Source of the DNA: a virus
Reading direction: 5' to 3' (one strand)
Virus record (IMG/VR): IMGVR_UViG_3300046535_000998
Coordinates: 1-39,771 of that record
Length of the DNA: 39,771 nt
How positions within the stretch are numbered: the stretch's first letter is position 1; each line of letters opens with the position of its first letter. Made by a program: the position numbers and the translations under genes. Shown here one piece after another: positions 1-39,771 of this stretch. The notes under the pieces are model-generated. The model was not told where the DNA came from. It made no database searches and saw only the letters and a program-made list of their open reading frames with translations.

Positions 1-148
1 GGGAAATAGGCCGCTTGGCTTGCCGCATCCGTGGCCGTGAACTTCTGGCCCGTACTGTCCTGCGTAACCTCAACGACGTTCGCGAGGTGCGTCGAGTCGT
101 AGTCGAGCGTCAGTTCCTCGTACGGGAATTCCCCGAGGTCGCCTCGCT
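1..148. repeat. Left copy of 148-base end overlap
   Basis: Bases 1-148 match 39624-39771 except A127 versus T39750. Both copies are coding on the minus strand; the difference changes a Phe codon (TTC) to Tyr (TAC) in the tail protein. Most simply an assembly overlap of a circular or circularly permuted genome. Confidence 0.9.
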
Positions 149-2171
149 CGCCGAACACATACGCGGGGGTGAGCGAGTTGTAGCGGGTCGCCCGGCCTCG
201 GAACGTCACAGCGCCGGACGCCGCAACCCAATGATTGCCATTCTCGGTGTCCACAACGGCCTGTAGTAGCGACATGGCATTGCTGCCACCCTTCGCCGCA
301 CCCATGCTGCGTGTCTGGCCGGCTGCAATATCCGTGGCGCCCGTGTAACCGGCCCACCCGAGAATGCGGGCGTATCGCTGGTCGGTCGAGTCGCCGAGGA
401 ATGCGGACTTCCACGCGCCGTAAATCGCCGAGGCGTCGGAGGACGAGAGGAACGCGGGCCATTCCGCTAGATAAGCCACGTCGCCCGAGAAATTGAAGGC
501 GGTTGCGCCGCCCGCCGTTCCGCTCGGCCACGCTCCGACGGATTCGTAAGTCGTCGGCCCGGCGATAGACACGTTGGTGTACGGGCCGGATAGCGAAACC
601 GTGTGGCCGTCAACGGAAACCATCATGGAGCCGTCCGACTTGTAACCGAAAATGACAAAGTGCCAGTTTCCGCCGGTCACATCGATATCAGCAGCAGTAC
701 CAGAAAGCGGCAAAGACGCACCGGTTCCGCCGCGCAACTGCGAGAAGAGTATTCGGCCCGCCGCGCCGATGCTCACCTGAATTCCGGTGCCGGAAACGGT
801 GCCGCTGTTCGGGTTGAAAGTCTGATCGCCGGCCGTCCACAGGGCGACCAGGTCCGTGCCCGTCGGCTTTGGCCCGGTGTACCGGAACGCAATCGCGCGG
901 GACCACGTCGTACCCGCCGGACCGTTCACGCCCGGAGGGGTCGTCAGGAACGTTGCGGGGGCCGCTGTAGCCGTTCCCGGGCTGCCGTTGGACAGAGTGA
1001 CCACGGTGCCGTTTCCGGCCGCCCAGACTCCATTGACGGGATCCGTAGCTGTGACTGCGGCACCGGCCGTGAGCGTGCCCGGACCTAGCCGCGAGGTACC
1101 GATGACCATCGGGCCGTTGTTGCCCGTCCCGTCCGCAAAAGTCGTAGAACCCTGCGGGTCGGAAAGCGTGAAATTAAAGCGCGGGCCTCGGGCGTAAATC
1201 TCTTCGGTGAGCGGGTCGCGAATATCCCGCTGAGATAGCAGGGCGAAAGCGTCGACAGCCGTAGGGGAAACGACACCGTACGAGCCTGCGTCCCGCCATG
1301 CCGTCGGCCACCGCTCAACAAATCCCGCAAACAGCGGATACCACGGGGACGGGACGGTAAAGGCCGTAGCCGTCGAACCTTCCTCAACCTGCCAAGCGTC
1401 CATCTGAATTGAGCAGGCAACAGACGTGGCCGAAACCGAAAACCCGCACTGCATTGCATACGCGTTCGCAGGCATGGTGTAGGTAAAGGTGATCAGCGAC
1501 CAGGCAGCATTAGCCGCCCCCACCAGCGTCACGGCCGATCCGTAGTTGTTCACGGACGTTCCCGCACTGTTGTAGTACGACAGGCGGGCCTTGACGCCCT
1601 GCGAGGTGCCCGCACTGATGTTCCGGACGCGCATTTGAATGGTGTACGTGGCGCCAGGCTTACCGGCGAGCAGGCGCGTCCATCCGACAGTCGAGCCGGA
1701 CGTGTTCCCCGCCGTGCAGTCGAACTGAAAGACGTTCGCACCCTGGTACGCGCTGCCCGAGGCGACGATCTTTCCGCCGGACGGGTCGCACGTCGAGAGC
1801 ATGTCGAGTTCCGCAGGAATCGCCCCGGCCGGATAGCCCTCGCCGCCGGTTGCCTGGCCGGCTAGCAACAGGTTCGGGGTCGGCGGGTACTGCACGCGCA
1901 TCCGGATAGGCTGATACGGGGCAATCGAGCCATACCAGGGGCCCGAGGTGTTCGTGAGGTCTAGGGCCCCGTCGGAATCGTCCAGCGAGGCCGAGAGGGT
2001 TCCCGACTGCGACTGGTCAAGCTCGTATTGCTTGCCTCGCTGCGCCCCGATGGAGCCGAGCGTACGGCCGGTAAGGCTGATCAGTTTGTCCACGGGGACG
2101 GCGCCGTTATTGGCGTCCCACAGCGGGCCCCACGCAAGTTCGGTGTTCGGCCAATTTGGATTGAGCGTCAA
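1..2171 (-). CDS. Minor tail protein with carbohydrate-binding-like domains (N-terminal part)
   Basis: Open frame running off the left edge and continuing in frame at 39623 down to 38960 after circular closure, 944 residues in all. Start chosen at TTG 2171 because GGGAGGG lies just upstream and no better start exists. The first ~110 residues look like a tail-fibre/baseplate base. Residues ~130-290 (FQFDCTAGNT... to WQVEEGSTATAF) resemble a CBM4/9-like jelly roll, and ~400-560 (WHFVIFGYKSDG, VSVDGH, FSGDVAYLAEW) resemble a LamG/concanavalin fold. It lies directly downstream of the tape measure gene, the usual place for tail-tip proteins. Binding cell-wall sugar is an inference; the domain calls are from pattern only. 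Confidence 0.8.
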   Translation of the reverse strand, partial: MTLNPNWPNTELAWGPLWDANNGAVPVDKLISLTGRTLGSIGAQRGKQYELDQSQSGTLSASLDDSDGALDLTNTSGPWYGSIAPYQPIRMRVQYPPTPNLLLAGQATGGEGYPAGAIPAELDMLSTCDPSGGKIVASGSAYQGANVFQFDCTAGNTSGSTVGWTRLLAGKPGATYTIQMRVRNISAGTSQGVKARLSYYNSAGTSVNNYGSAVTLVGAANAAWSLITFTYTMPANAYAMQCGFSVSATSVACSIQMDAWQVEEGSTATAFTVPSPWYPLFAGFVERWPTAWRDAGSYGVVSPTAVDAFALLSQRDIRDPLTEEIYARGPRFNFTLSDPQGSTTFADGTGNNGPMVIGTSRLGPGTLTAGAAVTATDPVNGVWAAGNGTVVTLSNGSPGTATAAPATFLTTPPGVNGPAGTTWSRAIAFRYTGPKPTGTDLVALWTAGDQTFNPNSGTVSGTGIQVSIGAAGRILFSQLRGGTGASLPLSGTAADIDVTGGNWHFVIFGYKSDGSMMVSVDGHTVSLSGPYTNVSIAGPTTYESVGAWPSGTAGGATAFNFSGDVAYLAEWPAFLSSSDASAIYGAWKSAFLGDSTDQRYARILGWAGYTGATDIAAGQTRSMGAAKGGSNAMSLLQAVVDTENGNHWVAASGAVTFRGRATRYNSLTPAYVFGERGDLGEFPYEELTLDYDSTHLANVVEVTQDSTGQKFTATDAASQAAYF

Positions 2172-2193
2172 GGGTGATCCCTCCCGGGGACAG

Positions 2194-2229
2194 GGCCGGG
2201 CAGCGAGGAAATTTCCCTACTGCCCGGCC
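2194..2229. repeat. 10-bp inverted repeat enclosing an operator-like palindrome
   Basis: Arms GGCCGGGCAG and CTGCCCGGCC flank an AAATTT-centred core between the tape measure and tail genes. The same arms flank a degenerate core at 27722-27758. No T-run follows here on the minus strand, so terminator function is uncertain. Confidence 0.7.
2200..2223. promoter_or_regulatory. Operator-like palindrome, copy 1
   Basis: 24-base near-palindrome, core AGGAAATTTCCC, flanks GCAGCG / TACTGC. It lies in the 65-base gap between the tape measure stop and the tail gene start, within a larger stem. Confidence 0.65.
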
Positions 2230-2236
2230 ATGGTGA

Positions 2237-4852
2237 TTACCGCCGGAACGGCACGTACGAACCGGTGTTGCGCGCGGCGTCTTGCAGCATTACGCGCTTG
2301 ATCGTGTCGGCTAGGTCGCGGTCCGCCGTGACGGATCCCTGCACCGTTACGTGCACGTGCGTGTGATGCTGGACCGGGCCGGCCGAGGGCAGCGAGGCGG
2401 AACCGCCCGCAAAGGCAGGCTCAAGGCCGCCGATGCTTCCCGCGCCAATCGCCGCGTTAGCTAGCTTCCGAACGGCGCCGGTTGCCTTGTCGGCGTGTTG
2501 GTCGACACCGAGGGCGATTCCCTCGGGAATGGCCCGACCGACCACATTCGCGAACACCTTGGAAGGCGAGTTGATATCTAGGACCGACTTGGCGGCATTT
2601 AGGGCGTCGTGTGCAAGATTCGAAATCTTGTCGGTCAGCCAGTGCCAGGCGCCCGTCAATCCGTTGATGATGCCGGTAACGATCCCCTCGCCGACCGCAC
2701 TGAATTTGTGCACAGCACCGGAGAGGAACGACAGCATTTCGTCCCACTTTTCAGCGATCCAACTGCCGATCGAGCCGAAAATCGACTTGATATCCGCCCA
2801 CAGCAGTTTCATGGGAAAAACCGCGTAGTGGTATACGAGATTCCAGACGCTTAGCGCCTTTCCGGCGACCCAATCCCAGGCCGCCCCGAGCCAGCCGGCC
2901 AGCGTATCCCAGAGCGACATCAGGAATGCGCCGATTTGCTTAGTCGGGAGGACCACGTGCTGATATACCAGCGTCCAGGTGCTGAGCGCGACACCGCAGA
3001 TCCAATCCCAGATACCGCCGAAAAAGTCGGCGATTCCGCCCCAAATTGAAGAGGCCGTGTGGGCAATTGCCGTGTGCGTCCGATTCCAGATGCCAATCAG
3101 AATCGCAATCGGCGCCGCGAAAATCAGCAGCAGCAACGGCCACCACTTCGCGAAAAACGACGAGATCCCGTGCCAGACAGCCGCCGTGACATTCGAGATC
3201 CAGTGCCACGCCGAAACGATCGGGTCGGCTACCGCGTGCCAGGCAGACGAGAAAAACGCCGCGACAGAATGCCAGGCCGCCACAATCGGCGCAACAATGT
3301 ACGTGTGCCACGCCGAGGCCGTCTCGTTCGCAAGCCAATGCCAGGCACCGACCAGCCAATCTACGACATCCTTTGTGATCTGCTTAATCCACGTCCACAC
3401 CTCGCGCCAGTGCATGACCAGCAGGACCAGGGCCGCGCCGAGGACCGCAATCAAGATGACCAGCTCGGGAATTCCGGTCGCCCACATGGCCGCAGCAAAG
3501 TTCCATGCCGCGATGCTGGCAGCGACCAGGCCCACCGCGAGGATTCCGCCGATGGCACCGCCGAGGGCCTCAACCACAACCCGGTGATGCGCGAGCCACG
3601 TGGTCCCCTCGTTGAACAGATCAAAAATCTTCATCGCCACGGGCATTAGCTTCTGGCCGATGGTGATTTCAAGGGCCTCAAAATGCCCCTTGGCCTCGGC
3701 TAGCTTTTGGTTGAAAGTCGCTTGTACGTCCTTCCAACCCTCAATGTCCCTACCGCCAGCCTTGACGTGCTCGGAAATGCCCTTGACGTTCTCCTGAAAC
3801 GTCTTCATATGGTCGCCCGTAAGCTGCAAAGCGCCCATCATCGACTTAGTTCCGCCGACCATCGTGGCAAGCGCACCAATGTACGTCTGCTGCGCCGGAG
3901 GAATGTTGGCGAGCACCTTTTGAAACTCGGTCGCGTTCGCCGACGCCTTTTGCAGATGCTCAATCAGCACCGTGCCAGCGGGGCCCATTTTCGCCTTAAT
4001 GGCGTCGGTGAGCATATTCAGCGTGGAAGCTAGGCCGTTGGTCCCGAGGTTCTTGCTGACCTCAACGGAACTCAGACCGAGCGACTTCATTTCGGCCGCA
4101 GCCTTTGGCGTCGCGTTCGAGAGCTGCCCGATGGTCTGCCGCAGATAGGTAGCCGCAACGTCCGCCGAGGTGCCCTGCGCGGTCATGGTCGCCATTGCGC
4201 CGAGGACCTCATTAAGGCCCACCTTTGCAGACGAAGAAACCGGCAGAATCGATGCCATAGAGCCGGCCAGGGCTTCCATATTGGTTTTGCCCTCGGCCTC
4301 GGTGCCAATGAGGGCGTTCATAACGTCGGTCGCGTTTTGCTGCGTCTTGATGACGTCGTTTGTCTTGAGGCCGTATGCGTTCATAGCCGTTGTCACGGCG
4401 TCCGTAACGCTGCCCAGCTCGGCCGCACCGACCTTGGCGCCCATGGCGGAGACCTTGAGCAGGTTAAGGGCGTCGGCCCCGTGATAGCCGGCTGACTCGA
4501 CCGTGTAAAGGCCCGTAGTTAGGTGCTCGGTCGACTGCCCGACCTCGCCGGCCATCCGTAGGACGCCGTCCCCAACCATTTTCATGTTGGCCGCAGACTC
4601 GCCGGCGCCCGTGCGGACACGCGTCATTGCCGTATCAAAATCGGCCGCCATGTGCACCATGTGCGCACCGGCGATCACCGCACCAGCAGCCACGCCAAGA
4701 AAGGCGTACTTAGATATCGTGGCTAGCTGCTGAAAACTCGAACTGCCTTGCCGTTCGATGTTCTTTAGCTCGGCCTTGACGCCCTTAGCCGTGGAATGAA
4801 ACCCGGTAGCGCTGCCGAGGAATTCGATAAATACCGGGGGAAGCGCACCCAC
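2237..4852 (-). CDS. Tail tape measure protein
   Basis: 871 residues from a GTG start. It sets tail length and occupies the tail tube before DNA ejection. The N-terminal ~330 residues have the TP901-type tape-measure pattern (GVAAGAVIAGAHMVHMAADFDTAMTRVRTGAG, then SVTDAVTTAMNAYGL and VLGAMATMTAQGTSAD). The middle (~430-720) is hydrophobic with repeated Trp motifs (AWHWL, AWHTYI, AWHSV, AWHAV, AWHWI), typical of the membrane-active part of tape measures. The C-terminus contains SPSKVFANVVGRAIPEGIALGV, a common phage tape-measure ending. It is the longest gene and follows the chaperone frames as expected. Only short for a siphophage tail if the tail is under about 130 nm. Confidence 0.95.
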   Translation of the reverse strand: MGALPPVFIEFLGSATGFHSTAKGVKAELKNIERQGSSSFQQLATISKYAFLGVAAGAVIAGAHMVHMAADFDTAMTRVRTGAGESAANMKMVGDGVLRMAGEVGQSTEHLTTGLYTVESAGYHGADALNLLKVSAMGAKVGAAELGSVTDAVTTAMNAYGLKTNDVIKTQQNATDVMNALIGTEAEGKTNMEALAGSMASILPVSSSAKVGLNEVLGAMATMTAQGTSADVAATYLRQTIGQLSNATPKAAAEMKSLGLSSVEVSKNLGTNGLASTLNMLTDAIKAKMGPAGTVLIEHLQKASANATEFQKVLANIPPAQQTYIGALATMVGGTKSMMGALQLTGDHMKTFQENVKGISEHVKAGGRDIEGWKDVQATFNQKLAEAKGHFEALEITIGQKLMPVAMKIFDLFNEGTTWLAHHRVVVEALGGAIGGILAVGLVAASIAAWNFAAAMWATGIPELVILIAVLGAALVLLVMHWREVWTWIKQITKDVVDWLVGAWHWLANETASAWHTYIVAPIVAAWHSVAAFFSSAWHAVADPIVSAWHWISNVTAAVWHGISSFFAKWWPLLLLIFAAPIAILIGIWNRTHTAIAHTASSIWGGIADFFGGIWDWICGVALSTWTLVYQHVVLPTKQIGAFLMSLWDTLAGWLGAAWDWVAGKALSVWNLVYHYAVFPMKLLWADIKSIFGSIGSWIAEKWDEMLSFLSGAVHKFSAVGEGIVTGIINGLTGAWHWLTDKISNLAHDALNAAKSVLDINSPSKVFANVVGRAIPEGIALGVDQHADKATGAVRKLANAAIGAGSIGGLEPAFAGGSASLPSAGPVQHHTHVHVTVQGSVTADRDLADTIKRVMLQDAARNTGSYVPFRR

Positions 4853-4861
4853 AGCGTCACA

Positions 4862-5347
4862 TCATTTCTTTATGCTCGTCGCTTTCGCCCACGCCGCAGC
4901 CCAAACGGCGGGCATCTTCCCTTCCGCCTTTGCGACACCGGGGCGGAAAAACGGGTACTTGTTCTCTACTTCGCCCTTGTACATGTTCTGCCAGCCGAAT
5001 TTGCCACCGGACATAACCACGGCGGAGAAAGTGCCCAGAGTCCGGCGGGCATTACGGCTGCCACGAATGGACTTGTAAAGGTCACCGGTCAGCCGGCCCG
5101 GACCGCCACTCTTCCGGACAACGTGCGGATTCAGGCCGAGGGATACACCCTCGCGGTCCTTAGTCTTACCCCGGTGATCCCAGCGAGGCCGGCCCCGCAT
5201 ATTCGACCGGACAGACTGTTTCGTGATCTGCTGCACCTTTTTAAGGGCGAACACGGTATTCCGGTCTACCTCGCGTTGCATGGCCGTTAGGCCCGCATCG
5301 AGAATTCCCGTACCTCGGACGACGCCCCGCACAGAGTCGTTAGGCAT
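4862..5347 (-). CDS. HK97 gp10-like tail completion / minor tail protein
   Basis: 161 residues from ATG 5347 (GAGAGG eight bases upstream; a longer frame from 5365 lacks a site). Basic N-terminal half with LTAMQREVDRNTVFALKKVQ followed by an RSNMRGRPRW stretch and GRLTGDLYKSIR, a pattern seen in HK97 gp10-like proteins that finish tail assembly. The start overlaps the end of the second chaperone frame by eight bases and the stop is nine bases before the tape measure start. The position between chaperones and tape measure is less common than near the connector genes, so the family call is moderate. Confidence 0.6.
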   Translation of the reverse strand: MPNDSVRGVVRGTGILDAGLTAMQREVDRNTVFALKKVQQITKQSVRSNMRGRPRWDHRGKTKDREGVSLGLNPHVVRKSGGPGRLTGDLYKSIRGSRNARRTLGTFSAVVMSGGKFGWQNMYKGEVENKYPFFRPGVAKAEGKMPAVWAAAWAKATSIKK

Positions 5348-5573
5348 TCGACTGCCTCTCGTCAATGTTGCGCTGCGCGCGCTTTACGGCGTCGTCAACT
5401 GCCAGCAGCCAATCAAGGGTTACGGCGGATTCGTCGGCGAGGTCGGACGGGCGACAATGCATCAGTGTGCACAGCCGCCACGTCCGGTACTCGTCTACGG
5501 GTAGCTTGTCCGCCGGAAACTCAAAGGTCCCCTCTAGCGTGCTGCTTAGGCGATAGAGGGCGCGGTAGGGGAA
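5340..5573 (-). CDS. Tail assembly chaperone, frameshift extension (T-like)
   Basis: Open -1 frame of 77 codons with no convincing start of its own, running from just after a TGA at 5574-5576 to TAA 5340-5342. It encodes FPYRALYRLSSTLEGTFEF... and DLADESAVTLDWLLAVDDAV, acidic and helical. It overlaps the end of the upstream chaperone frame by 28 bases, so a ribosome slipping by -1 before TAA 5546 would make a G-T fusion, as in lambda gpG/gpGT and many actinophages. The only repetitive candidate in the overlap is TTCCCCT (5567-5573, minus strand), which is not a canonical heptamer. Confidence 0.65.
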   Translation of the reverse strand, partial: FPYRALYRLSSTLEGTFEFPADKLPVDEYRTWRLCTLMHCRPSDLADESAVTLDWLLAVDDAVKRAQRNIDERQSNA

Positions 5574-5992
5574 TCAGCGTCCGGGGTCGGCTCAAAGTTC
5601 GGCATGAGTTCCCGCAGGAGCGGCGCACAAGCCGTACGGAGGGCGTCAAGGTCGCGCCCAGGAACGTCCTGCACGGCGTCCACAGTCACCGGGAACTCAT
5701 ACGACCAGCCACGGACCACAGCGGCTACTAGGGCGTCGTTTAGCTCCTCTAGCAGGTCGAACGCCTCGCCCATACCGGCGGCTACCTTGAGCTGCACGTC
5801 GGCGGGAATCTCGGCGTCGTTACCGGCGGCAGCCTGCGCGGCCTCGGCCTCGCGAATCGCAGCAGCAAAGGCGGGCATGCCCGCTAGTCGCGTCTGAATC
5901 CGGCGGATAGGCCGGCGCTGCCGCTCGGTCACGTCCACGGCGTCGCGGATATCGGCGGTCGCGCCGGAGGGCAGGGTGATGTGCTGAGCCAT
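5546..5992 (-). CDS. Tail assembly chaperone (G-like)
   Basis: 148 residues from ATG 5992, whose start overlaps the tail tube stop as TAATG. The protein is Ala/Glu-rich and helical (FAAAIREAEAAQAAAGNDAE, FDLLEELNDALVAAVVRGW), as usual for the G protein that coats the tape measure during tail assembly. Its last codons overlap the -1 open frame that extends it. Function rests on position between tail tube and tape measure together with the paired overlapping frame, not on a distinctive motif. Confidence 0.7.
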   Translation of the reverse strand: MAQHITLPSGATADIRDAVDVTERQRRPIRRIQTRLAGMPAFAAAIREAEAAQAAAGNDAEIPADVQLKVAAGMGEAFDLLEELNDALVAAVVRGWSYEFPVTVDAVQDVPGRDLDALRTACAPLLRELMPNFEPTPDADSPTAPSIA

Positions 5993-6963
5993 TACTTGTA
6001 CGTCCCGGTGTTGATTGCGTTCTGGAGAGTGGCCTTGATCGGGGCGTAACCACCCGAGGCGCCAATGTCGGTCGTGTTCGCCTTTGCAGTGAAGGCGACT
6101 GCTAGCTCTACGTAATCCTTGCCACGGCCAATGTCGGCGCTCTGGTAAACCACACTGGACATGTGCAGCTTGAGCGAAACCAGCGTGGGGCCGGTGCCCG
6201 AGGAAAACGTGATATCTAGCGAAGGATCGGTAGCCGTCAGATAATTCGTTAGCTGCGACTCGTCTTCCATGATCAGGGTCATCTTTCCGGAAACGGAAAG
6301 CGGACCGGACCAAAGGGCGTGCGGATTCTGCGAGTTGTCGACCGTGGTCACGATGGTTACCGGACGCTTAATCGTCAGATCACCGTCTAGGACCGTGTGA
6401 ACGGCCGTGCCGCCAATCTGCACCGTGCCGGTCCAACCGGGCATCGGCGAGGCAGTCGTGAAAGACGGAGTCGGGTTCGTGGTCGGGACGGACGCGAGGG
6501 CCACAGCCTTAGCCGTGAACGTCAGCATTCCATCGGCGTTGAACTTGAACCCGACCTCGGAAAACTTCGCGCCCGGGTACTGCCGCGTATTGACCGCGTA
6601 ATAGTCCGTAATCGTGTACGACGGGCACTGGCCGTCACCGGAATTCAGCAGCGAGCAGGAATGCGTATACGGGGCCGACGCGCCCGTAGTGGCAATCTCG
6701 CCGAGGACACCGACAAGAGGCCACCCGATGGTGTCCGGGAACACGTCGCCGGCGAAATCGAAGGTAGACGACTTGACGGTAGGAACCTCGTCGTAGTAGT
6801 CCGTCATCGAGCCGCGCATACCCTTGTCCTGCGCGAACTTCGTAACGTCCTTCGGAGTCGGCGGGCCAGTCGGAGCGATAAACGCCGTAGCCGCAACCGG
6901 GGTGCCGAAAACGGTTTCCTTGGCAATGCCGAGGACGGTAGCGAAAGTGGGCTTTGCACCCAT
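5992..6963 (-). CDS. Major tail protein (tail tube)
   Basis: 323 residues, ATG 6963 preceded by AAGGGG. The opening LGIAKETVFGTPVAATAFIAP is typical of actinophage tail tube proteins (phage tail tube family), followed by beta-rich sequence with alternating Thr/Ser/Val and the late motif FTAKANTTDIGA. It forms stacked hexameric rings of the tail tube. Position directly upstream of the chaperone frames supports the call. Confidence 0.88.
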   Translation of the reverse strand: MGAKPTFATVLGIAKETVFGTPVAATAFIAPTGPPTPKDVTKFAQDKGMRGSMTDYYDEVPTVKSSTFDFAGDVFPDTIGWPLVGVLGEIATTGASAPYTHSCSLLNSGDGQCPSYTITDYYAVNTRQYPGAKFSEVGFKFNADGMLTFTAKAVALASVPTTNPTPSFTTASPMPGWTGTVQIGGTAVHTVLDGDLTIKRPVTIVTTVDNSQNPHALWSGPLSVSGKMTLIMEDESQLTNYLTATDPSLDITFSSGTGPTLVSLKLHMSSVVYQSADIGRGKDYVELAVAFTAKANTTDIGASGGYAPIKATLQNAINTGTYK

Positions 6964-6973
6964 AGAGAACCCC

Positions 6974-7150
6974 TTAGATAGCTAGGTCGGAAACGGCCGG
7001 GGCCGGAGCAGGAACGGGGGAACCGTCAGCCGCAGACCAACGGCCGTCCGTCGGGGCCTCGGCGAGGTCCGCAACGGCACCCGGAGTCACCTCAAGGCCG
7101 AGCGTCGGGTAATAGCGGGCGTCGTCACCCGTGTACTTGAAAGAGGGCAT
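6974..7150 (-). CDS. Small structural-region protein, unknown function
   Basis: 58 residues from ATG 7150 (GGAG ten bases upstream); ends in a Pro/Ala-rich tail (SPVPAPAPAV). It begins SFKYTGDDARYYPTLGLEV, resembling short proteins with a beta-hairpin often encoded beside tail tube genes in actinophages. It sits between the tail terminator-like gene and the tube gene, ten bases from the latter. No motif gives a function. Confidence 0.65.
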   Translation of the reverse strand: MPSFKYTGDDARYYPTLGLEVTPGAVADLAEAPTDGRWSAADGSPVPAPAPAVSDLAI

Positions 7151-7172
7151 GCGCGAAGACTCCAAAGCGCGA

Positions 7173-7196
7173 GCAGTAGGGAAATTTCCGTGCAGC
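7173..7196. promoter_or_regulatory. Operator-like palindrome, copy 2
   Basis: Left half matches the perfect copy (GCAGTAGGGAAATTTCC); right arm diverges (GTGCAGC). It fills the 45-base gap between two late genes and carries no obvious promoter, fitting a stoperator-like role. Confidence 0.6.
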
Positions 7197-7663
7197 TAGA
7201 TACGCTGACGGCACTGGATTTCGACGGCGGCAGACGCCACGCGGCCGGAATGCGCGTCATCCCACATGACCTCTTGCGTGTGGCTGATAGGGCGAGCCAC
7301 GATGACCGCACCACCGAGCGTCGGATCGCTGCGCACAACGGAAATCGCAACGTCGACCAGGTCAGCACAGCGCGCGTAAGCGGCCTGCGGGTCGTCCCCG
7401 CCCCGGTACACCTCAACCTGAATTTCTACGGTGTACTGCTCGTCCAGCCAGCCGGCCCCGCCGGATCCGACAAGGGAACTGACGCCCAACTGCCGCGCCA
7501 CCTTGCCCACAGTCACAATGTCCTCGGGCTGATCAGGGCCGGGCTCGTCATAACAGACCAGCAGGCTCGCGGACTTGTCGAACATGTCCGGGGTCATGGC
7601 AGCGGTTAGGGCCTGAAACAGGTACGCCCGGACGGCCGTGGTCGTAGATACGGGAATGGTCAT
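7196..7663 (-). CDS. Tail terminator-like protein
   Basis: 155 residues from ATG 7663, overlapping the upstream connector stop as TGATG; a longer frame to 7699 is rejected for that reason. Content: AVRAYLFQALTAAM, then DEQYTVEIQVEVYRGGDDPQAAYARCADLVDVAISVVRSDPTLGG, a pattern seen in small tail terminator/minor tail proteins that cap the tail tube at the neck. Its place between connector and tube is right for that role. Confidence 0.6.
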   Translation of the reverse strand: MTIPVSTTTAVRAYLFQALTAAMTPDMFDKSASLLVCYDEPGPDQPEDIVTVGKVARQLGVSSLVGSGGAGWLDEQYTVEIQVEVYRGGDDPQAAYARCADLVDVAISVVRSDPTLGGAVIVARPISHTQEVMWDDAHSGRVASAAVEIQCRQRI

Positions 7664-8550
7664 CAGGCAATCCCCGGAGCGCGGCGGAATCCGGCCCAAA
7701 GCTCAATCACGCGCGAGGGCAGGGCGAAACCGGTGGGCACACCGGGCACGTCACCGTCGTAACCGGATCCGCCGAACTTGGGTCGTCCACCCTGCTGGGT
7801 CAACTGCCAAAGGTGCCGGATCAGTTCGAGCGTCCCGAGGCGAACCGAGTAGGGAACGGAACCGGCACGGCCGGCCGTGTAAACGAGCTTGACGTTCTTC
7901 TCACCCGCAGCGAACAAGGCAGCGCCACCGCCCATCGTGCGGCGCGAAACCGTGCCCGTCGAATAGTCGACCGTGAACGCGAACGCGCTGGACTGCCCGC
8001 CTAGGTCCTGCTCGGTGAGCGCGAAACCCGAAAGGCCGTAGTACTCGGTGCAGCTAAGCACCTTTGCTAGGGGCAGCCAATCCGGGGAAAGCGTCGACAC
8101 TCCCCCGTCGAAAAACTGAGTATGCGTCTCGGGCAGGAACGGGCCGCAATGGTCGCGCGCGAGGTCGGCAGCCGCGAGGATGAATCCCTGTAGCTCGTCG
8201 TCCTGGCGCACGTCGTCCGCCCGGATATTTAGGTGCGCCTTGACCGAGGCGAGGTCGACTAGCTGTTCTACGCCCACCGGGCGCACGGTGAACTGTCCCT
8301 CGCTGGCGAACCCGACCCCCGAGGCCGAGGCGGTCCAGCGGTAAAGCCACACGCCCGGCACGGACACCGAGGGGACGACGGCCGTAAAGGCACCGCCACC
8401 GGCCGAGGCGACAGCCGGCGTACTGACGGAGCCCGAGGGGTCCGTGACAGTCACAGAGGCGCCCACAGGCCCGGTTACCGGTACGCCCTGGTCGTCTAGG
8501 ACAGTGACGGTAACGCCTACGTCCTGCCCCGTGTAGTAGATCAGTGCCAC
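7663..8550 (-). CDS. Head-tail connector with N-terminal Ig-like domain
   Basis: 295 residues, GTG 8550 with AGGAAGG upstream. Residues ~8-90 are a beta-sandwich-like segment (VTVTVLDDQGVPVTGPVG, VTVTDPSGS, PGVWLYRWTASASG). Residues ~97-290 match the gp6/gp15-like connector pattern: LVDLASVKAHLNIRADD...DELQGFILAAADLARDHCG, then VKLVYTAGRAGSVPYSVRLGTLELIRHLWQ. The connector bridges portal and tail. The Ig-like part is an added decoration that could sit on the capsid neck. The stop overlaps the next gene's start. Confidence 0.75.
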   Translation of the reverse strand: MALIYYTGQDVGVTVTVLDDQGVPVTGPVGASVTVTDPSGSVSTPAVASAGGGAFTAVVPSVSVPGVWLYRWTASASGVGFASEGQFTVRPVGVEQLVDLASVKAHLNIRADDVRQDDELQGFILAAADLARDHCGPFLPETHTQFFDGGVSTLSPDWLPLAKVLSCTEYYGLSGFALTEQDLGGQSSAFAFTVDYSTGTVSRRTMGGGAALFAAGEKNVKLVYTAGRAGSVPYSVRLGTLELIRHLWQLTQQGGRPKFGGSGYDGDVPGVPTGFALPSRVIELWAGFRRAPGIA

Positions 8551-8561
8551 GGGGAACCTTC

Positions 8562-8807
8562 CTAGGCAGCCTTGCGCGGAGCGCGCTTAGTGGCAGCGGA
8601 GAGAGCGGCCTCGGCGTCGGCCAGGACCGCGACGCGCATTGCCTCGACCTCGGCGCCGAGGTGCGACACGTCGTAGGTCCGCAGACTCTCAACGGTGGTC
8701 GTCAGTTCGGCGCGCACGTGCGTTACGCGGTCCTTAAGGCCGTGAAGCGTGGAAGCCTCTAGGTCGTCCATAAGGCCGCGCGCGTAGTTAATCGGGTTGA
8801 TATTCAC
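8562..8807 (-). CDS. Small Ala-rich protein of unknown function
   Basis: 81 residues from GTG 8807, with AGAAAGGA upstream. The start MNINPINYARGLMDDLEAS is followed by a helical segment (LTTTVESLRTYDVSHLGAEVEAMRVAVLADAEAAL) and a basic end KRAPRKAA. It lies between capsid and connector genes, so a minor head or neck role is possible, but nothing in the sequence decides. Confidence 0.6.
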   Translation of the reverse strand: MNINPINYARGLMDDLEASTLHGLKDRVTHVRAELTTTVESLRTYDVSHLGAEVEAMRVAVLADAEAALSAATKRAPRKAA

Positions 8808-8835
8808 GCGATTTCCTTTCTAAGGGGTCCGGCAA

Positions 8836-8866
8836 AGCGCCCCCACCACGTGACAGCAGGGGCGCT
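8836..8866 (-). terminator. Stem-loop after the capsid gene
   Basis: Minus-strand stem AGCGCCCC / GGGGCGCT with a 15-base loop, followed by TTTGCC. It lies nine bases past the capsid gene stop and could attenuate transcription so that capsid mRNA exceeds downstream mRNA. Confidence 0.6.
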
Positions 8867-8874
8867 AAGCGGGA

Positions 8875-10209
8875 TTAGAAAGTAGGCGTGACCAGCGCGG
8901 CACCGTCGATTACGGAAATCGACTTGGTGTAGCGGGCCGGCTGGAACGACGCGTAGTTGTAGAGCCGCACGAATACCGAAAGCTGGGAGGCGAACGTCTG
9001 GGGGAACGCCTCAGCCTTGACATTGCCCTCCCACAGGACCAGGTCGGCCATACGGGCGACAATGATTCGGTCCTGATTGGTACCGGCACCGACGTTGGTC
9101 GGGATAAGCGCGTCAACGTAGACCGGAAGGCCCAGCATCGTGCCTACGTAACCCTGCGAGACCACGTCACCCATGGTGCCCAGCGCGTTCATCGGCGCAT
9201 TTGCGTTCGGCACGACCAGCGGACGGCTCTGGCCGTCAACAGCGGCTAGCAGCATCGCCCAACGGCGCGGGTGCATGATGATCGTGTCCGGCGGGAGGAA
9301 CCGGTTCGTGTGAATCGTCTGAATGGCGTTCGCCACGGACGCGTAAATCGTCTTCGCGTCGGAAGTCGCACCGGTCGTGATCGCATTCGTACCCGACAGA
9401 GTGAAAATGCCGAGAAGCTGACCAGCCGCACCGGAACCGGAGAGAACCTGGCTATTCAGGTTCACGGCGTACGCGCCAGCGAGGTCCGCAAGGATCATGT
9501 CATCCACGTTTAGCGGAGACTGCTCGATCAGCTGTAGGGAGAGCGTCTGGCCACCGGCGATCGTCACAACCGAGCTGGAAATCGCGGTCGTGGTCGCGTC
9601 CGTCTGCTGCACGGCGGTGTTCTGCGTACCCTGAATCGCAGTCTGCGTACCGGTCGCAACCTTCGGAATCGAAATCGAGTCCGTACCGGCCGGCAGGGCC
9701 TGAGTCGGCACCCGATCGGCGGTCACACGACCAGCGCGAGCGAGCTTTACGAACTCATTCTCCAGCCACAGGGGCGGAACTAGCTCGCCACCGGCACCAT
9801 TCACGGTGGTAAGCGCTCGGGCTTCCTTGCCGCGCGCCGTAGCGTTTCGCGTCAGACGGTCGTACGCCTCGCGGTCGCCGTTCTTCTGCGAGTTCCACAG
9901 GTCCCGGAAATAGGACTTGCCACCCGGGCCAGAGCGGTAAATCTCCGGCTCGCTGGTCACCTGAAAACCGGACGGGGCGTAACGCTTCGCCATCTCGGCA
10001 GCGGCAACGTCGGCCCGGTGCTGCTCGTCCAGCTCAGCCACGCGAGAGTCAATATCCCGAATCTCAGTCTCGGCAGCGTCGAAACGGCCGGACTCATCGG
10101 CGGAAAGCGAGCGGTTCTCAGCCTTAGCGGCGTCGACCAGCGCGGCCATTTCGGCACTGCGCTCCGCTCGCTCGGCTAGGAGGCCGTTAATAACGGTGGG
10201 CTTGTCCAC
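8875..10209 (-). CDS. Major capsid protein, HK97 fold
   Basis: 444 residues from GTG 10209 (AAGGAG upstream). Residues ~1-80 are a charged coiled coil (GLLAERAERSAEMAALVDAA... ETEIRDIDSRVAELDEQH), the delta/scaffold domain normally removed by the protease. The rest has phage_capsid features: GGELVPPLWLENEFVKLARAGRVTADRV, SPLNVDDMILADLAGAYAVNLNSQVLSG, FLPPDTIIMHPRRWAMLLA, LPVYVDALIPTN, and WEGNVKAEAFPQT. The gene is preceded by the protease with a four-base gap, the standard order. Confidence 0.95.
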   Translation of the reverse strand: MDKPTVINGLLAERAERSAEMAALVDAAKAENRSLSADESGRFDAAETEIRDIDSRVAELDEQHRADVAAAEMAKRYAPSGFQVTSEPEIYRSGPGGKSYFRDLWNSQKNGDREAYDRLTRNATARGKEARALTTVNGAGGELVPPLWLENEFVKLARAGRVTADRVPTQALPAGTDSISIPKVATGTQTAIQGTQNTAVQQTDATTTAISSSVVTIAGGQTLSLQLIEQSPLNVDDMILADLAGAYAVNLNSQVLSGSGAAGQLLGIFTLSGTNAITTGATSDAKTIYASVANAIQTIHTNRFLPPDTIIMHPRRWAMLLAAVDGQSRPLVVPNANAPMNALGTMGDVVSQGYVGTMLGLPVYVDALIPTNVGAGTNQDRIIVARMADLVLWEGNVKAEAFPQTFASQLSVFVRLYNYASFQPARYTKSISVIDGAALVTPTF

Positions 10210-10213
10210 GGAA

Positions 10214-10921
10214 TTACTCCTTACCAGTGCGGAAATTTCCGCGCTGCGGGTTGGCTAGTAGGCGCATGCGCGCGTTGAACATGGAAAGGTCGACCGGGGC
10301 CGGCGGTAGGCCCTCAAGTTCCCGAATCTGATTGGGAGTGAGGAACCCCTCGCGCGCCAGAATGGCGAGGTCCAGGCCCCGCAGCGTCGCCCCCGCCGTA
10401 GCGGGATTCGCGCCGTAATTGACCGCGCTTACATCGCCCTTATTTAGGTCGACCTCGGTAATGTCGCGCTGCGTCCAGTCGGGCGACCAGACCTGAGACG
10501 TGACCCGAAATCCGAAACTCATTTCGTCAATGTCGCCCCGGTCCATCGCACTTCGTAGGCTCTGCACGTCCGGCGAGGCCGGATCTAGGTCCGCCTCCAC
10601 CAGCAGCCCTACAGAGTCCTCGGCGAGGCGCATAGTGCCGCTCTTAGTGCGAGCGAGCGTCAGGCCCGCGTGATTCACCTTGAACGGCACATCGGCGCCG
10701 TCGGCGAGCGTCCGCGTGAACGCCCCTCGGCGGATCACCTCGGTATAGTCGCCCAGGAAATCGCACATTTCGTACGGGGATTCAGTCACCGACGCATAGC
10801 CGGTAAACGTGAAAGTCTCGCCGCCCGTACCGTTCGGCACCCCGCGCATTTCCATGTCCCGGAAGTTTGCGCGCCGCTCTACCGAGGCCGTCTGACGACC
10901 CCGGATTGATAGATCATTCAT
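10214..10921 (-). CDS. HK97-type prohead protease
   Basis: 235 residues; ATG 10921 overlaps the portal stop as TAATG. Peptidase U35 features: FTGYASV...YEMCDFLGDYTEVIRRGAFTRTL, the catalytic His in FKVNHAGLTLAR, the catalytic Ser in DEMSFGFRV, and DVSAVNYGANPAT near the C-terminus. It matures the capsid by removing the N-terminal scaffold domain. An operator-like palindrome lies inside its last codons (RGNFR). Confidence 0.92.
   Translation of the reverse strand: MNDLSIRGRQTASVERRANFRDMEMRGVPNGTGGETFTFTGYASVTESPYEMCDFLGDYTEVIRRGAFTRTLADGADVPFKVNHAGLTLARTKSGTMRLAEDSVGLLVEADLDPASPDVQSLRSAMDRGDIDEMSFGFRVTSQVWSPDWTQRDITEVDLNKGDVSAVNYGANPATAGATLRGLDLAILAREGFLTPNQIRELEGLPPAPVDLSMFNARMRLLANPQRGNFRTGKE
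10224..10247. promoter_or_regulatory. Operator-like palindrome, copy 3
   Basis: Core CGGAAATTTCCG with partly symmetric flanks (AGTG / CGCT). It is inside the protease reading frame, just before the capsid gene start. Confidence 0.5.
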
Positions 10922-12162
10922 TACAGAACCGCCCCTAGCGCGTCAGCCTTTGGAGCCGAGGGCGAGGCCCCCGTGTCCTTCATTGGCTTGACGTTGGAAT
11001 TCAGCGGCGCCGCGATATCGTCGCCACCGTCAATCGGGCCGTAATTCTCAAGGGCCCGAATTTCGTTGGTCGTCAGCAGTGCAGCCGCTCGGGCCGCGCC
11101 GTACATCGCATAGCGGCCGGCGGTGTCAGTTCTTAGCAACGCGTCAACGTTGAACCGCGCCGTTTGCGGGCCGGGCAGCATGGCGGACCATGCGTCTTCA
11201 AACCGGGCGAGCCACGGGCCGAGGGTGTACGCGAGGAAAGCTAGGCCCTGCTGCTCAATGCCGGTTCCCCAAGACGTTGTCTTGTCGACCTGGCCGAGCA
11301 TGTGCGGCGGCACACCGAACAACATGGCAATGTCGAGATTCTGCGCCGCGCGAGTGCCGAGGAACTGTGCATCCTCCGGCGAAACGGAAATGCTGCGCCA
11401 GGACGCCCCACCGGACAAAATTCCGACCGTGTGAGAGTTCTCAAGGCCCGCATGCGAGGCGGTAAACGACTCCTTGAGGCCCCGCGCACGCTCCTTATCG
11501 AGATCCCCCGGGACCTCAACGACCCCCGTTAGGTGTGCACCCTTGGCGAAGAACCGCGCCCCGAATTCCTCGGCAGCGAGGCCAAGGCCGATCGAGTTCC
11601 GCGCGTACGCAATGACCGACATTCCGGTAGGCGATTCCGGGTAGGACATGCCTATCAGGTGGACAATGTCGTCAGAGTCGACAGGCTTACGGTCGATTTC
11701 ATAGACACGCTCGCCGTACGCGTTGAACTGACAGCGGACACGGTCCGGGTGAATGACCCGCAAGCGGACAGGCCGGCCCCGCGCGTCCCGAGCGAGTACC
11801 AGGCAATACGCGTTACCCCGCAGCAGCAGAGAAACCATGAGCTGAGACAGGCCGAGCCGGCGCGTCGGGAAACGGCTGTTAGCCTGCCCGCCGAACGGAT
11901 CCCGGATCACCTGCGGAACAGGGTCGACCCGCTTTCGGATATCGCCGTCGGCGAGGGTGGCCTCAAACGGCAGCGTCGACACAGCGTCAGACAGGATCCG
12001 GACGCTTGCAGCAACGGCAATGAGCTGCATTGCGCTGTCATCCGTGACCGGAACGCCCGCTGTAGTGAACGCCGCGAGGGAACCGTTCGACGGAATCGAC
12101 CACGGATCACCGGGGCCCGAGGGCGAGAAAAAGCGCTTCTCAAAGCGTCCTAGTAGGCTCAC
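10921..12162 (-). CDS. Portal protein, HK97 family
   Basis: 413 residues from GTG 12162, overlapping the preceding small gene as GTGA. Features: AVAASVRILSDAVSTLPFEA, LLRGNAYCLVLARDARGRPVRLRVIHPDRVR, DIVHLIGMSYPESPTGMSVIAYARNSIGLGLAAEEFGARFF, and VPPHMLGQVDKTTSWGTGIEQQGLAFLAYTLGPWLARFEDAW. It forms the dodecameric ring through which DNA enters and leaves the head. Confidence 0.95.
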   Translation of the reverse strand: MSLLGRFEKRFFSPSGPGDPWSIPSNGSLAAFTTAGVPVTDDSAMQLIAVAASVRILSDAVSTLPFEATLADGDIRKRVDPVPQVIRDPFGGQANSRFPTRRLGLSQLMVSLLLRGNAYCLVLARDARGRPVRLRVIHPDRVRCQFNAYGERVYEIDRKPVDSDDIVHLIGMSYPESPTGMSVIAYARNSIGLGLAAEEFGARFFAKGAHLTGVVEVPGDLDKERARGLKESFTASHAGLENSHTVGILSGGASWRSISVSPEDAQFLGTRAAQNLDIAMLFGVPPHMLGQVDKTTSWGTGIEQQGLAFLAYTLGPWLARFEDAWSAMLPGPQTARFNVDALLRTDTAGRYAMYGAARAAALLTTNEIRALENYGPIDGGDDIAAPLNSNVKPMKDTGASPSAPKADALGAVL

Positions 12163-12323
12163 CGGTCAATCACCCAACCCGCAACGAGTAGGGCAACGCC
12201 GAGCAGCAGGACACCCGCCGCAACGTTCCATGACCACACCGCACCGACCAGGCAACCGACACCGGCCACGTCCGCAACTTCACCTAGCACGCGCCGGAGA
12301 GTGCGCGGATCAATGCGCTTCAC
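12159..12323 (-). CDS. Small single-span membrane protein
   Basis: 54 residues from GTG 12323, with AGGGGTG just upstream, ending in a four-base overlap with the portal start. The basic start MKRIDPRTLRRVLGEV is followed by a long hydrophobic stretch from VAGVGCLVGAV to LLLGVALLVAGWVI. Tight packing between terminase and portal supports translation. Function unknown. Confidence 0.7.
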   Translation of the reverse strand: MKRIDPRTLRRVLGEVADVAGVGCLVGAVWSWNVAAGVLLLGVALLVAGWVIDR

Positions 12324-12334
12324 ACGCACACCCC

Positions 12335-13858
12335 TTAAAGGTCAGCCCAACTGAAAAATTGGGGAGTCGGTTCGGGCTCGGGCTCAAAACACGCCCGCTC
12401 CAGGCCCATCACTGCGGAAATCGCGAGGTCGATTTTCCGAGGGGAACCCTTCGCATCCTTGGACAGGCGCGAACCGCGCGCATCCGTGCGAATAACGCAA
12501 TTCGACAGGTGCCGCGCCAGGCGCGGATCCCCGGAATGCGTGAGGGTTTTGTTCATAACCGCTTCGTAGAAACGGGTGGTCGCCGGAATCATTCGGGCCG
12601 GAGACTGCGGGAACTCGACCACGGGTAGGCCCTCGGATTCGAGCACCTGATACGTGCGGGCCCAGCGGAACGGGTCACAGACAATCTCGCGAACCTGCCA
12701 GCGTCGGCAGGCTGCCCGGATTTCGTCCTCAACGTTCACAATGGGAACGGTCCAGTCATTGCCGGACCCCGTCGGCTTTTCCCAAGCGGCCACAACGTCG
12801 ACATGCGGCAGCAGGGAAATTTCCCCGTTGCTGGTCGGGCACGCCACAACCACCAGGGCCGTTGAGTCGTTCGAAAACGAGCCGTCGAAACCCAAAACAA
12901 CGTCTGCGCCGTCTGGAATCTCGACCTCGGGCGCCGCACAGTCGTCCCATGCGCCGGCCGGTAGCCAAGCCTGCGCCGTGGACACCCACTGATTAAGGCG
13001 CTTCGTACGGAATTCCGCCTCGGGGGTGCGGAGCACAGCGGAATGGAAATCGTCCGCCGAGACAATGTCCCCGTAACCGGGATTCGCAGCAGCCCAAACC
13101 TCGGGGTCGCGATGGTCGGCACCCTCGGGCGCGCCCCACCACTCAAAGTAGAAAGTCGGGTCGTCCAGCTCGCCGGAAACGAGCTTGCACCCGTACTGAT
13201 ACATGCCGTAACACAGGGAATCCTGACCGGTGCTGTCTGACTTGACACCCGCAGTCGTGATCCCGACTAGCAGAGGTTCCGTACGGGCACCGGTGGCGAG
13301 GGCCATAACGTCCCATAGCTCACGGTTTGGCTGCGCGTGGACCTCATCGAAAAGGACGAGATGCGGATTTAGACCTTCTTTGGTAAAGGCCTCGGCGGAC
13401 AGAACCCGATAGACGGATCCGGTCGCCGGAAGTTCAATTGCGTCTCGGTACGTCTTGAACATTCCGCCGAATTGCGGCTCTAGTTCAATCATCTTTTTAG
13501 CCGTACCGAACACAATTCGCGCCTGCTCTTTATCCGCAGCGCACGAGAAAACCTCGCCACCGCGCGGACCGAACGCGAGGCCGAAAAGCGCAATGCCAGC
13601 GCCTAGGGCCGACTTGCCGTTTTTACGGGGAACGCCGATTAGGGCCTGGCGATGCTTGAGCCGGCCATCGGTCCGACGGGCGAGCAAACGCCCCATCATT
13701 CCGGTCTGCCAATCGCGCATGACCATCGGTTCACCGGCGGAACCGCCGACGGAATCCTTAGTCACCCGGAGAAACTGAGTGAAATCACCGAATCCGTCAC
13801 CGTCACCACCCACCACCGAGGCAGGGTCGACATGCGAAAGGAACAGCGGGCCGGTCAT
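12335..13858 (-). CDS. terL: Terminase large subunit
   Basis: 507 residues; ATG 13858 overlaps the small subunit stop. ATPase: Walker A GVPRKNGKSA at ~75-84, Walker B HLVLFDEVHA at ~166-175, coupling motif near LLVGITTAGVKSD. Nuclease domain begins around DVVLGFDGSFSNDSTALVV, with EIVCDPFRW and DLAISAVMGLERA further on. It pumps DNA into the prohead and cuts it. An operator-like palindrome lies within the nuclease domain coding sequence (NGEISLLPH). Confidence 0.95.
   Translation of the reverse strand: MTGPLFLSHVDPASVVGGDGDGFGDFTQFLRVTKDSVGGSAGEPMVMRDWQTGMMGRLLARRTDGRLKHRQALIGVPRKNGKSALGAGIALFGLAFGPRGGEVFSCAADKEQARIVFGTAKKMIELEPQFGGMFKTYRDAIELPATGSVYRVLSAEAFTKEGLNPHLVLFDEVHAQPNRELWDVMALATGARTEPLLVGITTAGVKSDSTGQDSLCYGMYQYGCKLVSGELDDPTFYFEWWGAPEGADHRDPEVWAAANPGYGDIVSADDFHSAVLRTPEAEFRTKRLNQWVSTAQAWLPAGAWDDCAAPEVEIPDGADVVLGFDGSFSNDSTALVVVACPTSNGEISLLPHVDVVAAWEKPTGSGNDWTVPIVNVEDEIRAACRRWQVREIVCDPFRWARTYQVLESEGLPVVEFPQSPARMIPATTRFYEAVMNKTLTHSGDPRLARHLSNCVIRTDARGSRLSKDAKGSPRKIDLAISAVMGLERACFEPEPEPTPQFFSWADL
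12808..12831. promoter_or_regulatory. Operator-like palindrome, copy 4 (inside terL)
   Basis: Core GGGAAATTTCCC with flanks GGCAGCA / CGTTGCT. Retention of the full 12-base core within a coding sequence argues for selection on the DNA site. Confidence 0.6.
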
Positions 13859-14325
13859 TCGGCCCCCTTGCGCCGTGCGAGCATCTCCTCAAACGCGTTC
13901 TTTGCCTTGACTTCCGCAACGCCCATTCGGGTTCGGTCAGTCGGTGTCAGGCCGAGCGCGCTGTAAAGCTTCGCGATTTCGGTTTCGATGGTCGACAGCA
14001 TGCCGATTACGGGATTCGCGTAGGCGTAACCCTTGTCGGTGAATAGGACGGCCTCGCTTTCAGCGAGCAGCCTTTTGAAGTCGGCGCGACGATCTTGCTT
14101 CTCACAGAGCAGTACGAGCGTCGGGCGGTCGGTGTCGGCGAGCCACACACAGCCGGCTGTGACGTGCTCCCAGAGGGCCCGGCCCTCCGGTCCAAGCTGC
14201 ACGGGTGGGGCCGTTACGACCCCCGCCACGGGCGCCGCAGAGGCTAGCGAGGGCAAGTCACGCTTGCCCGGATTCCCCAACTTGCGCTTACGCTCGTTCG
14301 GGACGGGCGGACGACCGGCAGTCAT
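13855..14325 (-). CDS. Terminase small subunit, P27-like
   Basis: 156 residues from ATG 14325. Opens with GRPPVPNERKRKLGNPGKR, the basic N-terminus common in P27-type small terminases, then PPVQLGPEGRALWEHV, CEKQDRRADFKRLLAES, and ends LGLTPTDRTRMGVAEVKAKNAFEEMLARRKG. It recognises the packaging site and recruits the large subunit, whose gene it overlaps by four bases. Confidence 0.9.
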   Translation of the reverse strand: MTAGRPPVPNERKRKLGNPGKRDLPSLASAAPVAGVVTAPPVQLGPEGRALWEHVTAGCVWLADTDRPTLVLLCEKQDRRADFKRLLAESEAVLFTDKGYAYANPVIGMLSTIETEIAKLYSALGLTPTDRTRMGVAEVKAKNAFEEMLARRKGAE

Positions 14326-14469
14326 GCAATCACCGGCCTTTCCGCCTATACCCCCGGGGTCCGAATTTCGCGACGGCGTGTTTTCGCCCTCGGGCTGGGT
14401 CCGGAGGCCGCTCGCCCTTATAGATAGAAGTGCCCCCCTATGGGGGTGTATGTCCGATTTGACAAACGC
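14326..14469. other. Non-coding gap upstream of terminase, possible packaging site
   Basis: 144 bases between the first HNH nuclease and the small terminase. Holds a short palindrome (CCCCC-TAT-GGGGG near 14434-14446), an AT-richer stretch (CTTATAGATAGAAG) and, next to it, GTATGTCCGATTT (14448-14460), seen again near 21548 and 21601. cos or pac sites often lie here, but nothing proves it. Confidence 0.3.
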
Positions 14470-14811
14470 CTAGCGAGTGGTCCCACCCTTGCGGGCATTG
14501 CACCCTCGGCAGAGAACACGCAAGTTGCTGCGGTCGTCGGTGCCGCCTGCTGACTTAGGTACTAGATGATCTACCGTTAGGTCAGTAGCAGCATGACTAG
14601 GAACTAGATAGCCAGGACACCACTCACCACTAGTGGCTAGGTGTTCCTTGATTACAGCCCTAGATATCTGCTGCCATCGGTAGCCATAGCCACGTGCAGT
14701 AGCACCACCACGCCGCTTGCTATTGGCAGCGAGATAGGCAGCCTGGTGTGTGTCACAGCGTGAGGGATTGGCAGTCAAGGCCCCGCACTGTAGACAGGGC
14801 CGCTTAGCCAC
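14470..14811 (-). CDS. HNH endonuclease 1
   Basis: 113 residues, GTG 14811 overlapping the upstream stop (TAAGTG). CxxC-type start (PCLQCGALT, RCDTH), then the HNH core DLTVDHLVPKSAGGTDDRSNLRVLCRGCNARKG with the DH and the final Asn/Cys residues. HNH proteins beside terminase often assist cos cleavage and packaging. Its DNA is visibly less GC-rich at third positions than its neighbours (many CTA, GTA, CCT, ACT, AGT codons), suggesting separate origin or a homing background. Confidence 0.88.
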   Translation of the reverse strand: MAKRPCLQCGALTANPSRCDTHQAAYLAANSKRRGGATARGYGYRWQQISRAVIKEHLATSGEWCPGYLVPSHAATDLTVDHLVPKSAGGTDDRSNLRVLCRGCNARKGGTTR

Positions 14812-15123
14812 TTACCAACCCTCTGGCAGTGCAGCCGGCGGAGTATCACCGGAATTGCCAGGGACGGAAATCACTACAGGCTCCGGCGTACATGCACATG
14901 CGGGCGGCGCCACGCAATCAGCAGCATGCACAAGCGACGCACTGTCCAGAGAAATCGAATGGGCAGCGCAGGCAAAGCGGGCAATTAGAGTCTCACAGCG
15001 AACCGGGGCAGGGATATCAGAATCGGTAACCACGGCCGCCACAATGTCCGCAAACTCGGAATCCGTAGGGCGACGCCGCCACTGCACAACGGCGGGATTC
15101 CCGCACGCATCACAGAGCGCCAT
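14812..15123 (-). CDS. Cysteine-rich small protein, unknown function
   Basis: 103 residues from ATG 15123. Starts ALCDACGNPAVVQWRRRPT, a zinc-ribbon-like CxxC, followed by RCETLIARFACAAHS and a later cluster CVAPPACACTPEP. It lies between the two HNH nuclease genes and joins HNH 1 without a gap. Perhaps metal binding; function unknown. Confidence 0.6.
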   Translation of the reverse strand: MALCDACGNPAVVQWRRRPTDSEFADIVAAVVTDSDIPAPVRCETLIARFACAAHSISLDSASLVHAADCVAPPACACTPEPVVISVPGNSGDTPPAALPEGW

Positions 15124-15132
15124 TACTGCCCC

Positions 15133-15480
15133 CTAGAACGGTGGATTGGAAAAGCCGAAATCCGCTCGCGTCTTTTGCTTGTGGCAGGGTCGACAGAGAA
15201 TTTGGATATTCTCGTCTACGTCCTGGCCACCCTGCGCGAGGGGCAAGATATGGTCAATGTCGGCAGCGGACGGCAACACGCTGCACGGGCACCTAGCGCA
15301 CTGGACCATCCCACCGAGGCGCATTGCCTTGCGGAGACGGTTCGCAGCGTCGTTACCGGACGCTAGGCGCTCTCTACGCTTGCGCCGTGACCTTACGGCC
15401 GGCCTGTCAAGGTAGACGGAGTGGTGAGCCGCACAGCGGCCCTTATGGGTGGCCTGCTCGCCACAGTCGATACATGGCAA
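15133..15480 (-). CDS. HNH endonuclease 2
   Basis: 115 residues from TTG 15480 (GGGGGT upstream). CxxC start (PCIDCGEQATHKGRCAAHH) and an HNH core: QCARCPCSVLPSAADIDHILPLAQGGQDVDENIQILCRPCHKQKT. It is not a simple duplicate of HNH 1, since the linker and core differ. A perfect copy of the palindrome lies 25 bases upstream of its start. Confidence 0.9.
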   Translation of the reverse strand: MPCIDCGEQATHKGRCAAHHSVYLDRPAVRSRRKRRERLASGNDAANRLRKAMRLGGMVQCARCPCSVLPSAADIDHILPLAQGGQDVDENIQILCRPCHKQKTRADFGFSNPPF

Positions 15481-15504
15481 GCGGAACCCCCAAATACGAC
15501 AAAG

Positions 15505-15528
15505 GCAGTAGGGAAATTTCCCTACTGC
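15505..15528. promoter_or_regulatory. Operator-like palindrome, copy 5 (perfect)
   Basis: A perfect 24-base palindrome: GCAGTA, then GGGAAATTTCCC, then TACTGC. It lies between the last tRNA gene and HNH 2, so a bound repressor could block the tRNA-to-late read-through. Confidence 0.75.
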
Positions 15529-15535
15529 AAACAGG

Positions 15536-15609
15536 TAGTCGCCGGGGGATTCGAACCCACCACTAATACGCTCCTAAGGCGCATGCCTCTACCGTTGGGC
15601 TAGGCGACC
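15536..15609 (-). tRNA. tRNA-Leu(TAG)-like
   Basis: Acceptor GGTCGCC with partner GGCGACT, T8/A9, D arm around GCCCAACGGTAGAGGC, anticodon stem TGCGC/GCGTA, loop CTTAGGA giving TAG, T loop TTCGAAT with one stem mismatch. It lacks the long variable arm expected of leucine tRNAs, so charging identity is uncertain. It would read CTA codons, which the late genes use often for this GC level. Confidence 0.7.
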
Positions 15610-15648
15610 AGGGCCCTACCCGCCATGTTCGATGGTTGGTAAGGCTCG

Positions 15649-15720
15649 CTGCGGGGGCAGGGATCGAACCTGCGCACGTCGGATTAACAATCCGGTGCTC
15701 TGCCGCTGAGCTACCCCGCA
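15649..15720 (-). tRNA. tRNA-Asn(GTT)
   Basis: Acceptor TGCGGGG/CCCCGCA, D arm GCTC...GAGC, loop TTGTTAA giving anticodon GTT, T arm GCAGG-TTCGATC-CCTGC. All arms form. Confidence 0.9.
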
Positions 15721-15724
15721 AAAG

Positions 15725-15797
15725 TTGGCCCGGTCGGATTTGAACCGACGACATCCGGCATGTAAGGCCGGCGCTCTCTCCACTGAGCTACGCGCCA
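15725..15797 (-). tRNA. tRNA-Val(TAC)
   Basis: Acceptor TGGCGCG with partner CGGGCCA (one mismatch), anticodon stem CCGGC/GCCGG, loop CTTACAT giving TAC, T arm GTCGG-TTCAAAT-CCGAC. Reads GTA codons. Confidence 0.88.
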
Positions 15798-15830
15798 TGA
15801 ATCCCCCGAGTAAGCGACGGGGCCGCTAAG

Positions 15831-15903
15831 TGCTTCGCTCAGGACTCGAACCTGAAACCTACGGGGAATGAGCCCGCCGCTCTACCGATTGAGCTAGCGA
15901 AGT
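15831..15903 (-). tRNA. tRNA-Met(CAT)
   Basis: Acceptor ACTTCGC with GCGAAGC (first pair A-C), D arm GCTC...GAGC, anticodon stem GCGGG/CCCGT, loop CTCATTC giving CAT, T arm TCAGG-TTCGAGT-CCTGA. Could be elongator Met or a lysidine-modified Ile tRNA. Confidence 0.82.
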
Positions 15904-15947
15904 AAAACCGCGACTACGGGCGCGGACCGGGTGACGAGTTTAGAAAT

Positions 15948-15970
15948 AGGACTCTTGCACCATGAGTCCT
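15948..15970 (-). other. Hairpin in the tRNA spacer
   Basis: Arms AGGACTC and GAGTCCT around a 9-base loop, in the 69-base spacer between two tRNA genes. Possibly an RNA processing signal. Confidence 0.4.
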
Positions 15971-15972
15971 AG

Positions 15973-16043
15973 GCCGCGCAACGGGATTTGAACCCGCGAC
16001 CTCCGGCTGTGCCACCGGTGCTCTACCGCTGAGCTACGCGCAG
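15973..16043 (-). tRNA. tRNA with irregular anticodon arm (identity undetermined)
   Basis: Acceptor CTGCGCG/TGCGCGG pairs well with two G-T wobbles; D arm GCTC-AGCGGTA-GAGC and T arm GCGGG-TTCAAAT-CCCGT are normal. The anticodon arm CCGG-TGGCACAG-CCGG gives four pairs with an 8-base loop, or five pairs with a T-G closing pair and a 6-base loop; no register gives a 7-base loop with T33. The anticodon cannot be assigned. Confidence 0.6.
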
Positions 16044-16109
16044 CATCGGCAGTTTTACAGGACTGCCCAACCCGAGCGGCATTTTTATATCGGACCCCCG
16101 CTAGAGTCC

Positions 16110-16185
16110 TGGCGTCTCCCACGGGATTTGAACCCGTACCCTCTCGCGTGACAGGCGAGCGCTCTAACCGTTGAGCTAGAAAGAC
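16110..16185 (-). tRNA. tRNA-Asp(GTC)
   Basis: Acceptor GTCTTTC/GGGAGAC, anticodon stem CTCGC/GCGAG, loop CTGTCAC giving GTC, T arm ACGGG-TTCAAAT-CCCGT. The 3' CCA appears to be encoded (GCCA after the acceptor). Confidence 0.92.
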
Positions 16186-16191
16186 AAGTGT

Positions 16192-16262
16192 CATCGGGTG
16201 ACGGAGTCGAACCGCCATTTCTCGATTTACAGTCGAGCGACTTGCCGTTAGTCGAACCCTCC
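16192..16262 (-). tRNA. tRNA-Tyr(GTA)-like with weak acceptor stem
   Basis: Anticodon stem CTCGA/TCGAG perfect, loop CTGTAAA giving GTA, T arm GGCGG-TTCGACT-CCGTC. Only about four of seven acceptor pairs form (GGAGGGT against ACCCGAT), and the D region reads GACT-AACGGCA-AGTC. Possibly decaying or edited. Confidence 0.65.
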
Positions 16263-16264
16263 GG

Positions 16265-16338
16265 AGCCCCCACTAGGATTCGAACCTAGGACCGCCGGTT
16301 TACGAAACCGGAGCTCTGACCATCTGAGCTATAAGGGC
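16265..16338 (-). tRNA. tRNA-Thr(CGT)
   Basis: Acceptor GCCCTTA/TGGGGGC, D arm GCTC...GAGC, anticodon stem CCGGT/ACCGG, loop TTCGTAA giving CGT, T arm CTAGG-TTCGAAT-CCTAG. First gene of the tRNA operon. Confidence 0.92.
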
Positions 16339-16341
16339 AAG

Positions 16342-16383
16342 CCCTCGCGATTCGAACCGCAAAAGCGGGAATCGAGCGAGGGG
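16342..16383 (-). other. tRNA-like hairpin in the tRNA operon leader
   Basis: Seven-base arms CCCTCGC and GCGAGGG enclose a second stem ending CCGC-TTTT-GCGG; the 3' side carries GCGGTTCGAATCGC, a T-arm-like motif. It looks like a tRNA remnant lacking D and anticodon arms, or a processing/attenuation hairpin between promoter and first tRNA. Confidence 0.45.
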
Positions 16384-16456
16384 AGACTATCGCGGACGCG
16401 TACCGCCTCGGTTGGCGCGAGGGGTGAGTGTCAGGCCCGCCTGTCTCTGGAATAGA

Positions 16457-16474
16457 GAGAACCCAAGGCATTCC
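16457..16474 (-). promoter_or_regulatory. Phage promoter motif 1 (tRNA/late operon)
   Basis: Minus strand GGAAT-GCCTT-GGGTTCTC. It lies 119 bases ahead of tRNA-Thr, with no stop or terminator before the late genes other than tRNAs, so it could drive the tRNA and late operon. Confidence 0.65.
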
Positions 16475-16496
16475 TGCTACAGCGCGAGGGGCGCGC

Positions 16497-16592
16497 GGTG
16501 TCGAGTTACGTTGGCGAGGTGTTTTTGAGTTTGCTATAGGTATTTTACTCACGTACAAACTAGAAATAGAGAGAGAACCGACACTCGACACC
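16497..16592 (-). repeat. 96-base repeat, copy A
   Basis: Matches 35479-35574 at about 84 of 96 positions with no gaps. Ends are the inverted repeat GGTGTCGAGT / ACTCGACACC; the interior is AT-rich on a GC-rich background. Minus strand carries CGGTTCTC (half of the phage promoter motif) near its start, and a full motif lies 23 bases further downstream, exactly as in copy B. Confidence 0.9.
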
Positions 16593-16611
16593 GTCAGGGG
16601 CCCGAAAACGC

Positions 16612-16638
16612 CAAAAGACGCCCCGAAACGGGACGTCT
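16612..16638 (-). terminator. Terminator after the integrase operon
   Basis: Minus-strand stem AGACGTCCCG / CGGGGCGTCT with loop TTT, followed by TTTTGG. It separates the integrase transcript from the tRNA promoter. Confidence 0.8.
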
Positions 16639-16673
16639 AATGGATTAGCTTAGGGTTACCTTAGTGATTCAGG

Positions 16674-16841
16674 TCACTTAGGGTTGCCTTGCTCGTACAG
16701 CTTGGCGCGCATTTCCGCTGCCCGCTGTTCGAGAATCTCCAGCAGTCGGCTAGCGGGCATGTCCGGCTCGTTCGCTGTGATCTCTTTGATTCGGTGGCTC
16801 ATGTCCATGTACATGGCGCACTCAATGGCGAGCATGTTCAC
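16674..16841 (-). CDS. Small protein co-translated with the integrase
   Basis: 55 residues from GTG 16841, overlapping the integrase stop as GTGA. Helical, Met-rich start (MNMLAIECAMYMDMSHRIKE) then SRLLEILEQRAAEMRAKLYEQG. Translational coupling suggests a role linked to integrase, but no family is recognised. Its 3' end contains two copies of CTTAGGGTT-N-CCTT about 28 bases apart (plus strand, 16649 and 16677). Confidence 0.6.
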   Translation of the reverse strand: MNMLAIECAMYMDMSHRIKEITANEPDMPASRLLEILEQRAAEMRAKLYEQGNPK

Positions 16842-18589
16842 GCGGCGGCCTCCTCGGCCTTGGTGTGCACCCAGTCAATCCGGATGCGGCGCGACAGTTC
16901 TTCCAACGTGCGTTTCTGCCCACCCTGGCGCGGAGCCTTGTGCAGCGTGATCCGGGCAATGAACAGTCGCAGGAACACGCGCCGCTCGGTCACGCTGGCG
17001 TCATGCCACCAGGAACCGGGGCCGATGGGGTCCGCGTTCGGATCGTCGTCCCGTACCCATTCCGCGATCGGCAGCGGGGGTGCCGCTTCCTCCTCAAGGT
17101 CCGCGAGACGGTTCTCAACGGCCGTCAGCCGGCCTGCGAGCGTCTTCTCTGACCGGAGGAACCGAGCGCGTCCCACAGACGTGCTGTAGCCGCCTGCGTC
17201 GCGGTCGTCGTACAGCTCCTCTAGTGCTGCAACGACCTCGGCCCGCTCCGTCACGATGCGCGACCGCTCAGCCGCCTTGTCTGGCCGTTCGTTGGCTCGC
17301 CCGAACCGCCGTGCCGCTTCCTGCAACACGTCGTATGTGTCCTCATCGCCCCCGCCGTTTTGGAGCAGTGCGAACACTCGGCCCGCAACGTAGTTGTCTA
17401 GGGCTCCCTGCGAGATGGACACGTTCCCCTCGTGCTGCCCCGGTTCGGGGTGGACGCGTGAACACCGGTACTGCTGGTATTGGACACCGTGGCGGCTTTT
17501 CATTCCGTGCGACTTGACGGCCTTACCGCATTCGCAGAATGCGATGTTGAGGCCGGTCACCAGGGCTTGCCCCCGGTCGATTCGTTCGCCGTCCCGCTTG
17601 CGCGTTTGCATCCACTGCTGCACTGCGTGCCAGTCTTCCGGCGAAATGATCTCGCTGTGCAGCTTGAGCGGCATCATGGTTTCGGGGTCGCGCGCTAGCT
17701 TGTAGCCGGTTACCGTCGTCCCCTGCTTTCCGTCCGCGCGGGTGGCGTACTGCGGCTCTGCCCCGTACCCAGCAATGCGGGGATCCTTGAGGACGCGCCG
17801 GATCATCTGAGCTGCCCACCGGCTATCGCTGAATTTCTTGCCGACCGTCTGTCCACGGGTCGGAATTCCTTGCGCGTCCAGCTTCGCAGCGATTCCGGCG
17901 ACCGTGGCGCCATCGGGGCTTGCCCATTCGCCCTGCCCGAGGGGCTGCGCGACAATGTAGGCCACGATTTGCCGGATTACCGCCGCCTCGGACTCGTTTA
18001 CCGCGAGTTTTTGAACAACGACGGGCCGACCGTTCTCGCGGGTGACGGTGGTCGGTTCGAGCTTGAATCCGTAAGGGGCCTTTCCTCCCGTGTAGCCACC
18101 CAATTCCCGGGCGAGCTTCTTTGCACCGGAGACAGCAACGCTCTTGTTTCTGCTTTCCTGGTGCGCGGCGTCAAGTCGCATAATCAGGTGGATCAGATCC
18201 ATAAGGTTATCCTTACGGAAGCTGCCTTCATTCACGCTGACGATTGTTACGCCGAGGTTCAGCAGCTCGGAGACGACGGGGATAGCGTCTAGCGGGTTCA
18301 TTCGTGAGAACCGAGCGACGTAGTAAACAACAATCATGTTGATTCGCCCGGCGCGGCAGTCGTTGAGCATTTCCTCAAATTTCGGCCGCACCTTCCCATC
18401 GAATGCGGAAGTGCCCAACTCCTCGTCATAGGCCGTAATCTGAGTGGCGCCAAGGGAGCGGGCCCGATCAAAAGAACGGTCGCGCTGATCCTCGGTCGAC
18501 GCTTCCGACTGATTCGCCCTTTGTTCGGACTGTCGCGTATAGACTGCCGCGTGTATGTCCATACCCCGTACCGCCCCTGGTGTCGCCAT
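16838..18589 (-). CDS. int: Large serine integrase, phiC31 type
   Basis: Catalytic Ser lies in AAVYTRQSEQR. The resolvase domain follows phiC31 Int closely (GTSAFDGKVRPKFEEMLNDC, NMIVVYYVARFSRMNPLDAIPVV, FRKDNLMDLIHLIMRLDAAH). Recombinase domain GGYTGGKAPYGF... VLKDPRIAGYGAE; zinc ribbon CECG...C; coiled coil and end PIGPGSWWHDASVTERRVFLRLFI. ATG 18589 is chosen because a longer GTG 18652 frame would read through attP; ATG 18562 would put the active Ser at position 12, as in phiC31. It joins attP and host attB as a synapsed tetramer. Confidence 0.95.
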   Translation of the reverse strand: MATPGAVRGMDIHAAVYTRQSEQRANQSEASTEDQRDRSFDRARSLGATQITAYDEELGTSAFDGKVRPKFEEMLNDCRAGRINMIVVYYVARFSRMNPLDAIPVVSELLNLGVTIVSVNEGSFRKDNLMDLIHLIMRLDAAHQESRNKSVAVSGAKKLARELGGYTGGKAPYGFKLEPTTVTRENGRPVVVQKLAVNESEAAVIRQIVAYIVAQPLGQGEWASPDGATVAGIAAKLDAQGIPTRGQTVGKKFSDSRWAAQMIRRVLKDPRIAGYGAEPQYATRADGKQGTTVTGYKLARDPETMMPLKLHSEIISPEDWHAVQQWMQTRKRDGERIDRGQALVTGLNIAFCECGKAVKSHGMKSRHGVQYQQYRCSRVHPEPGQHEGNVSISQGALDNYVAGRVFALLQNGGGDEDTYDVLQEAARRFGRANERPDKAAERSRIVTERAEVVAALEELYDDRDAGGYSTSVGRARFLRSEKTLAGRLTAVENRLADLEEEAAPPLPIAEWVRDDDPNADPIGPGSWWHDASVTERRVFLRLFIARITLHKAPRQGGQKRTLEELSRRIRIDWVHTKAEEAAA

Positions 18590-18594
18590 GGTTT

Positions 18595-18650
18595 GAGTGT
18601 AGTCCCCTTTGGGAGCTAACTCAAAGGTTACCTCCGAAGCTGGACTACTC
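18595..18650. other. Candidate attP
   Basis: Minus strand carries GGTAACCTTTGAGTT (18618-18632), matching the centre of phiC31 attP as I recall it. Outer arms GAGTAGTCC and GGACTACACTC, and inner arms GGAG and CTCC, are inverted around it, giving the ~50-base imperfect dyad expected of a serine integrase attP. It sits immediately upstream of int. Confidence 0.82.
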
Positions 18651-18820
18651 ACAAGTTGGCCTCTGACCAGCAGGGACGCCCCGTGGTGATCATCGACGGG
18701 GCCTCGGCGTGACCCGCTCGTGACCCCGTATACGCCTCAAGGATGAGGCCCGGTTGCGGCCCTGTAGCGATCGGCTGCGCCCCCGTGCACCGGGCCTGGT
18801 CGGTGCGTACGGTCGGATGC

Positions 18821-19018
18821 ATGGAACAGCGCACCCTTACGAGCGGCGGGCCGGCTACGGGCTGCATTACCGACAAGCGGGCGGCAGTTGAGGAACTGCA
18901 CCGGCTCGCCCGGACGATTACGACAATGGGCCTGGTGTCGCTCGGCTATCGCGTACGGCTGCGCCCGTACGGGACGGGTTGGGCCGTATTCGTGACCGAG
19001 CCTGCGGGCGTGGAATAG
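18821..19018 (+). CDS. Small protein of integrative-element type
   Basis: 65 residues from ATG 18821. Polypeptide EQRTLTSGGPATGCITDKRAAVEELHRLARTITTMGLVSLGYRVRLRPYGTGWAVFVTEP; the end resembles short beta-sheet proteins of Streptomyces conjugative elements (recollection, not searched). High third-position GC. Four bases separate it from the next gene. Confidence 0.5.
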   Translation: MEQRTLTSGGPATGCITDKRAAVEELHRLARTITTMGLVSLGYRVRLRPYGTGWAVFVTEPAGVE

Positions 19019-19022
19019 ACCA

Positions 19023-19250
19023 GTGACCGCGCCCGTTGTGATCCCCGCTACTGCACTCCCCCGAAAGGCCCAATCCCCCATGCGCGACCGTTCCGCCATC
19101 ACGCTGCGGACGTACCGGGTTACGGCAGCCGGCGAGCGACGCGACCTCGCCCCGGAGCGTGAATTCCCGGGCACCGTTCCCGCCGACACTCCCCTGTTCC
19201 GCAACTCTCACCGGTGGGCACCGTGCGAATGCCCGCAGCACCGGGCGTGA
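19023..19250 (+). CDS. Small integrative-element-like protein
   Basis: 75 residues from GTG 19023, or 56 from ATG 19080. Contains RDRSAITLRTYRVTAAGERRDL, then ADTPLFRNSHRWAPCECPQHR. Similar small proteins accompany replication/transfer genes on Streptomyces integrative plasmids, from memory. A CxC-x2-H end could bind metal. Function unknown. Confidence 0.5.
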   Translation: MTAPVVIPATALPRKAQSPMRDRSAITLRTYRVTAAGERRDLAPEREFPGTVPADTPLFRNSHRWAPCECPQHRA

Positions 19251-19261
19251 GGCAGCAGTGA

Positions 19262-19301
19262 GCCCCGTACACATGCCACGGGGACGACATGTGTACGGGG
19301 C
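19262..19301. terminator. Bidirectional stem-loop between convergent genes
   Basis: Perfect 14-base arms GCCCCGTACACATG / CATGTGTACGGGGC with a 12-base loop, between a plus-strand gene ending at 19250 and a minus-strand gene ending at 19304. No T-run, so terminator or decay block. Confidence 0.65.
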
Positions 19302-19303
19302 CG

Positions 19304-19516
19304 CTAGGTGGTGCGCTGGATAGTGACCTTTGCGAAACGGCCATGCACCCGGATTTCATCGGTCCATACGCCCGCCGAGTGGAGAGCGTGCCGGATCATG
19401 TTCTTCTCGTCGTACTCGCCTAGGTTCCGCAGTGCTTCAAACAGCGCGTCCACAGAGCCGACGAATAGTTCCCGAGTTCCGGCTGCGGGCACGGTGACTG
19501 CCAGCCGGTAGGCCAC
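19304..19516 (-). CDS. Small protein, last gene of the divergent operon
   Basis: 70 residues from GTG 19516, one base after the previous stop. Sequence AYRLAVTVPAAGTRELFVGSVDALFEALRNLGEYDEKNMIRHALHSAG... EIRVHGRFAKVTIQRTT: beta-alpha pattern seen in small Streptomyces mobile-element proteins. Unknown function. Confidence 0.55.
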   Translation of the reverse strand: MAYRLAVTVPAAGTRELFVGSVDALFEALRNLGEYDEKNMIRHALHSAGVWTDEIRVHGRFAKVTIQRTT

Positions 19517-19517
19517 G

Positions 19518-19796
19518 CTAGGCGCCTGTCTGCTGGGCTTCCTCGGAGCCGTTGGTCGTGGGATCCGCCGTGGCCGTTTCCGGGCTCTGTACGGGCTCAC
19601 AGCGGGTGTGCGCGGGCATGTATCGGTCGCGCGGCGGGTGTCCGTCTCCCTCGCTGTCGAACATTCCGGACTGCACGCGGGCGTGATTCAGTGCCACGGG
19701 ATTTCTCCGGTTCTGATTGAGGGAATTCAGCAGGCGCGTACGGGCCCGTAGCCGCGCGAGGGTGGGCGACTCCGCCACCGGTTCGAGAGCACTCAC
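19518..19796 (-). CDS. Small protein, divergent operon
   Basis: 92 residues from GTG 19796, overlapping the upstream stop as GTGA. Basic N-terminal helix (TLARLRARTRLLNSLNQNRR) and a polar, low-complexity end (SPETATADPTTNGSEEAQQT). No family recognised; coupling supports translation. Confidence 0.55.
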   Translation of the reverse strand: MSALEPVAESPTLARLRARTRLLNSLNQNRRNPVALNHARVQSGMFDSEGDGHPPRDRYMPAHTRCEPVQSPETATADPTTNGSEEAQQTGA

Positions 19797-19951
19797 CGGG
19801 CCCCCACGGGTTCGGGCGCACACTTCGCCTCATGTTCGAGCAGCCGACGGAACAGGTCGGATTCCCGCGCCTCGGCGCCCATGCTGTTCCGCATCGTGTG
19901 CAGCTTCCGGCATGACCCGCAGGTGGGATAGTCGCTCGGCTCACTGGTCAC
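19793..19951 (-). CDS. Small CxxC...HxxxC protein A
   Basis: 52 residues from GTG 19951, coupled on both sides by GTGA overlaps. PTCGSCRKLHTMRNSM ... LFRRLLEHEAKCAPEP carries C-x2-C and H-x3-C, a likely zinc-binding fold. The same layout recurs in the gene just upstream, suggesting a tandem duplication. Confidence 0.6.
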   Translation of the reverse strand: MTSEPSDYPTCGSCRKLHTMRNSMGAEARESDLFRRLLEHEAKCAPEPVGAR

Positions 19952-20154
19952 CGGGCACCCCCGCGAGGGAAACGGCACTCTCCGGCGTGACGCTCGCGCA
20001 GTACCCGGATATCCGACAGCGCGGACTGGTCGAGTACGACACCGGGGCCGACGATCAGTTCCGACACCATGGCGTCGATCTTCTGGCACGCCGAGCAGTC
20101 CTCGGGTTCGGGGGTCGCTTCGCTGCGCCGTTCGGCGTGCACTGCTGCGGACAT
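19948..20154 (-). CDS. Small CxxC...HxxxC protein B, first gene of the divergent operon
   Basis: 68 residues from ATG 20154 with GGGAGG upstream. EDCSACQKIDAMVSEL ... IRVLRERHAGECRFPRG again has C-x2-C and H-x3-C. It is divergent from the GntR-like regulator across a 124-base region and so is a likely target of it. Confidence 0.62.
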   Translation of the reverse strand: MSAAVHAERRSEATPEPEDCSACQKIDAMVSELIVGPGVVLDQSALSDIRVLRERHAGECRFPRGGAR

Positions 20155-20183
20155 GTTGCCTCCCTAGGGCACCTCGCGAGCGT

Positions 20184-20193
20184 TCTAGTGCAC
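20184..20193. promoter_or_regulatory. Possible GntR operator box 1
   Basis: TCTAGTGCAC, nine of ten bases shared with the box at 20238, in the divergent intergenic region. Confidence 0.4.
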
Positions 20194-20237
20194 AACGCTA
20201 TGCATGCGGGCAGTGACGCGAGTACGTTTGCAGGTGC

Positions 20238-20247
20238 TCTAGTTCAC
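20238..20247. promoter_or_regulatory. Possible GntR operator box 2
   Basis: TCTAGTTCAC, 54 bases from box 1 and 32 bases before the regulator start, consistent with autoregulation. Confidence 0.4.
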
Positions 20248-20278
20248 TGACGGCACGTCAACACACAAGGGGCTGCGC

Positions 20279-21010
20279 ATGGCTGCCACGGGCAAGACGT
20301 TCACGCTCATTGCGGATCACTACCGCCAAGAGATCATGTCCGGGGACCTCAACCCGGGTGACCGGCTGCCGAGCAATCGGGAAATGACCCAACGTTGGGG
20401 CGTGGCGACCGCCACCGTGTCCCGCGCTCTCCAGCAACTCCAGGTAGAGGGATACCTCCGAACTTCCCCGCGCGGCACGTTCGTTGCCGATGAGGCAGCG
20501 GTCACGGCAAGCGGTAAGGATCGGCTCTTGCAGGTGCAGCGGATCCGGTCCAGCCTCATGGGTGGCGAGACTGCCAAGGTGGTCCGCGCGGAACTCGCCG
20601 TGCCGCCCCTGTACGTGCAAGACCTGTTCGACCTCGACCCCGGGGACCAACTGATCAGGCGCGAGTTCGTGGCCGGCCGGGGACGGCACCGCACCATGTA
20701 CCAGGGCGTCTACTACCCCGCGCACCTCGCGGCCCTGGTGCCCGATCTGCTCTCGACTGCGCCGAGCAAAAACGCGGGCCTGCTCGCCAAGATCCTTGAC
20801 GCAACGGGCCGGACCATCACGCACGCTCGGGACGACATGCACGGGCGGGCAGCAGATCAGCGCGAGGCGGCTCACCTCGGGATCCCGCACGGGGCGCCGA
20901 TCCTGGCGGGTGTGCATCGCTGGTCGGACGACCAGGGCGTGATCGAGTACGGGGAATGGTGCATTCCCACCCGCTTCACGATCGGGTACGAGTACAACCC
21001 GAGCAGGTAG
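20279..21010 (+). CDS. GntR-family regulator with UTRA domain (KorSA-like)
   Basis: 243 residues, ATG with AAGGGG upstream. Winged helix at ~8-75: ADHYRQEIMSGDLNPGDRLPSNREMTQRWGVATATVSRALQQLQVEGYLRTSPRGTFV. UTRA-type ligand domain ~95-240 (PGDQLIRREFV... YQGVYYPAHLAALVPDL... GAPILAGVHRWSDDQGVIEYGEWCIP). It is the only well-supported long plus-strand gene. Streptomyces integrative elements use such regulators (KorSA of pSAM2) to hold transfer genes off, so it may control this island or phage immunity. Its ligand is unknown. Confidence 0.88.
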   Translation: MAATGKTFTLIADHYRQEIMSGDLNPGDRLPSNREMTQRWGVATATVSRALQQLQVEGYLRTSPRGTFVADEAAVTASGKDRLLQVQRIRSSLMGGETAKVVRAELAVPPLYVQDLFDLDPGDQLIRREFVAGRGRHRTMYQGVYYPAHLAALVPDLLSTAPSKNAGLLAKILDATGRTITHARDDMHGRAADQREAAHLGIPHGAPILAGVHRWSDDQGVIEYGEWCIPTRFTIGYEYNPSR

Positions 21011-21019
21011 CCGGCTGCG

Positions 21020-21054
21020 GGCCCGGTCTACCCAACATGCGGGCGGGCCGGGCC
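21020..21054. terminator. Stem-loop between convergent genes
   Basis: Arms GGCCCGG / CCGGGCC around a 21-base loop just after the GntR stop and at the end of the converging minus-strand gene. No T-run. Confidence 0.45.
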
Positions 21055-21473
21055 TAGTGGCTCTTGCACGTCTTACAGCGTGACTCGTCCCCCATGAGGC
21101 CGAGGCGTTCCATTGCTGCGCGGGCCCGTGGCGGGATCTCTGACGGATCCTTGGGCCAGGCAAGCCACGGGGTATCTACGGGGCGGTAGCGGGCCGCCTG
21201 GTCGTCCCATGCCCATAGCCACTCGGCACGGGCTAGGCCGGATTCGATGCCCCGGGCCATGACGCGCCACCGGGTGTGCTTACCGGGCGCAATCAGGCGG
21301 GACATGATCGTTCCGTACGTTTTCATCGTGTGGCAGAGCTCTTGCGCTGTGTAGACGTGCTCTCGCGTGACAGGTGACTGACGGCACAGGGCCCAGGACC
21401 ATCCGCCGGTGTCGTTGTGGCTCGCGTACTCGAAATAGATTTCGACGGTGGGGGCGTCGAAAGACTGTGGCAT
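21054..21473 (-). CDS. Hypothetical protein of integrative-element type
   Basis: 139 residues from ATG 21473 (a longer frame to 21497 lacks a site). VEIYFEYASHNDTGGWSWALC... HVYTAQELCHTMKTYGTIMSRLIAPGKHTRWRVMARG, ending CKTCKSH. Sequence flavour and high GC match small genes of Streptomyces mobile elements. Function unknown. Confidence 0.6.
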   Translation of the reverse strand: MPQSFDAPTVEIYFEYASHNDTGGWSWALCRQSPVTREHVYTAQELCHTMKTYGTIMSRLIAPGKHTRWRVMARGIESGLARAEWLWAWDDQAARYRPVDTPWLAWPKDPSEIPPRARAAMERLGLMGDESRCKTCKSH

Positions 21474-21699
21474 GGGGTGACTGCCCAATCGTTGCAACGT
21501 ATGTACTGCTTGCGGTGGGTTGAACTCTACACGCGTCGATTGGCCGAGTATGTCCGATTACTGCCCAGTAGACTACACACGGTGACGGATGGCTGTCCCG
21601 GTATGTCCGTTTATGGGCGGCAGTGAGGCAGCCGGCTACGTGTCGGCGGTCACTCTCCGGGGTTACGAGTCACCGTTTCTAAAGTTCCGGTAACAACAC
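21474..21699. other. Non-coding gap at the junction of lysogeny and early regions
   Basis: Holds two copies of GTATGTCCG followed by AT-rich bases (21548 and 21601) and a TACTG-CC-CAGTA dyad. Promoters may lie here, but no convincing hexamer pair can be named. Confidence 0.35.
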
Positions 21700-21726
21700 A
21701 GAAAGGCCCCCACCGAAGCGAGGGCC
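21700..21726 (-). terminator. Terminator of the early operon end
   Basis: Minus-strand GGCCCTCGC-TTCG-GTGGGGGCC followed by TTTCTG, just after the 21734 stop. Confidence 0.8.
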
Positions 21727-21733
21727 GTAACTG

Positions 21734-21973
21734 TTAGGAATCTTTACTGTCTGCTAGCCGTTTCTCGAATGCGTCTGTCTCATCCCATCCGGCGACCACG
21801 TCCGCGAGCGATGCGACTAGCTCTCTCACAACGGCCTCGGGCAGGATCACCTCAACCGGCATGCCGGTAGCCGTGCGGGCCTTGACTGCGACCCGCCGAG
21901 GGCCGAGGGTGCGGGCCGTCCAAGTGCCCCCGCGCGCTGCCAGGCTCACAATCGCTTTCCAAGTGTCGGCCAT
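21734..21973 (-). CDS. Hypothetical early protein
   Basis: 79 residues, ATG with GGGGG upstream. ADTWKAIVSLAARGGTWTARTLGPRRVAVKARTATGMPVEVILPEAVVRELVASLADVVAGWDE: beta-strands then a helix, ending in an acidic tail. The layout (short beta part then VVRELVASL helix) recalls the small early protein at 24156. Function unknown. Confidence 0.65.
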   Translation of the reverse strand: MADTWKAIVSLAARGGTWTARTLGPRRVAVKARTATGMPVEVILPEAVVRELVASLADVVAGWDETDAFEKRLADSKDS

Positions 21974-22062
21974 TCTGCCCCCTTCCGAGGCTCTGAGCGA
22001 CCGCCTAGCGGCCTAACTAGGGCCGGGCGAGGCATTCCCCCACCCGACCCCCGAACGCGCCC

Positions 22063-22638
22063 CTACGCCCCGTAGTAAGCCTCAGCGTAAGCCTGCGCCG
22101 CCTTGTGATTCTTGAACCGCGCAACCGCTATCAGACCTTCCGAGAATCGCCCGGTGTAGAGATACACGCTCCCGGCCGGACCAACCACCTTGAACCCGCG
22201 CCCGTAGAACCATCCGCGCACCGCGTCGCCGTCCTGCTCCCAGTCGAGACCGGCGGATTCCCGCAACTCGGCCGGAGCGTGCGCCCGGAGAGTGCCCGTC
22301 CGGCGGTTCACCGTGCCGTACTTGCCGCAGTCCACGCACCCGCTCTTGATCTTCCGGGCGTTGAGGACACCACTGTTCGGGCACTCGTCCTGCTGCGCGG
22401 GAACCTCGGCGACCTCGGCGACCTCGGGAACCTCGGCCGTGGTGCGGACCTCAACGACAGCGATCGGGCGGAGCCGCGAGCCGCAGGAACCCTTAGCGGC
22501 GAGGTCAGCGGACGAGTGGAACGAGCCGACGAACACACCGTTTCCGTTGCTGTACACAGCGGCGTGCGTGTAAGTGCGGGCCGTGGTGCGGGTGTAGGTC
22601 TCGCCGTTGTACGTCGCGTAGTAAGTGACCTTCGCCAT
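22063..22638 (-). CDS. Hypothetical early protein with zinc-ribbon-like centre
   Basis: 191 residues from ATG 22638. N-terminal YYATYNGETYTRTTARTYTHAAVYSNG repeats Tyr/Thr; an acidic EVPEVAEVAEVP linker follows; then CPNSGV... SGCVDCGKYGTVNRRTG, a possible metal-binding site; the C-terminus is YGRGFKVVGPAGSVYLYTGRF... KAAQAYAEAYYGA. It is expressed from one of three repeated promoter-operator-leader cassettes. Function unknown. Confidence 0.7.
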   Translation of the reverse strand: MAKVTYYATYNGETYTRTTARTYTHAAVYSNGNGVFVGSFHSSADLAAKGSCGSRLRPIAVVEVRTTAEVPEVAEVAEVPAQQDECPNSGVLNARKIKSGCVDCGKYGTVNRRTGTLRAHAPAELRESAGLDWEQDGDAVRGWFYGRGFKVVGPAGSVYLYTGRFSEGLIAVARFKNHKAAQAYAEAYYGA

Positions 22639-22676
22639 TGCCTTGCCTTCCGTTCGTTCCTGCTGACGAGAGAGAC

Positions 22677-22704
22677 GTTATCGGCGTTTGTGACACCCGC
22701 GCAA
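22677..22704 (-). promoter_or_regulatory. Early promoter of cassette 1
   Basis: Minus strand TTGCGC-N16-GATAAC, with the palindrome copy 6 ending four bases upstream of the -35. The sequence between the hexamers is identical to that in cassette 2. Confidence 0.65.
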
Positions 22705-22707
22705 GTA

Positions 22708-22731
22708 GCAACGGGGAAATTTCCCTGTTGC
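22708..22731. promoter_or_regulatory. Operator-like palindrome, copy 6
   Basis: GCAACG-GGGAAATTTCCC-TGTTGC, adjacent to a -35 hexamer, the usual place for a repressor site. Confidence 0.75.
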
Positions 22732-22740
22732 TCGGACAGC

Positions 22741-22761
22741 AAAAAGGCCCCCGTAGGGGCC
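22741..22761 (-). terminator. Terminator
   Basis: Minus strand GGCCCCTACGGGGGCC then TTTTT, 19 bases past the 22780 stop. Confidence 0.85.
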
Positions 22762-22779
22762 CAAGTGCTGGTCAGCCGG

Positions 22780-23190
22780 CTACGCGGCCGGAGTGAAGAA
22801 CTTTTCGAGCATGTCCGCCAGAGTCATGCCCGCGTACGGGTTAGCCTCCTCGGGCTCAGCCTCGACCACCGGCGCGGGGGCGTTCGGGTCAATCTCTTCG
22901 TAAGTGACACCGGGCATGTCGGCGACCAGGACGGCGGGGTCAACGGTGGTGTAACGCACGGGCGCGTCACCCTTGCGACAGTCGACGTACCCAATGTTTC
23001 CGCGAGTGTGGTTCGGCAGGGCCTTGGGCTTGCCCACGCTGGCACGCCACGCGGTAACGGCAGCCTTGACCGCCTTAGTGTGGGCAGTCTCAAGGGCCGC
23101 CACGGTCTGACGCGCGGTGCGCTCGGTGCGGATCACGTTCGCCACGCCGCCGAGGGTGAGAACCGTCTCGCGGTAGTCGTTGCTGCTCAT
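22780..23190 (-). CDS. Hypothetical early protein
   Basis: 136 residues from ATG 23190 (AGGGGAG eight bases upstream; GTG 23196 is too close to the site). VLTLGGVANVIRTERTARQTVAALETAHTKAVKAAVTAWRAS is helical; then HTRGNIGYVDCRKGDAPVRYTTVDP; acidic Pro/Glu-rich linker; end GMTLADMLEKFF. Lone gene between a cassette promoter and a terminator. No family recognised. Confidence 0.7.
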   Translation of the reverse strand: MSSNDYRETVLTLGGVANVIRTERTARQTVAALETAHTKAVKAAVTAWRASVGKPKALPNHTRGNIGYVDCRKGDAPVRYTTVDPAVLVADMPGVTYEEIDPNAPAPVVEAEPEEANPYAGMTLADMLEKFFTPAA

Positions 23191-23228
23191 GTCCACTCCC
23201 CTTGTTCGTTCCTGCTGACACGACAGAC

Positions 23229-23256
23229 GTTATCGGCGTTTGTGACACCCGCGCAA
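23229..23256 (-). promoter_or_regulatory. Early promoter of cassette 2
   Basis: TTGCGC-N16-GATAAC, with palindrome copy 7 just upstream and a leader (CAGCAGGAACGAAC) shared with cassette 1. Confidence 0.65.
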
Positions 23257-23259
23257 GTA

Positions 23260-23283
23260 GCAACAGGGAAATTTCCCCGCTGC
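23260..23283. promoter_or_regulatory. Operator-like palindrome, copy 7
   Basis: GCAACA-GGGAAATTTCCC-CGCTGC next to the cassette 2 -35. Confidence 0.75.
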
Positions 23284-23292
23284 TCGGACAGC

Positions 23293-23318
23293 AAAAAACC
23301 CCCGCCGAGGCGGGGGCC
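23293..23318 (-). terminator. Terminator
   Basis: GGCCCCCGCC-TC-GGCGGGGG then TTTTTT after the 23335 gene. Confidence 0.88.
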
Positions 23319-23334
23319 GTTGCGTTCCCGCTGG

Positions 23335-23739
23335 TCAGCCAAGGATGGACAGTGCCCACGGAACAGCCTCGGACAGCTTTCCCGGCCCGGGGCAGGTCGA
23401 CAGGTGACGCCCGGTCGACTCACACGCTGCACGCCACGCGGTGAACAGTTCACGCGGCCGGGTACCGGCGGGAAGGTGGCCGAGGGCCCGGAGCACGAAC
23501 CGCGCTTCCTGTCGCAGGTGGGCACGCTCGGCCTCGGCGCGAATCTGCTGCCACTCAACCGCCTTGCGGATCCGGTGGGCAGTCGTCCCGACCCGCCGCG
23601 CAGCACACCCGGTACCGGCGAAAATCTCCTCGCCCTCGGCGGTGACCAGGTGGACCGTGCCGCGCAACTCTCGCCGGCCGCACAGCTCGCACGTAGTGCA
23701 CTCGTCCGTCATGCCCCGGACTGCCCAGCCGTTCGCCAT
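23335..23739 (-). CDS. Hypothetical protein with CxxC zinc-ribbon-like start
   Basis: 134 residues, ATG 23739 with GGAAGG upstream. CTTCELCGRRELRGTVHLVTAEGEEIFAGTGCAARRVG forms a probable zinc ribbon (C-x2-C ... C), followed by a long helix (IRAEAERAHLRQEARFVLRALG). Small proteins of this kind are common in actinophage early regions. Lone gene of cassette 3. Confidence 0.7.
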   Translation of the reverse strand: MANGWAVRGMTDECTTCELCGRRELRGTVHLVTAEGEEIFAGTGCAARRVGTTAHRIRKAVEWQQIRAEAERAHLRQEARFVLRALGHLPAGTRPRELFTAWRAACESTGRHLSTCPGPGKLSEAVPWALSILG

Positions 23740-23777
23740 GGTGTCGCCCTTCCGTTCGTTCTACTGACACCGCAGAC

Positions 23778-23805
23778 ATTAGGGCCGAATGTGACACGGG
23801 CGCAA
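23778..23805 (-). promoter_or_regulatory. Early promoter of cassette 3
   Basis: TTGCGC-N16-CCTAAT, again next to a palindrome (copy 8), with a diverged spacer. Confidence 0.6.
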
Positions 23806-23808
23806 GTA

Positions 23809-23832
23809 GCAACAGGGAAATTTCCTAGTTGC
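23809..23832. promoter_or_regulatory. Operator-like palindrome, copy 8
   Basis: GCAACA-GGGAAATTTCCT-AGTTGC; it overlaps the 3' end of the 23825 gene. Confidence 0.7.
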
Positions 23833-24046
23833 TCAGGTACGGCGGTTCGGCACTCTCGGCGAAGTGTGCCCGCAGGCCGGCCAGTAGAGCGCGGGCCGCA
23901 TCCTCGGTGAGCTGCACCGACGACCAGGACCAATCGTCGCCGTCCCGGTGCCCGGTAATCGTGACGCTCGGCACCCCACCGCCGGTCACCGACGGGCAGA
24001 AATGCACCGAGTTGCACAGCACCGTGTAGTTACGCGCCCGGTCCAT
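23825..24046 (-). CDS. Hypothetical early protein
   Basis: 73 residues from ATG 24046 (AAAGGTGG upstream); a longer frame from 24085 would run through the palindrome. RNYTVLCNSVHFCPSVTGGGVPSVTITGHRDGDDWSWSSVQLTEDAARALLAGLRAHF: beta strands followed by a helix. The end SAEPPYLSN is encoded over operator copy 8. Function unknown. Confidence 0.62.
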   Translation of the reverse strand: MDRARNYTVLCNSVHFCPSVTGGGVPSVTITGHRDGDDWSWSSVQLTEDAARALLAGLRAHFAESAEPPYLSN

Positions 24047-24064
24047 CGGGCCACCTTTCGCGAG

Positions 24065-24088
24065 GCAATAGGGAAATTTCCGCACTGC
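24065..24088. promoter_or_regulatory. Operator-like palindrome, copy 9
   Basis: GCAATA-GGGAAATTTCCG-CACTGC, 19 bases before the 24046 start, overlapping where transcription or translation would begin. Confidence 0.7.
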
Positions 24089-24096
24089 AAGGTAAC

Positions 24097-24129
24097 GGGG
24101 CGGTAACCAAACCTTCCGGATACCGCCCC
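24097..24129 (-). terminator. Stem-loop after the 24156 gene
   Basis: Arms GGGGCGGTA / TACCGCCCC with a 15-base loop; weak T content after it. Confidence 0.5.
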
Positions 24130-24155
24130 TGCATCATCCTTGAGGACTACCTAGG

Positions 24156-24416
24156 TCACAGGCCGGACACGCGCCCGAACCCGCCGAACGTCTTTGCAGC
24201 GTCGCGGAGCGGCGAGTGCGTCACGGCGTCGACAGTCTTCGCCATGTCCAGCAGTGCAGCCGCGAGGGCCGTTGCCTGTACGGCGGTCAGCCGGACACGG
24301 TCACCGGGCACGGCAATGGAAATCTGCGAGGCTTCCTTGTCGTTGGTCCACACGAGCACGCGCCCGCCGGTCGACGTGGTCAGCTCAGCCTTAGTCTCGC
24401 GAGTAACCTTGATCAT
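24156..24416 (-). CDS. Hypothetical early protein
   Basis: 86 residues from ATG 24416. MIKVTRETKAELTTSTGGRVLVWTNDKEASQISIAVPGDRVRLTAVQATALAAALLDMA: beta part then helix, like the small proteins at 21734 and 23825, with a similar ligand-free look. It follows the sigma-like gene and a 54-residue gene in one operon. Confidence 0.62.
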   Translation of the reverse strand: MIKVTRETKAELTTSTGGRVLVWTNDKEASQISIAVPGDRVRLTAVQATALAAALLDMAKTVDAVTHSPLRDAAKTFGGFGRVSGL

Positions 24417-24427
24417 GTCCGTATCTC

Positions 24428-24592
24428 CTACTTGCGCCGCTTGTGACCGAGGACCAGGGCAGCGGCCTCGGGATTGGTCATGTGAACGGTTGCCACGCTG
24501 CGCCCGTCCGGCGCCTTTACGTGAACGTCTGCGAATGTCTCGTGTCGGGTGATCTCTACGGTTCCGCCGTCGCGCGTGCCAAAGCTGAGCAT
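24428..24592 (-). CDS. Small early protein
   Basis: 54 residues, ATG 24592 with GGGGAGAG upstream, stop 12 bases before the next start. LSFGTRDGGTVEITRHETFADVHVKAPDGRSVATVHMTNPEAAALVLGHKRRK: compact beta fold, basic end. Function unknown. Confidence 0.6.
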   Translation of the reverse strand: MLSFGTRDGGTVEITRHETFADVHVKAPDGRSVATVHMTNPEAAALVLGHKRRK

Positions 24593-24622
24593 TTTCTCTC
24601 CCCTAGAAAAGGCCGAACTGTC

Positions 24623-25438
24623 TTAGGCTGCTGCACCCTTGAGGTAAAGCTCACGGAACCGCACGCGGCCCTTAGTGCGGGCCTGCTGCACCTGGTACGT
24701 GCTCAGGCCCATGTCCTCGGCCATTTCCCCATCGGCCTCGCCCACCTGGTCGCCGTAGTAGCGAACATCGCCGATGGCGTAGTCCTGCCGCAGGACGGTT
24801 CCCATGCGGGAACTCAGCTTGTCGAGCGTGCCGTGTACGCGGTCACGGATGACCCTTTGGCGGTGCGTCTCTACGTCCCGCTCGGTCAACAGGTCCTCGG
24901 GGATGCCGAGGGATCCGGCGATCAGTTCGCCGACGGTCACAGTCGCCCCGGCCTCGCCCGACACGGGGACGTCAAGGGAATCGGTACCCTGCCACGCCAT
25001 GCGGGCCGCGTAGGCACCCTCTCGGCTCATCTTGCGGTCACCCATGGCCGCAGCGTCCTGCGCGACCTTTTCGGCCTCGTACGGGTCACCGCCGGCGAGG
25101 GCGATAGCCGTCTCGAAATCGGCCGCCGCACGGCGCGAAACGCCCTGGCGCGTCTCCGACTTGCGCGTGTTCGCCATGACGCCCCGGAGGGTTACGTCAA
25201 TGAACTCTGCGAACTGTGCCACGTCCGTTCCCTTGAAACGGTCGATTGCTTCCCAGACTGCAATCCGTCCGGTCTGCGCGAGGTCCTCGGCGAGGTCCGC
25301 ATCAAACCGGCTGCCGAGGGTAGCCGCCTGATTGGCAAGGAACGTCACTCGCGCCTCGGTCGCGGTGATCACAGCGGTTACGGCCTCAAGATCGTTGAGC
25401 TTTGCGTCTACGATCTGCTGCTCGGTCAGCTCAAGCAT
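24623..25438 (-). CDS. Sigma-70-like RNA polymerase sigma factor
   Basis: 271 residues from ATG 25438 (AGGGG eight bases upstream; the longer frame would start inside a promoter motif). Residues ~47-92 (DADLAEDLAQTGRIAVWEAIDRFKGTDVAQFAEFIDVTLRGVM) follow sigma region 2, the -10 binding and core-contact part. Residues ~203-262 (GTLDKLSSRMGTVLRQDY... GEMAEDMGLSTYQVQQARTKGRVRFREL) follow region 4 with its helix-turn-helix. The linker is longer than in ECF factors and region 1.1 is absent. It would redirect host polymerase to phage promoters. Phage promoter motif 2 precedes its own gene. A distant or inactive homologue remains possible. Confidence 0.75.
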   Translation of the reverse strand: MLELTEQQIVDAKLNDLEAVTAVITATEARVTFLANQAATLGSRFDADLAEDLAQTGRIAVWEAIDRFKGTDVAQFAEFIDVTLRGVMANTRKSETRQGVSRRAAADFETAIALAGGDPYEAEKVAQDAAAMGDRKMSREGAYAARMAWQGTDSLDVPVSGEAGATVTVGELIAGSLGIPEDLLTERDVETHRQRVIRDRVHGTLDKLSSRMGTVLRQDYAIGDVRYYGDQVGEADGEMAEDMGLSTYQVQQARTKGRVRFRELYLKGAAA

Positions 25439-25471
25439 CGAAAACCCCTGTTCTTCGGTGTCTGTGAGGGA

Positions 25472-25489
25472 GAGAACCCAAGGAATTCC
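25472..25489 (-). promoter_or_regulatory. Phage promoter motif 2 (sigma-like gene)
   Basis: GGAAT-TCCTT-GGGTTCTC, ending 34 bases before the sigma-like start. Confidence 0.7.
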
Positions 25490-25795
25490 CGGTTTCCGTC
25501 CTCGCACAGACGTGACCGGGGTGGTGCTAGGGGTGGGGCTGATCAGTGCCGTTCGCCGTTGCTGCGAGGAACTTACGTCGCATACGTATGCAGATCAATG
25601 GGTTTGCAAACCTGACAACCAATCAGGCTCGCGATCGTTACCCTTCGAACCCAAGGCATGCCACCGCCTACACCTTGAGGATGACGGGAACCGGCCCCCG
25701 TGACATACCCGTTACCGAGCATCCGAAGGCCGATCCCCGCACATCGCGAGTCTGATTACTGATCAGTACGTCCAGAAACCTTTACTTGCACGTGA

Positions 25796-25819
25796 CCAAC
25801 AGGGAAATTTCCCTACTGC
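25796..25819. promoter_or_regulatory. Operator-like palindrome, copy 10
   Basis: CCAACA-GGGAAATTTCCC-TACTGC, between the polymerase stop and the palindrome-rich hub. Confidence 0.7.
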
Positions 25820-25847
25820 TCGCGTGACCGGACGGACACGCTCCGTA

Positions 25848-27701
25848 TCAGTAGTCGGCCCCGTAGTCGGGAAGGCTGCCCCACGAACGACCCCCGATAT
25901 CCGCCGATGCTTCGATGGCGACCCCATACAGGTCGAACGTCATGCACTTCTCAAAGGCGCGGGCCACGTCGGCAGCGTCCTCCCTCGGTGCGGACGCGAG
26001 GATTTCGTCATGGATGGGCAGCCGCATGTAGGGCAGAAGCCCTGCCTCTTCCATGTTCATCATGCTTTGGCCGAGCACGTCGCGCGCCGTCGACTGACAC
26101 GCATAGTTAACGACCGCGTACATACGGTCACGATCCAGCGGCAGGACCCGCCCGGTCGGCGACACGTACCGCATGCCGTTCTGCCGTGCCTCGCGCTGCC
26201 AGCGAGCAGACGCCCGCCGCACCTCGGGGTACACCCGGTCATAGGCAGCGAGGGCCTCGCGCACGTCATCCTCTGGCGCGCCGGTAAGCCGGGTGATCCC
26301 TTCCAACCCGCCGCCGTACACCTTGCCGAACCCGACGCCCTTACAAATCTTGCGCTGCTTTTTGGTGAAATCCGGGCCGTAAACGAGTCGGGAAGTGAAG
26401 TCGTGAAGGTCCTCGCCGGCTGCGATAGCGGCTTTCATCATTTTGACGTCTGCCAACGCTGCCAACACACGCAATTCAATTGCCTGAAAGTCGGCAGAAA
26501 TCATCACGTGCCCCTCGTCGGCGAGCAGACACCGACGAATCATCCAATCGCCCGAGGGCAGCGTTTGAACGGCGGGCTTTGTCACGGACATGCGCCCGGT
26601 CCGGGCCGCGAGGGTGTCTATCCCTGCGTGAATCCGTCCGTCACTGTCGACCGTCTCAAGGAACGTCTGCGCGTACGTCGTCCGCCACTTGCCCGCGCGC
26701 TTGCTCCGCAGCACAGCGTCAGCCAGCGGGTTGGGTGCCCGCAGCCCCTTGCGCTTCCAGTCGTTGTCAAGGTCGGCGAGGGCGAGCAGGACCGCCTTAT
26801 CAACCCTCGTTGCACCGTTGGCAGTTCGCTCGGTGAGTGTCTCCCCCATACCGGCGAGGGCCTCGGCGAGTTGCTTCGGTGAGTTCACCGACTCGACCCC
26901 GTACCGGGCCGCGACGGTGGCAAATTCCTCGGCCTCGGCGGACAGCGTGTCGGCGAGCGTGCGCGTGTAATCCTGGTCGAGCACCAGGCCCGTACGGCTC
27001 ATGATGGTGCACATGCGCGCTATCTCATGCTCGTACTGCCGCAGGTCCGGCCGGACCCCGATACGGTCGAGTTCCTCGGCGAGGACCGGCGCCAGGCGCG
27101 CGAGGTACACCACGTCAAGGCCGGCGTAGAGATTGAAAGTTGGGTGATTCAGCGGGATGTGCCGCCACCCGGTCGCCTTAGTCAGGCCGAGGGAACGGAA
27201 AACGGCCGTAAGGTCCTCTTGCGTGTCGACGGCCGTCCGGTCGACGTAGTACGCCGTAAGAGGCTTGAGCGACGCGCCTATGCCACCTTCCATCGGCGCG
27301 CGGGGGTCGAGCAGCTTCGCCCAAATGCGGGTATCGGTTGTGCGAGGCGCGAGGGATTCGACGGACACGCCCGCGTGCCTGTCCAGCACGAGCCAATCGA
27401 ACGGCGCGTTATGAATCAGGAACCGGTGCGTGTTCCGCAGCGCGGTTAGGGCAGCCTGCTGGAAAGCGAACCCGCGCTCCCAGTGAATGACCCATGCCGT
27501 ATCCCTGTCCCCAAACTGCACGGTCCGCAGCCGATAGTGATCGGCGAAAATGTCAAGGCCGGTGGTTTCGGTGTCCAGCGCCACGGGGCCGCGCATGGCG
27601 GCAGCCCTCGCCCACGTGAGGAACACCGCGAGGTCGGCAGAGTCCTCGGGAATGTTGACGGCGACAACGTCGTCCGCAACGCGATGCCGGTAGGAAATCA
27701 A
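25848..27701 (-). CDS. DNA polymerase, family A, with 3'-5' exonuclease
   Basis: 617 residues from TTG 27701 (GGGAG seven bases upstream); the longer frame reads through a terminator-like stem and is rejected. Exonuclease motifs: VALDTETTGLDIF (~35), LIHNAPFDWLVLDRH, and YAGLDVVYLARL. Polymerase motifs: A, MISADFQAIELRVLAALA; B, RKICKGVGFGKVYGGG; C, LPIHDEILASAP. There is no 5' nuclease domain. It replicates the phage genome with the primase-helicase encoded just upstream. Confidence 0.97.
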   Translation of the reverse strand: MISYRHRVADDVVAVNIPEDSADLAVFLTWARAAAMRGPVALDTETTGLDIFADHYRLRTVQFGDRDTAWVIHWERGFAFQQAALTALRNTHRFLIHNAPFDWLVLDRHAGVSVESLAPRTTDTRIWAKLLDPRAPMEGGIGASLKPLTAYYVDRTAVDTQEDLTAVFRSLGLTKATGWRHIPLNHPTFNLYAGLDVVYLARLAPVLAEELDRIGVRPDLRQYEHEIARMCTIMSRTGLVLDQDYTRTLADTLSAEAEEFATVAARYGVESVNSPKQLAEALAGMGETLTERTANGATRVDKAVLLALADLDNDWKRKGLRAPNPLADAVLRSKRAGKWRTTYAQTFLETVDSDGRIHAGIDTLAARTGRMSVTKPAVQTLPSGDWMIRRCLLADEGHVMISADFQAIELRVLAALADVKMMKAAIAAGEDLHDFTSRLVYGPDFTKKQRKICKGVGFGKVYGGGLEGITRLTGAPEDDVREALAAYDRVYPEVRRASARWQREARQNGMRYVSPTGRVLPLDRDRMYAVVNYACQSTARDVLGQSMMNMEEAGLLPYMRLPIHDEILASAPREDAADVARAFEKCMTFDLYGVAIEASADIGGRSWGSLPDYGADY

Positions 27702-27721
27702 AGCTTTCTCCCAACGCAAAA

Positions 27722-27758
27722 GGCCGGGCAGCGGAGAAATGTCCCCAACTGCCCGGCC
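27722..27758 (-). terminator. Terminator-like stem with a degenerate operator core in its loop
   Basis: Minus strand GGCCGGGCAG ... CTGCCCGGCC then TTTTGC, between the primase-helicase stop and the polymerase start. The 17-base loop contains a degraded palindrome (GGGGACATTTCTCC). Its arms equal those at 2194-2229. Confidence 0.65.
27728..27752. promoter_or_regulatory. Operator-like palindrome, degenerate copy
   Basis: Core GAGAAATGTCCCC with GCAGCG / AACTGC ends and one extra base. Probably weak or decayed. Confidence 0.4.
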
Positions 27759-27768
27759 TCGGGTGTGA

Positions 27769-30207
27769 CTACTTGGCGAAAATGCCGGGGCCGGCTGCGA
27801 TTGCCTCGGGTGCCGCAATGCGCACACCGACCAGGGCGATACCGGTCTTGACCCGCTTACGCGTCACGCCGCGTTCTTCCATGGCGCCGTAAAACGTGCG
27901 GCGCGTCCAACGCTCTTTGTTCGGCAGATTCTCTGCCTCGCACCAATCCAGATACGCCGAGAAAGCGGCGTTGCCGTTGATCACGTCGTCCTCGGTGCCG
28001 CGCTCCATCACGCCCGGATAGAAACCGGCGAGGGTGTCCGACGTTTCCCGGTACTCCCTGCCCGCCCGCACAATGACCGCCGGATCCTGCAAGCCACCCT
28101 CGTACCATTCGGCAGCGCCACGGACGGCCCAAGCGGCAATGCCCTCGGCCTCGGCGAGCAACTTCCGGTCAAGGTCGTAATCCCGCTCGTCCGGCGCAAA
28201 CCACCGGGTAAACGGAATCAACTTCACTCGGCGCCACAAACCCTCGTCCTGGCCCTTAAACCTCGGCTTGTGATTGGTCGCGAGCAGCAGCAGGAACGAC
28301 GGCCGGAACTCGAAAAACTCTTGGTGCAGGAATCGGGCGCTGATCATGTCCTTACCGGTGATCCGCTTCAAAACGGCCTCGTTCATCGGCTTACCGGACT
28401 CACCCTCGGACGCCATGACCAGACGCGAACCCCGCAGCGCTGCAACGTCGTTGGGGATCCCGCCGCCGGAACGCTCCTCGAACGTGGCGAAACCGGTCGT
28501 CTTAGTGATGTTGCGGAGGACGGCCGTAAGGGTGTCGGTCAGAACCGATTTCCCGTTCGCTCCCTTGCCCCACAACACAGCGAAAGACTGCTCGGACGTG
28601 TGGCCGGTGATCCCGTAGCCAATCAGCCGGCGCATGTACGGCGGCAGTTCGGGATTGCCCGGGAAAATCTCGGACATGAAAGCGTCCCATCGGGGGCACT
28701 TGGCGTTCGGGTTGTAATTCACGTCAAGGCAATCCGTCAGCATGTCCGCCGGATCGTGGGGGCGCATCTTCCCGGTGCGCAGGTCGACCGTGCCGTTACG
28801 GAAATTCAGCAGGTCCGGGCGGGCGTCGAAATCGGCAACGTCCACATGCACGGACGGCACCGACTGCAATTCGGTGAGCAGGGCGTTAATGCGCGAGGTC
28901 ATCGTGAACCCGCGCGCAGACTTGATATCGCCGGAGAGGACCAGAGCGGCCCCCATGCGGTGAATTTCCTGCCGAACCTTGACCGTCGAGCGCTCCCAAA
29001 CGCGCCCGTTCCACACGTGAAACCCGAGGCCCGGTGCAAACCGAATGAACCCGCCGCACCATGCGACCAGGGCGTGTGCGTTCATCGCGTCGGATTCGCC
29101 GTACCGGTCGGTGAGCCCTGCCAGCACGCGTGCAGCCTCGCGGCCCTGGTCGCGGGACACCATGTCGGCCCCGGTCCGGCCGGACAGTTCGGCGGACACT
29201 GCCTCGGCCTCGGCCTCGGCCTGGTCGACCACGGGACGGGCGTTCTTCACGGCAGCGTGCAGCGAGGCGGGGAAAGCCTGCGGGTCGCGGGCCCGCCAAT
29301 CGGTCAAGTCGTCCCCAGTGGTGGGGATTTGCAGCGTGAAAACGTCGATGCCGTGCGCCTTGAGCGCGTCCGCCAGGCGCCGAGTGAACCCCTGCCCTGC
29401 GGTGTCGTTGTCCCCGCACACGATCACGTGCGACCCGCGCAGGCCGGCTGCCAGCTCCTCCACAACTTCCGGAACGGCAGCGAGCGAGGCACCCCGCACG
29501 GCAACGGCGTCATACCCCACAGAAACCGCTGTGAGTGCGTCTCCCGGGCCCTCGGTGACCAGGACGGCCCCATACCCAGCCTGCCCCCGGAAAACGCCGT
29601 ACTGTGCCCACCGCTGCCCGTCCGGGTTGGCAAGGGAAAGCCACCGCCCGGGGCACTCGCCGGAAAGGTCGCGACCCTGCAAGCCACGTGCCACGCCCCG
29701 GAAATCCCGGAGCGGAACAGTCAGCCTCGGGTACTTACGGAATGCCGTGGAACGGCCCTTCCCGAGCGAGGAATCGTCACGGCCGGAGTCGTACCCGAGC
29801 ATGAGATCCGCAGCGAGGTCCCCCGAGATACCGAAACGGTCGGCGGCATACTGGCGGGCACGTGCGGCACCCTCGCTCACGAACGAGTGCAGATGCATCG
29901 CCGAGGCGTCAACGTACATGGCGAGAGCGGCAGTTAGGCCGGGGCCGACCATCACGGGGCGTTCCTTGGGCACGGTGTTGCCCTCGCCCTCGGCGTCGAA
30001 AAGGTCAGCCCAGTTGAGCCGAGCAGCCTTGCGCACGTCGTCAGTTGCACAGCCGGCCCGACACGTGAGCCGCACTTTGTTGTCATCCCCGCGCCAAATG
30101 CGAAGGGACGGACGGGAATCCCCGTGCGCGGGACACAGCGCGAGGTATCCGCCGTCCGCCTCCTCGGTCACCTGCGAAAACCGGGCGAGCACATCAGAGA
30201 AAATCAC
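27769..30207 (-). CDS. Primase-helicase (P4-alpha/D5 type)
   Basis: 812 residues from GTG 30207, AAAGGAAAA upstream. Zinc finger at ~25-55 (LCPAHGDSRPSLRIW... CRAGCATDDV), Toprim-like core (AVLVTEGPGDALTAVSVGYDAVAVRG, VIVCGDNDTAGQGFTRRLADAL), then a D5/SF3 helicase: SFAVLWGKGANGKSVLTDTL (Walker A), RLVMASEGESGKPMNEAVLKRITGKDMISARFL, SFLLLLATNHKPRF (sensor). It primes and unwinds DNA at the fork. Similar two-domain proteins occur in phiC31-like phages. Confidence 0.95.
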   Translation of the reverse strand: MIFSDVLARFSQVTEEADGGYLALCPAHGDSRPSLRIWRGDDNKVRLTCRAGCATDDVRKAARLNWADLFDAEGEGNTVPKERPVMVGPGLTAALAMYVDASAMHLHSFVSEGAARARQYAADRFGISGDLAADLMLGYDSGRDDSSLGKGRSTAFRKYPRLTVPLRDFRGVARGLQGRDLSGECPGRWLSLANPDGQRWAQYGVFRGQAGYGAVLVTEGPGDALTAVSVGYDAVAVRGASLAAVPEVVEELAAGLRGSHVIVCGDNDTAGQGFTRRLADALKAHGIDVFTLQIPTTGDDLTDWRARDPQAFPASLHAAVKNARPVVDQAEAEAEAVSAELSGRTGADMVSRDQGREAARVLAGLTDRYGESDAMNAHALVAWCGGFIRFAPGLGFHVWNGRVWERSTVKVRQEIHRMGAALVLSGDIKSARGFTMTSRINALLTELQSVPSVHVDVADFDARPDLLNFRNGTVDLRTGKMRPHDPADMLTDCLDVNYNPNAKCPRWDAFMSEIFPGNPELPPYMRRLIGYGITGHTSEQSFAVLWGKGANGKSVLTDTLTAVLRNITKTTGFATFEERSGGGIPNDVAALRGSRLVMASEGESGKPMNEAVLKRITGKDMISARFLHQEFFEFRPSFLLLLATNHKPRFKGQDEGLWRRVKLIPFTRWFAPDERDYDLDRKLLAEAEGIAAWAVRGAAEWYEGGLQDPAVIVRAGREYRETSDTLAGFYPGVMERGTEDDVINGNAAFSAYLDWCEAENLPNKERWTRRTFYGAMEERGVTRKRVKTGIALVGVRIAAPEAIAAGPGIFAK

Positions 30208-30231
30208 GGGTTTTCCTTTCGTCGGGGAAGG

Positions 30232-30249
30232 GAGAACCCGGGAAATTCC
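30232..30249 (-). promoter_or_regulatory. Phage promoter motif 3 (primase-helicase)
   Basis: GGAAT-TTCCC-GGGTTCTC ending 25 bases before the GTG start. Confidence 0.7.
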
Positions 30250-30267
30250 TCACTCTCGGTAGTCGCG

Positions 30268-30381
30268 TCAGAACAGGTACACGCCGTCCGACCAGGCCGC
30301 TTGCCCGAGCAGGACCAGGCCGGCGAGCGTCAACGCCAGGAACGGCAACTCGACCACCAGGTAAGAGAGTTCCTCTCTCAT
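30268..30381 (-). CDS. Tiny membrane protein 4
   Basis: 37 residues from ATG 30381: REELSYLVVELPFLALTLAGLVLLGQ then AAWSDGVYLF. One hydrophobic span. Its start overlaps the stop of tiny protein 3 as ATGA; GAGAGGAAC lies inside the gene. Last of four chained genes. Confidence 0.62.
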   Translation of the reverse strand: MREELSYLVVELPFLALTLAGLVLLGQAAWSDGVYLF

Positions 30382-30467
30382 GGGGCACCGACCACGGCGC
30401 GGCCGATCGCGATACCGAGCGTGAAAAACCCGGTGAGGTAGACCAGGGCGACCAGGTAACGACTCAC
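30378..30467 (-). CDS. Tiny membrane protein 3
   Basis: 29 residues from GTG 30467: SRYLVALVYLTGFFTLGIAI then GRAVVGAP. One hydrophobic span; GTGA overlap with tiny protein 2, ATGA overlap with 4. Confidence 0.6.
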   Translation of the reverse strand: MSRYLVALVYLTGFFTLGIAIGRAVVGAP

Positions 30468-30571
30468 CGGAGCGTCACCCCCACCGCGCCCACCGTCTGA
30501 CCGGCGATCGCCAACACGCCGAGGCCGAGCCACAGGCCGCAAACCCAACGCTCCAGCGGGTCAAGACTCAT
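30464..30571 (-). CDS. Tiny membrane protein 2
   Basis: 35 residues from ATG 30571: SLDPLERWVCGLWLGLGVLA then IAGQTVGAVGVTLR. One hydrophobic span, ATGA overlap with tiny protein 1. Confidence 0.6.
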   Translation of the reverse strand: MSLDPLERWVCGLWLGLGVLAIAGQTVGAVGVTLR

Positions 30572-30669
30572 CGGCTCAGCACCTTCACTACGGCAGCCAT
30601 CTCCGCCACCAGGGCAACGCCGAGCAGCCCGAGCAGCACGCCGAACACGAAACTCTGAAACCGGTTCAA
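30568..30669 (-). CDS. Tiny membrane protein 1
   Basis: 33 residues from TTG 30669, overlapping the resolvase-like gene stop as TTGA: NRFQSFVFGVLLGLLGVALV then AEMAAVVKVLSR. One hydrophobic span. No ribosome site of its own, so translation would depend on coupling. Confidence 0.58.
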   Translation of the reverse strand: MNRFQSFVFGVLLGLLGVALVAEMAAVVKVLSR

Positions 30670-31175
30670 TGCCCCATCACCTTCCGCAGGTCTTCCAGCA
30701 GGAACGAGAATTGATGCACGTCGCAAGTCAGGTACCACCAGCCGGTGTTACGGCTGCGCACGGTCGGCGCGAACCGGTACTCGCGGCGCATTTCCACAGT
30801 CGACAGGCCGAGGGCAAGGCGTACTCGCGTCCACGTCCGCACGTCGAAATGGACCAGGCCGCGCATCACGCTGCGACCCCGTGTCTTCACCACGGCCACC
30901 CCGTACGGGAATCCCGCATGCCCCGCCTCGGTGCGAGCCTGCCGCAGAAACGACGGAACCGACGGATTAGAGACGTTCTTACACTCCAGCACGAACGGGA
31001 CGGCCCAAACGTCGCCCACATCCTTGGCACCTTCCTGCGCCGGCCGCCGGACATTCAGCGCACTGAAAGGGTCCGTGAACGTGCCGTGCGCGTTGAGCAT
31101 GCCGAGGGAGCGATTCAGGTAATCCCGAACGTCGCTCTCCCACGCTGTGCCCTTGACCTTGTTTGGGTTAGCCAC
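30666..31175 (-). CDS. Holliday junction resolvase-like nuclease
   Basis: 169 residues from GTG 31175. PD-(D/E)XK pattern near the start: KGTAWESDVRDYLNRSLG (Glu), KDVGDVWAVPFVLECKN (Asp, then E-x-K), VPSFLRQARTEAGHAGFPYGVAVVKTRGR. Resolvases of this kind debranch replicated phage DNA before packaging. The first tiny membrane gene overlaps its stop. Confidence 0.75.
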   Translation of the reverse strand: MANPNKVKGTAWESDVRDYLNRSLGMLNAHGTFTDPFSALNVRRPAQEGAKDVGDVWAVPFVLECKNVSNPSVPSFLRQARTEAGHAGFPYGVAVVKTRGRSVMRGLVHFDVRTWTRVRLALGLSTVEMRREYRFAPTVRSRNTGWWYLTCDVHQFSFLLEDLRKVMGH

Positions 31176-31257
31176 GCCCGACCACCCATCGGGCGATGCC
31201 CTTTCCGAGGGCCCAACCCGTTGCAAACTCGCCGACCAGCGAGAAAAAGTGTTCCAT
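31168..31257 (-). CDS. Possible 29-residue peptide
   Basis: ATG 31257 overlaps the upstream stop (TGATG) and its TAA overlaps the next GTG. MEHFFSLVGEFATGWALGKG then IARWVVGRG: amphipathic or membrane-skimming. Supported only by tight coupling. Confidence 0.4.
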   Translation of the reverse strand: MEHFFSLVGEFATGWALGKGIARWVVGRG

Positions 31258-31427
31258 CACACCCACCTGATTTCTGCCCCCCGGGTACGAGCGACCCCTA
31301 GCGCGTCCCAATACCGCGACCAGTCCGCGCGGTAAACCGAATCCTGCGCAACGAAAATGACTGTCCCCGTTGCGGCCTCGCGAACGTCGCCGAGCGCGGG
31401 TGCGCTTTCATGGCTGACGAAAAGCAC
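31257..31427 (-). CDS. Small hypothetical protein
   Basis: 56 residues from GTG 31427 with AAGGTTGAGAAG upstream. LFVSHESAPALGDVREAATGTVIFVAQDSVYRADWSRYWDALG... It has an alternating beta/helix layout. First gene after a strong terminator, so its promoter must lie in 31428-31453 or read-through occurs. Unknown function. Confidence 0.5.
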   Translation of the reverse strand: MLFVSHESAPALGDVREAATGTVIFVAQDSVYRADWSRYWDALGVARTRGAEIRWV

Positions 31428-31453
31428 TTCTCAACCTTTCCCAGAAATGCCAA

Positions 31454-31490
31454 AGGGCCGGACAACTTCGTTTTGAAGTCATCCGGCCCT
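31454..31490 (-). terminator. Terminator
   Basis: Minus strand GGGCCGGATGACTTC-AAAAC-GAAGTTGTCCGGCCC then TTTGG: 15-base arms with two TG/TG bulge pairs. Confidence 0.85.
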
Positions 31491-31499
31491 CGGCCTGCC

Positions 31500-31775
31500 T
31501 CACTCCCCGGTCACGTCCGGGACGACTAGCCGCACGTGCTCGGCGGAAATCCACTCGGCGCGCGAGGACTTGCGGGCGGTAAACCCGCTCTCCTGCCCGG
31601 TCGGACGGACCAGCAGCATGGGGACCAGGCGCCCGCCGACAATGCGGGCCGTAACGCGCTGCACGATGGCATCCGTCATGCGAACCCGATTGGCCTGACG
31701 CGTCGCGTAGGCGACCAGGTCACCCCGGTAAATCTCGTCCCCGGCATAGTCTGTGACGGTTCCGCGCTTAGCCAT
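31500..31775 (-). CDS. Hypothetical early protein
   Basis: 91 residues, ATG 31775. KRGTVTDYAGDEIYRGDLVAYATRQANRVRMTDAIVQRVTARIVGGRLVPMLLVRPTGQ ... WISAEHVRLV: an SH3-like beta barrel pattern (EIYRGDLVAYATR), as in small phage DNA-associated proteins; compare the protein at 34334 (GIEVAEGDLILSC). Function unknown. Confidence 0.65.
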   Translation of the reverse strand: MAKRGTVTDYAGDEIYRGDLVAYATRQANRVRMTDAIVQRVTARIVGGRLVPMLLVRPTGQESGFTARKSSRAEWISAEHVRLVVPDVTGE

Positions 31776-31786
31776 GCGATCCCCTA

Positions 31787-32017
31787 TCAGGCGCCGAAAT
31801 ACGAGCCGAGGACGACCGCCGGATCCGTGGCCCGACCGTCGACCAGGCGCGAGACAACGGCGTTGGAACCGTCCGCCTTGAAACCCTTGAACGGCTGCTC
31901 GGCGGGGCCGGCGAGGACCTGCGCTAGGGCCTGCTTGGGGCCGGACGCGCGCACAATGAACGCGTCATACTCGCCGATTTCGGTAGCGTCGGTGCGGTCA
32001 ACTCGGTAAAACGCCAT
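31787..32017 (-). CDS. Hypothetical early protein
   Basis: 76 residues, ATG with GAGGAG upstream. FYRVDRTDATEIGEYDAFIVRASGPKQALAQVLAGP ... VSRLVDGRATDPAVVLGSYF. Small ferredoxin-like pattern. Encoded between the directionality factor and another small gene. Function unknown. Confidence 0.65.
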   Translation of the reverse strand: MAFYRVDRTDATEIGEYDAFIVRASGPKQALAQVLAGPAEQPFKGFKADGSNAVVSRLVDGRATDPAVVLGSYFGA

Positions 32018-32069
32018 GGGGGTTACTCCTCTGTACGGGTCGGGGCAGTCGGGAAGTTCGCGCGCTGGA

Positions 32070-32765
32070 CTAGGCCGGCTCGTACGCCTTGAGGACCTTA
32101 ATCACCGGCTTTGTGTAGGAAACCGTCCGGCCCTTCATGGGGCCCTTAGTGGGGACGTACTCGACCAGTTCGAGCGTCAGATCAGCGAGGGCCGGGCCGT
32201 CGATCGCGGCAAGCGCATTCGCGTATTCGTGCAGCACGCCGCACATCACCCACGAACCCGACTTGAAACGGAACTCGCCTAGGTCGGGGTCGTCCGCGAG
32301 GCGGAACGTAACCTCAATCGACGGGGCCGGACCCATGAAATCCTTAGCCGCCGCCTTACGCTCGGCCATGAGTTCCGGGCAGCCGCAGTGCTTGCCTAGG
32401 CGCTCCTCGGGCGACAGGAAATACACGCCGTCGCAGTGGTGAACGAGCTTGTTCCGGTTCCACAACTTGAGGTCACAGTAAATGGCCTCAGGGCCGGCGA
32501 GGACGACCCGAACCGTCGAACGCTCGGTCAGAACGTCGATGTAATTCTCGGAATTCGAGTCGGTTTCCTCGGGAGTGCCGCCGAACAGAGCGGCCACGGC
32601 GTCGGCTACGTCCGGATCCCCGGTCGAAATCCGCCACTCGGAAAGGGCCTCGGGGACGTTGTCCACGGACCGGCCACTGTGGAACTTGCCCACCGTGTCA
32701 TCCGAGAAAGTCTGACGCTCCTTAGGCTTCGCCTCGGGGTCGGTCTCGAAAATGCGTAGCTTCAA
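32070..32765 (-). CDS. Recombination directionality factor (phiC31 gp3-like)
   Basis: 231 residues, ATG. The start KLRIFETDPEAKPKERQTFSDDTVGKFHSGR...NVPEALSEWRISTGDP closely matches my recollection of phiC31 gp3, and FRLADDPDLGEFRFKSGSW is the second conserved block. gp3 binds the integrase coiled coil so that it recombines attL and attR and excises the prophage. Length is close to gp3 (about 240). It has its own phage promoter motif, fitting induction of excision with the lytic programme, and lies far from int as in phiC31. Confidence 0.78.
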   Translation of the reverse strand: MKLRIFETDPEAKPKERQTFSDDTVGKFHSGRSVDNVPEALSEWRISTGDPDVADAVAALFGGTPEETDSNSENYIDVLTERSTVRVVLAGPEAIYCDLKLWNRNKLVHHCDGVYFLSPEERLGKHCGCPELMAERKAAAKDFMGPAPSIEVTFRLADDPDLGEFRFKSGSWVMCGVLHEYANALAAIDGPALADLTLELVEYVPTKGPMKGRTVSYTKPVIKVLKAYEPA

Positions 32766-32811
32766 AGGGGCACCCTTTCCATCAGAGCGTTTTGCTCTCT
32801 TCTGGTATTTA

Positions 32812-32829
32812 GAGAACCCAGCAGATTCC
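32812..32829 (-). promoter_or_regulatory. Phage promoter motif 4 (directionality factor)
   Basis: GGAAT-CTGCT-GGGTTCTC ending 47 bases before the ATG. Confidence 0.7.
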
Positions 32830-32837
32830 TAAAACAG

Positions 32838-32871
32838 CGAAACCCCCCACCAGCCTTAGCCGGTAGGGGGT
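32838..32871 (-). terminator. Terminator
   Basis: ACCCCCTACCGGC-TAAG-GCTGGTGGGGGGT then TTCG, between the 32883 gene and motif 4. Confidence 0.8.
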
Positions 32872-32882
32872 CTGAATTGCTG

Positions 32883-33347
32883 CTAGATCATGCCTCGGTC
32901 GGATGCCTGCGCGAGGGCCTCGCGCCACGTCTTACCGCTGTCCTGCGCTGCCTGCACGGTGGCGAGCACGTCCGAAATGGGGTCGAGCAGTAGTCCAGGC
33001 TTGTGCCCGGAAATCACCTTGGGCAGGACGACACCCGCGCCGAGGAACTCGAACGTTCCGAGGACCGCAAGCGGCACGCCGCAACGGTGCAGAACCTCGC
33101 CGATCAGGCAGCCGGCTGCGGGATTCTCGCCCTTCTCGTCAACGTGCACGTAGAAACACGGGTCGCCCTCAATGTCCTCGGGGCGCATGTGCTCGGGCGA
33201 AACGTACACCTTGTTCGGCTGCTCGTTGACGACGTCCCGCAGGGTGGCGATGATCTGCGCGTCCGACACGTCGAGCGGCTCGAAATCGGGCACGGCGGGC
33301 AGCGCGGCGTGATAGTCGGAAACGATGTACTCGGGAAAGACGGCCAT
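32883..33347 (-). CDS. Hypothetical early protein
   Basis: 154 residues from ATG 33347 (GGGAG upstream; the longer frame would start inside the promoter motif). SDAQIIATLRDVVNEQPNKVYVSPEHMRPED... CFYVHVDEKGENPAAGCLIGEVLHRCGVPLAVLGTFE: a pattern seen in actinophage proteins of unknown role. Flanked by its own motif 5 and a terminator, so a single-gene unit. Confidence 0.72.
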   Translation of the reverse strand: MAVFPEYIVSDYHAALPAVPDFEPLDVSDAQIIATLRDVVNEQPNKVYVSPEHMRPEDIEGDPCFYVHVDEKGENPAAGCLIGEVLHRCGVPLAVLGTFEFLGAGVVLPKVISGHKPGLLLDPISDVLATVQAAQDSGKTWREALAQASDRGMI

Positions 33348-33385
33348 GCGGGCTCCCTGGTGAGAAGGTGGTTTCTTGCCCACCA

Positions 33386-33403
33386 GAGAACCCGCCAAAT
33401 TCC
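33386..33403 (-). promoter_or_regulatory. Phage promoter motif 5
   Basis: GGAAT-TTGGC-GGGTTCTC, touching the endolysin stop and ending 39 bases before the 33347 start. Confidence 0.7.
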
Positions 33404-34155
33404 TACGGTCGCGTTACCGGCCGGTGGAACGTCGCGTACCAGGTGTGTTCGCCTACCTTGCGGTCAACGTCCAGCGGCCACCCGTGCGCGTTGCAGTCAC
33501 GCTGGAAAGCCTCGGCCACCGCAGCAGACTTGGGGCCGTAAACGCCATCCTTGGCGATGGTCCAGCCTCGCACGTCCGCCATGTGCGTCTGCCACTCCAG
33601 CACATCGGAACCGTGCACGCCCTCAACGAGCGCACGACCCCGGTACGGGTGCGGGTCGACAGGGGCCGGGGCGGGCTTCACAGGGGCCGGAGCGTCCGCA
33701 GGGTAAGCCGGGTAGCCGTAGCCGAGGATCGTGCCGTTACGGGGCCGGGTGCGCTTGTACGCGCCGTCACCGTTGCTCTGAGAGCCGGCCACGCCCGAGG
33801 ACGTGTTGCCCTCGTACGTCGTGATGCTCGAACCGTCGAACGCGACGACCAGGCCCACGTGGTCGGCGAGGCCGTCACCGTTCCAGTCGTAGAACACGAG
33901 CGCACCGACGCGCGGGGAACTACCCCACTGGCCACGGGACTTGAACCAATTGACGTGGCTCGGGGTGTACTGGAACCGGCCCACAACGTCACCGTTGCCC
34001 GAGGCCGCGCCGCAGTAGCTCTGATACTGGTCACACCACGGCTCGTTATTGTCGCCGTACCACTTGCCGAAAACGGTGTCGTTGTTCGGGCCCTCGCGGT
34101 AACCCTGGTCTACCCACCGCTCGGCCTCGGCGAGCATTGCGTTAACGCCAGACAT
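33403..34155 (-). CDS. Endolysin: CHAP amidase/peptidase plus peptidoglycan-binding domain
   Basis: 250 residues from ATG 34155 (AGAGAGAG upstream). CHAP domain ~1-145 with catalytic Cys41 in EPWCDQYQSYC, His99 in ADHVGLVV, and YEGNTS near the end. A Pro/Ala linker (VKPAPAPVDPHP) leads to a peptidoglycan-binding-1 fold (SDVLEWQTHMADVRGWTIAKDGVYGPKSAAVAEAFQRD). It has no signal peptide, so release needs the holin. It lies about 4 kb from the holin-like genes. Confidence 0.9.
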   Translation of the reverse strand: MSGVNAMLAEAERWVDQGYREGPNNDTVFGKWYGDNNEPWCDQYQSYCGAASGNGDVVGRFQYTPSHVNWFKSRGQWGSSPRVGALVFYDWNGDGLADHVGLVVAFDGSSITTYEGNTSSGVAGSQSNGDGAYKRTRPRNGTILGYGYPAYPADAPAPVKPAPAPVDPHPYRGRALVEGVHGSDVLEWQTHMADVRGWTIAKDGVYGPKSAAVAEAFQRDCNAHGWPLDVDRKVGEHTWYATFHRPVTRP

Positions 34156-34178
34156 GCACTCTCTCTTCTGTTGTTGTT

Positions 34179-34334
34179 TCAGTGGTGAACCCACGCGGCA
34201 CAGCGCGCGGGAACGTCATGCGCGGGCATCCACCCGAACGCGGAACAGGGGGCCGCAGCGTGAAACCACGACACGGCCACGACCAGGGCCAGCAGCACAG
34301 CCGGCCCCGCAAACGCCTTGAATGCGTCGCGCAT
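34179..34334 (-). CDS. Small membrane or exported protein
   Basis: 51 residues from ATG 34334, coupled to the upstream stop by TAATG. RDAFKAFAGPAVLLALVVAV then SWFHAAAPCSAFGW: one hydrophobic span near the N-terminus and two Cys in the tail. Directly upstream of the endolysin, so a lysis accessory role is possible. Confidence 0.58.
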   Translation of the reverse strand: MRDAFKAFAGPAVLLALVVAVSWFHAAAPCSAFGWMPAHDVPARCAAWVHH

Positions 34335-34585
34335 TACGCCCCCTCGGTCAGGTGCGCCGGTACGGTGCCGTCTGCCTTGCGGAGGACAATCACGCTGCCG
34401 CCAAACGGCCCGGTCCGGTGGATAGGCTCGCGAGCCTTGCCGTACTGCGCTTCACGCTCAACGGTCATAACCAGGCCCCCGGACTTGCCCCGGACAACGC
34501 GGCCGATTTTCGTACGCCACGTGCTAGACGCACAGGAAAGGATCAAGTCACCCTCGGCGACCTCAATTCCAAATGCGTCGGTCAC
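34334..34585 (-). CDS. Hypothetical early protein
   Basis: 83 residues from GTG 34585, GTGA overlap with the nuclease gene. DAFGIEVAEGDLILSCASSTWRTKIGRVVRGKSGGLVMTVERE ... GGSVIVLRKADG: SH3-like barrel pattern. Coupling to the RecB-like nuclease hints at a DNA-related role. Confidence 0.62.
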   Translation of the reverse strand: MTDAFGIEVAEGDLILSCASSTWRTKIGRVVRGKSGGLVMTVEREAQYGKAREPIHRTGPFGGSVIVLRKADGTVPAHLTEGA

Positions 34586-35415
34586 GTGCCGCGCCTCTGA
34601 GTACCGGTCACCAGCCGGCCCGCGCTGCGGGCAATGGCCCGACCTAGAACCGTCTTGGACGTTTCCCGGTCCCACTCAAAAACCTTGCGGAGCGTGAGAA
34701 AGAGCTCGAACACGTCCGCCTCAATGCGGACGGGGATAAACGCCCACTGCGATTCGGTGATGTGCAGGACCGCCCCGCCGTCAAATTCGGGCATCGGCGT
34801 CCGGTTGCCCTCGGCGTCGGTGATGTAATCCGCGTTCGCGTAGGCAGCGAGCTGAATTGCGACCTCGGCGTGTGTGTCCTTTGAGGTCTTCCAGTCGACC
34901 ATCAGCAGGACGGGCGTACCCGAGCGGTCCGGGGTAGGCGTACCGTCCTCGGCGAGCCACACGCGCAGGATTGCGTCAAAACTGCCCGCGTACTGGTGAG
35001 TGTCCGACCAGGCGATATCTTCCGCCCGGACTAGCTCGGGATGCACCGCAGCGAGGAACTCCAGGAAATTGGCCTTGTACGGCACCATGTCCGGGTGTAC
35101 GGCCCCAACGTCCTCGCCCTTGATCAGACGCTCGAACAGGTCATGCGCTGCGCTGCCGACGTTCGCCCGAATCGTGGTGTACCGGCGCGCGGCGCCCTTG
35201 AGGTAGTCGATTGCGCCTTGCCGGTCGTTGTCTGCCATCTGCGCCACGAACGGGAGCGAATCGACGGCTAGTTCGGCGGTCAGCTTGGCGTTCCACGGGC
35301 CCAGGAACGGCTTGGGAAGCATGCCGATGGTTGAGGTGACACCGGGGACCTTGACGCGCGTCTCACTGTTCACATACCAGCGGGATCCCCCGCGCTGAAT
35401 CGTGCGTACTGACAC
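34582..35415 (-). CDS. RecB/Cas4-like PD-(D/E)XK exonuclease
   Basis: 277 residues from GTG 35415 (AGGAG upstream; the upstream extension enters the promoter motif). Motifs in order: VGSAAHDLFERLIKGE (H-x3-E), YAGSFDAILRVWL (Asp), LLMVDWKTSKD (D-x-K), VAIQLAAYANADYI (Q-x3-Y). Such nucleases act with recombinases or degrade DNA ends. No partner annealing protein is recognised here. Confidence 0.85.
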   Translation of the reverse strand: MSVRTIQRGGSRWYVNSETRVKVPGVTSTIGMLPKPFLGPWNAKLTAELAVDSLPFVAQMADNDRQGAIDYLKGAARRYTTIRANVGSAAHDLFERLIKGEDVGAVHPDMVPYKANFLEFLAAVHPELVRAEDIAWSDTHQYAGSFDAILRVWLAEDGTPTPDRSGTPVLLMVDWKTSKDTHAEVAIQLAAYANADYITDAEGNRTPMPEFDGGAVLHITESQWAFIPVRIEADVFELFLTLRKVFEWDRETSKTVLGRAIARSAGRLVTGTQRRGT

Positions 35416-35450
35416 TCTCTCGGCTCCTCGCCTAGTAGGTACGGGAGAGA

Positions 35451-35468
35451 GAGAACCCACGACGTTCC
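35451..35468 (-). promoter_or_regulatory. Phage promoter motif 6 (nuclease operon)
   Basis: GGAAC-GTCGT-GGGTTCTC ending 36 bases before the nuclease start. Confidence 0.68.
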
Positions 35469-35478
35469 CAGCAGGCCG

Positions 35479-35574
35479 GGTGTCGAGTTACGTTGGCGAG
35501 GTGTTTTTGGGTTTGGCTTAGGTATTTTTCTCACGCACAAACTCAAAAACAGGAGAGAACCGACACTCGACACC
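35479..35574 (-). repeat. 96-base repeat, copy B
   Basis: Gap-free partner of 16497-16592, with the same inverted ends and internal CGGTTCTC; motif 6 begins 11 bases beyond it on the minus strand, and motif 1 begins 23 beyond copy A. Confidence 0.9.
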
Positions 35575-35620
35575 ACCGGCCCCCGCCCCCGAGGCGCTGT
35601 GCGGCCGTCTGCGGGCATGC

Positions 35621-35657
35621 GAAAGCCCCCGCCTAGTCGTTGGACCAGACAGGGGCT
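35621..35657 (-). terminator. Terminator
   Basis: Arms AGCCCC / GGGGGCT with an internal GGTC-GACT pair, then TTTCG, after the 35679 gene. Confidence 0.6.
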
Positions 35658-35678
35658 GTGCGCGCCGCTACGGGGCGG

Positions 35679-35897
35679 CTAGGGGGCCTGCGAGGGTTGT
35701 TCCGTAACCTTGTAAGAGAACCCCTTGAATTCCAGAGGCTCACCGGTGACCAGGCGGGCAACCGTCTTGTCCTCGGCCTCGGTCCATCCGGCGAATTTCA
35801 GCAGGATGAACAACTGACGTGCCGCGTTGTCCGCTGTGTCTGTGGTGCGACCCTCGGGTTCGGGATCCCCTAAACGCTGCGCCGTTGCCTTGAACAT
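35679..35897 (-). CDS. Hypothetical early protein
   Basis: 72 residues from ATG 35897 (AGAGGAGC upstream). FKATAQRLGDPEPEGRTTDTADNAARQLFILLKFAGWTEAEDKTVARLVTGEPLEFKGFSYKV. Helical with a conserved-looking Trp; small acidic early protein of unknown role. Confidence 0.65.
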   Translation of the reverse strand: MFKATAQRLGDPEPEGRTTDTADNAARQLFILLKFAGWTEAEDKTVARLVTGEPLEFKGFSYKVTEQPSQAP

Positions 35898-35911
35898 GCT
35901 CGCTCCTCTGG

Positions 35912-35948
35912 GAAGGGCCCCGTCCCACATTTTCAGCGGAACGGGGCC
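35912..35948 (-). terminator. Stem-loop
   Basis: Minus strand GGCCCCGTTCC ... GGGACGGGGCC then CTTCC, in the gap after the 35966 gene. It overlaps the ribosome-site region of the next gene only marginally. Confidence 0.55.
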
Positions 35949-35965
35949 TAGCGGGTCGGGGTCGG

Positions 35966-37168
35966 TCAGTCCTGCTGCGCGTCGCCCTGGTCGCCGCTCT
36001 CGGCCGGCTGCTGGACCGGGGCCGATGCCGGAGCGATGAGAGGCTCGCCAGCCTGCGCGAGACGCAGTTCAAGGCTCTGCTGCACCGCGAGGACGCCGAG
36101 CTTTACCGCCTGCAATTCGGCATGAAGGGTGCGCATTTCGTCCGCCGCCTTGACCTTTGCGGCGACCTCGTCAAGGCCCTCAAGGTCCTTCTTCGACTTC
36201 TCGACCTTGGCCACGCTCTTCTCAATCGCGGACTTACGGGGACGGGAACCCGCACCGCCCGAGGCGCCACCCTCGCCGGACACCTCGGCCTCGTCCTGGT
36301 CGTCCTCGTCGGCGAACGGGTCGGCAGCAGGCAGGGCCCTGCCCGCATCCTTTGCAGCCTTGAGGGCCGCGCGCTTGTTCGCCTCGCGCAGGGCAGCCTT
36401 TTCCTTCTTCGACTCACGGTCCAGACCGAAGTAGACGTGCAGAATTTCCGTCTTGTCGAGGTCGCCGTTTTCCGTCTTGATTTCCTTGAGCGACGGCTCA
36501 AGCTCCAACAGCTTCTCGAACTTTGCCCACTCTTCCGGGTGCTCGCCGATGCTGCGCGTGTACTCGACCAACAGAGACGACGTCTGGTAGTTAACGGCAT
36601 TCTTAATCTGCCGCAGGGCGTCAATCTGCTTTTCCGTGACCAGGGTCGGGCGGACACCGTCATACACAGCGGCGGCAGCGTCGCGGTAACCCTGCGAGGA
36701 ACGGCCGTCAAGCGCCGGAACGCCCTGCGGGTTGAGCGTCATGGTCCGCAGGCTCAGCAGGATGCCGGACACGTCCTCGGCGAGCGAGGAAACCTGCTCC
36801 TGCCGCTGGACACCCTCGGTCATGATCTCGATAGCCTGCGCCACGCGCTCCGCCGCACCGGGCAGAACCTTGTAATCCGTCGTCTCAAGGGACGCGATTT
36901 CGGCACCGCTCGTGACGGTGCCCGACTTGCCCGGAACGGCCACAGCGGCAGGCTTGGCAGCGAGGGCCTCGCGCATGGCGTTGCGGGCGTCGATCCGGCG
37001 GGCGGTCACACCACGGCCCGAGAGACCGGAAATCAGGGCCTCGGTTTCGGCCTCAAGCTCTGCCGCACCCTCGGTGTTCCCCTCAACGGTGAGCGACCGA
37101 ATCCGCTCGATGTTGGCCGCAACCACGTCGTCCGGGCTGGCCTGCTGGTCGTTCTGCTGCTCGCTCAC
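35966..37168 (-). CDS. Large helical early protein, unknown function
   Basis: 400 residues from GTG 37168 (AGGGGAG upstream). Mostly helical and charged: VAANIERIRSLTVEGNTEGAAELEAETEALI; AERVAQAIEIMTEGVQRQEQVSSLAEDVSGILLSLR; then an acidic/basic low-complexity hinge (DPFADEDDQDEAEVSGEGG, RPRKSAIEKSVAKVEKSKKDLEGL) and a final coiled coil. First gene of the early region, behind an operator-flanked promoter. Could be a scaffold or host-modifying factor; no family recognised. Confidence 0.78.
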   Translation of the reverse strand: MSEQQNDQQASPDDVVAANIERIRSLTVEGNTEGAAELEAETEALISGLSGRGVTARRIDARNAMREALAAKPAAVAVPGKSGTVTSGAEIASLETTDYKVLPGAAERVAQAIEIMTEGVQRQEQVSSLAEDVSGILLSLRTMTLNPQGVPALDGRSSQGYRDAAAAVYDGVRPTLVTEKQIDALRQIKNAVNYQTSSLLVEYTRSIGEHPEEWAKFEKLLELEPSLKEIKTENGDLDKTEILHVYFGLDRESKKEKAALREANKRAALKAAKDAGRALPAADPFADEDDQDEAEVSGEGGASGGAGSRPRKSAIEKSVAKVEKSKKDLEGLDEVAAKVKAADEMRTLHAELQAVKLGVLAVQQSLELRLAQAGEPLIAPASAPVQQPAESGDQGDAQQD

Positions 37169-37217
37169 TGCGTCTCCCCTACCCTGCGGCCCGGCCCCTT
37201 GCCGAACCAACGGGCAC

Positions 37218-37245
37218 AACGTAGCACAGGCCGAGGTGCGCTCAA
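37218..37245 (-). promoter_or_regulatory. Early promoter of the 35966 gene
   Basis: TTGAGC-N16-TACGTT, with palindrome copy 11 four bases upstream of the -35, the same geometry as the three cassette promoters. Confidence 0.62.
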
Positions 37246-37249
37246 ACGA

Positions 37250-37273
37250 CCAACGGGGAAATTTCCCTACTGC
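37250..37273. promoter_or_regulatory. Operator-like palindrome, copy 11
   Basis: CCAACG-GGGAAATTTCCC-TACTGC, beside the leftmost-transcribed early promoter. Confidence 0.75.
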
Positions 37274-37279
37274 GAACGC

Positions 37280-37305
37280 AAAAAGCCCCCGCCGGAGCGG
37301 GGGCC
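37280..37305 (-). terminator. Terminator of the lysis/kinase operon
   Basis: GCCCCCGC-TCCG-GCGGGGGC then TTTTT. Confidence 0.88.
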
Positions 37306-37309
37306 GTTG

Positions 37310-37837
37310 CTAGGTCGCGAGGCGGTCAGCCTGCGCATACAGGTCGCGCAGTCCTGCGCCGTTCGTGATGGTCAAGTCTGCCGCATAGTCCGCTAGTTCC
37401 GTCTCGGACACGTGGTCGCTACCGACCCCGAGGGGTAGGCCCGGCCGGCTGATCCGCACCAGCGTGAACCCTGCGGACCGCAGCGCCTCGGCCTCGTTCC
37501 GGTACCGCACGTCTGAGACGACTATGCGCACCCTGCCGAGCATGGCGGGGAACGCTGCCCGGATCCAAAAGTCGGGGTCGATATCGCGAATTGCCTGCCC
37601 GTAGTGCTGCAAGATTCGCCGCACCTCGGCGTGCGACTTGGCCGCTTCCCACCCGTTGAGTTCCACCATTTCGGCTAGGTGCACCGTGTTGAAAATCAGC
37701 GGGTCAAGGGCGAGGACGGCCTCTTTCAGTCGGTCGGCGAACGCAACGCGCGTGTAGTCGTGATACTCGACCAGCCGGCCCGCAACGGAGTCTTTCCCGC
37801 TACGGGCACGGCCAATCAGAGCGATGCGATCAGCCAA
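37310..37837 (-). CDS. Deoxynucleoside monophosphate kinase
   Basis: 175 residues from TTG 37837, overlapping the holin gene end. P-loop IALIGRARSGKDSVAGRL at ~4-21, then VAFADRLKEAVLALDPL, AEVRRILQHYGQAIRDIDPDFWI, and RIVVSDVRYRNEAEALRSAGFTLVRI. This matches phage dNMP kinases (T4 gp1/phiC31 type), which convert dNMPs to dNDPs for DNA synthesis. Its pairing with a holin gene is unusual. Confidence 0.88.
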   Translation of the reverse strand: MADRIALIGRARSGKDSVAGRLVEYHDYTRVAFADRLKEAVLALDPLIFNTVHLAEMVELNGWEAAKSHAEVRRILQHYGQAIRDIDPDFWIRAAFPAMLGRVRIVVSDVRYRNEAEALRSAGFTLVRISRPGLPLGVGSDHVSETELADYAADLTITNGAGLRDLYAQADRLAT

Positions 37838-38114
37838 CAGGCAGCAGACCGGCGGCAGCGTCGGCGGAACCGGTACCGGCCACGACGGACACCACGGCGG
37901 CGGCATCCTTGGCGACCTCGGCCGCTACGGAATGCTTGGCGATGTAGCCGCAGCCGAACGTGACACCGGCGGTGATCGCGGCCTGAATCAGGCCCTCAAT
38001 GTCGGGCGAAAGCTGACCCTGCACGATGTGCGGAGCCACGATGGAAAATACGAGCGTGGAAATACCGGTCGCCACGGTGGACGCCGTTACCTTGCCGGAA
38101 ATCGGGCCGAGCAT
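37830..38114 (-). CDS. Holin-like membrane protein
   Basis: 94 residues, ATG. Two hydrophobic segments: VATGISTLVFSIVAPHIV (~15-32) and LIQAAITAGVTFGCGYIAKH (~42-61), then a third weak one, AAAVVSVVAGTGSADAAAG. Resembles actinophage holins, which open the membrane for endolysin. Short polar N-terminus. Motif 7 is its promoter. Other small membrane roles are not excluded. Confidence 0.72.
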   Translation of the reverse strand: MLGPISGKVTASTVATGISTLVFSIVAPHIVQGQLSPDIEGLIQAAITAGVTFGCGYIAKHSVAAEVAKDAAAVVSVVAGTGSADAAAGLLPVG

Positions 38115-38152
38115 GTTTCCCCTTTTCTGGTGATGGCGGGTGCCTTACTAAT

Positions 38153-38170
38153 GAGAACCCGCCGGATTCT
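38153..38170 (-). promoter_or_regulatory. Phage promoter motif 7 (holin and kinase)
   Basis: AGAAT-CCGGC-GGGTTCTC, ending 39 bases before the holin-like start and touching the upstream stop. Confidence 0.68.
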
Positions 38171-38403
38171 TACTTGCTTGGGTACATCGCTGCGCCGGCT
38201 GCGACCACGGCGGCCACTACCGAGGCGGGGATTCCGTACCGCCACCGCTCAAGGGAACGGATCCGCGATTCGTGATCGTTCTGCCGTTCCTCGGCGGTCC
38301 GGCTGCTCTGCGCCAGGGAACGCACGTCATCGCGCATTCCTACTAGCTCGTCGTAAATGTCGCGTGCAGAGATCACGACACCTAGGGGGTCCTCGGCGGT
38401 CAT
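38170..38403 (-). CDS. Coiled-coil membrane protein (XhlA-like)
   Basis: 77 residues from ATG 38403, TAATG overlap with the upstream gene. A helical, charged part (DIYDELVGMRDDVRSLAQSS, EERQNDHESRIRSLERW) is followed by a C-terminal span (IPASVVAAVVAAGAAMYPSK), the layout of haemolysin XhlA-like lysis proteins. With the adjacent holin-like gene it may form the lysis pore system. Confidence 0.68.
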   Translation of the reverse strand: MTAEDPLGVVISARDIYDELVGMRDDVRSLAQSSRTAEERQNDHESRIRSLERWRYGIPASVVAAVVAAGAAMYPSK

Positions 38404-38942
38404 TAGCCGTGCACCCACCGGACCGTCAGGGCCGAGCAAATCTCGCCCAGGCACGCCGTCGACAGGGCACCGCCGGAGTTCTGGAATCCCTGCACTTCGA
38501 CATAATCGCCGACGTTGAGGAACACAATTCGGGTCGGGGTCACGGTGGCGGTATTGAAGGTGGCGCCATTGTTGCCGGTGTACCCGTTCGACGCATTGAT
38601 GGCCACGCCATTTACCGTGCACTTTGCGGCGCGGAATCCGGTTGCGTTAGCGCCGAACGCCGCGACCCCCGAAATCTCGTACCAGCCGGCTACCTGCGCC
38701 GTGTACCGGCTGTTGTTGGTGGTGTCGCTGTGGCCCGCATACGGGTCGGTCGTGGTGTTGTTCAGAGAAAGGGACGTCCACGTGTTGTTAGCCAAGCTCT
38801 GCGCTGCGCTCTGCCAGGCATGGCACTGCGGCGGATTCAGCAGGTAGGTAAGCCCGTTGAACACGTTCGCATTCCACAGCGCGGCAGTCATGAAATTGCC
38901 CGGCGAAACCTGCGCCGGAGTAGGGACGGCTAGGCCCGTCAT
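38403..38942 (-). CDS. Tail-tip protein with C1q-like fold
   Basis: 179 residues, ATG. N-terminal VPTPAQVSPGNFMTAALWNANVFNGLTYLLNPPQCHAWQ is the short conserved leader of many actinophage tail-tip proteins; the rest is a jelly-roll (TSLSLNNTTTDPYAGHSDTTNNSRYTAQVAGWYEISGVAAF, VFLNVGDYVEVQGFQNSGG) like C1q/TNF receptor-binding modules. Likely host recognition or tail trimer decoration. Confidence 0.75.
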   Translation of the reverse strand: MTGLAVPTPAQVSPGNFMTAALWNANVFNGLTYLLNPPQCHAWQSAAQSLANNTWTSLSLNNTTTDPYAGHSDTTNNSRYTAQVAGWYEISGVAAFGANATGFRAAKCTVNGVAINASNGYTGNNGATFNTATVTPTRIVFLNVGDYVEVQGFQNSGGALSTACLGEICSALTVRWVHG

Positions 38943-38959
38943 TGGTCACGCTCCGTTGA

Positions 38960-39771
38960 TTAGTAGCTGAATGCGGCGCCGTCGAACTTCGCCGAGCTGT
39001 CCCACGTGGCCGCGTTCGTGACACCGCCGGGCAGCGCCTCGGAAACGGGCGCGCCGGCCGCGTGTGCCTTTGCGAAAGTGCCCACAATCGACAGGGAACC
39101 GGCCGACCATCCGGCCGTTGTGACACCGGGCGCCTTCACCGTCACGGTTTCCGCATTGGCCGTACCGGCGTCCACCAGGAGCACCGTCCCCGCGCTGATC
39201 TGACCGGCCAGCACGCCCGTATTTCCGTCGGTCGGGGCGTTGATATAGAACGCGCCATCGCCCACAGTCACGGCGGCATTGACGGTCGTGTGGAATGCGG
39301 AAATCAGCCCGTACGGCGTCGGGTCGACCGGGGAGAGCTGCAACGTCAAGAACGCCTCGTTCTGGTCGTCTAGCGACCAATCCAAGTGCTCCACGAACAG
39401 GTCAAGCTGAATCGCAGGTGCCGCGCCCGCTCGGCGCATGACCCGCACGCGGGTACCGATCTCCAGCGCAAGGCAGACAGGCCACAGCGAGGGCGTACCG
39501 CCGGGGTGCAGCTTGAGGCCGGTAACGCGGACCTTGGGATCCTTGTAACGGCTCAGCAGGTAGCCGGCTGCCGCGCGGGCCTCGGTCGCGTCCGTGGTGT
39601 CGACGGTCCGGGACATTGAACGCGGGAAATAGGCCGCTTGGCTTGCCGCATCCGTGGCCGTGAACTTCTGGCCCGTACTGTCCTGCGTAACCTCAACGAC
39701 GTTCGCGAGGTGCGTCGAGTCGTAGTCGAGCGTCAGTTCCTCGTACGGGTATTCCCCGAGGTCGCCTCGCT
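38960..39771 (-). CDS. Minor tail protein (C-terminal part)
   Basis: In-frame continuation of the gene interrupted at the left edge; this segment overlaps that part by the 148-base end repeat. Contains WSLDDQNEAFLTLQLSPVDPTPYGLISAFHTT and a beta-rich tail (AVTVGDGAFYINAPTDGNTGVLAGQISAGTVLLVDAGTANAETVTVKAPG), then NAATWDSSAKFDGAAFSY. An internal ATG at 39616 is not the start. Confidence 0.82.
   Translation of the reverse strand, partial: RGDLGEYPYEELTLDYDSTHLANVVEVTQDSTGQKFTATDAASQAAYFPRSMSRTVDTTDATEARAAAGYLLSRYKDPKVRVTGLKLHPGGTPSLWPVCLALEIGTRVRVMRRAGAAPAIQLDLFVEHLDWSLDDQNEAFLTLQLSPVDPTPYGLISAFHTTVNAAVTVGDGAFYINAPTDGNTGVLAGQISAGTVLLVDAGTANAETVTVKAPGVTTAGWSAGSLSIVGTFAKAHAAGAPVSEALPGGVTNAATWDSSAKFDGAAFSY
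39624..39771. repeat. Right copy of 148-base end overlap
   Basis: Identical to 1-148 except T39750, which gives Tyr instead of Phe in the tail protein. Confidence 0.9.

Follow-up and report, generated by a model that had tools for sequence, protein, structure and literature searches.

Dispersed palindromes as probable operators of a divergent c repressor in a phiC31-like phage

Main

The c repressor of the Streptomyces phage phiC31 binds its inverted repeats and maintains lysogeny. Dispersed repressor sites are also found in the L5-type phages of cluster A, where, according to PMC9283540, the sites are 13 bp long, asymmetric and oriented with transcription. Stoperator motif diversity is tied to repressor diversity in that cluster, according to PMC6550527 and PMC9283540. 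The R4/phiJoe phages, temperate phages of Streptomyces whose repressor sites lie between genes (PMC10276819), form a third system.

Here we analysed the virus record IMGVR_UViG_3300046535_000998, whose whole stretch of 39,771 nt is called the window below, and which carries a 24-base palindrome in many scattered copies. The window shares with the phiC31 c/CIR system a c gene of family PF25746 placed between the genes for dNMP kinase and exonuclease, and many dispersed near-identical palindromes that lie mostly behind stop codons, with one before c. It differs from phiC31 at repressor residues 251 and 254 (G and R in phiC31, R and K in the window) and in the sites themselves, which read GCARYRGGGAAATTTCCCYRYTGC here and CCTACTCACGTGAGTAGG in phiC31, so that by site sequence the window falls outside the phiC31 immunity group. 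The sequence-only reading had noted a resemblance to the phiC31 repressor sites with a different sequence; both parts held, and the first goes beyond resemblance because the phage belongs by our assignment to the phiC31 family and carries a c homologue alongside the dispersed palindromes. The likeness that it drew to L5-type stoperators was not upheld, since the 24-mers here are symmetric whereas the 13-bp sites described in PMC9283540 are asymmetric. With cluster A the window has in common that many sites are scattered over promoters and the gaps between genes (PMC6550527 and PMC9283540), but cluster A sites are bound by a monomer and the cluster A repressor is of another family than the PF25746 gene found at the c position. 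R4/phiJoe is a separate phage group.

We consider it highly probable, from the evidence below, that the palindromes are operators of the phage's own c, acting through promoter block, roadblock and class-limited immunity.

Results

Palindromes of the window

The palindrome at 15505-15528 was verified as perfect, and the count of 11 strong copies and one degenerate copy was confirmed as far above chance. A 24-mer matrix, derived from the same 11 sites that it scores, gave them scores of 30.8-40.2, whereas none of 200 dinucleotide-shuffled sequences scored above 15.3; the next-best scores in the window were at 10137 (12.6), 32045 (10.7) and 27728 (8.6). The 12-base core GGGAAATTTCCC had 14 matches with at most two mismatches, compared with 1.58 expected (s.d. 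1.18; maximum 5 in 100 shuffles). Looser core matches at 20373 and 30234 were unsupported as sites. The consensus half-site of the window palindromes is GCARYRGGGAAA. The degenerate copy at 27728-27751 has a non-significant sequence score, and its distance from the primase stop equals the median offset of the post-primase sites in other genomes; we tentatively keep it, as a weak candidate, by position alone (Table 1).

Two of the strong copies lie inside the terL and protease genes, where coding alone had been said not to preserve them, and homologue alignments bore this out. The terL copy lies in a loop, three residues of which are missing from all 53 homologues, and the copy in the protease gene codes for a C-terminal extension that at least 21 of 22 homologues do not have. 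Because the homologues lack those residues, protein conservation does not explain either stretch, and both appear best explained by a DNA site rather than by the protein.

Table 1 Candidate operators, c repressor and neighbouring genes in the window
Feature	Position	Strand	Basis
Putative operator	2200..2223	.	13 nt past tape-measure stop; matrix; site after tape measure in 18/25 genomes
Putative operator	7173..7196	.	adjoins stop of gene 7196-7699; matrix
Putative operator, protease/capsid junction	10224..10247	.	within protease C-terminal extension; site after protease in 15/32 genomes
Putative operator within terL	12808..12831	.	loop insertion; matrix
Putative operator, perfect palindrome	15505..15528	.	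between tRNA-Leu and HNH gene; matrix
Putative operator beside minus-strand promoter-like sequence	22708..22731	.	TTGCGC 22699-22704, GATAAC 22677-22682; matrix
Putative operator beside minus-strand promoter-like sequence	23260..23283	.	TTGCGC 23251-23256; matrix
Putative operator beside minus-strand promoter-like sequence	23809..23832	.	TTGCGC 23800-23805; matrix
Putative operator between small genes	24065..24088	.	matrix
Putative operator	25796..25819	.	28 nt past DNA polymerase stop; site after polymerase in 41/53 genomes
Weak candidate operator, degenerate	27728..27751	.	about 18 nt past primase stop; position only (43/53 genomes)
Exonuclease, conserved gene after c	34582..35460	-	protein-family search
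c repressor gene (assigned), GTG start, 400 aa	35966..37168	-	Pfam PF25746; position after dNMP kinase
Repressor residues 239-274, predicted helix-turn-helix	36347..36454	-	251 and 254 covary with operator positions 8-10
Repressor helix 179-209 (predicted)	36542..36634	-	residues 187-196 covary with operator positions
Putative operator between dNMP kinase and c	37250..37273	.	minus-strand promoter-like TTGAGC 37240-37245, TACGTT 37218-37223; matrix
dNMP kinase, conserved gene before c	37310..37906	-	protein-family search

A phiC31-family phage with a divergent c gene

The two ends of the record share a direct repeat of 148 bases (99% identical), and nearly every recognisable gene lies on the minus strand. 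Protein-family searches matched a tape measure protein, protease, portal, terminase, serine integrase and sigma-like protein, together with DNA polymerase, primase, resolvase, endolysin, exonuclease and dNMP kinase. We assign the phage to the phiC31 family because its primase shares 64-68% identity with the primases of phiC31, phiBT1, TG1, Heather and further Streptomyces phages. A megablast search for close DNA relatives with window positions 1-20000 matched nothing but fragments of tRNA-Asp, in the records of six Pseudomonas phages.

The product of the gene between dNMP kinase and exonuclease matched PF25746 ('Streptomyces phage repressor protein c') at 123 bits, with a cut-off of 27, and the same family was matched by all 39 aligned c homologues. 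In phiC31, c is flanked by dNMP kinase and gp1, and the counterpart of gp1 in relatives is an exonuclease. By BLASTP, the window protein was only 22% identical over 114 aa to phiC31 c and 25% to that of Heather; a direct search of viral contigs yielded none of its relatives and a profile search did detect them, a profile being needed because the window protein is too divergent. On the family match and gene order we identify the gene as a phiC31-type c repressor. One of the palindromes, at 37250-37273, sits 81 nt before its start codon.

An AlphaFold2 model of c (33 sequences; mean pLDDT 84.7, pTM 0.57) was almost all helical; prediction of the core domain alone from a single sequence gave pLDDT 48 and was unusable. 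With the full model, Foldseek returned nothing from the PDB at E <= 0.001. A profile search of PDB sequences gave no hit at E < 0.01. The best VIA-align match in the PDB was a designed helical protein (Z 8.5, r.m.s.d. 3.5, 98 residues), and the matches of that search were dismissed as relatives because they reflect common helical arrangements. In BFVD the model found, below E 0.001, only three repressors, all of Streptomyces phages. Residues 239-274 are predicted to form a helix-turn-helix-like pair, of which helix 254-274 would be the second; since the PDB gave no clear fold match, this reading follows the secondary structure of one model.

Shared junctions with diverging sites

We assembled a comparison set of 62 genomes, consisting of the window, 14 GenBank phages drawn from the 20 distinct phage names among matches down to phiSASD1, and 47 IMG/VR contigs; 50 of 80 IMG/VR loci had been picked, three of which became GenBank records, and the 30 left out were mostly shorter contigs. 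The most-repeated 24-base near-palindrome reached at least six copies in 53 of the 62 genomes, whereas shuffled sequences (two per genome) reached at most two. By this search phiC31 has 16 copies of CCTACTCACGTGAGTAGG and the window 10, the rule being stricter than the matrix. A profile search found c in 59 of the 62 genomes, and 53 of these 59 have six or more operators. In phiSASD1, G019 and G025, the three in which c was not found, there are 3, 2 and 1 palindrome copies, respectively. The c-bearing genomes below six copies were Euratis (4), Attoomi (4), G012 (2), G014 (3), G041 (2) and G042 (2), and in these six looser searches yielded no clear operator family.

Site positions were compared by counting sites from -12 to +120 of a gene stop, in genomes in which the gene was found and had room behind it. 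Sites followed the primase in 43 of 53 genomes, compared with 2.5 expected by random placing, and were also found after the polymerase (41/53), gp4 (39/48), dNMP kinase (37/52), capsid (13/13), terL (26/50), tape measure (18/25) and protease (15/32) genes. None followed the genes for portal (0/33), lysin (0/36), gp3 (0/50), thyX (0/28) or the HNH protein gp30 (0/40). The phiC31 sites are placed likewise, and its site at 41028 stands before the HNH-type gene gp30 as the window's 15505 site stands before an HNH gene. Among the window sites, those at 2200, 25796 and 37250 and the weak one at 27728 fit the family junctions, the 37250 site occupying the dNMP kinase/c junction that also bears a site in 37 of 52 genomes; the terL site at 12808 fits none.

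The sites themselves vary greatly: in 50 non-redundant genomes, a set without genomes of fewer than six copies and without repressors less than 15% different, we counted 42 different 12-base half-sites, and the inner pentamers came in 22 forms (some letters undecided). Site sequence diverges widely in the family, yet the junctions at which sites stand are shared.

The position of many sites close behind stop codons would also suit RNA hairpins that terminate or process transcripts where genes end. We regard this as very improbable, since the centre sequence is fixed within a genome and not merely paired, the outer arms are often mispaired, and TTTT within 35 bases of 622 non-redundant sites (drawn from 730) was only slightly commoner upstream (77) than downstream (58); nor would a hairpin follow repressor residues, as the sites do below. 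Dispersed palindromes serve centromere-like systems, and partition, packaging or replication sites unrelated to lysogeny could therefore look similar, but the placing at transcription-unit boundaries and promoters and the linkage with c make such a role, if anything, more improbable still.

Covariation of repressor and operator

Within the 50 genomes, the residue aligned with K254 of the window repressor is Arg in 28, and the half-site has C at position 10 in 26 of these 28, compared with 0 of the other 22. Lys at 254, found in the window and four other genomes, always accompanies G8 and A10, and Tyr at 194 accompanies A10 in every one of the ten genomes that have it, the window included. In two sister pairs of the primase tree (window/G021 and G029/G030), K254 with R251 goes with GG at positions 8-9 and E254 with CC. 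On the same tree R254 and C10 each change 6 times, and jointly 7 times; the changes of R254 and C10 therefore coincide repeatedly.

Of the 30 loci left out of the comparison set, 22 gave a repressor core, and ten of these were non-redundant with at least three palindromes. C10 was present in 3 of 3 loci with Arg and in 1 of the other 7 (the exception having Lys; Fisher 0.03), the ten including one locus, L034, with a gap at residue 254 and a doubtful operator. In a further agreement with the sister pairs, the held-out locus L056 has E254 with CC at 8-9.

Operator distance correlated with repressor distance when primase distance was controlled (partial r 0.33, 0/999 permutations), and with primase distance when repressor distance was controlled (partial r 0.33, 0/999 permutations); shared descent thus matters too, because the operators correlate equally with both. 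Mutual information on the core alignment, assessed by block permutation, reached z >= 4 for 89 of 1503 tests in the repressor core and 103 of 3449 in a polymerase control, whose columns were thus also raised. The strongest column-position pairs mapped mostly to two places, the predicted helix 179-209 and the beginning of helix 254-274. The same measure on the full repressor alignment was rejected, as it did not outperform the polymerase control and gave undefined values. Leave-one-out prediction of operators from two repressor segments, which had been selected on the same data, was modestly above that from random column sets. By these patterns, operator and repressor covary across the phiC31 family. 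Each phage would apparently obey only its own repressor, each lineage having its own lock and key because the repressor and all operators change together.

Promoters beside the sites and a proposed mechanism

Four copies had been described as adjoining a -35-like hexamer, and this was confirmed for the sites at 22708, 23260, 23809 and 37250, each of which adjoins TTGCGC or TTGAGC, followed after a spacer of 16 bases by a -10-like hexamer. In the family as a whole, promoter-like sequence began within 14 bases downstream of 41 of the 622 sites; the other side gave 5 such cases and a control window 12, and TTG[AC] had its maximum at offset 1 from the sites (30, against a mean of 6.5). The window's candidate early-promoter motif was not found beside the operators.

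It is very probable, as judged from the genomic comparisons, that c binds the window palindromes. We infer c binding, dimer stoichiometry, repression, roadblock and immunity as follows. A symmetric dimer or higher oligomer of c would recognise GCARYRGGGAAA/TTTCCCYRYTGC and so bring about lysogeny. In a lysogen, c would keep RNA polymerase off promoters with a -35 hexamer beginning 3-4 bp from a site, among them the promoter before c itself. Bound just past gene ends, it would act as a roadblock that keeps transcription out of the next lytic block; the four promoter-adjoining sites would thus block promoters and the remaining sites read-through, an elongation-blocking role that is possible for the window sites. 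A superinfecting phage with the same operator class would be silenced likewise.

The promoter geometry admits another reading, in which the protein bound at the sites is an activator or anti-terminator of lytic genes, or c has both an activating and a repressing role. At the four promoters the start is some 50 bp downstream of the palindrome centre, a distance from which an activator could reach the polymerase, and the one-sided placing of the -35 hexamer suits such a role. Most sites, however, have no promoter-like neighbour, the operator class tracks c residues and the sites are lacking where c is lacking, in three genomes, which together make this reading unlikely, if less so than the hairpin and partition readings above.

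It is an old question in phage immunity how the specificity of a repressor can shift together with that of ten to twenty scattered operators. We lean slightly towards viewing the phiC31 family as a natural library of mutually orthogonal repressor-operator pairs with a shared layout, a DNA-binding fold that has no known structural relative and a readable code, in which R254 would go with C10, K254 with R251 would go with GG at 8-9, E254 would go with CC at 8-9 and Y194/Q195 would go with A10. Per lineage, at least 12 scattered sites would change with one protein while their junctions are kept. A limited literature search turned up no paper on how operators vary within the phiC31 family, and we do not claim that there is none. 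With about forty half-site variants in one layout and residues that track them, the question is therefore testable by swaps of one or two residues. The pairs could serve as orthogonal repressors in Streptomyces synthetic biology, and the operator classes would tell which family members are homoimmune, with at least partial cross-immunity predicted among phiC31, phiBT1 and Vash and none for Heather, Rowa and AbbeyMikolon.

The operator class of the window

The sequence-only reading had proposed to look for the same core at matching positions in related phages. The core was all but absent from them and palindromes of other sequence stood there; absence of the core was therefore the wrong test, because the palindromes of relatives differ in sequence at the same junctions. 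In 82 sequences compared, the window excluded, GGAAATTTCC occurred once. GCANNNGGGAAATTTCCCNNNTGC had no match in IMG/VR outside the window record, and in a collection of bacterial and archaeal genomes it occurred in 15 stretches, with one site in each and none titled as an actinomycete. Within this study, the window is the only carrier of its operator class. The closest operator among the compared relatives was GGTGGGTAAATTTACCCACC of G039, tied with that of G037.

Candidate early promoters and other features of the window

The motif GGGTTCTCT occurs seven times on the minus strand of the window (Table), with GGAAT or a similar sequence 5′ of most copies and early-type genes or the tRNA cluster downstream of several. 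In phiC31, GGGTTGCCGACTCCCTTAC is present in four copies. We consider the GGGTTCTCT copies candidate early promoters, with a sequence specific to the lineage of the window. Two of the seven adjoin the copies of a 96-base repeat, which are 88% identical to each other and have inverted ends (GGTGTCGAGT...ACTCGACACC). One of the eight tRNA genes has an undefined anticodon, and the sigma-factor-like gene shares 44–46% identity with its counterparts in Heather, RemusLoopin and Sebastisaurus. With a 99% identical direct repeat of 148 bases at its two ends, the contig probably represents a complete genome.

Features of the window
Feature	Position	Strand
GGGTTCTCT motif	6972, 16465, 25480, 32819, 33393, 35459, 35723	-
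tRNA genes (8)	15534-16338	
tRNA gene, anticodon undefined	15972-16043	
Sigma-factor-like gene, phiC31 gp12 type	24623-25507	
96-base repeat	16497-16592, 35479-35574	
148-base direct repeat	1-148, 39624-39771	

Operators and possible relic operators in related genomes

In phiSASD1 (L097), where the repressor gene c was not detectable, a CGACTCAATTGAGTCG-like palindrome occurs three times; these copies are possibly relic operators of a phage that has lost its repressor. The operators of two other compared genomes, G020 and G022 (loci L135-L136 and L139-L140), combine symmetric arms with an asymmetric centre, as in CACATACAGGAAACTGTATGTG.

Follow-up and report, generated by a model that had tools for sequence, protein, structure and literature searches.

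The window analyzed here, the whole stretch of 39,771 nucleotides, is the record of a phiC31-type phage with its genes running on the minus strand, which corresponds to the forward direction. They encode the small and large terminase, the repressor c (Pfam Phage_Repressor_c), a gp1-like exonuclease, a primase-helicase, a polymerase, a sigma-like protein and a serine integrase, accompanied by tRNAs. Two copies of a 96-base element, designated A and B (Table 1), bracket the early genes; on the circular map, their separation is ~19 kb in one direction and 21 kb in the other. Their distances from the primase gene are about 5 kb and 11 kb. The ends of the record (1-148 and 39624-39771) share a direct repeat of 148 bases with 99% identity; consequently, the genome is probably complete, i.e., circularly closed or cos-joined. 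Eight tRNA genes cluster at 15534-16338 just downstream of copy B, and ARAGORN could not name the anticodon of the tRNA at 15972-16043.

The description of the two copies given in the original prediction was reproduced. Both are 96 bases long, differ at 12 of 96 positions (88% identity) and are AT-rich (44% and 48% G+C compared with 63.6% for the window). All 12 differences fall at element positions 32 to 74, while the terminal inverted repeat (GGTGTCGAGT/ACTCGACACC), CGGTTCTC and the contained GGTTCTC are free of differences. A search of the window's own record returned these two copies only, the second one at E = 4e-31. A blind scan for paired arms that are mutually inverted and contain internal repeats on either side of an AT-rich center ranked them first and second in the window, with none of 30 shuffled windows scoring as high. 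In general, each arm consists of two to three direct six-base iterons with a period of 7-9 bases, the two arms being mutually inverted; the iterons of the window read GTGTCGA-GTGTCGG. In the window copies, the second arm holds one clear and one degraded iteron, which counts against the reading as an origin developed below.

Table 1. Positions of the element copies, promoter-like motifs, primase-helicase domains and palindromes in the window
Feature	Position	Strand	Remark
Copy A (gp1 side): two iterons, AT-rich center, inverted arm	35479..35574	-	gap between repressor/gp54-like genes and gp1 exonuclease
Iteron GTGTCGA, left arm of copy A	35567..35573	-	sequence; class TGTC
Iteron GTGTCGG, left arm of copy A, period 7	35560..35566	-	sequence
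Inverted iteron GTGTCGA, right arm of copy A	35480..35486	+	sequence; degenerate GTTACGT next to it
AT-rich center of copy A, imperfect inner inverted repeat	35497..35558	.	58% A+T; proposed unwinding region
Copy B (int side), layout as copy A	16497..16592	-	between integrase gene and tRNA/terminase side
Iteron GTGTCGA, left arm of copy B	16585..16591	-	sequence
Iteron GTGTCGG, left arm of copy B, period 7	16578..16584	-	sequence
Inverted iteron GTGTCGA, right arm of copy B	16498..16504	+	sequence
AT-rich center of copy B, imperfect inner inverted repeat	16515..16576	.	65% A+T
GGAAC-N5-GGGTTCTC	35451..35468	-	downstream of copy A, separate from element
GGAAT-N5-GGGTTCTC	16457..16474	-	downstream of copy B, separate from element
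Remaining GGAAY-N5-GGGTTCTC motifs	25472-25489, 30232-30249, 32812-32829, 33386-33403, 35716-35733, 38153-38170	-	
Primase-helicase, P4-alpha/SaPI5-Rep-like (Toprim, D5_N, SF3 helicase)	27769..30207	-	proposed initiator
C-terminal winged-helix domain, about residues 722-800	27808..28044	-	like P4 origin-binding domain 1KA8
Beta-hairpin wing, residues 782-793	27829..27864	-	covarying R785 and I790
GGGAAATTTCCC-core palindromes	2200-2230, 7173-7202, 10224-10253, 12808-12838, 15505-15535		
GGGAAATTTCCC-core palindromes, continued	22708-22738, 23260-23290, 24065-24095, 25796-25826, 37250-37280		

Promoter-like motifs next to the element

The element had been proposed to act as a tandem promoter, an enhancer or a protein-bound switch for both neighboring operons. 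In accordance with this proposal, a promoter-like motif, GGAAY-N5-GGGTTCTC, is present on the minus strand a few tens of bases downstream of each copy, and both copies contain GGTTCTC. The motif occurs eight times in the window (0.18 expected), always on the minus strand, and is absent from phiC31. However, the element accompanies two of these eight sites while six do without it, and the GGTTCTC within the element comes without the GGAAY-N5 half and so does not represent a further motif of this kind. At the position of GGTTCTC, relatives with other promoter motifs possess an iteron flank, e.g., GTGACGATTTAGACC or GTGACGTTCGAT. A role in transcription thus appears very improbable to us, also in view of the comparative data presented below. 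What persists from the original prediction is an element with a functional and protein-bound appearance; its promoter or enhancer part was not supported.

A divergent sigma-factor-like protein is encoded at 24623-25507 of the window (phrog_15865, with Sigma70_r2 just below the Pfam cut-off). This protein might recognize the GGAAY-N5-GGGTTCTC promoters.

Distribution of the element in the phiC31 family

A DNA-level search of phages with the 96-base element alone, as had been suggested together with the original prediction, yielded no match, and scanning viral contigs for patterns of the element ends or the inner sequence returned unrelated matches only. Such searches fail because the sequence changes too rapidly; the element is revealed only by its position combined with its architecture, and by these means it was recognized family-wide. 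Among 15 complete relatives (phages of Streptomyces, Arthrobacter, and Microbacterium, including phiC31), all 15 carry the pair, in each case at the two syntenic positions before gp1 and after int. The copies of phiC31 (21669-21768 and 40448-40547) are 76% alike; those of Shawty are located at 20203 and 39481. In nearly all of the relatives, the intergenic place upstream of gp1 was found to contain an imperfect palindrome of matching size. Shady represents the weakest pair by alignment (E 0.006), yet both of its copies are plain by eye, and in SASD1 and Dubu both copies were found although their arms are harder to classify.

The element sequences differ between phages, and in each the iterons are inverted around an AT-rich center, whose inner inverted repeat likewise drifts in sequence among relatives. 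The iterons read GTGATGAA-GTGACGCT-GTGAC in phiC31, GTGTAGAA-GTGTAG in Rowa, GTGCAGTA-GTGCAG in RemusLoopin and GGGGACG in Honk. As a point against the reading as an origin, the arms of SASD1, Dubu, Attoomi, and Honk fall outside the five main iteron classes. The wider set comprised 142 loci with a primase gene, drawn from viral contigs and prophages (hosts being Streptomyces, Kitasatospora, Arthrobacter, Pseudarthrobacter, Herbiconiux, Promicromonospora, Actinopolymorpha, Micromonospora, Actinoplanes, and others) plus the window and references. Within it, a candidate element upstream of gp1 was obtained in 111 cases, and the iteron class was clear in 99.

This distribution bears on several explanations of the element. 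In the Arthrobacter phage KeAlii it is located upstream of the terminator preceding gp1, so that its order and distance relative to terminator and promoter are altered, and in the Microbacterium phage Honk one of the two copies is inverted; both arrangements argue against a transcription element. The same applies to those relatives in which no element was found before gp1, several of which keep the gp1 upstream region. A mobile, MITE-like repeat would explain the sharp ends at the terminal inverted repeats as well as the 88% identity of the copies. Such a common mobile repeat had been named as the finding that would speak against a function. It was not encountered: the flanks are devoid of target duplications, no matching copies were found elsewhere, and we rejected a mobile element based on the synteny of both sites in every complete relative despite deep divergence, leaving this explanation with a negligible probability. 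We likewise rejected a functional link of the element to the serine integrase, since phiSASD1 possesses a short integrase of 254 residues instead and keeps both copies.

Nested inverted repeats could fold if transcribed, and the element was consequently also considered as a structured RNA, i.e., a leader, an antitermination site or a small RNA. However, no Rfam match was obtained for the element, its arms are built from direct hexamer repeats, and the inversion of one Honk copy does not fit such a role. A-C mismatches exceeded G-T mismatches on one strand (137:64), and the swapped control gave a ratio of 2.28. As this control explains the strand asymmetry by base composition, the RNA reading was rejected and is regarded as highly unlikely.

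Covariation of the iterons with the wing of the primase-helicase

The primase-helicase of the window comprises 812 residues and fuses a Toprim primase to a D5_N/SF3 helicase; the SaPI5 primase-helicase is among the closest of its solved relatives. For the C-terminal 133 residues, structure prediction gave a winged helix with a mean pLDDT of 80, in which the wing strands (residues 782-786 and 789-793) hold residues 785 and 790. Foldseek returned no significant match for this small model. VIA-align, among the chains compared, placed RFX DNA-binding domains first (Z 9.3-9.4), followed by the P4 origin-binding domain 1KA8 (Z 8.3, 76 of 100 residues, 2.3 A). By itself, the latter value shows a likeness of the predicted fold and not of function.

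Mutual information between the iteron class and each of the 812 primase columns was calculated over 68 non-redundant loci, and the two top-ranking columns, residues 790 and 785, are both located in the wing. Lysine 785 is found in 45 of 50 TGAC loci and arginine 785 in all 16 TGTA, TGCA, and TGTC loci. Exceptions to this rule are the five remaining non-redundant TGAC loci, which have R785, as well as two loci with K785 but without a clear TGAC iteron (L101 and L160). On a tree built from primase residues 1-690 only, the iteron class changes 11 times. Eight independent pairs could be compared, residue 785 changing along with the iteron class in ~7.4 of them and in the opposite sense in none (p 0.008-0.03). 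The TGTA loci partly represent one clade, which counts against independence. Distant prophages of Actinopolymorpha (L184) and Promicromonospora (L186) combine R785/M790 with TGTA apart from the Streptomyces group showing the same combination.

Nearest-neighbor prediction of the iteron class was best with primase residues 766-796 (64 of 68), compared with 50 of 67 for the polymerase and 33 of 41 for the sigma-like protein. It was worst with gp1 (49 of 68), even though gp1 adjoins the element. Counting against a link specific to the wing, helicase residues 321-690 also performed well on the minority iteron classes (14 of 18). The most direct comparison is provided by loci L104 and L129, in which gp1 and the primase body are 94% identical and the C-terminus 65%, with TGTA iterons in the former and TGAC iterons in the latter, the second copy of L129 included. 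At the level of the sequences compared, the iterons track the primase C-terminus rather than gp1 or the sigma-like protein, which again argues against a transcription element.

Several loci were missed by the element finder, and the full contigs of five of these carried the element elsewhere, each with one strong element on the terminase side and no copy on the gp1 side. One of them (G007, with primase L085) has K785 and TGAC iterons, as predicted by the rule for residue 785. In the other four phages, a C-terminus and wing of the RVIKRAG type coincide with a new iteron class, CGGTG (primases L150, L151, L072, and L078; contigs G001, G002, G005, and G006; none before gp1). These contigs support the link between iterons and primase, and they show that two copies are not universal, some relatives appearing to have one.

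The element as a putative replication origin

Taken together, we regard each 96-base copy as a putative iteron-type replication origin, or as one half of a two-part origin, bound by the primase-helicase, with a probability of roughly 0.8. Our observations comprise the conserved site pair with its architecture, the assignment of the helicase-primase, the P4-like fold of its C-terminus and the iteron-wing covariation; from these, we infer physical binding and melting of the elements and a start of replication there. In the proposed mechanism, the C-terminal winged helix would read the inverted GTGTCG iterons of both arms, mainly by residues 785 and 790 of its beta wing. The protein might then assemble head-to-head across the AT-rich center and melt it. 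Subsequently, the SF3 helicase ring would be loaded onto the single strands and the primase-helicase would prime synthesis.

Covariation reveals the partner of the element and not its function, and two copies about half a genome apart, each beside a promoter, could also be expected of a site bound by the primase-helicase for copy control, autoregulation, pausing or replication termination. We consider such a site without origin function unlikely, since the architecture matches an annotated replication region, the P4 crr, the AT-rich center is conserved despite sequence drift, and the single-copy phages retain exactly that one copy. Concerning nucleotide skews as markers of a putative origin, GC skew did not mark the sites in the phages compared. 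For AT skew, a turn close to the int-side copy was seen in many phages; this is confounded by the boundary of early and late genes at the same place.

Among known replicons, P4 with its ori, its crr and its alpha protein shows the closest parallels in organization that we describe here. In both systems, primase and SF3 helicase are fused in one protein, which ends in a winged-helix domain of the 1KA8 fold. The crr, the cis-required region for replication, likewise consists of short iterons, two direct followed by two inverted, around an AT-rich center (annotated in NC_001609 at 4314(+), 4323(+), 4366(-), and 4384(-); center 69% A+T). P4 has two separate cis regions, as do the window and its 15 relatives, the contigs of one subgroup having only one. 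Since the P4 iteron is TGTTCACC and those of phiC31-type phages are of the GTGTCG or GTGACG types, the element cannot be equated with the P4 origin itself, though it would function in a similar manner. Further differences are the tandem 120-bp repeat and larger ori of P4, compared with one unit of 90-110 bp per site here, and the near-identity of the two sites at a distance of ~19 kb, some relatives seeming to use one. In SaPI and SCCmec elements, a D5_N/SF3 initiator (SaPI Rep, Cch2) binds short iterons of the ori by its C-terminal domain (PMC7581432). Their origin is directly beside rep, in contrast to the duplicated element located ~5 and 11 kb from the primase gene.

Our search of the open literature, with subscription papers outside its scope, found no description of this element or of a phiC31 replication origin. 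PhiC31 serves as the model phage of Streptomyces, and its serine integrase is widely used. The present reading would assign an origin with exact coordinates to this phage and to relatives from several actinobacterial genera, and it specifies the initiator domain along with two residues by which the choice of origin appears to be determined. Natural swaps such as L104/L129 make the specificity between initiator and origin directly testable. Tentatively, and at somewhat less than even odds, the whole actinophage family including phiC31 may use, for its replication, a duplicated origin pair that is spaced by about half a genome and brackets the early genes. The wing code (785, 790) would then set specificity, and repeated swapping of this code together with both origin copies would leave co-infecting relatives without shared origins.

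A second class of repeated palindromic noncoding DNA is present within the same genomes. The operators of the phiC31 repressor are conserved inverted repeats; they differ from the 96-base element in sequence, copy number and location. The window contains ~10 copies of a palindrome of 24-30 bases with the core GGGAAATTTCCC or one close to it (Table 1), probably representing the operators of the phiC31-type repressor c. A probable operator palindrome is also part of a 100-base unit recurring with a period of ~550 bases at 22652-22751, 23204-23303, and 23753-23852.

Follow-up and report, generated by a model that had tools for sequence, protein, structure and literature searches.

Start/stop-coupled single-span mini-ORFs between the resolvase and primase genes of a phiC31-like Streptomyces phage

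The window, that is the whole stretch of DNA analysed, is a 39,771-base IMG/VR virus record of a phiC31-like Streptomyces phage with DNA and protein matches to phiC31, phiBT1, TG1, Rowa and relatives. An integrase akin to the DNA invertase/serine group is encoded in the window, together with homologues of the RDF (gp3), gp4 and gp5, a gp9a-like primase and a DNA polymerase. On the minus strand the early genes are ordered exonuclease, gp2-position ORF, endolysin, RDF (gp3), gp4, gp5, m0, Holliday junction resolvase (HJR), m1, m2, m3, m4, primase and polymerase. The features surrounding the mini-ORFs m0 to m4 are given below, where KD17 denotes the best 17-residue Kyte-Doolittle mean.

31430..31500, minus strand: hairpin in the gp4-gp5 interval, stable (-36.9 kcal/mol, z -5.3) and lacking a poly-U tail
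31257..31427, minus strand: phiC31 gp5 homologue (phrog_15072)
31168..31257, minus strand: m0, 29-aa ORF occupying the place of gp6, after gp5 and before HJR (KD17 0.83); its stop lies within the HJR start (-8 overlap, GTGGCTAAC), an arrangement shared with many relatives
30666..31178, minus strand: RusA-like HJR (PHROG_244, E 9e-20; the GTG near 31176 was taken as start)
30568..30669, minus strand: m1, 33-aa single-span mini-ORF, TTG start, TTGA overlap with the HJR stop
30464..30571, minus strand: m2, 35-aa single-span mini-ORF, ATG start, ATGA overlap with m1
30378..30467, minus strand: m3, 29-aa single-span mini-ORF, GTG start, GTGA overlap with m2
30268..30381, minus strand: m4, 37-aa single-span mini-ORF, ATG start, ATGA overlap with m3
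27769..30207, minus strand: phiC31 gp9a-like DNA primase, the neighbour downstream of m4

A first-pass annotation had described four exactly overlapping reading frames of 33, 35, 29 and 37 codons between a resolvase-like gene and the primase, each encoding one hydrophobic helix. These frames were confirmed and assigned to the minus strand, which had been left unstated and is shared with the HJR and primase genes. The KD17 values were 2.53, 1.65, 2.25 and 2.32 for m1 to m4, respectively. AlphaFold2 returned one helix each for m1 (mean pLDDT 96) and m2 (mean pLDDT 92), which is weak evidence as these were single-sequence runs on hydrophobic peptides. Reading of the sequence revealed purine-rich stretches upstream of m1 to m3 and nearly none upstream of m4. 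The end of m4 is separated from the primase start by 60 nt, leaving m4 uncoupled from the primase. The hairpin at 31430..31500 is a possible terminator heading a unit that comprises gp5, m0, HJR and m1 to m4, and no promoter was found in a sigma-70 promoter scan.

The slot was dinucleotide-shuffled 20,000 times. When hydrophobicity was ignored, 139 of the shuffles (0.7%) contained a chain of at least four ORFs, so that ORF chaining alone would not be convincing. The combination of chaining with hydrophobicity is remarkable, as hydrophobic chains of length two arose in 25 shuffles and chains of three in none. Exact-overlap hydrophobic chains of at least three were likewise found nowhere in 1.73 Mb of related loci with both strands counted. 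Down the chain the reading frame changes at each junction (frames 0, 2, 1, 0), followed each time by the peak of third-position GC; GC3 was maximal in the own frame of each ORF, at 0.84 in m1, 0.85 in m2, 0.81 in m3 and 0.86 in m4. Synonymous codon choice in m1 to m4 fitted that of the long genes of the phage beyond base composition (pooled 16.1 bits, reached in 0 of 5000 draws; p<0.04 for each ORF), with the caveat that the +1 frame scored about equally in m1, m3 and m4. The string of single-span, start/stop-coupled mini-ORFs with coding signal is non-chance, and m1 to m4 are very probably real protein-coding genes.

The neighbourhood was surveyed in 97 distinct phiC31-like loci, a number that includes both members of close pairs (for example L017/L018 and L084/L085). 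The genes gp3, gp4a, gp4, gp5, HNH/HJR and primase were mapped in the fetched loci and three slots were defined, namely the gp4-gp5 stretch (slot A), the stretch from gp5 to HNH/HJR (slot B) and the stretch after HNH/HJR and before the primase (slot C). The early block was syntenic across loci, with HNH (phiC31 gp7) and HJR alternating at the same place. A sense single-span mini-ORF was present in 35 of the 63 slot-B stretches with room for one, compared to a single antisense case and a shuffle mean of 2.35; the KD17 cut-off of 1.6 misses members like m0 and the slot-B count may therefore be a lower bound. Slot A was at background (1 of 81 stretches). Single-span ORFs in slot C were confined to 3 of 76 stretches, those of the window (four), L025 (three) and L095 (one), and in many relatives HJR or HNH is present while a mini-ORF is not. 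When the linking was relaxed to junctions of -30 to +10 nt, at least two linked mini-ORFs were found at 12 loci in 2.6 Mb, a count in which L024 and L146 are one contig. Nine of the 12 lie in slot B or C; tandem mini-ORFs are thus characteristic of this neighbourhood, with the longest case in the window.

Most slot-B mini-ORFs start with an overlap of 1, 4 or 8 nt with the gp5 stop, and many end either 8 nt into the HJR start (GTGGCTAAC, giving a recurrent C-terminal RG) or 4 nt into the HNH start. Related slot-B pairs were under constraint at the protein level (pooled pS 0.45 versus pN 0.18, six pairs, Fisher p 9e-10) and the same mini-ORFs occur in prophages of Streptomyces genomes. The C-terminal flank was the more positive one in 38 of 49 mini-ORFs, which suggests that the slot-B proteins would mostly adopt an N-out/C-in orientation. 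The acidic m4 does not fit this pattern.

Among the closest known counterparts is gp6 of phiC31 (NP_047952.1; 41 aa, KD 2.6), one of the slot-B mini-ORFs of the survey, which like m1 to m4 is a single-span mini-protein gene of the early block, coupled in its case to gp5 and gp7. The ORFs m1 to m4 share with this type a single strongly hydrophobic segment (KD17 1.65-2.53), a size within 20-60 aa and start/stop overlaps with their neighbours, apart from the m4/primase junction. They differ in position, since gp6 and the slot-B mini-ORFs occur as one or two genes between gp5 and HNH/HJR while the window carries a chain of four after HJR, in slot C. L025 (IMGVR_UViG_3300046679_000142) resembles the window in that its slot C, here between HNH and primase, is occupied by single-span ORFs that overlap, but these are three rather than four, differ in sequence and include one long overlap of about 23 nt. 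The best match of m3 was the third ORF of this cluster, at a score no better than that of shuffles. The mini-ORFs of phiSASD1 (L094, two in 2297-2511) and Dubu (L091, one at 2461-2544) are single-span as in the window but lie in slot B and are fewer, and the last of them before HJR overlaps the HJR start by 8 nt. They are unannotated in the deposited gene tables (2461-2544 in Dubu; 2297-2398 and 2401-2511 in phiSASD1).

Two further frames had been proposed to extend the theme. The frame at 31168, m0, is present and agrees with the conserved slot in its location and in its coupling to the genes on either side, being the only mini-ORF of the window in slot B, but its hydrophobicity is weak (0.83). 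The 51-codon ORF at 34179-34334 (minus strand) does not belong with the chain. It is single-span, matches phrog_8950, carries a PC...VPARC motif and is also found in L036 and L150, with further matches in L059-L061 and phage Euratis; it is a separate, more conserved mini-membrane family.

Homologues of m1 to m4 were found neither when viral and genome contigs were scanned with the concatenated peptides nor by tblastn of 50,697 phage records and of all fetched loci. No match was accepted in 393 Streptomyces genomes; the sole one (E 8e-4) runs across the m2/m3 join in a frame of 546 codons that contains a stop, and was rejected. Pfam, PHROGs and PADLOC gave no functional match for m1 to m4, nor was there a named superinfection-exclusion family among the matches. 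Family-library matches were weak throughout, and that between m1 and phrog_19123 'membrane protein' (E 0.007) was attributed to hydrophobic composition. The best profile and alignment scores of m1 to m4 against the slot-B families were marginal (p 0.006-0.165 versus shuffles, uncorrected for multiple tests), as was the similarity of m1 to m4 among themselves. For m1 against phiC31 gp6 the shuffle fractions were 0.055 and 0.02, and homology between the two is only suggestive. In six relatives with the same resolvase (L005-L010) no mini-ORFs lie between resolvase and primase; the resolvase reaches the primase directly or across a short gap lacking such ORFs.

Taken by position, the gp6-type mini-membrane site is hypervariable and is kept by phiC31-like phages in the early replication block. 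The explanation that we tentatively favour, plausible if short of probable, is that m1 to m4, together with m0, are coupled genes for single-helix membrane microproteins, an expansion of the gp6-type position one gene downstream, serving as accessory early factors of host takeover or exclusion. Translation, membrane insertion, timing and function are here inferred. The proteins would be made early in lytic infection, a timing that we assume from gene position and general knowledge. Ribosomes ending HJR would re-initiate from ORF to ORF through the chain, resulting in roughly linked amounts, and each product would enter the host membrane as one helix and may there modulate a host membrane protein, block a competitor or counter a membrane defence. 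Gain and loss beside a conserved replication block suits such an accessory role against host membrane, competitors or defences, and fast turnover together with dispensability is what a host-specific arms-race role would predict. In published actinophage screens some single-span phage proteins were toxic, and in the mycobacteriophage screen a TM segment was no predictor of toxicity (PMC9339283); toxicity of m1 to m4 is therefore not to be assumed. A stronger version, in which the four proteins are co-translated in linked amounts and form one hetero-oligomeric membrane complex, a split multi-span machine swapped helix by helix among phiC31-like phages, appears quite unlikely.

The functions suggested in the first-pass annotation included lysis control, with the mini-proteins acting as holin, antiholin or pinholin-like single-span proteins. 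Several holin-like genes can be present in an actinophage lysis cassette, and toxicity is reported for a single-TMD N-out/C-in protein encoded beside the holin (PMC11075535); the tendency of slot-B mini-proteins towards a positive C flank points the same way. The single-TMD holin-like proteins Girr gp35 and Waterfoul gp32 share with m1 to m4 the single span and low sequence conservation, but adjoin lysin genes and have a charged cytoplasmic domain (PMC11075535). In contrast, m1 to m4 lie outside any lysis cassette, in the replication block and about 3 kb from an endolysin gene (33403-34194) that has a single-span ORF of its own upstream, by which lysis control is disfavoured and is considered unlikely. 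Replication anchoring, in which the mini-proteins would hold the replisome or resolvase at the membrane, draws on the location of the chain between resolvase and primase on the same strand. The same primase and resolvase occur in many relatives that have no m1 to m4, however, which speaks against an essential function of this kind, and mini-protein sequence turnover is extreme while the primase stays about 60-74% identical. We regard anchoring as very unlikely.

The mini-ORFs could also be coupling devices, whose translation determines how strongly the adjacent resolvase or HNH gene is expressed and whose peptides are by-products. The overlaps are very regular, above all the -8 overlap with HJR, as this would have it. 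Against it, the slot-B peptides show protein-level constraint and a consistent membrane span, m4 is set apart from the primase by the 60-nt gap and HJR or HNH frequently occurs with no mini-ORF at all, making this a distinctly improbable account. The lack of homologues and the frequency of chaining alone in shuffles would agree with chance ORFs in GC-rich DNA or with decayed remnants of a single multi-span gene. The shuffles yielded no hydrophobic chain of three, however, the GC3 and codon signals track each frame and an exact start/stop overlap at every junction is unexpected from decay; chance or decay is very improbable. The observations point, in a well-studied phage group from which the phiC31 integrase tool comes, to a conserved position whose membrane-microprotein content turns over rapidly, and such genes are absent from the deposited tables of two or more reference phages. 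Since position and coupling are kept while the sequence varies, further members can be located systematically and assayed for effects on Streptomyces membranes, on phage exclusion or on defence.

Several other features of the window were recorded. The endolysin gene (33403-34194, minus strand) is an early-region gene immediately upstream of the RDF; full-length counterparts in a similar location were seen only in L043 and L071, the lysins of other phiC31-like phages being elsewhere. About eleven near-identical palindromes with the core GGGAAATTTCC (best GTAGGGAAATTTCCCTACTGC) are dispersed at 2206, 7180, 10230, 12815, 15511, 22715, 23266, 23815, 24071, 25802 and 37256; none of the longer form is expected by chance, and they resemble dispersed repressor-operator or stoperator sites. 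A cluster of eight tRNA genes is located at 15536-16338 (minus strand), and a phage-encoded RNA polymerase sigma factor at 24623-25507 (minus strand; phrog_15865, E 5e-40).
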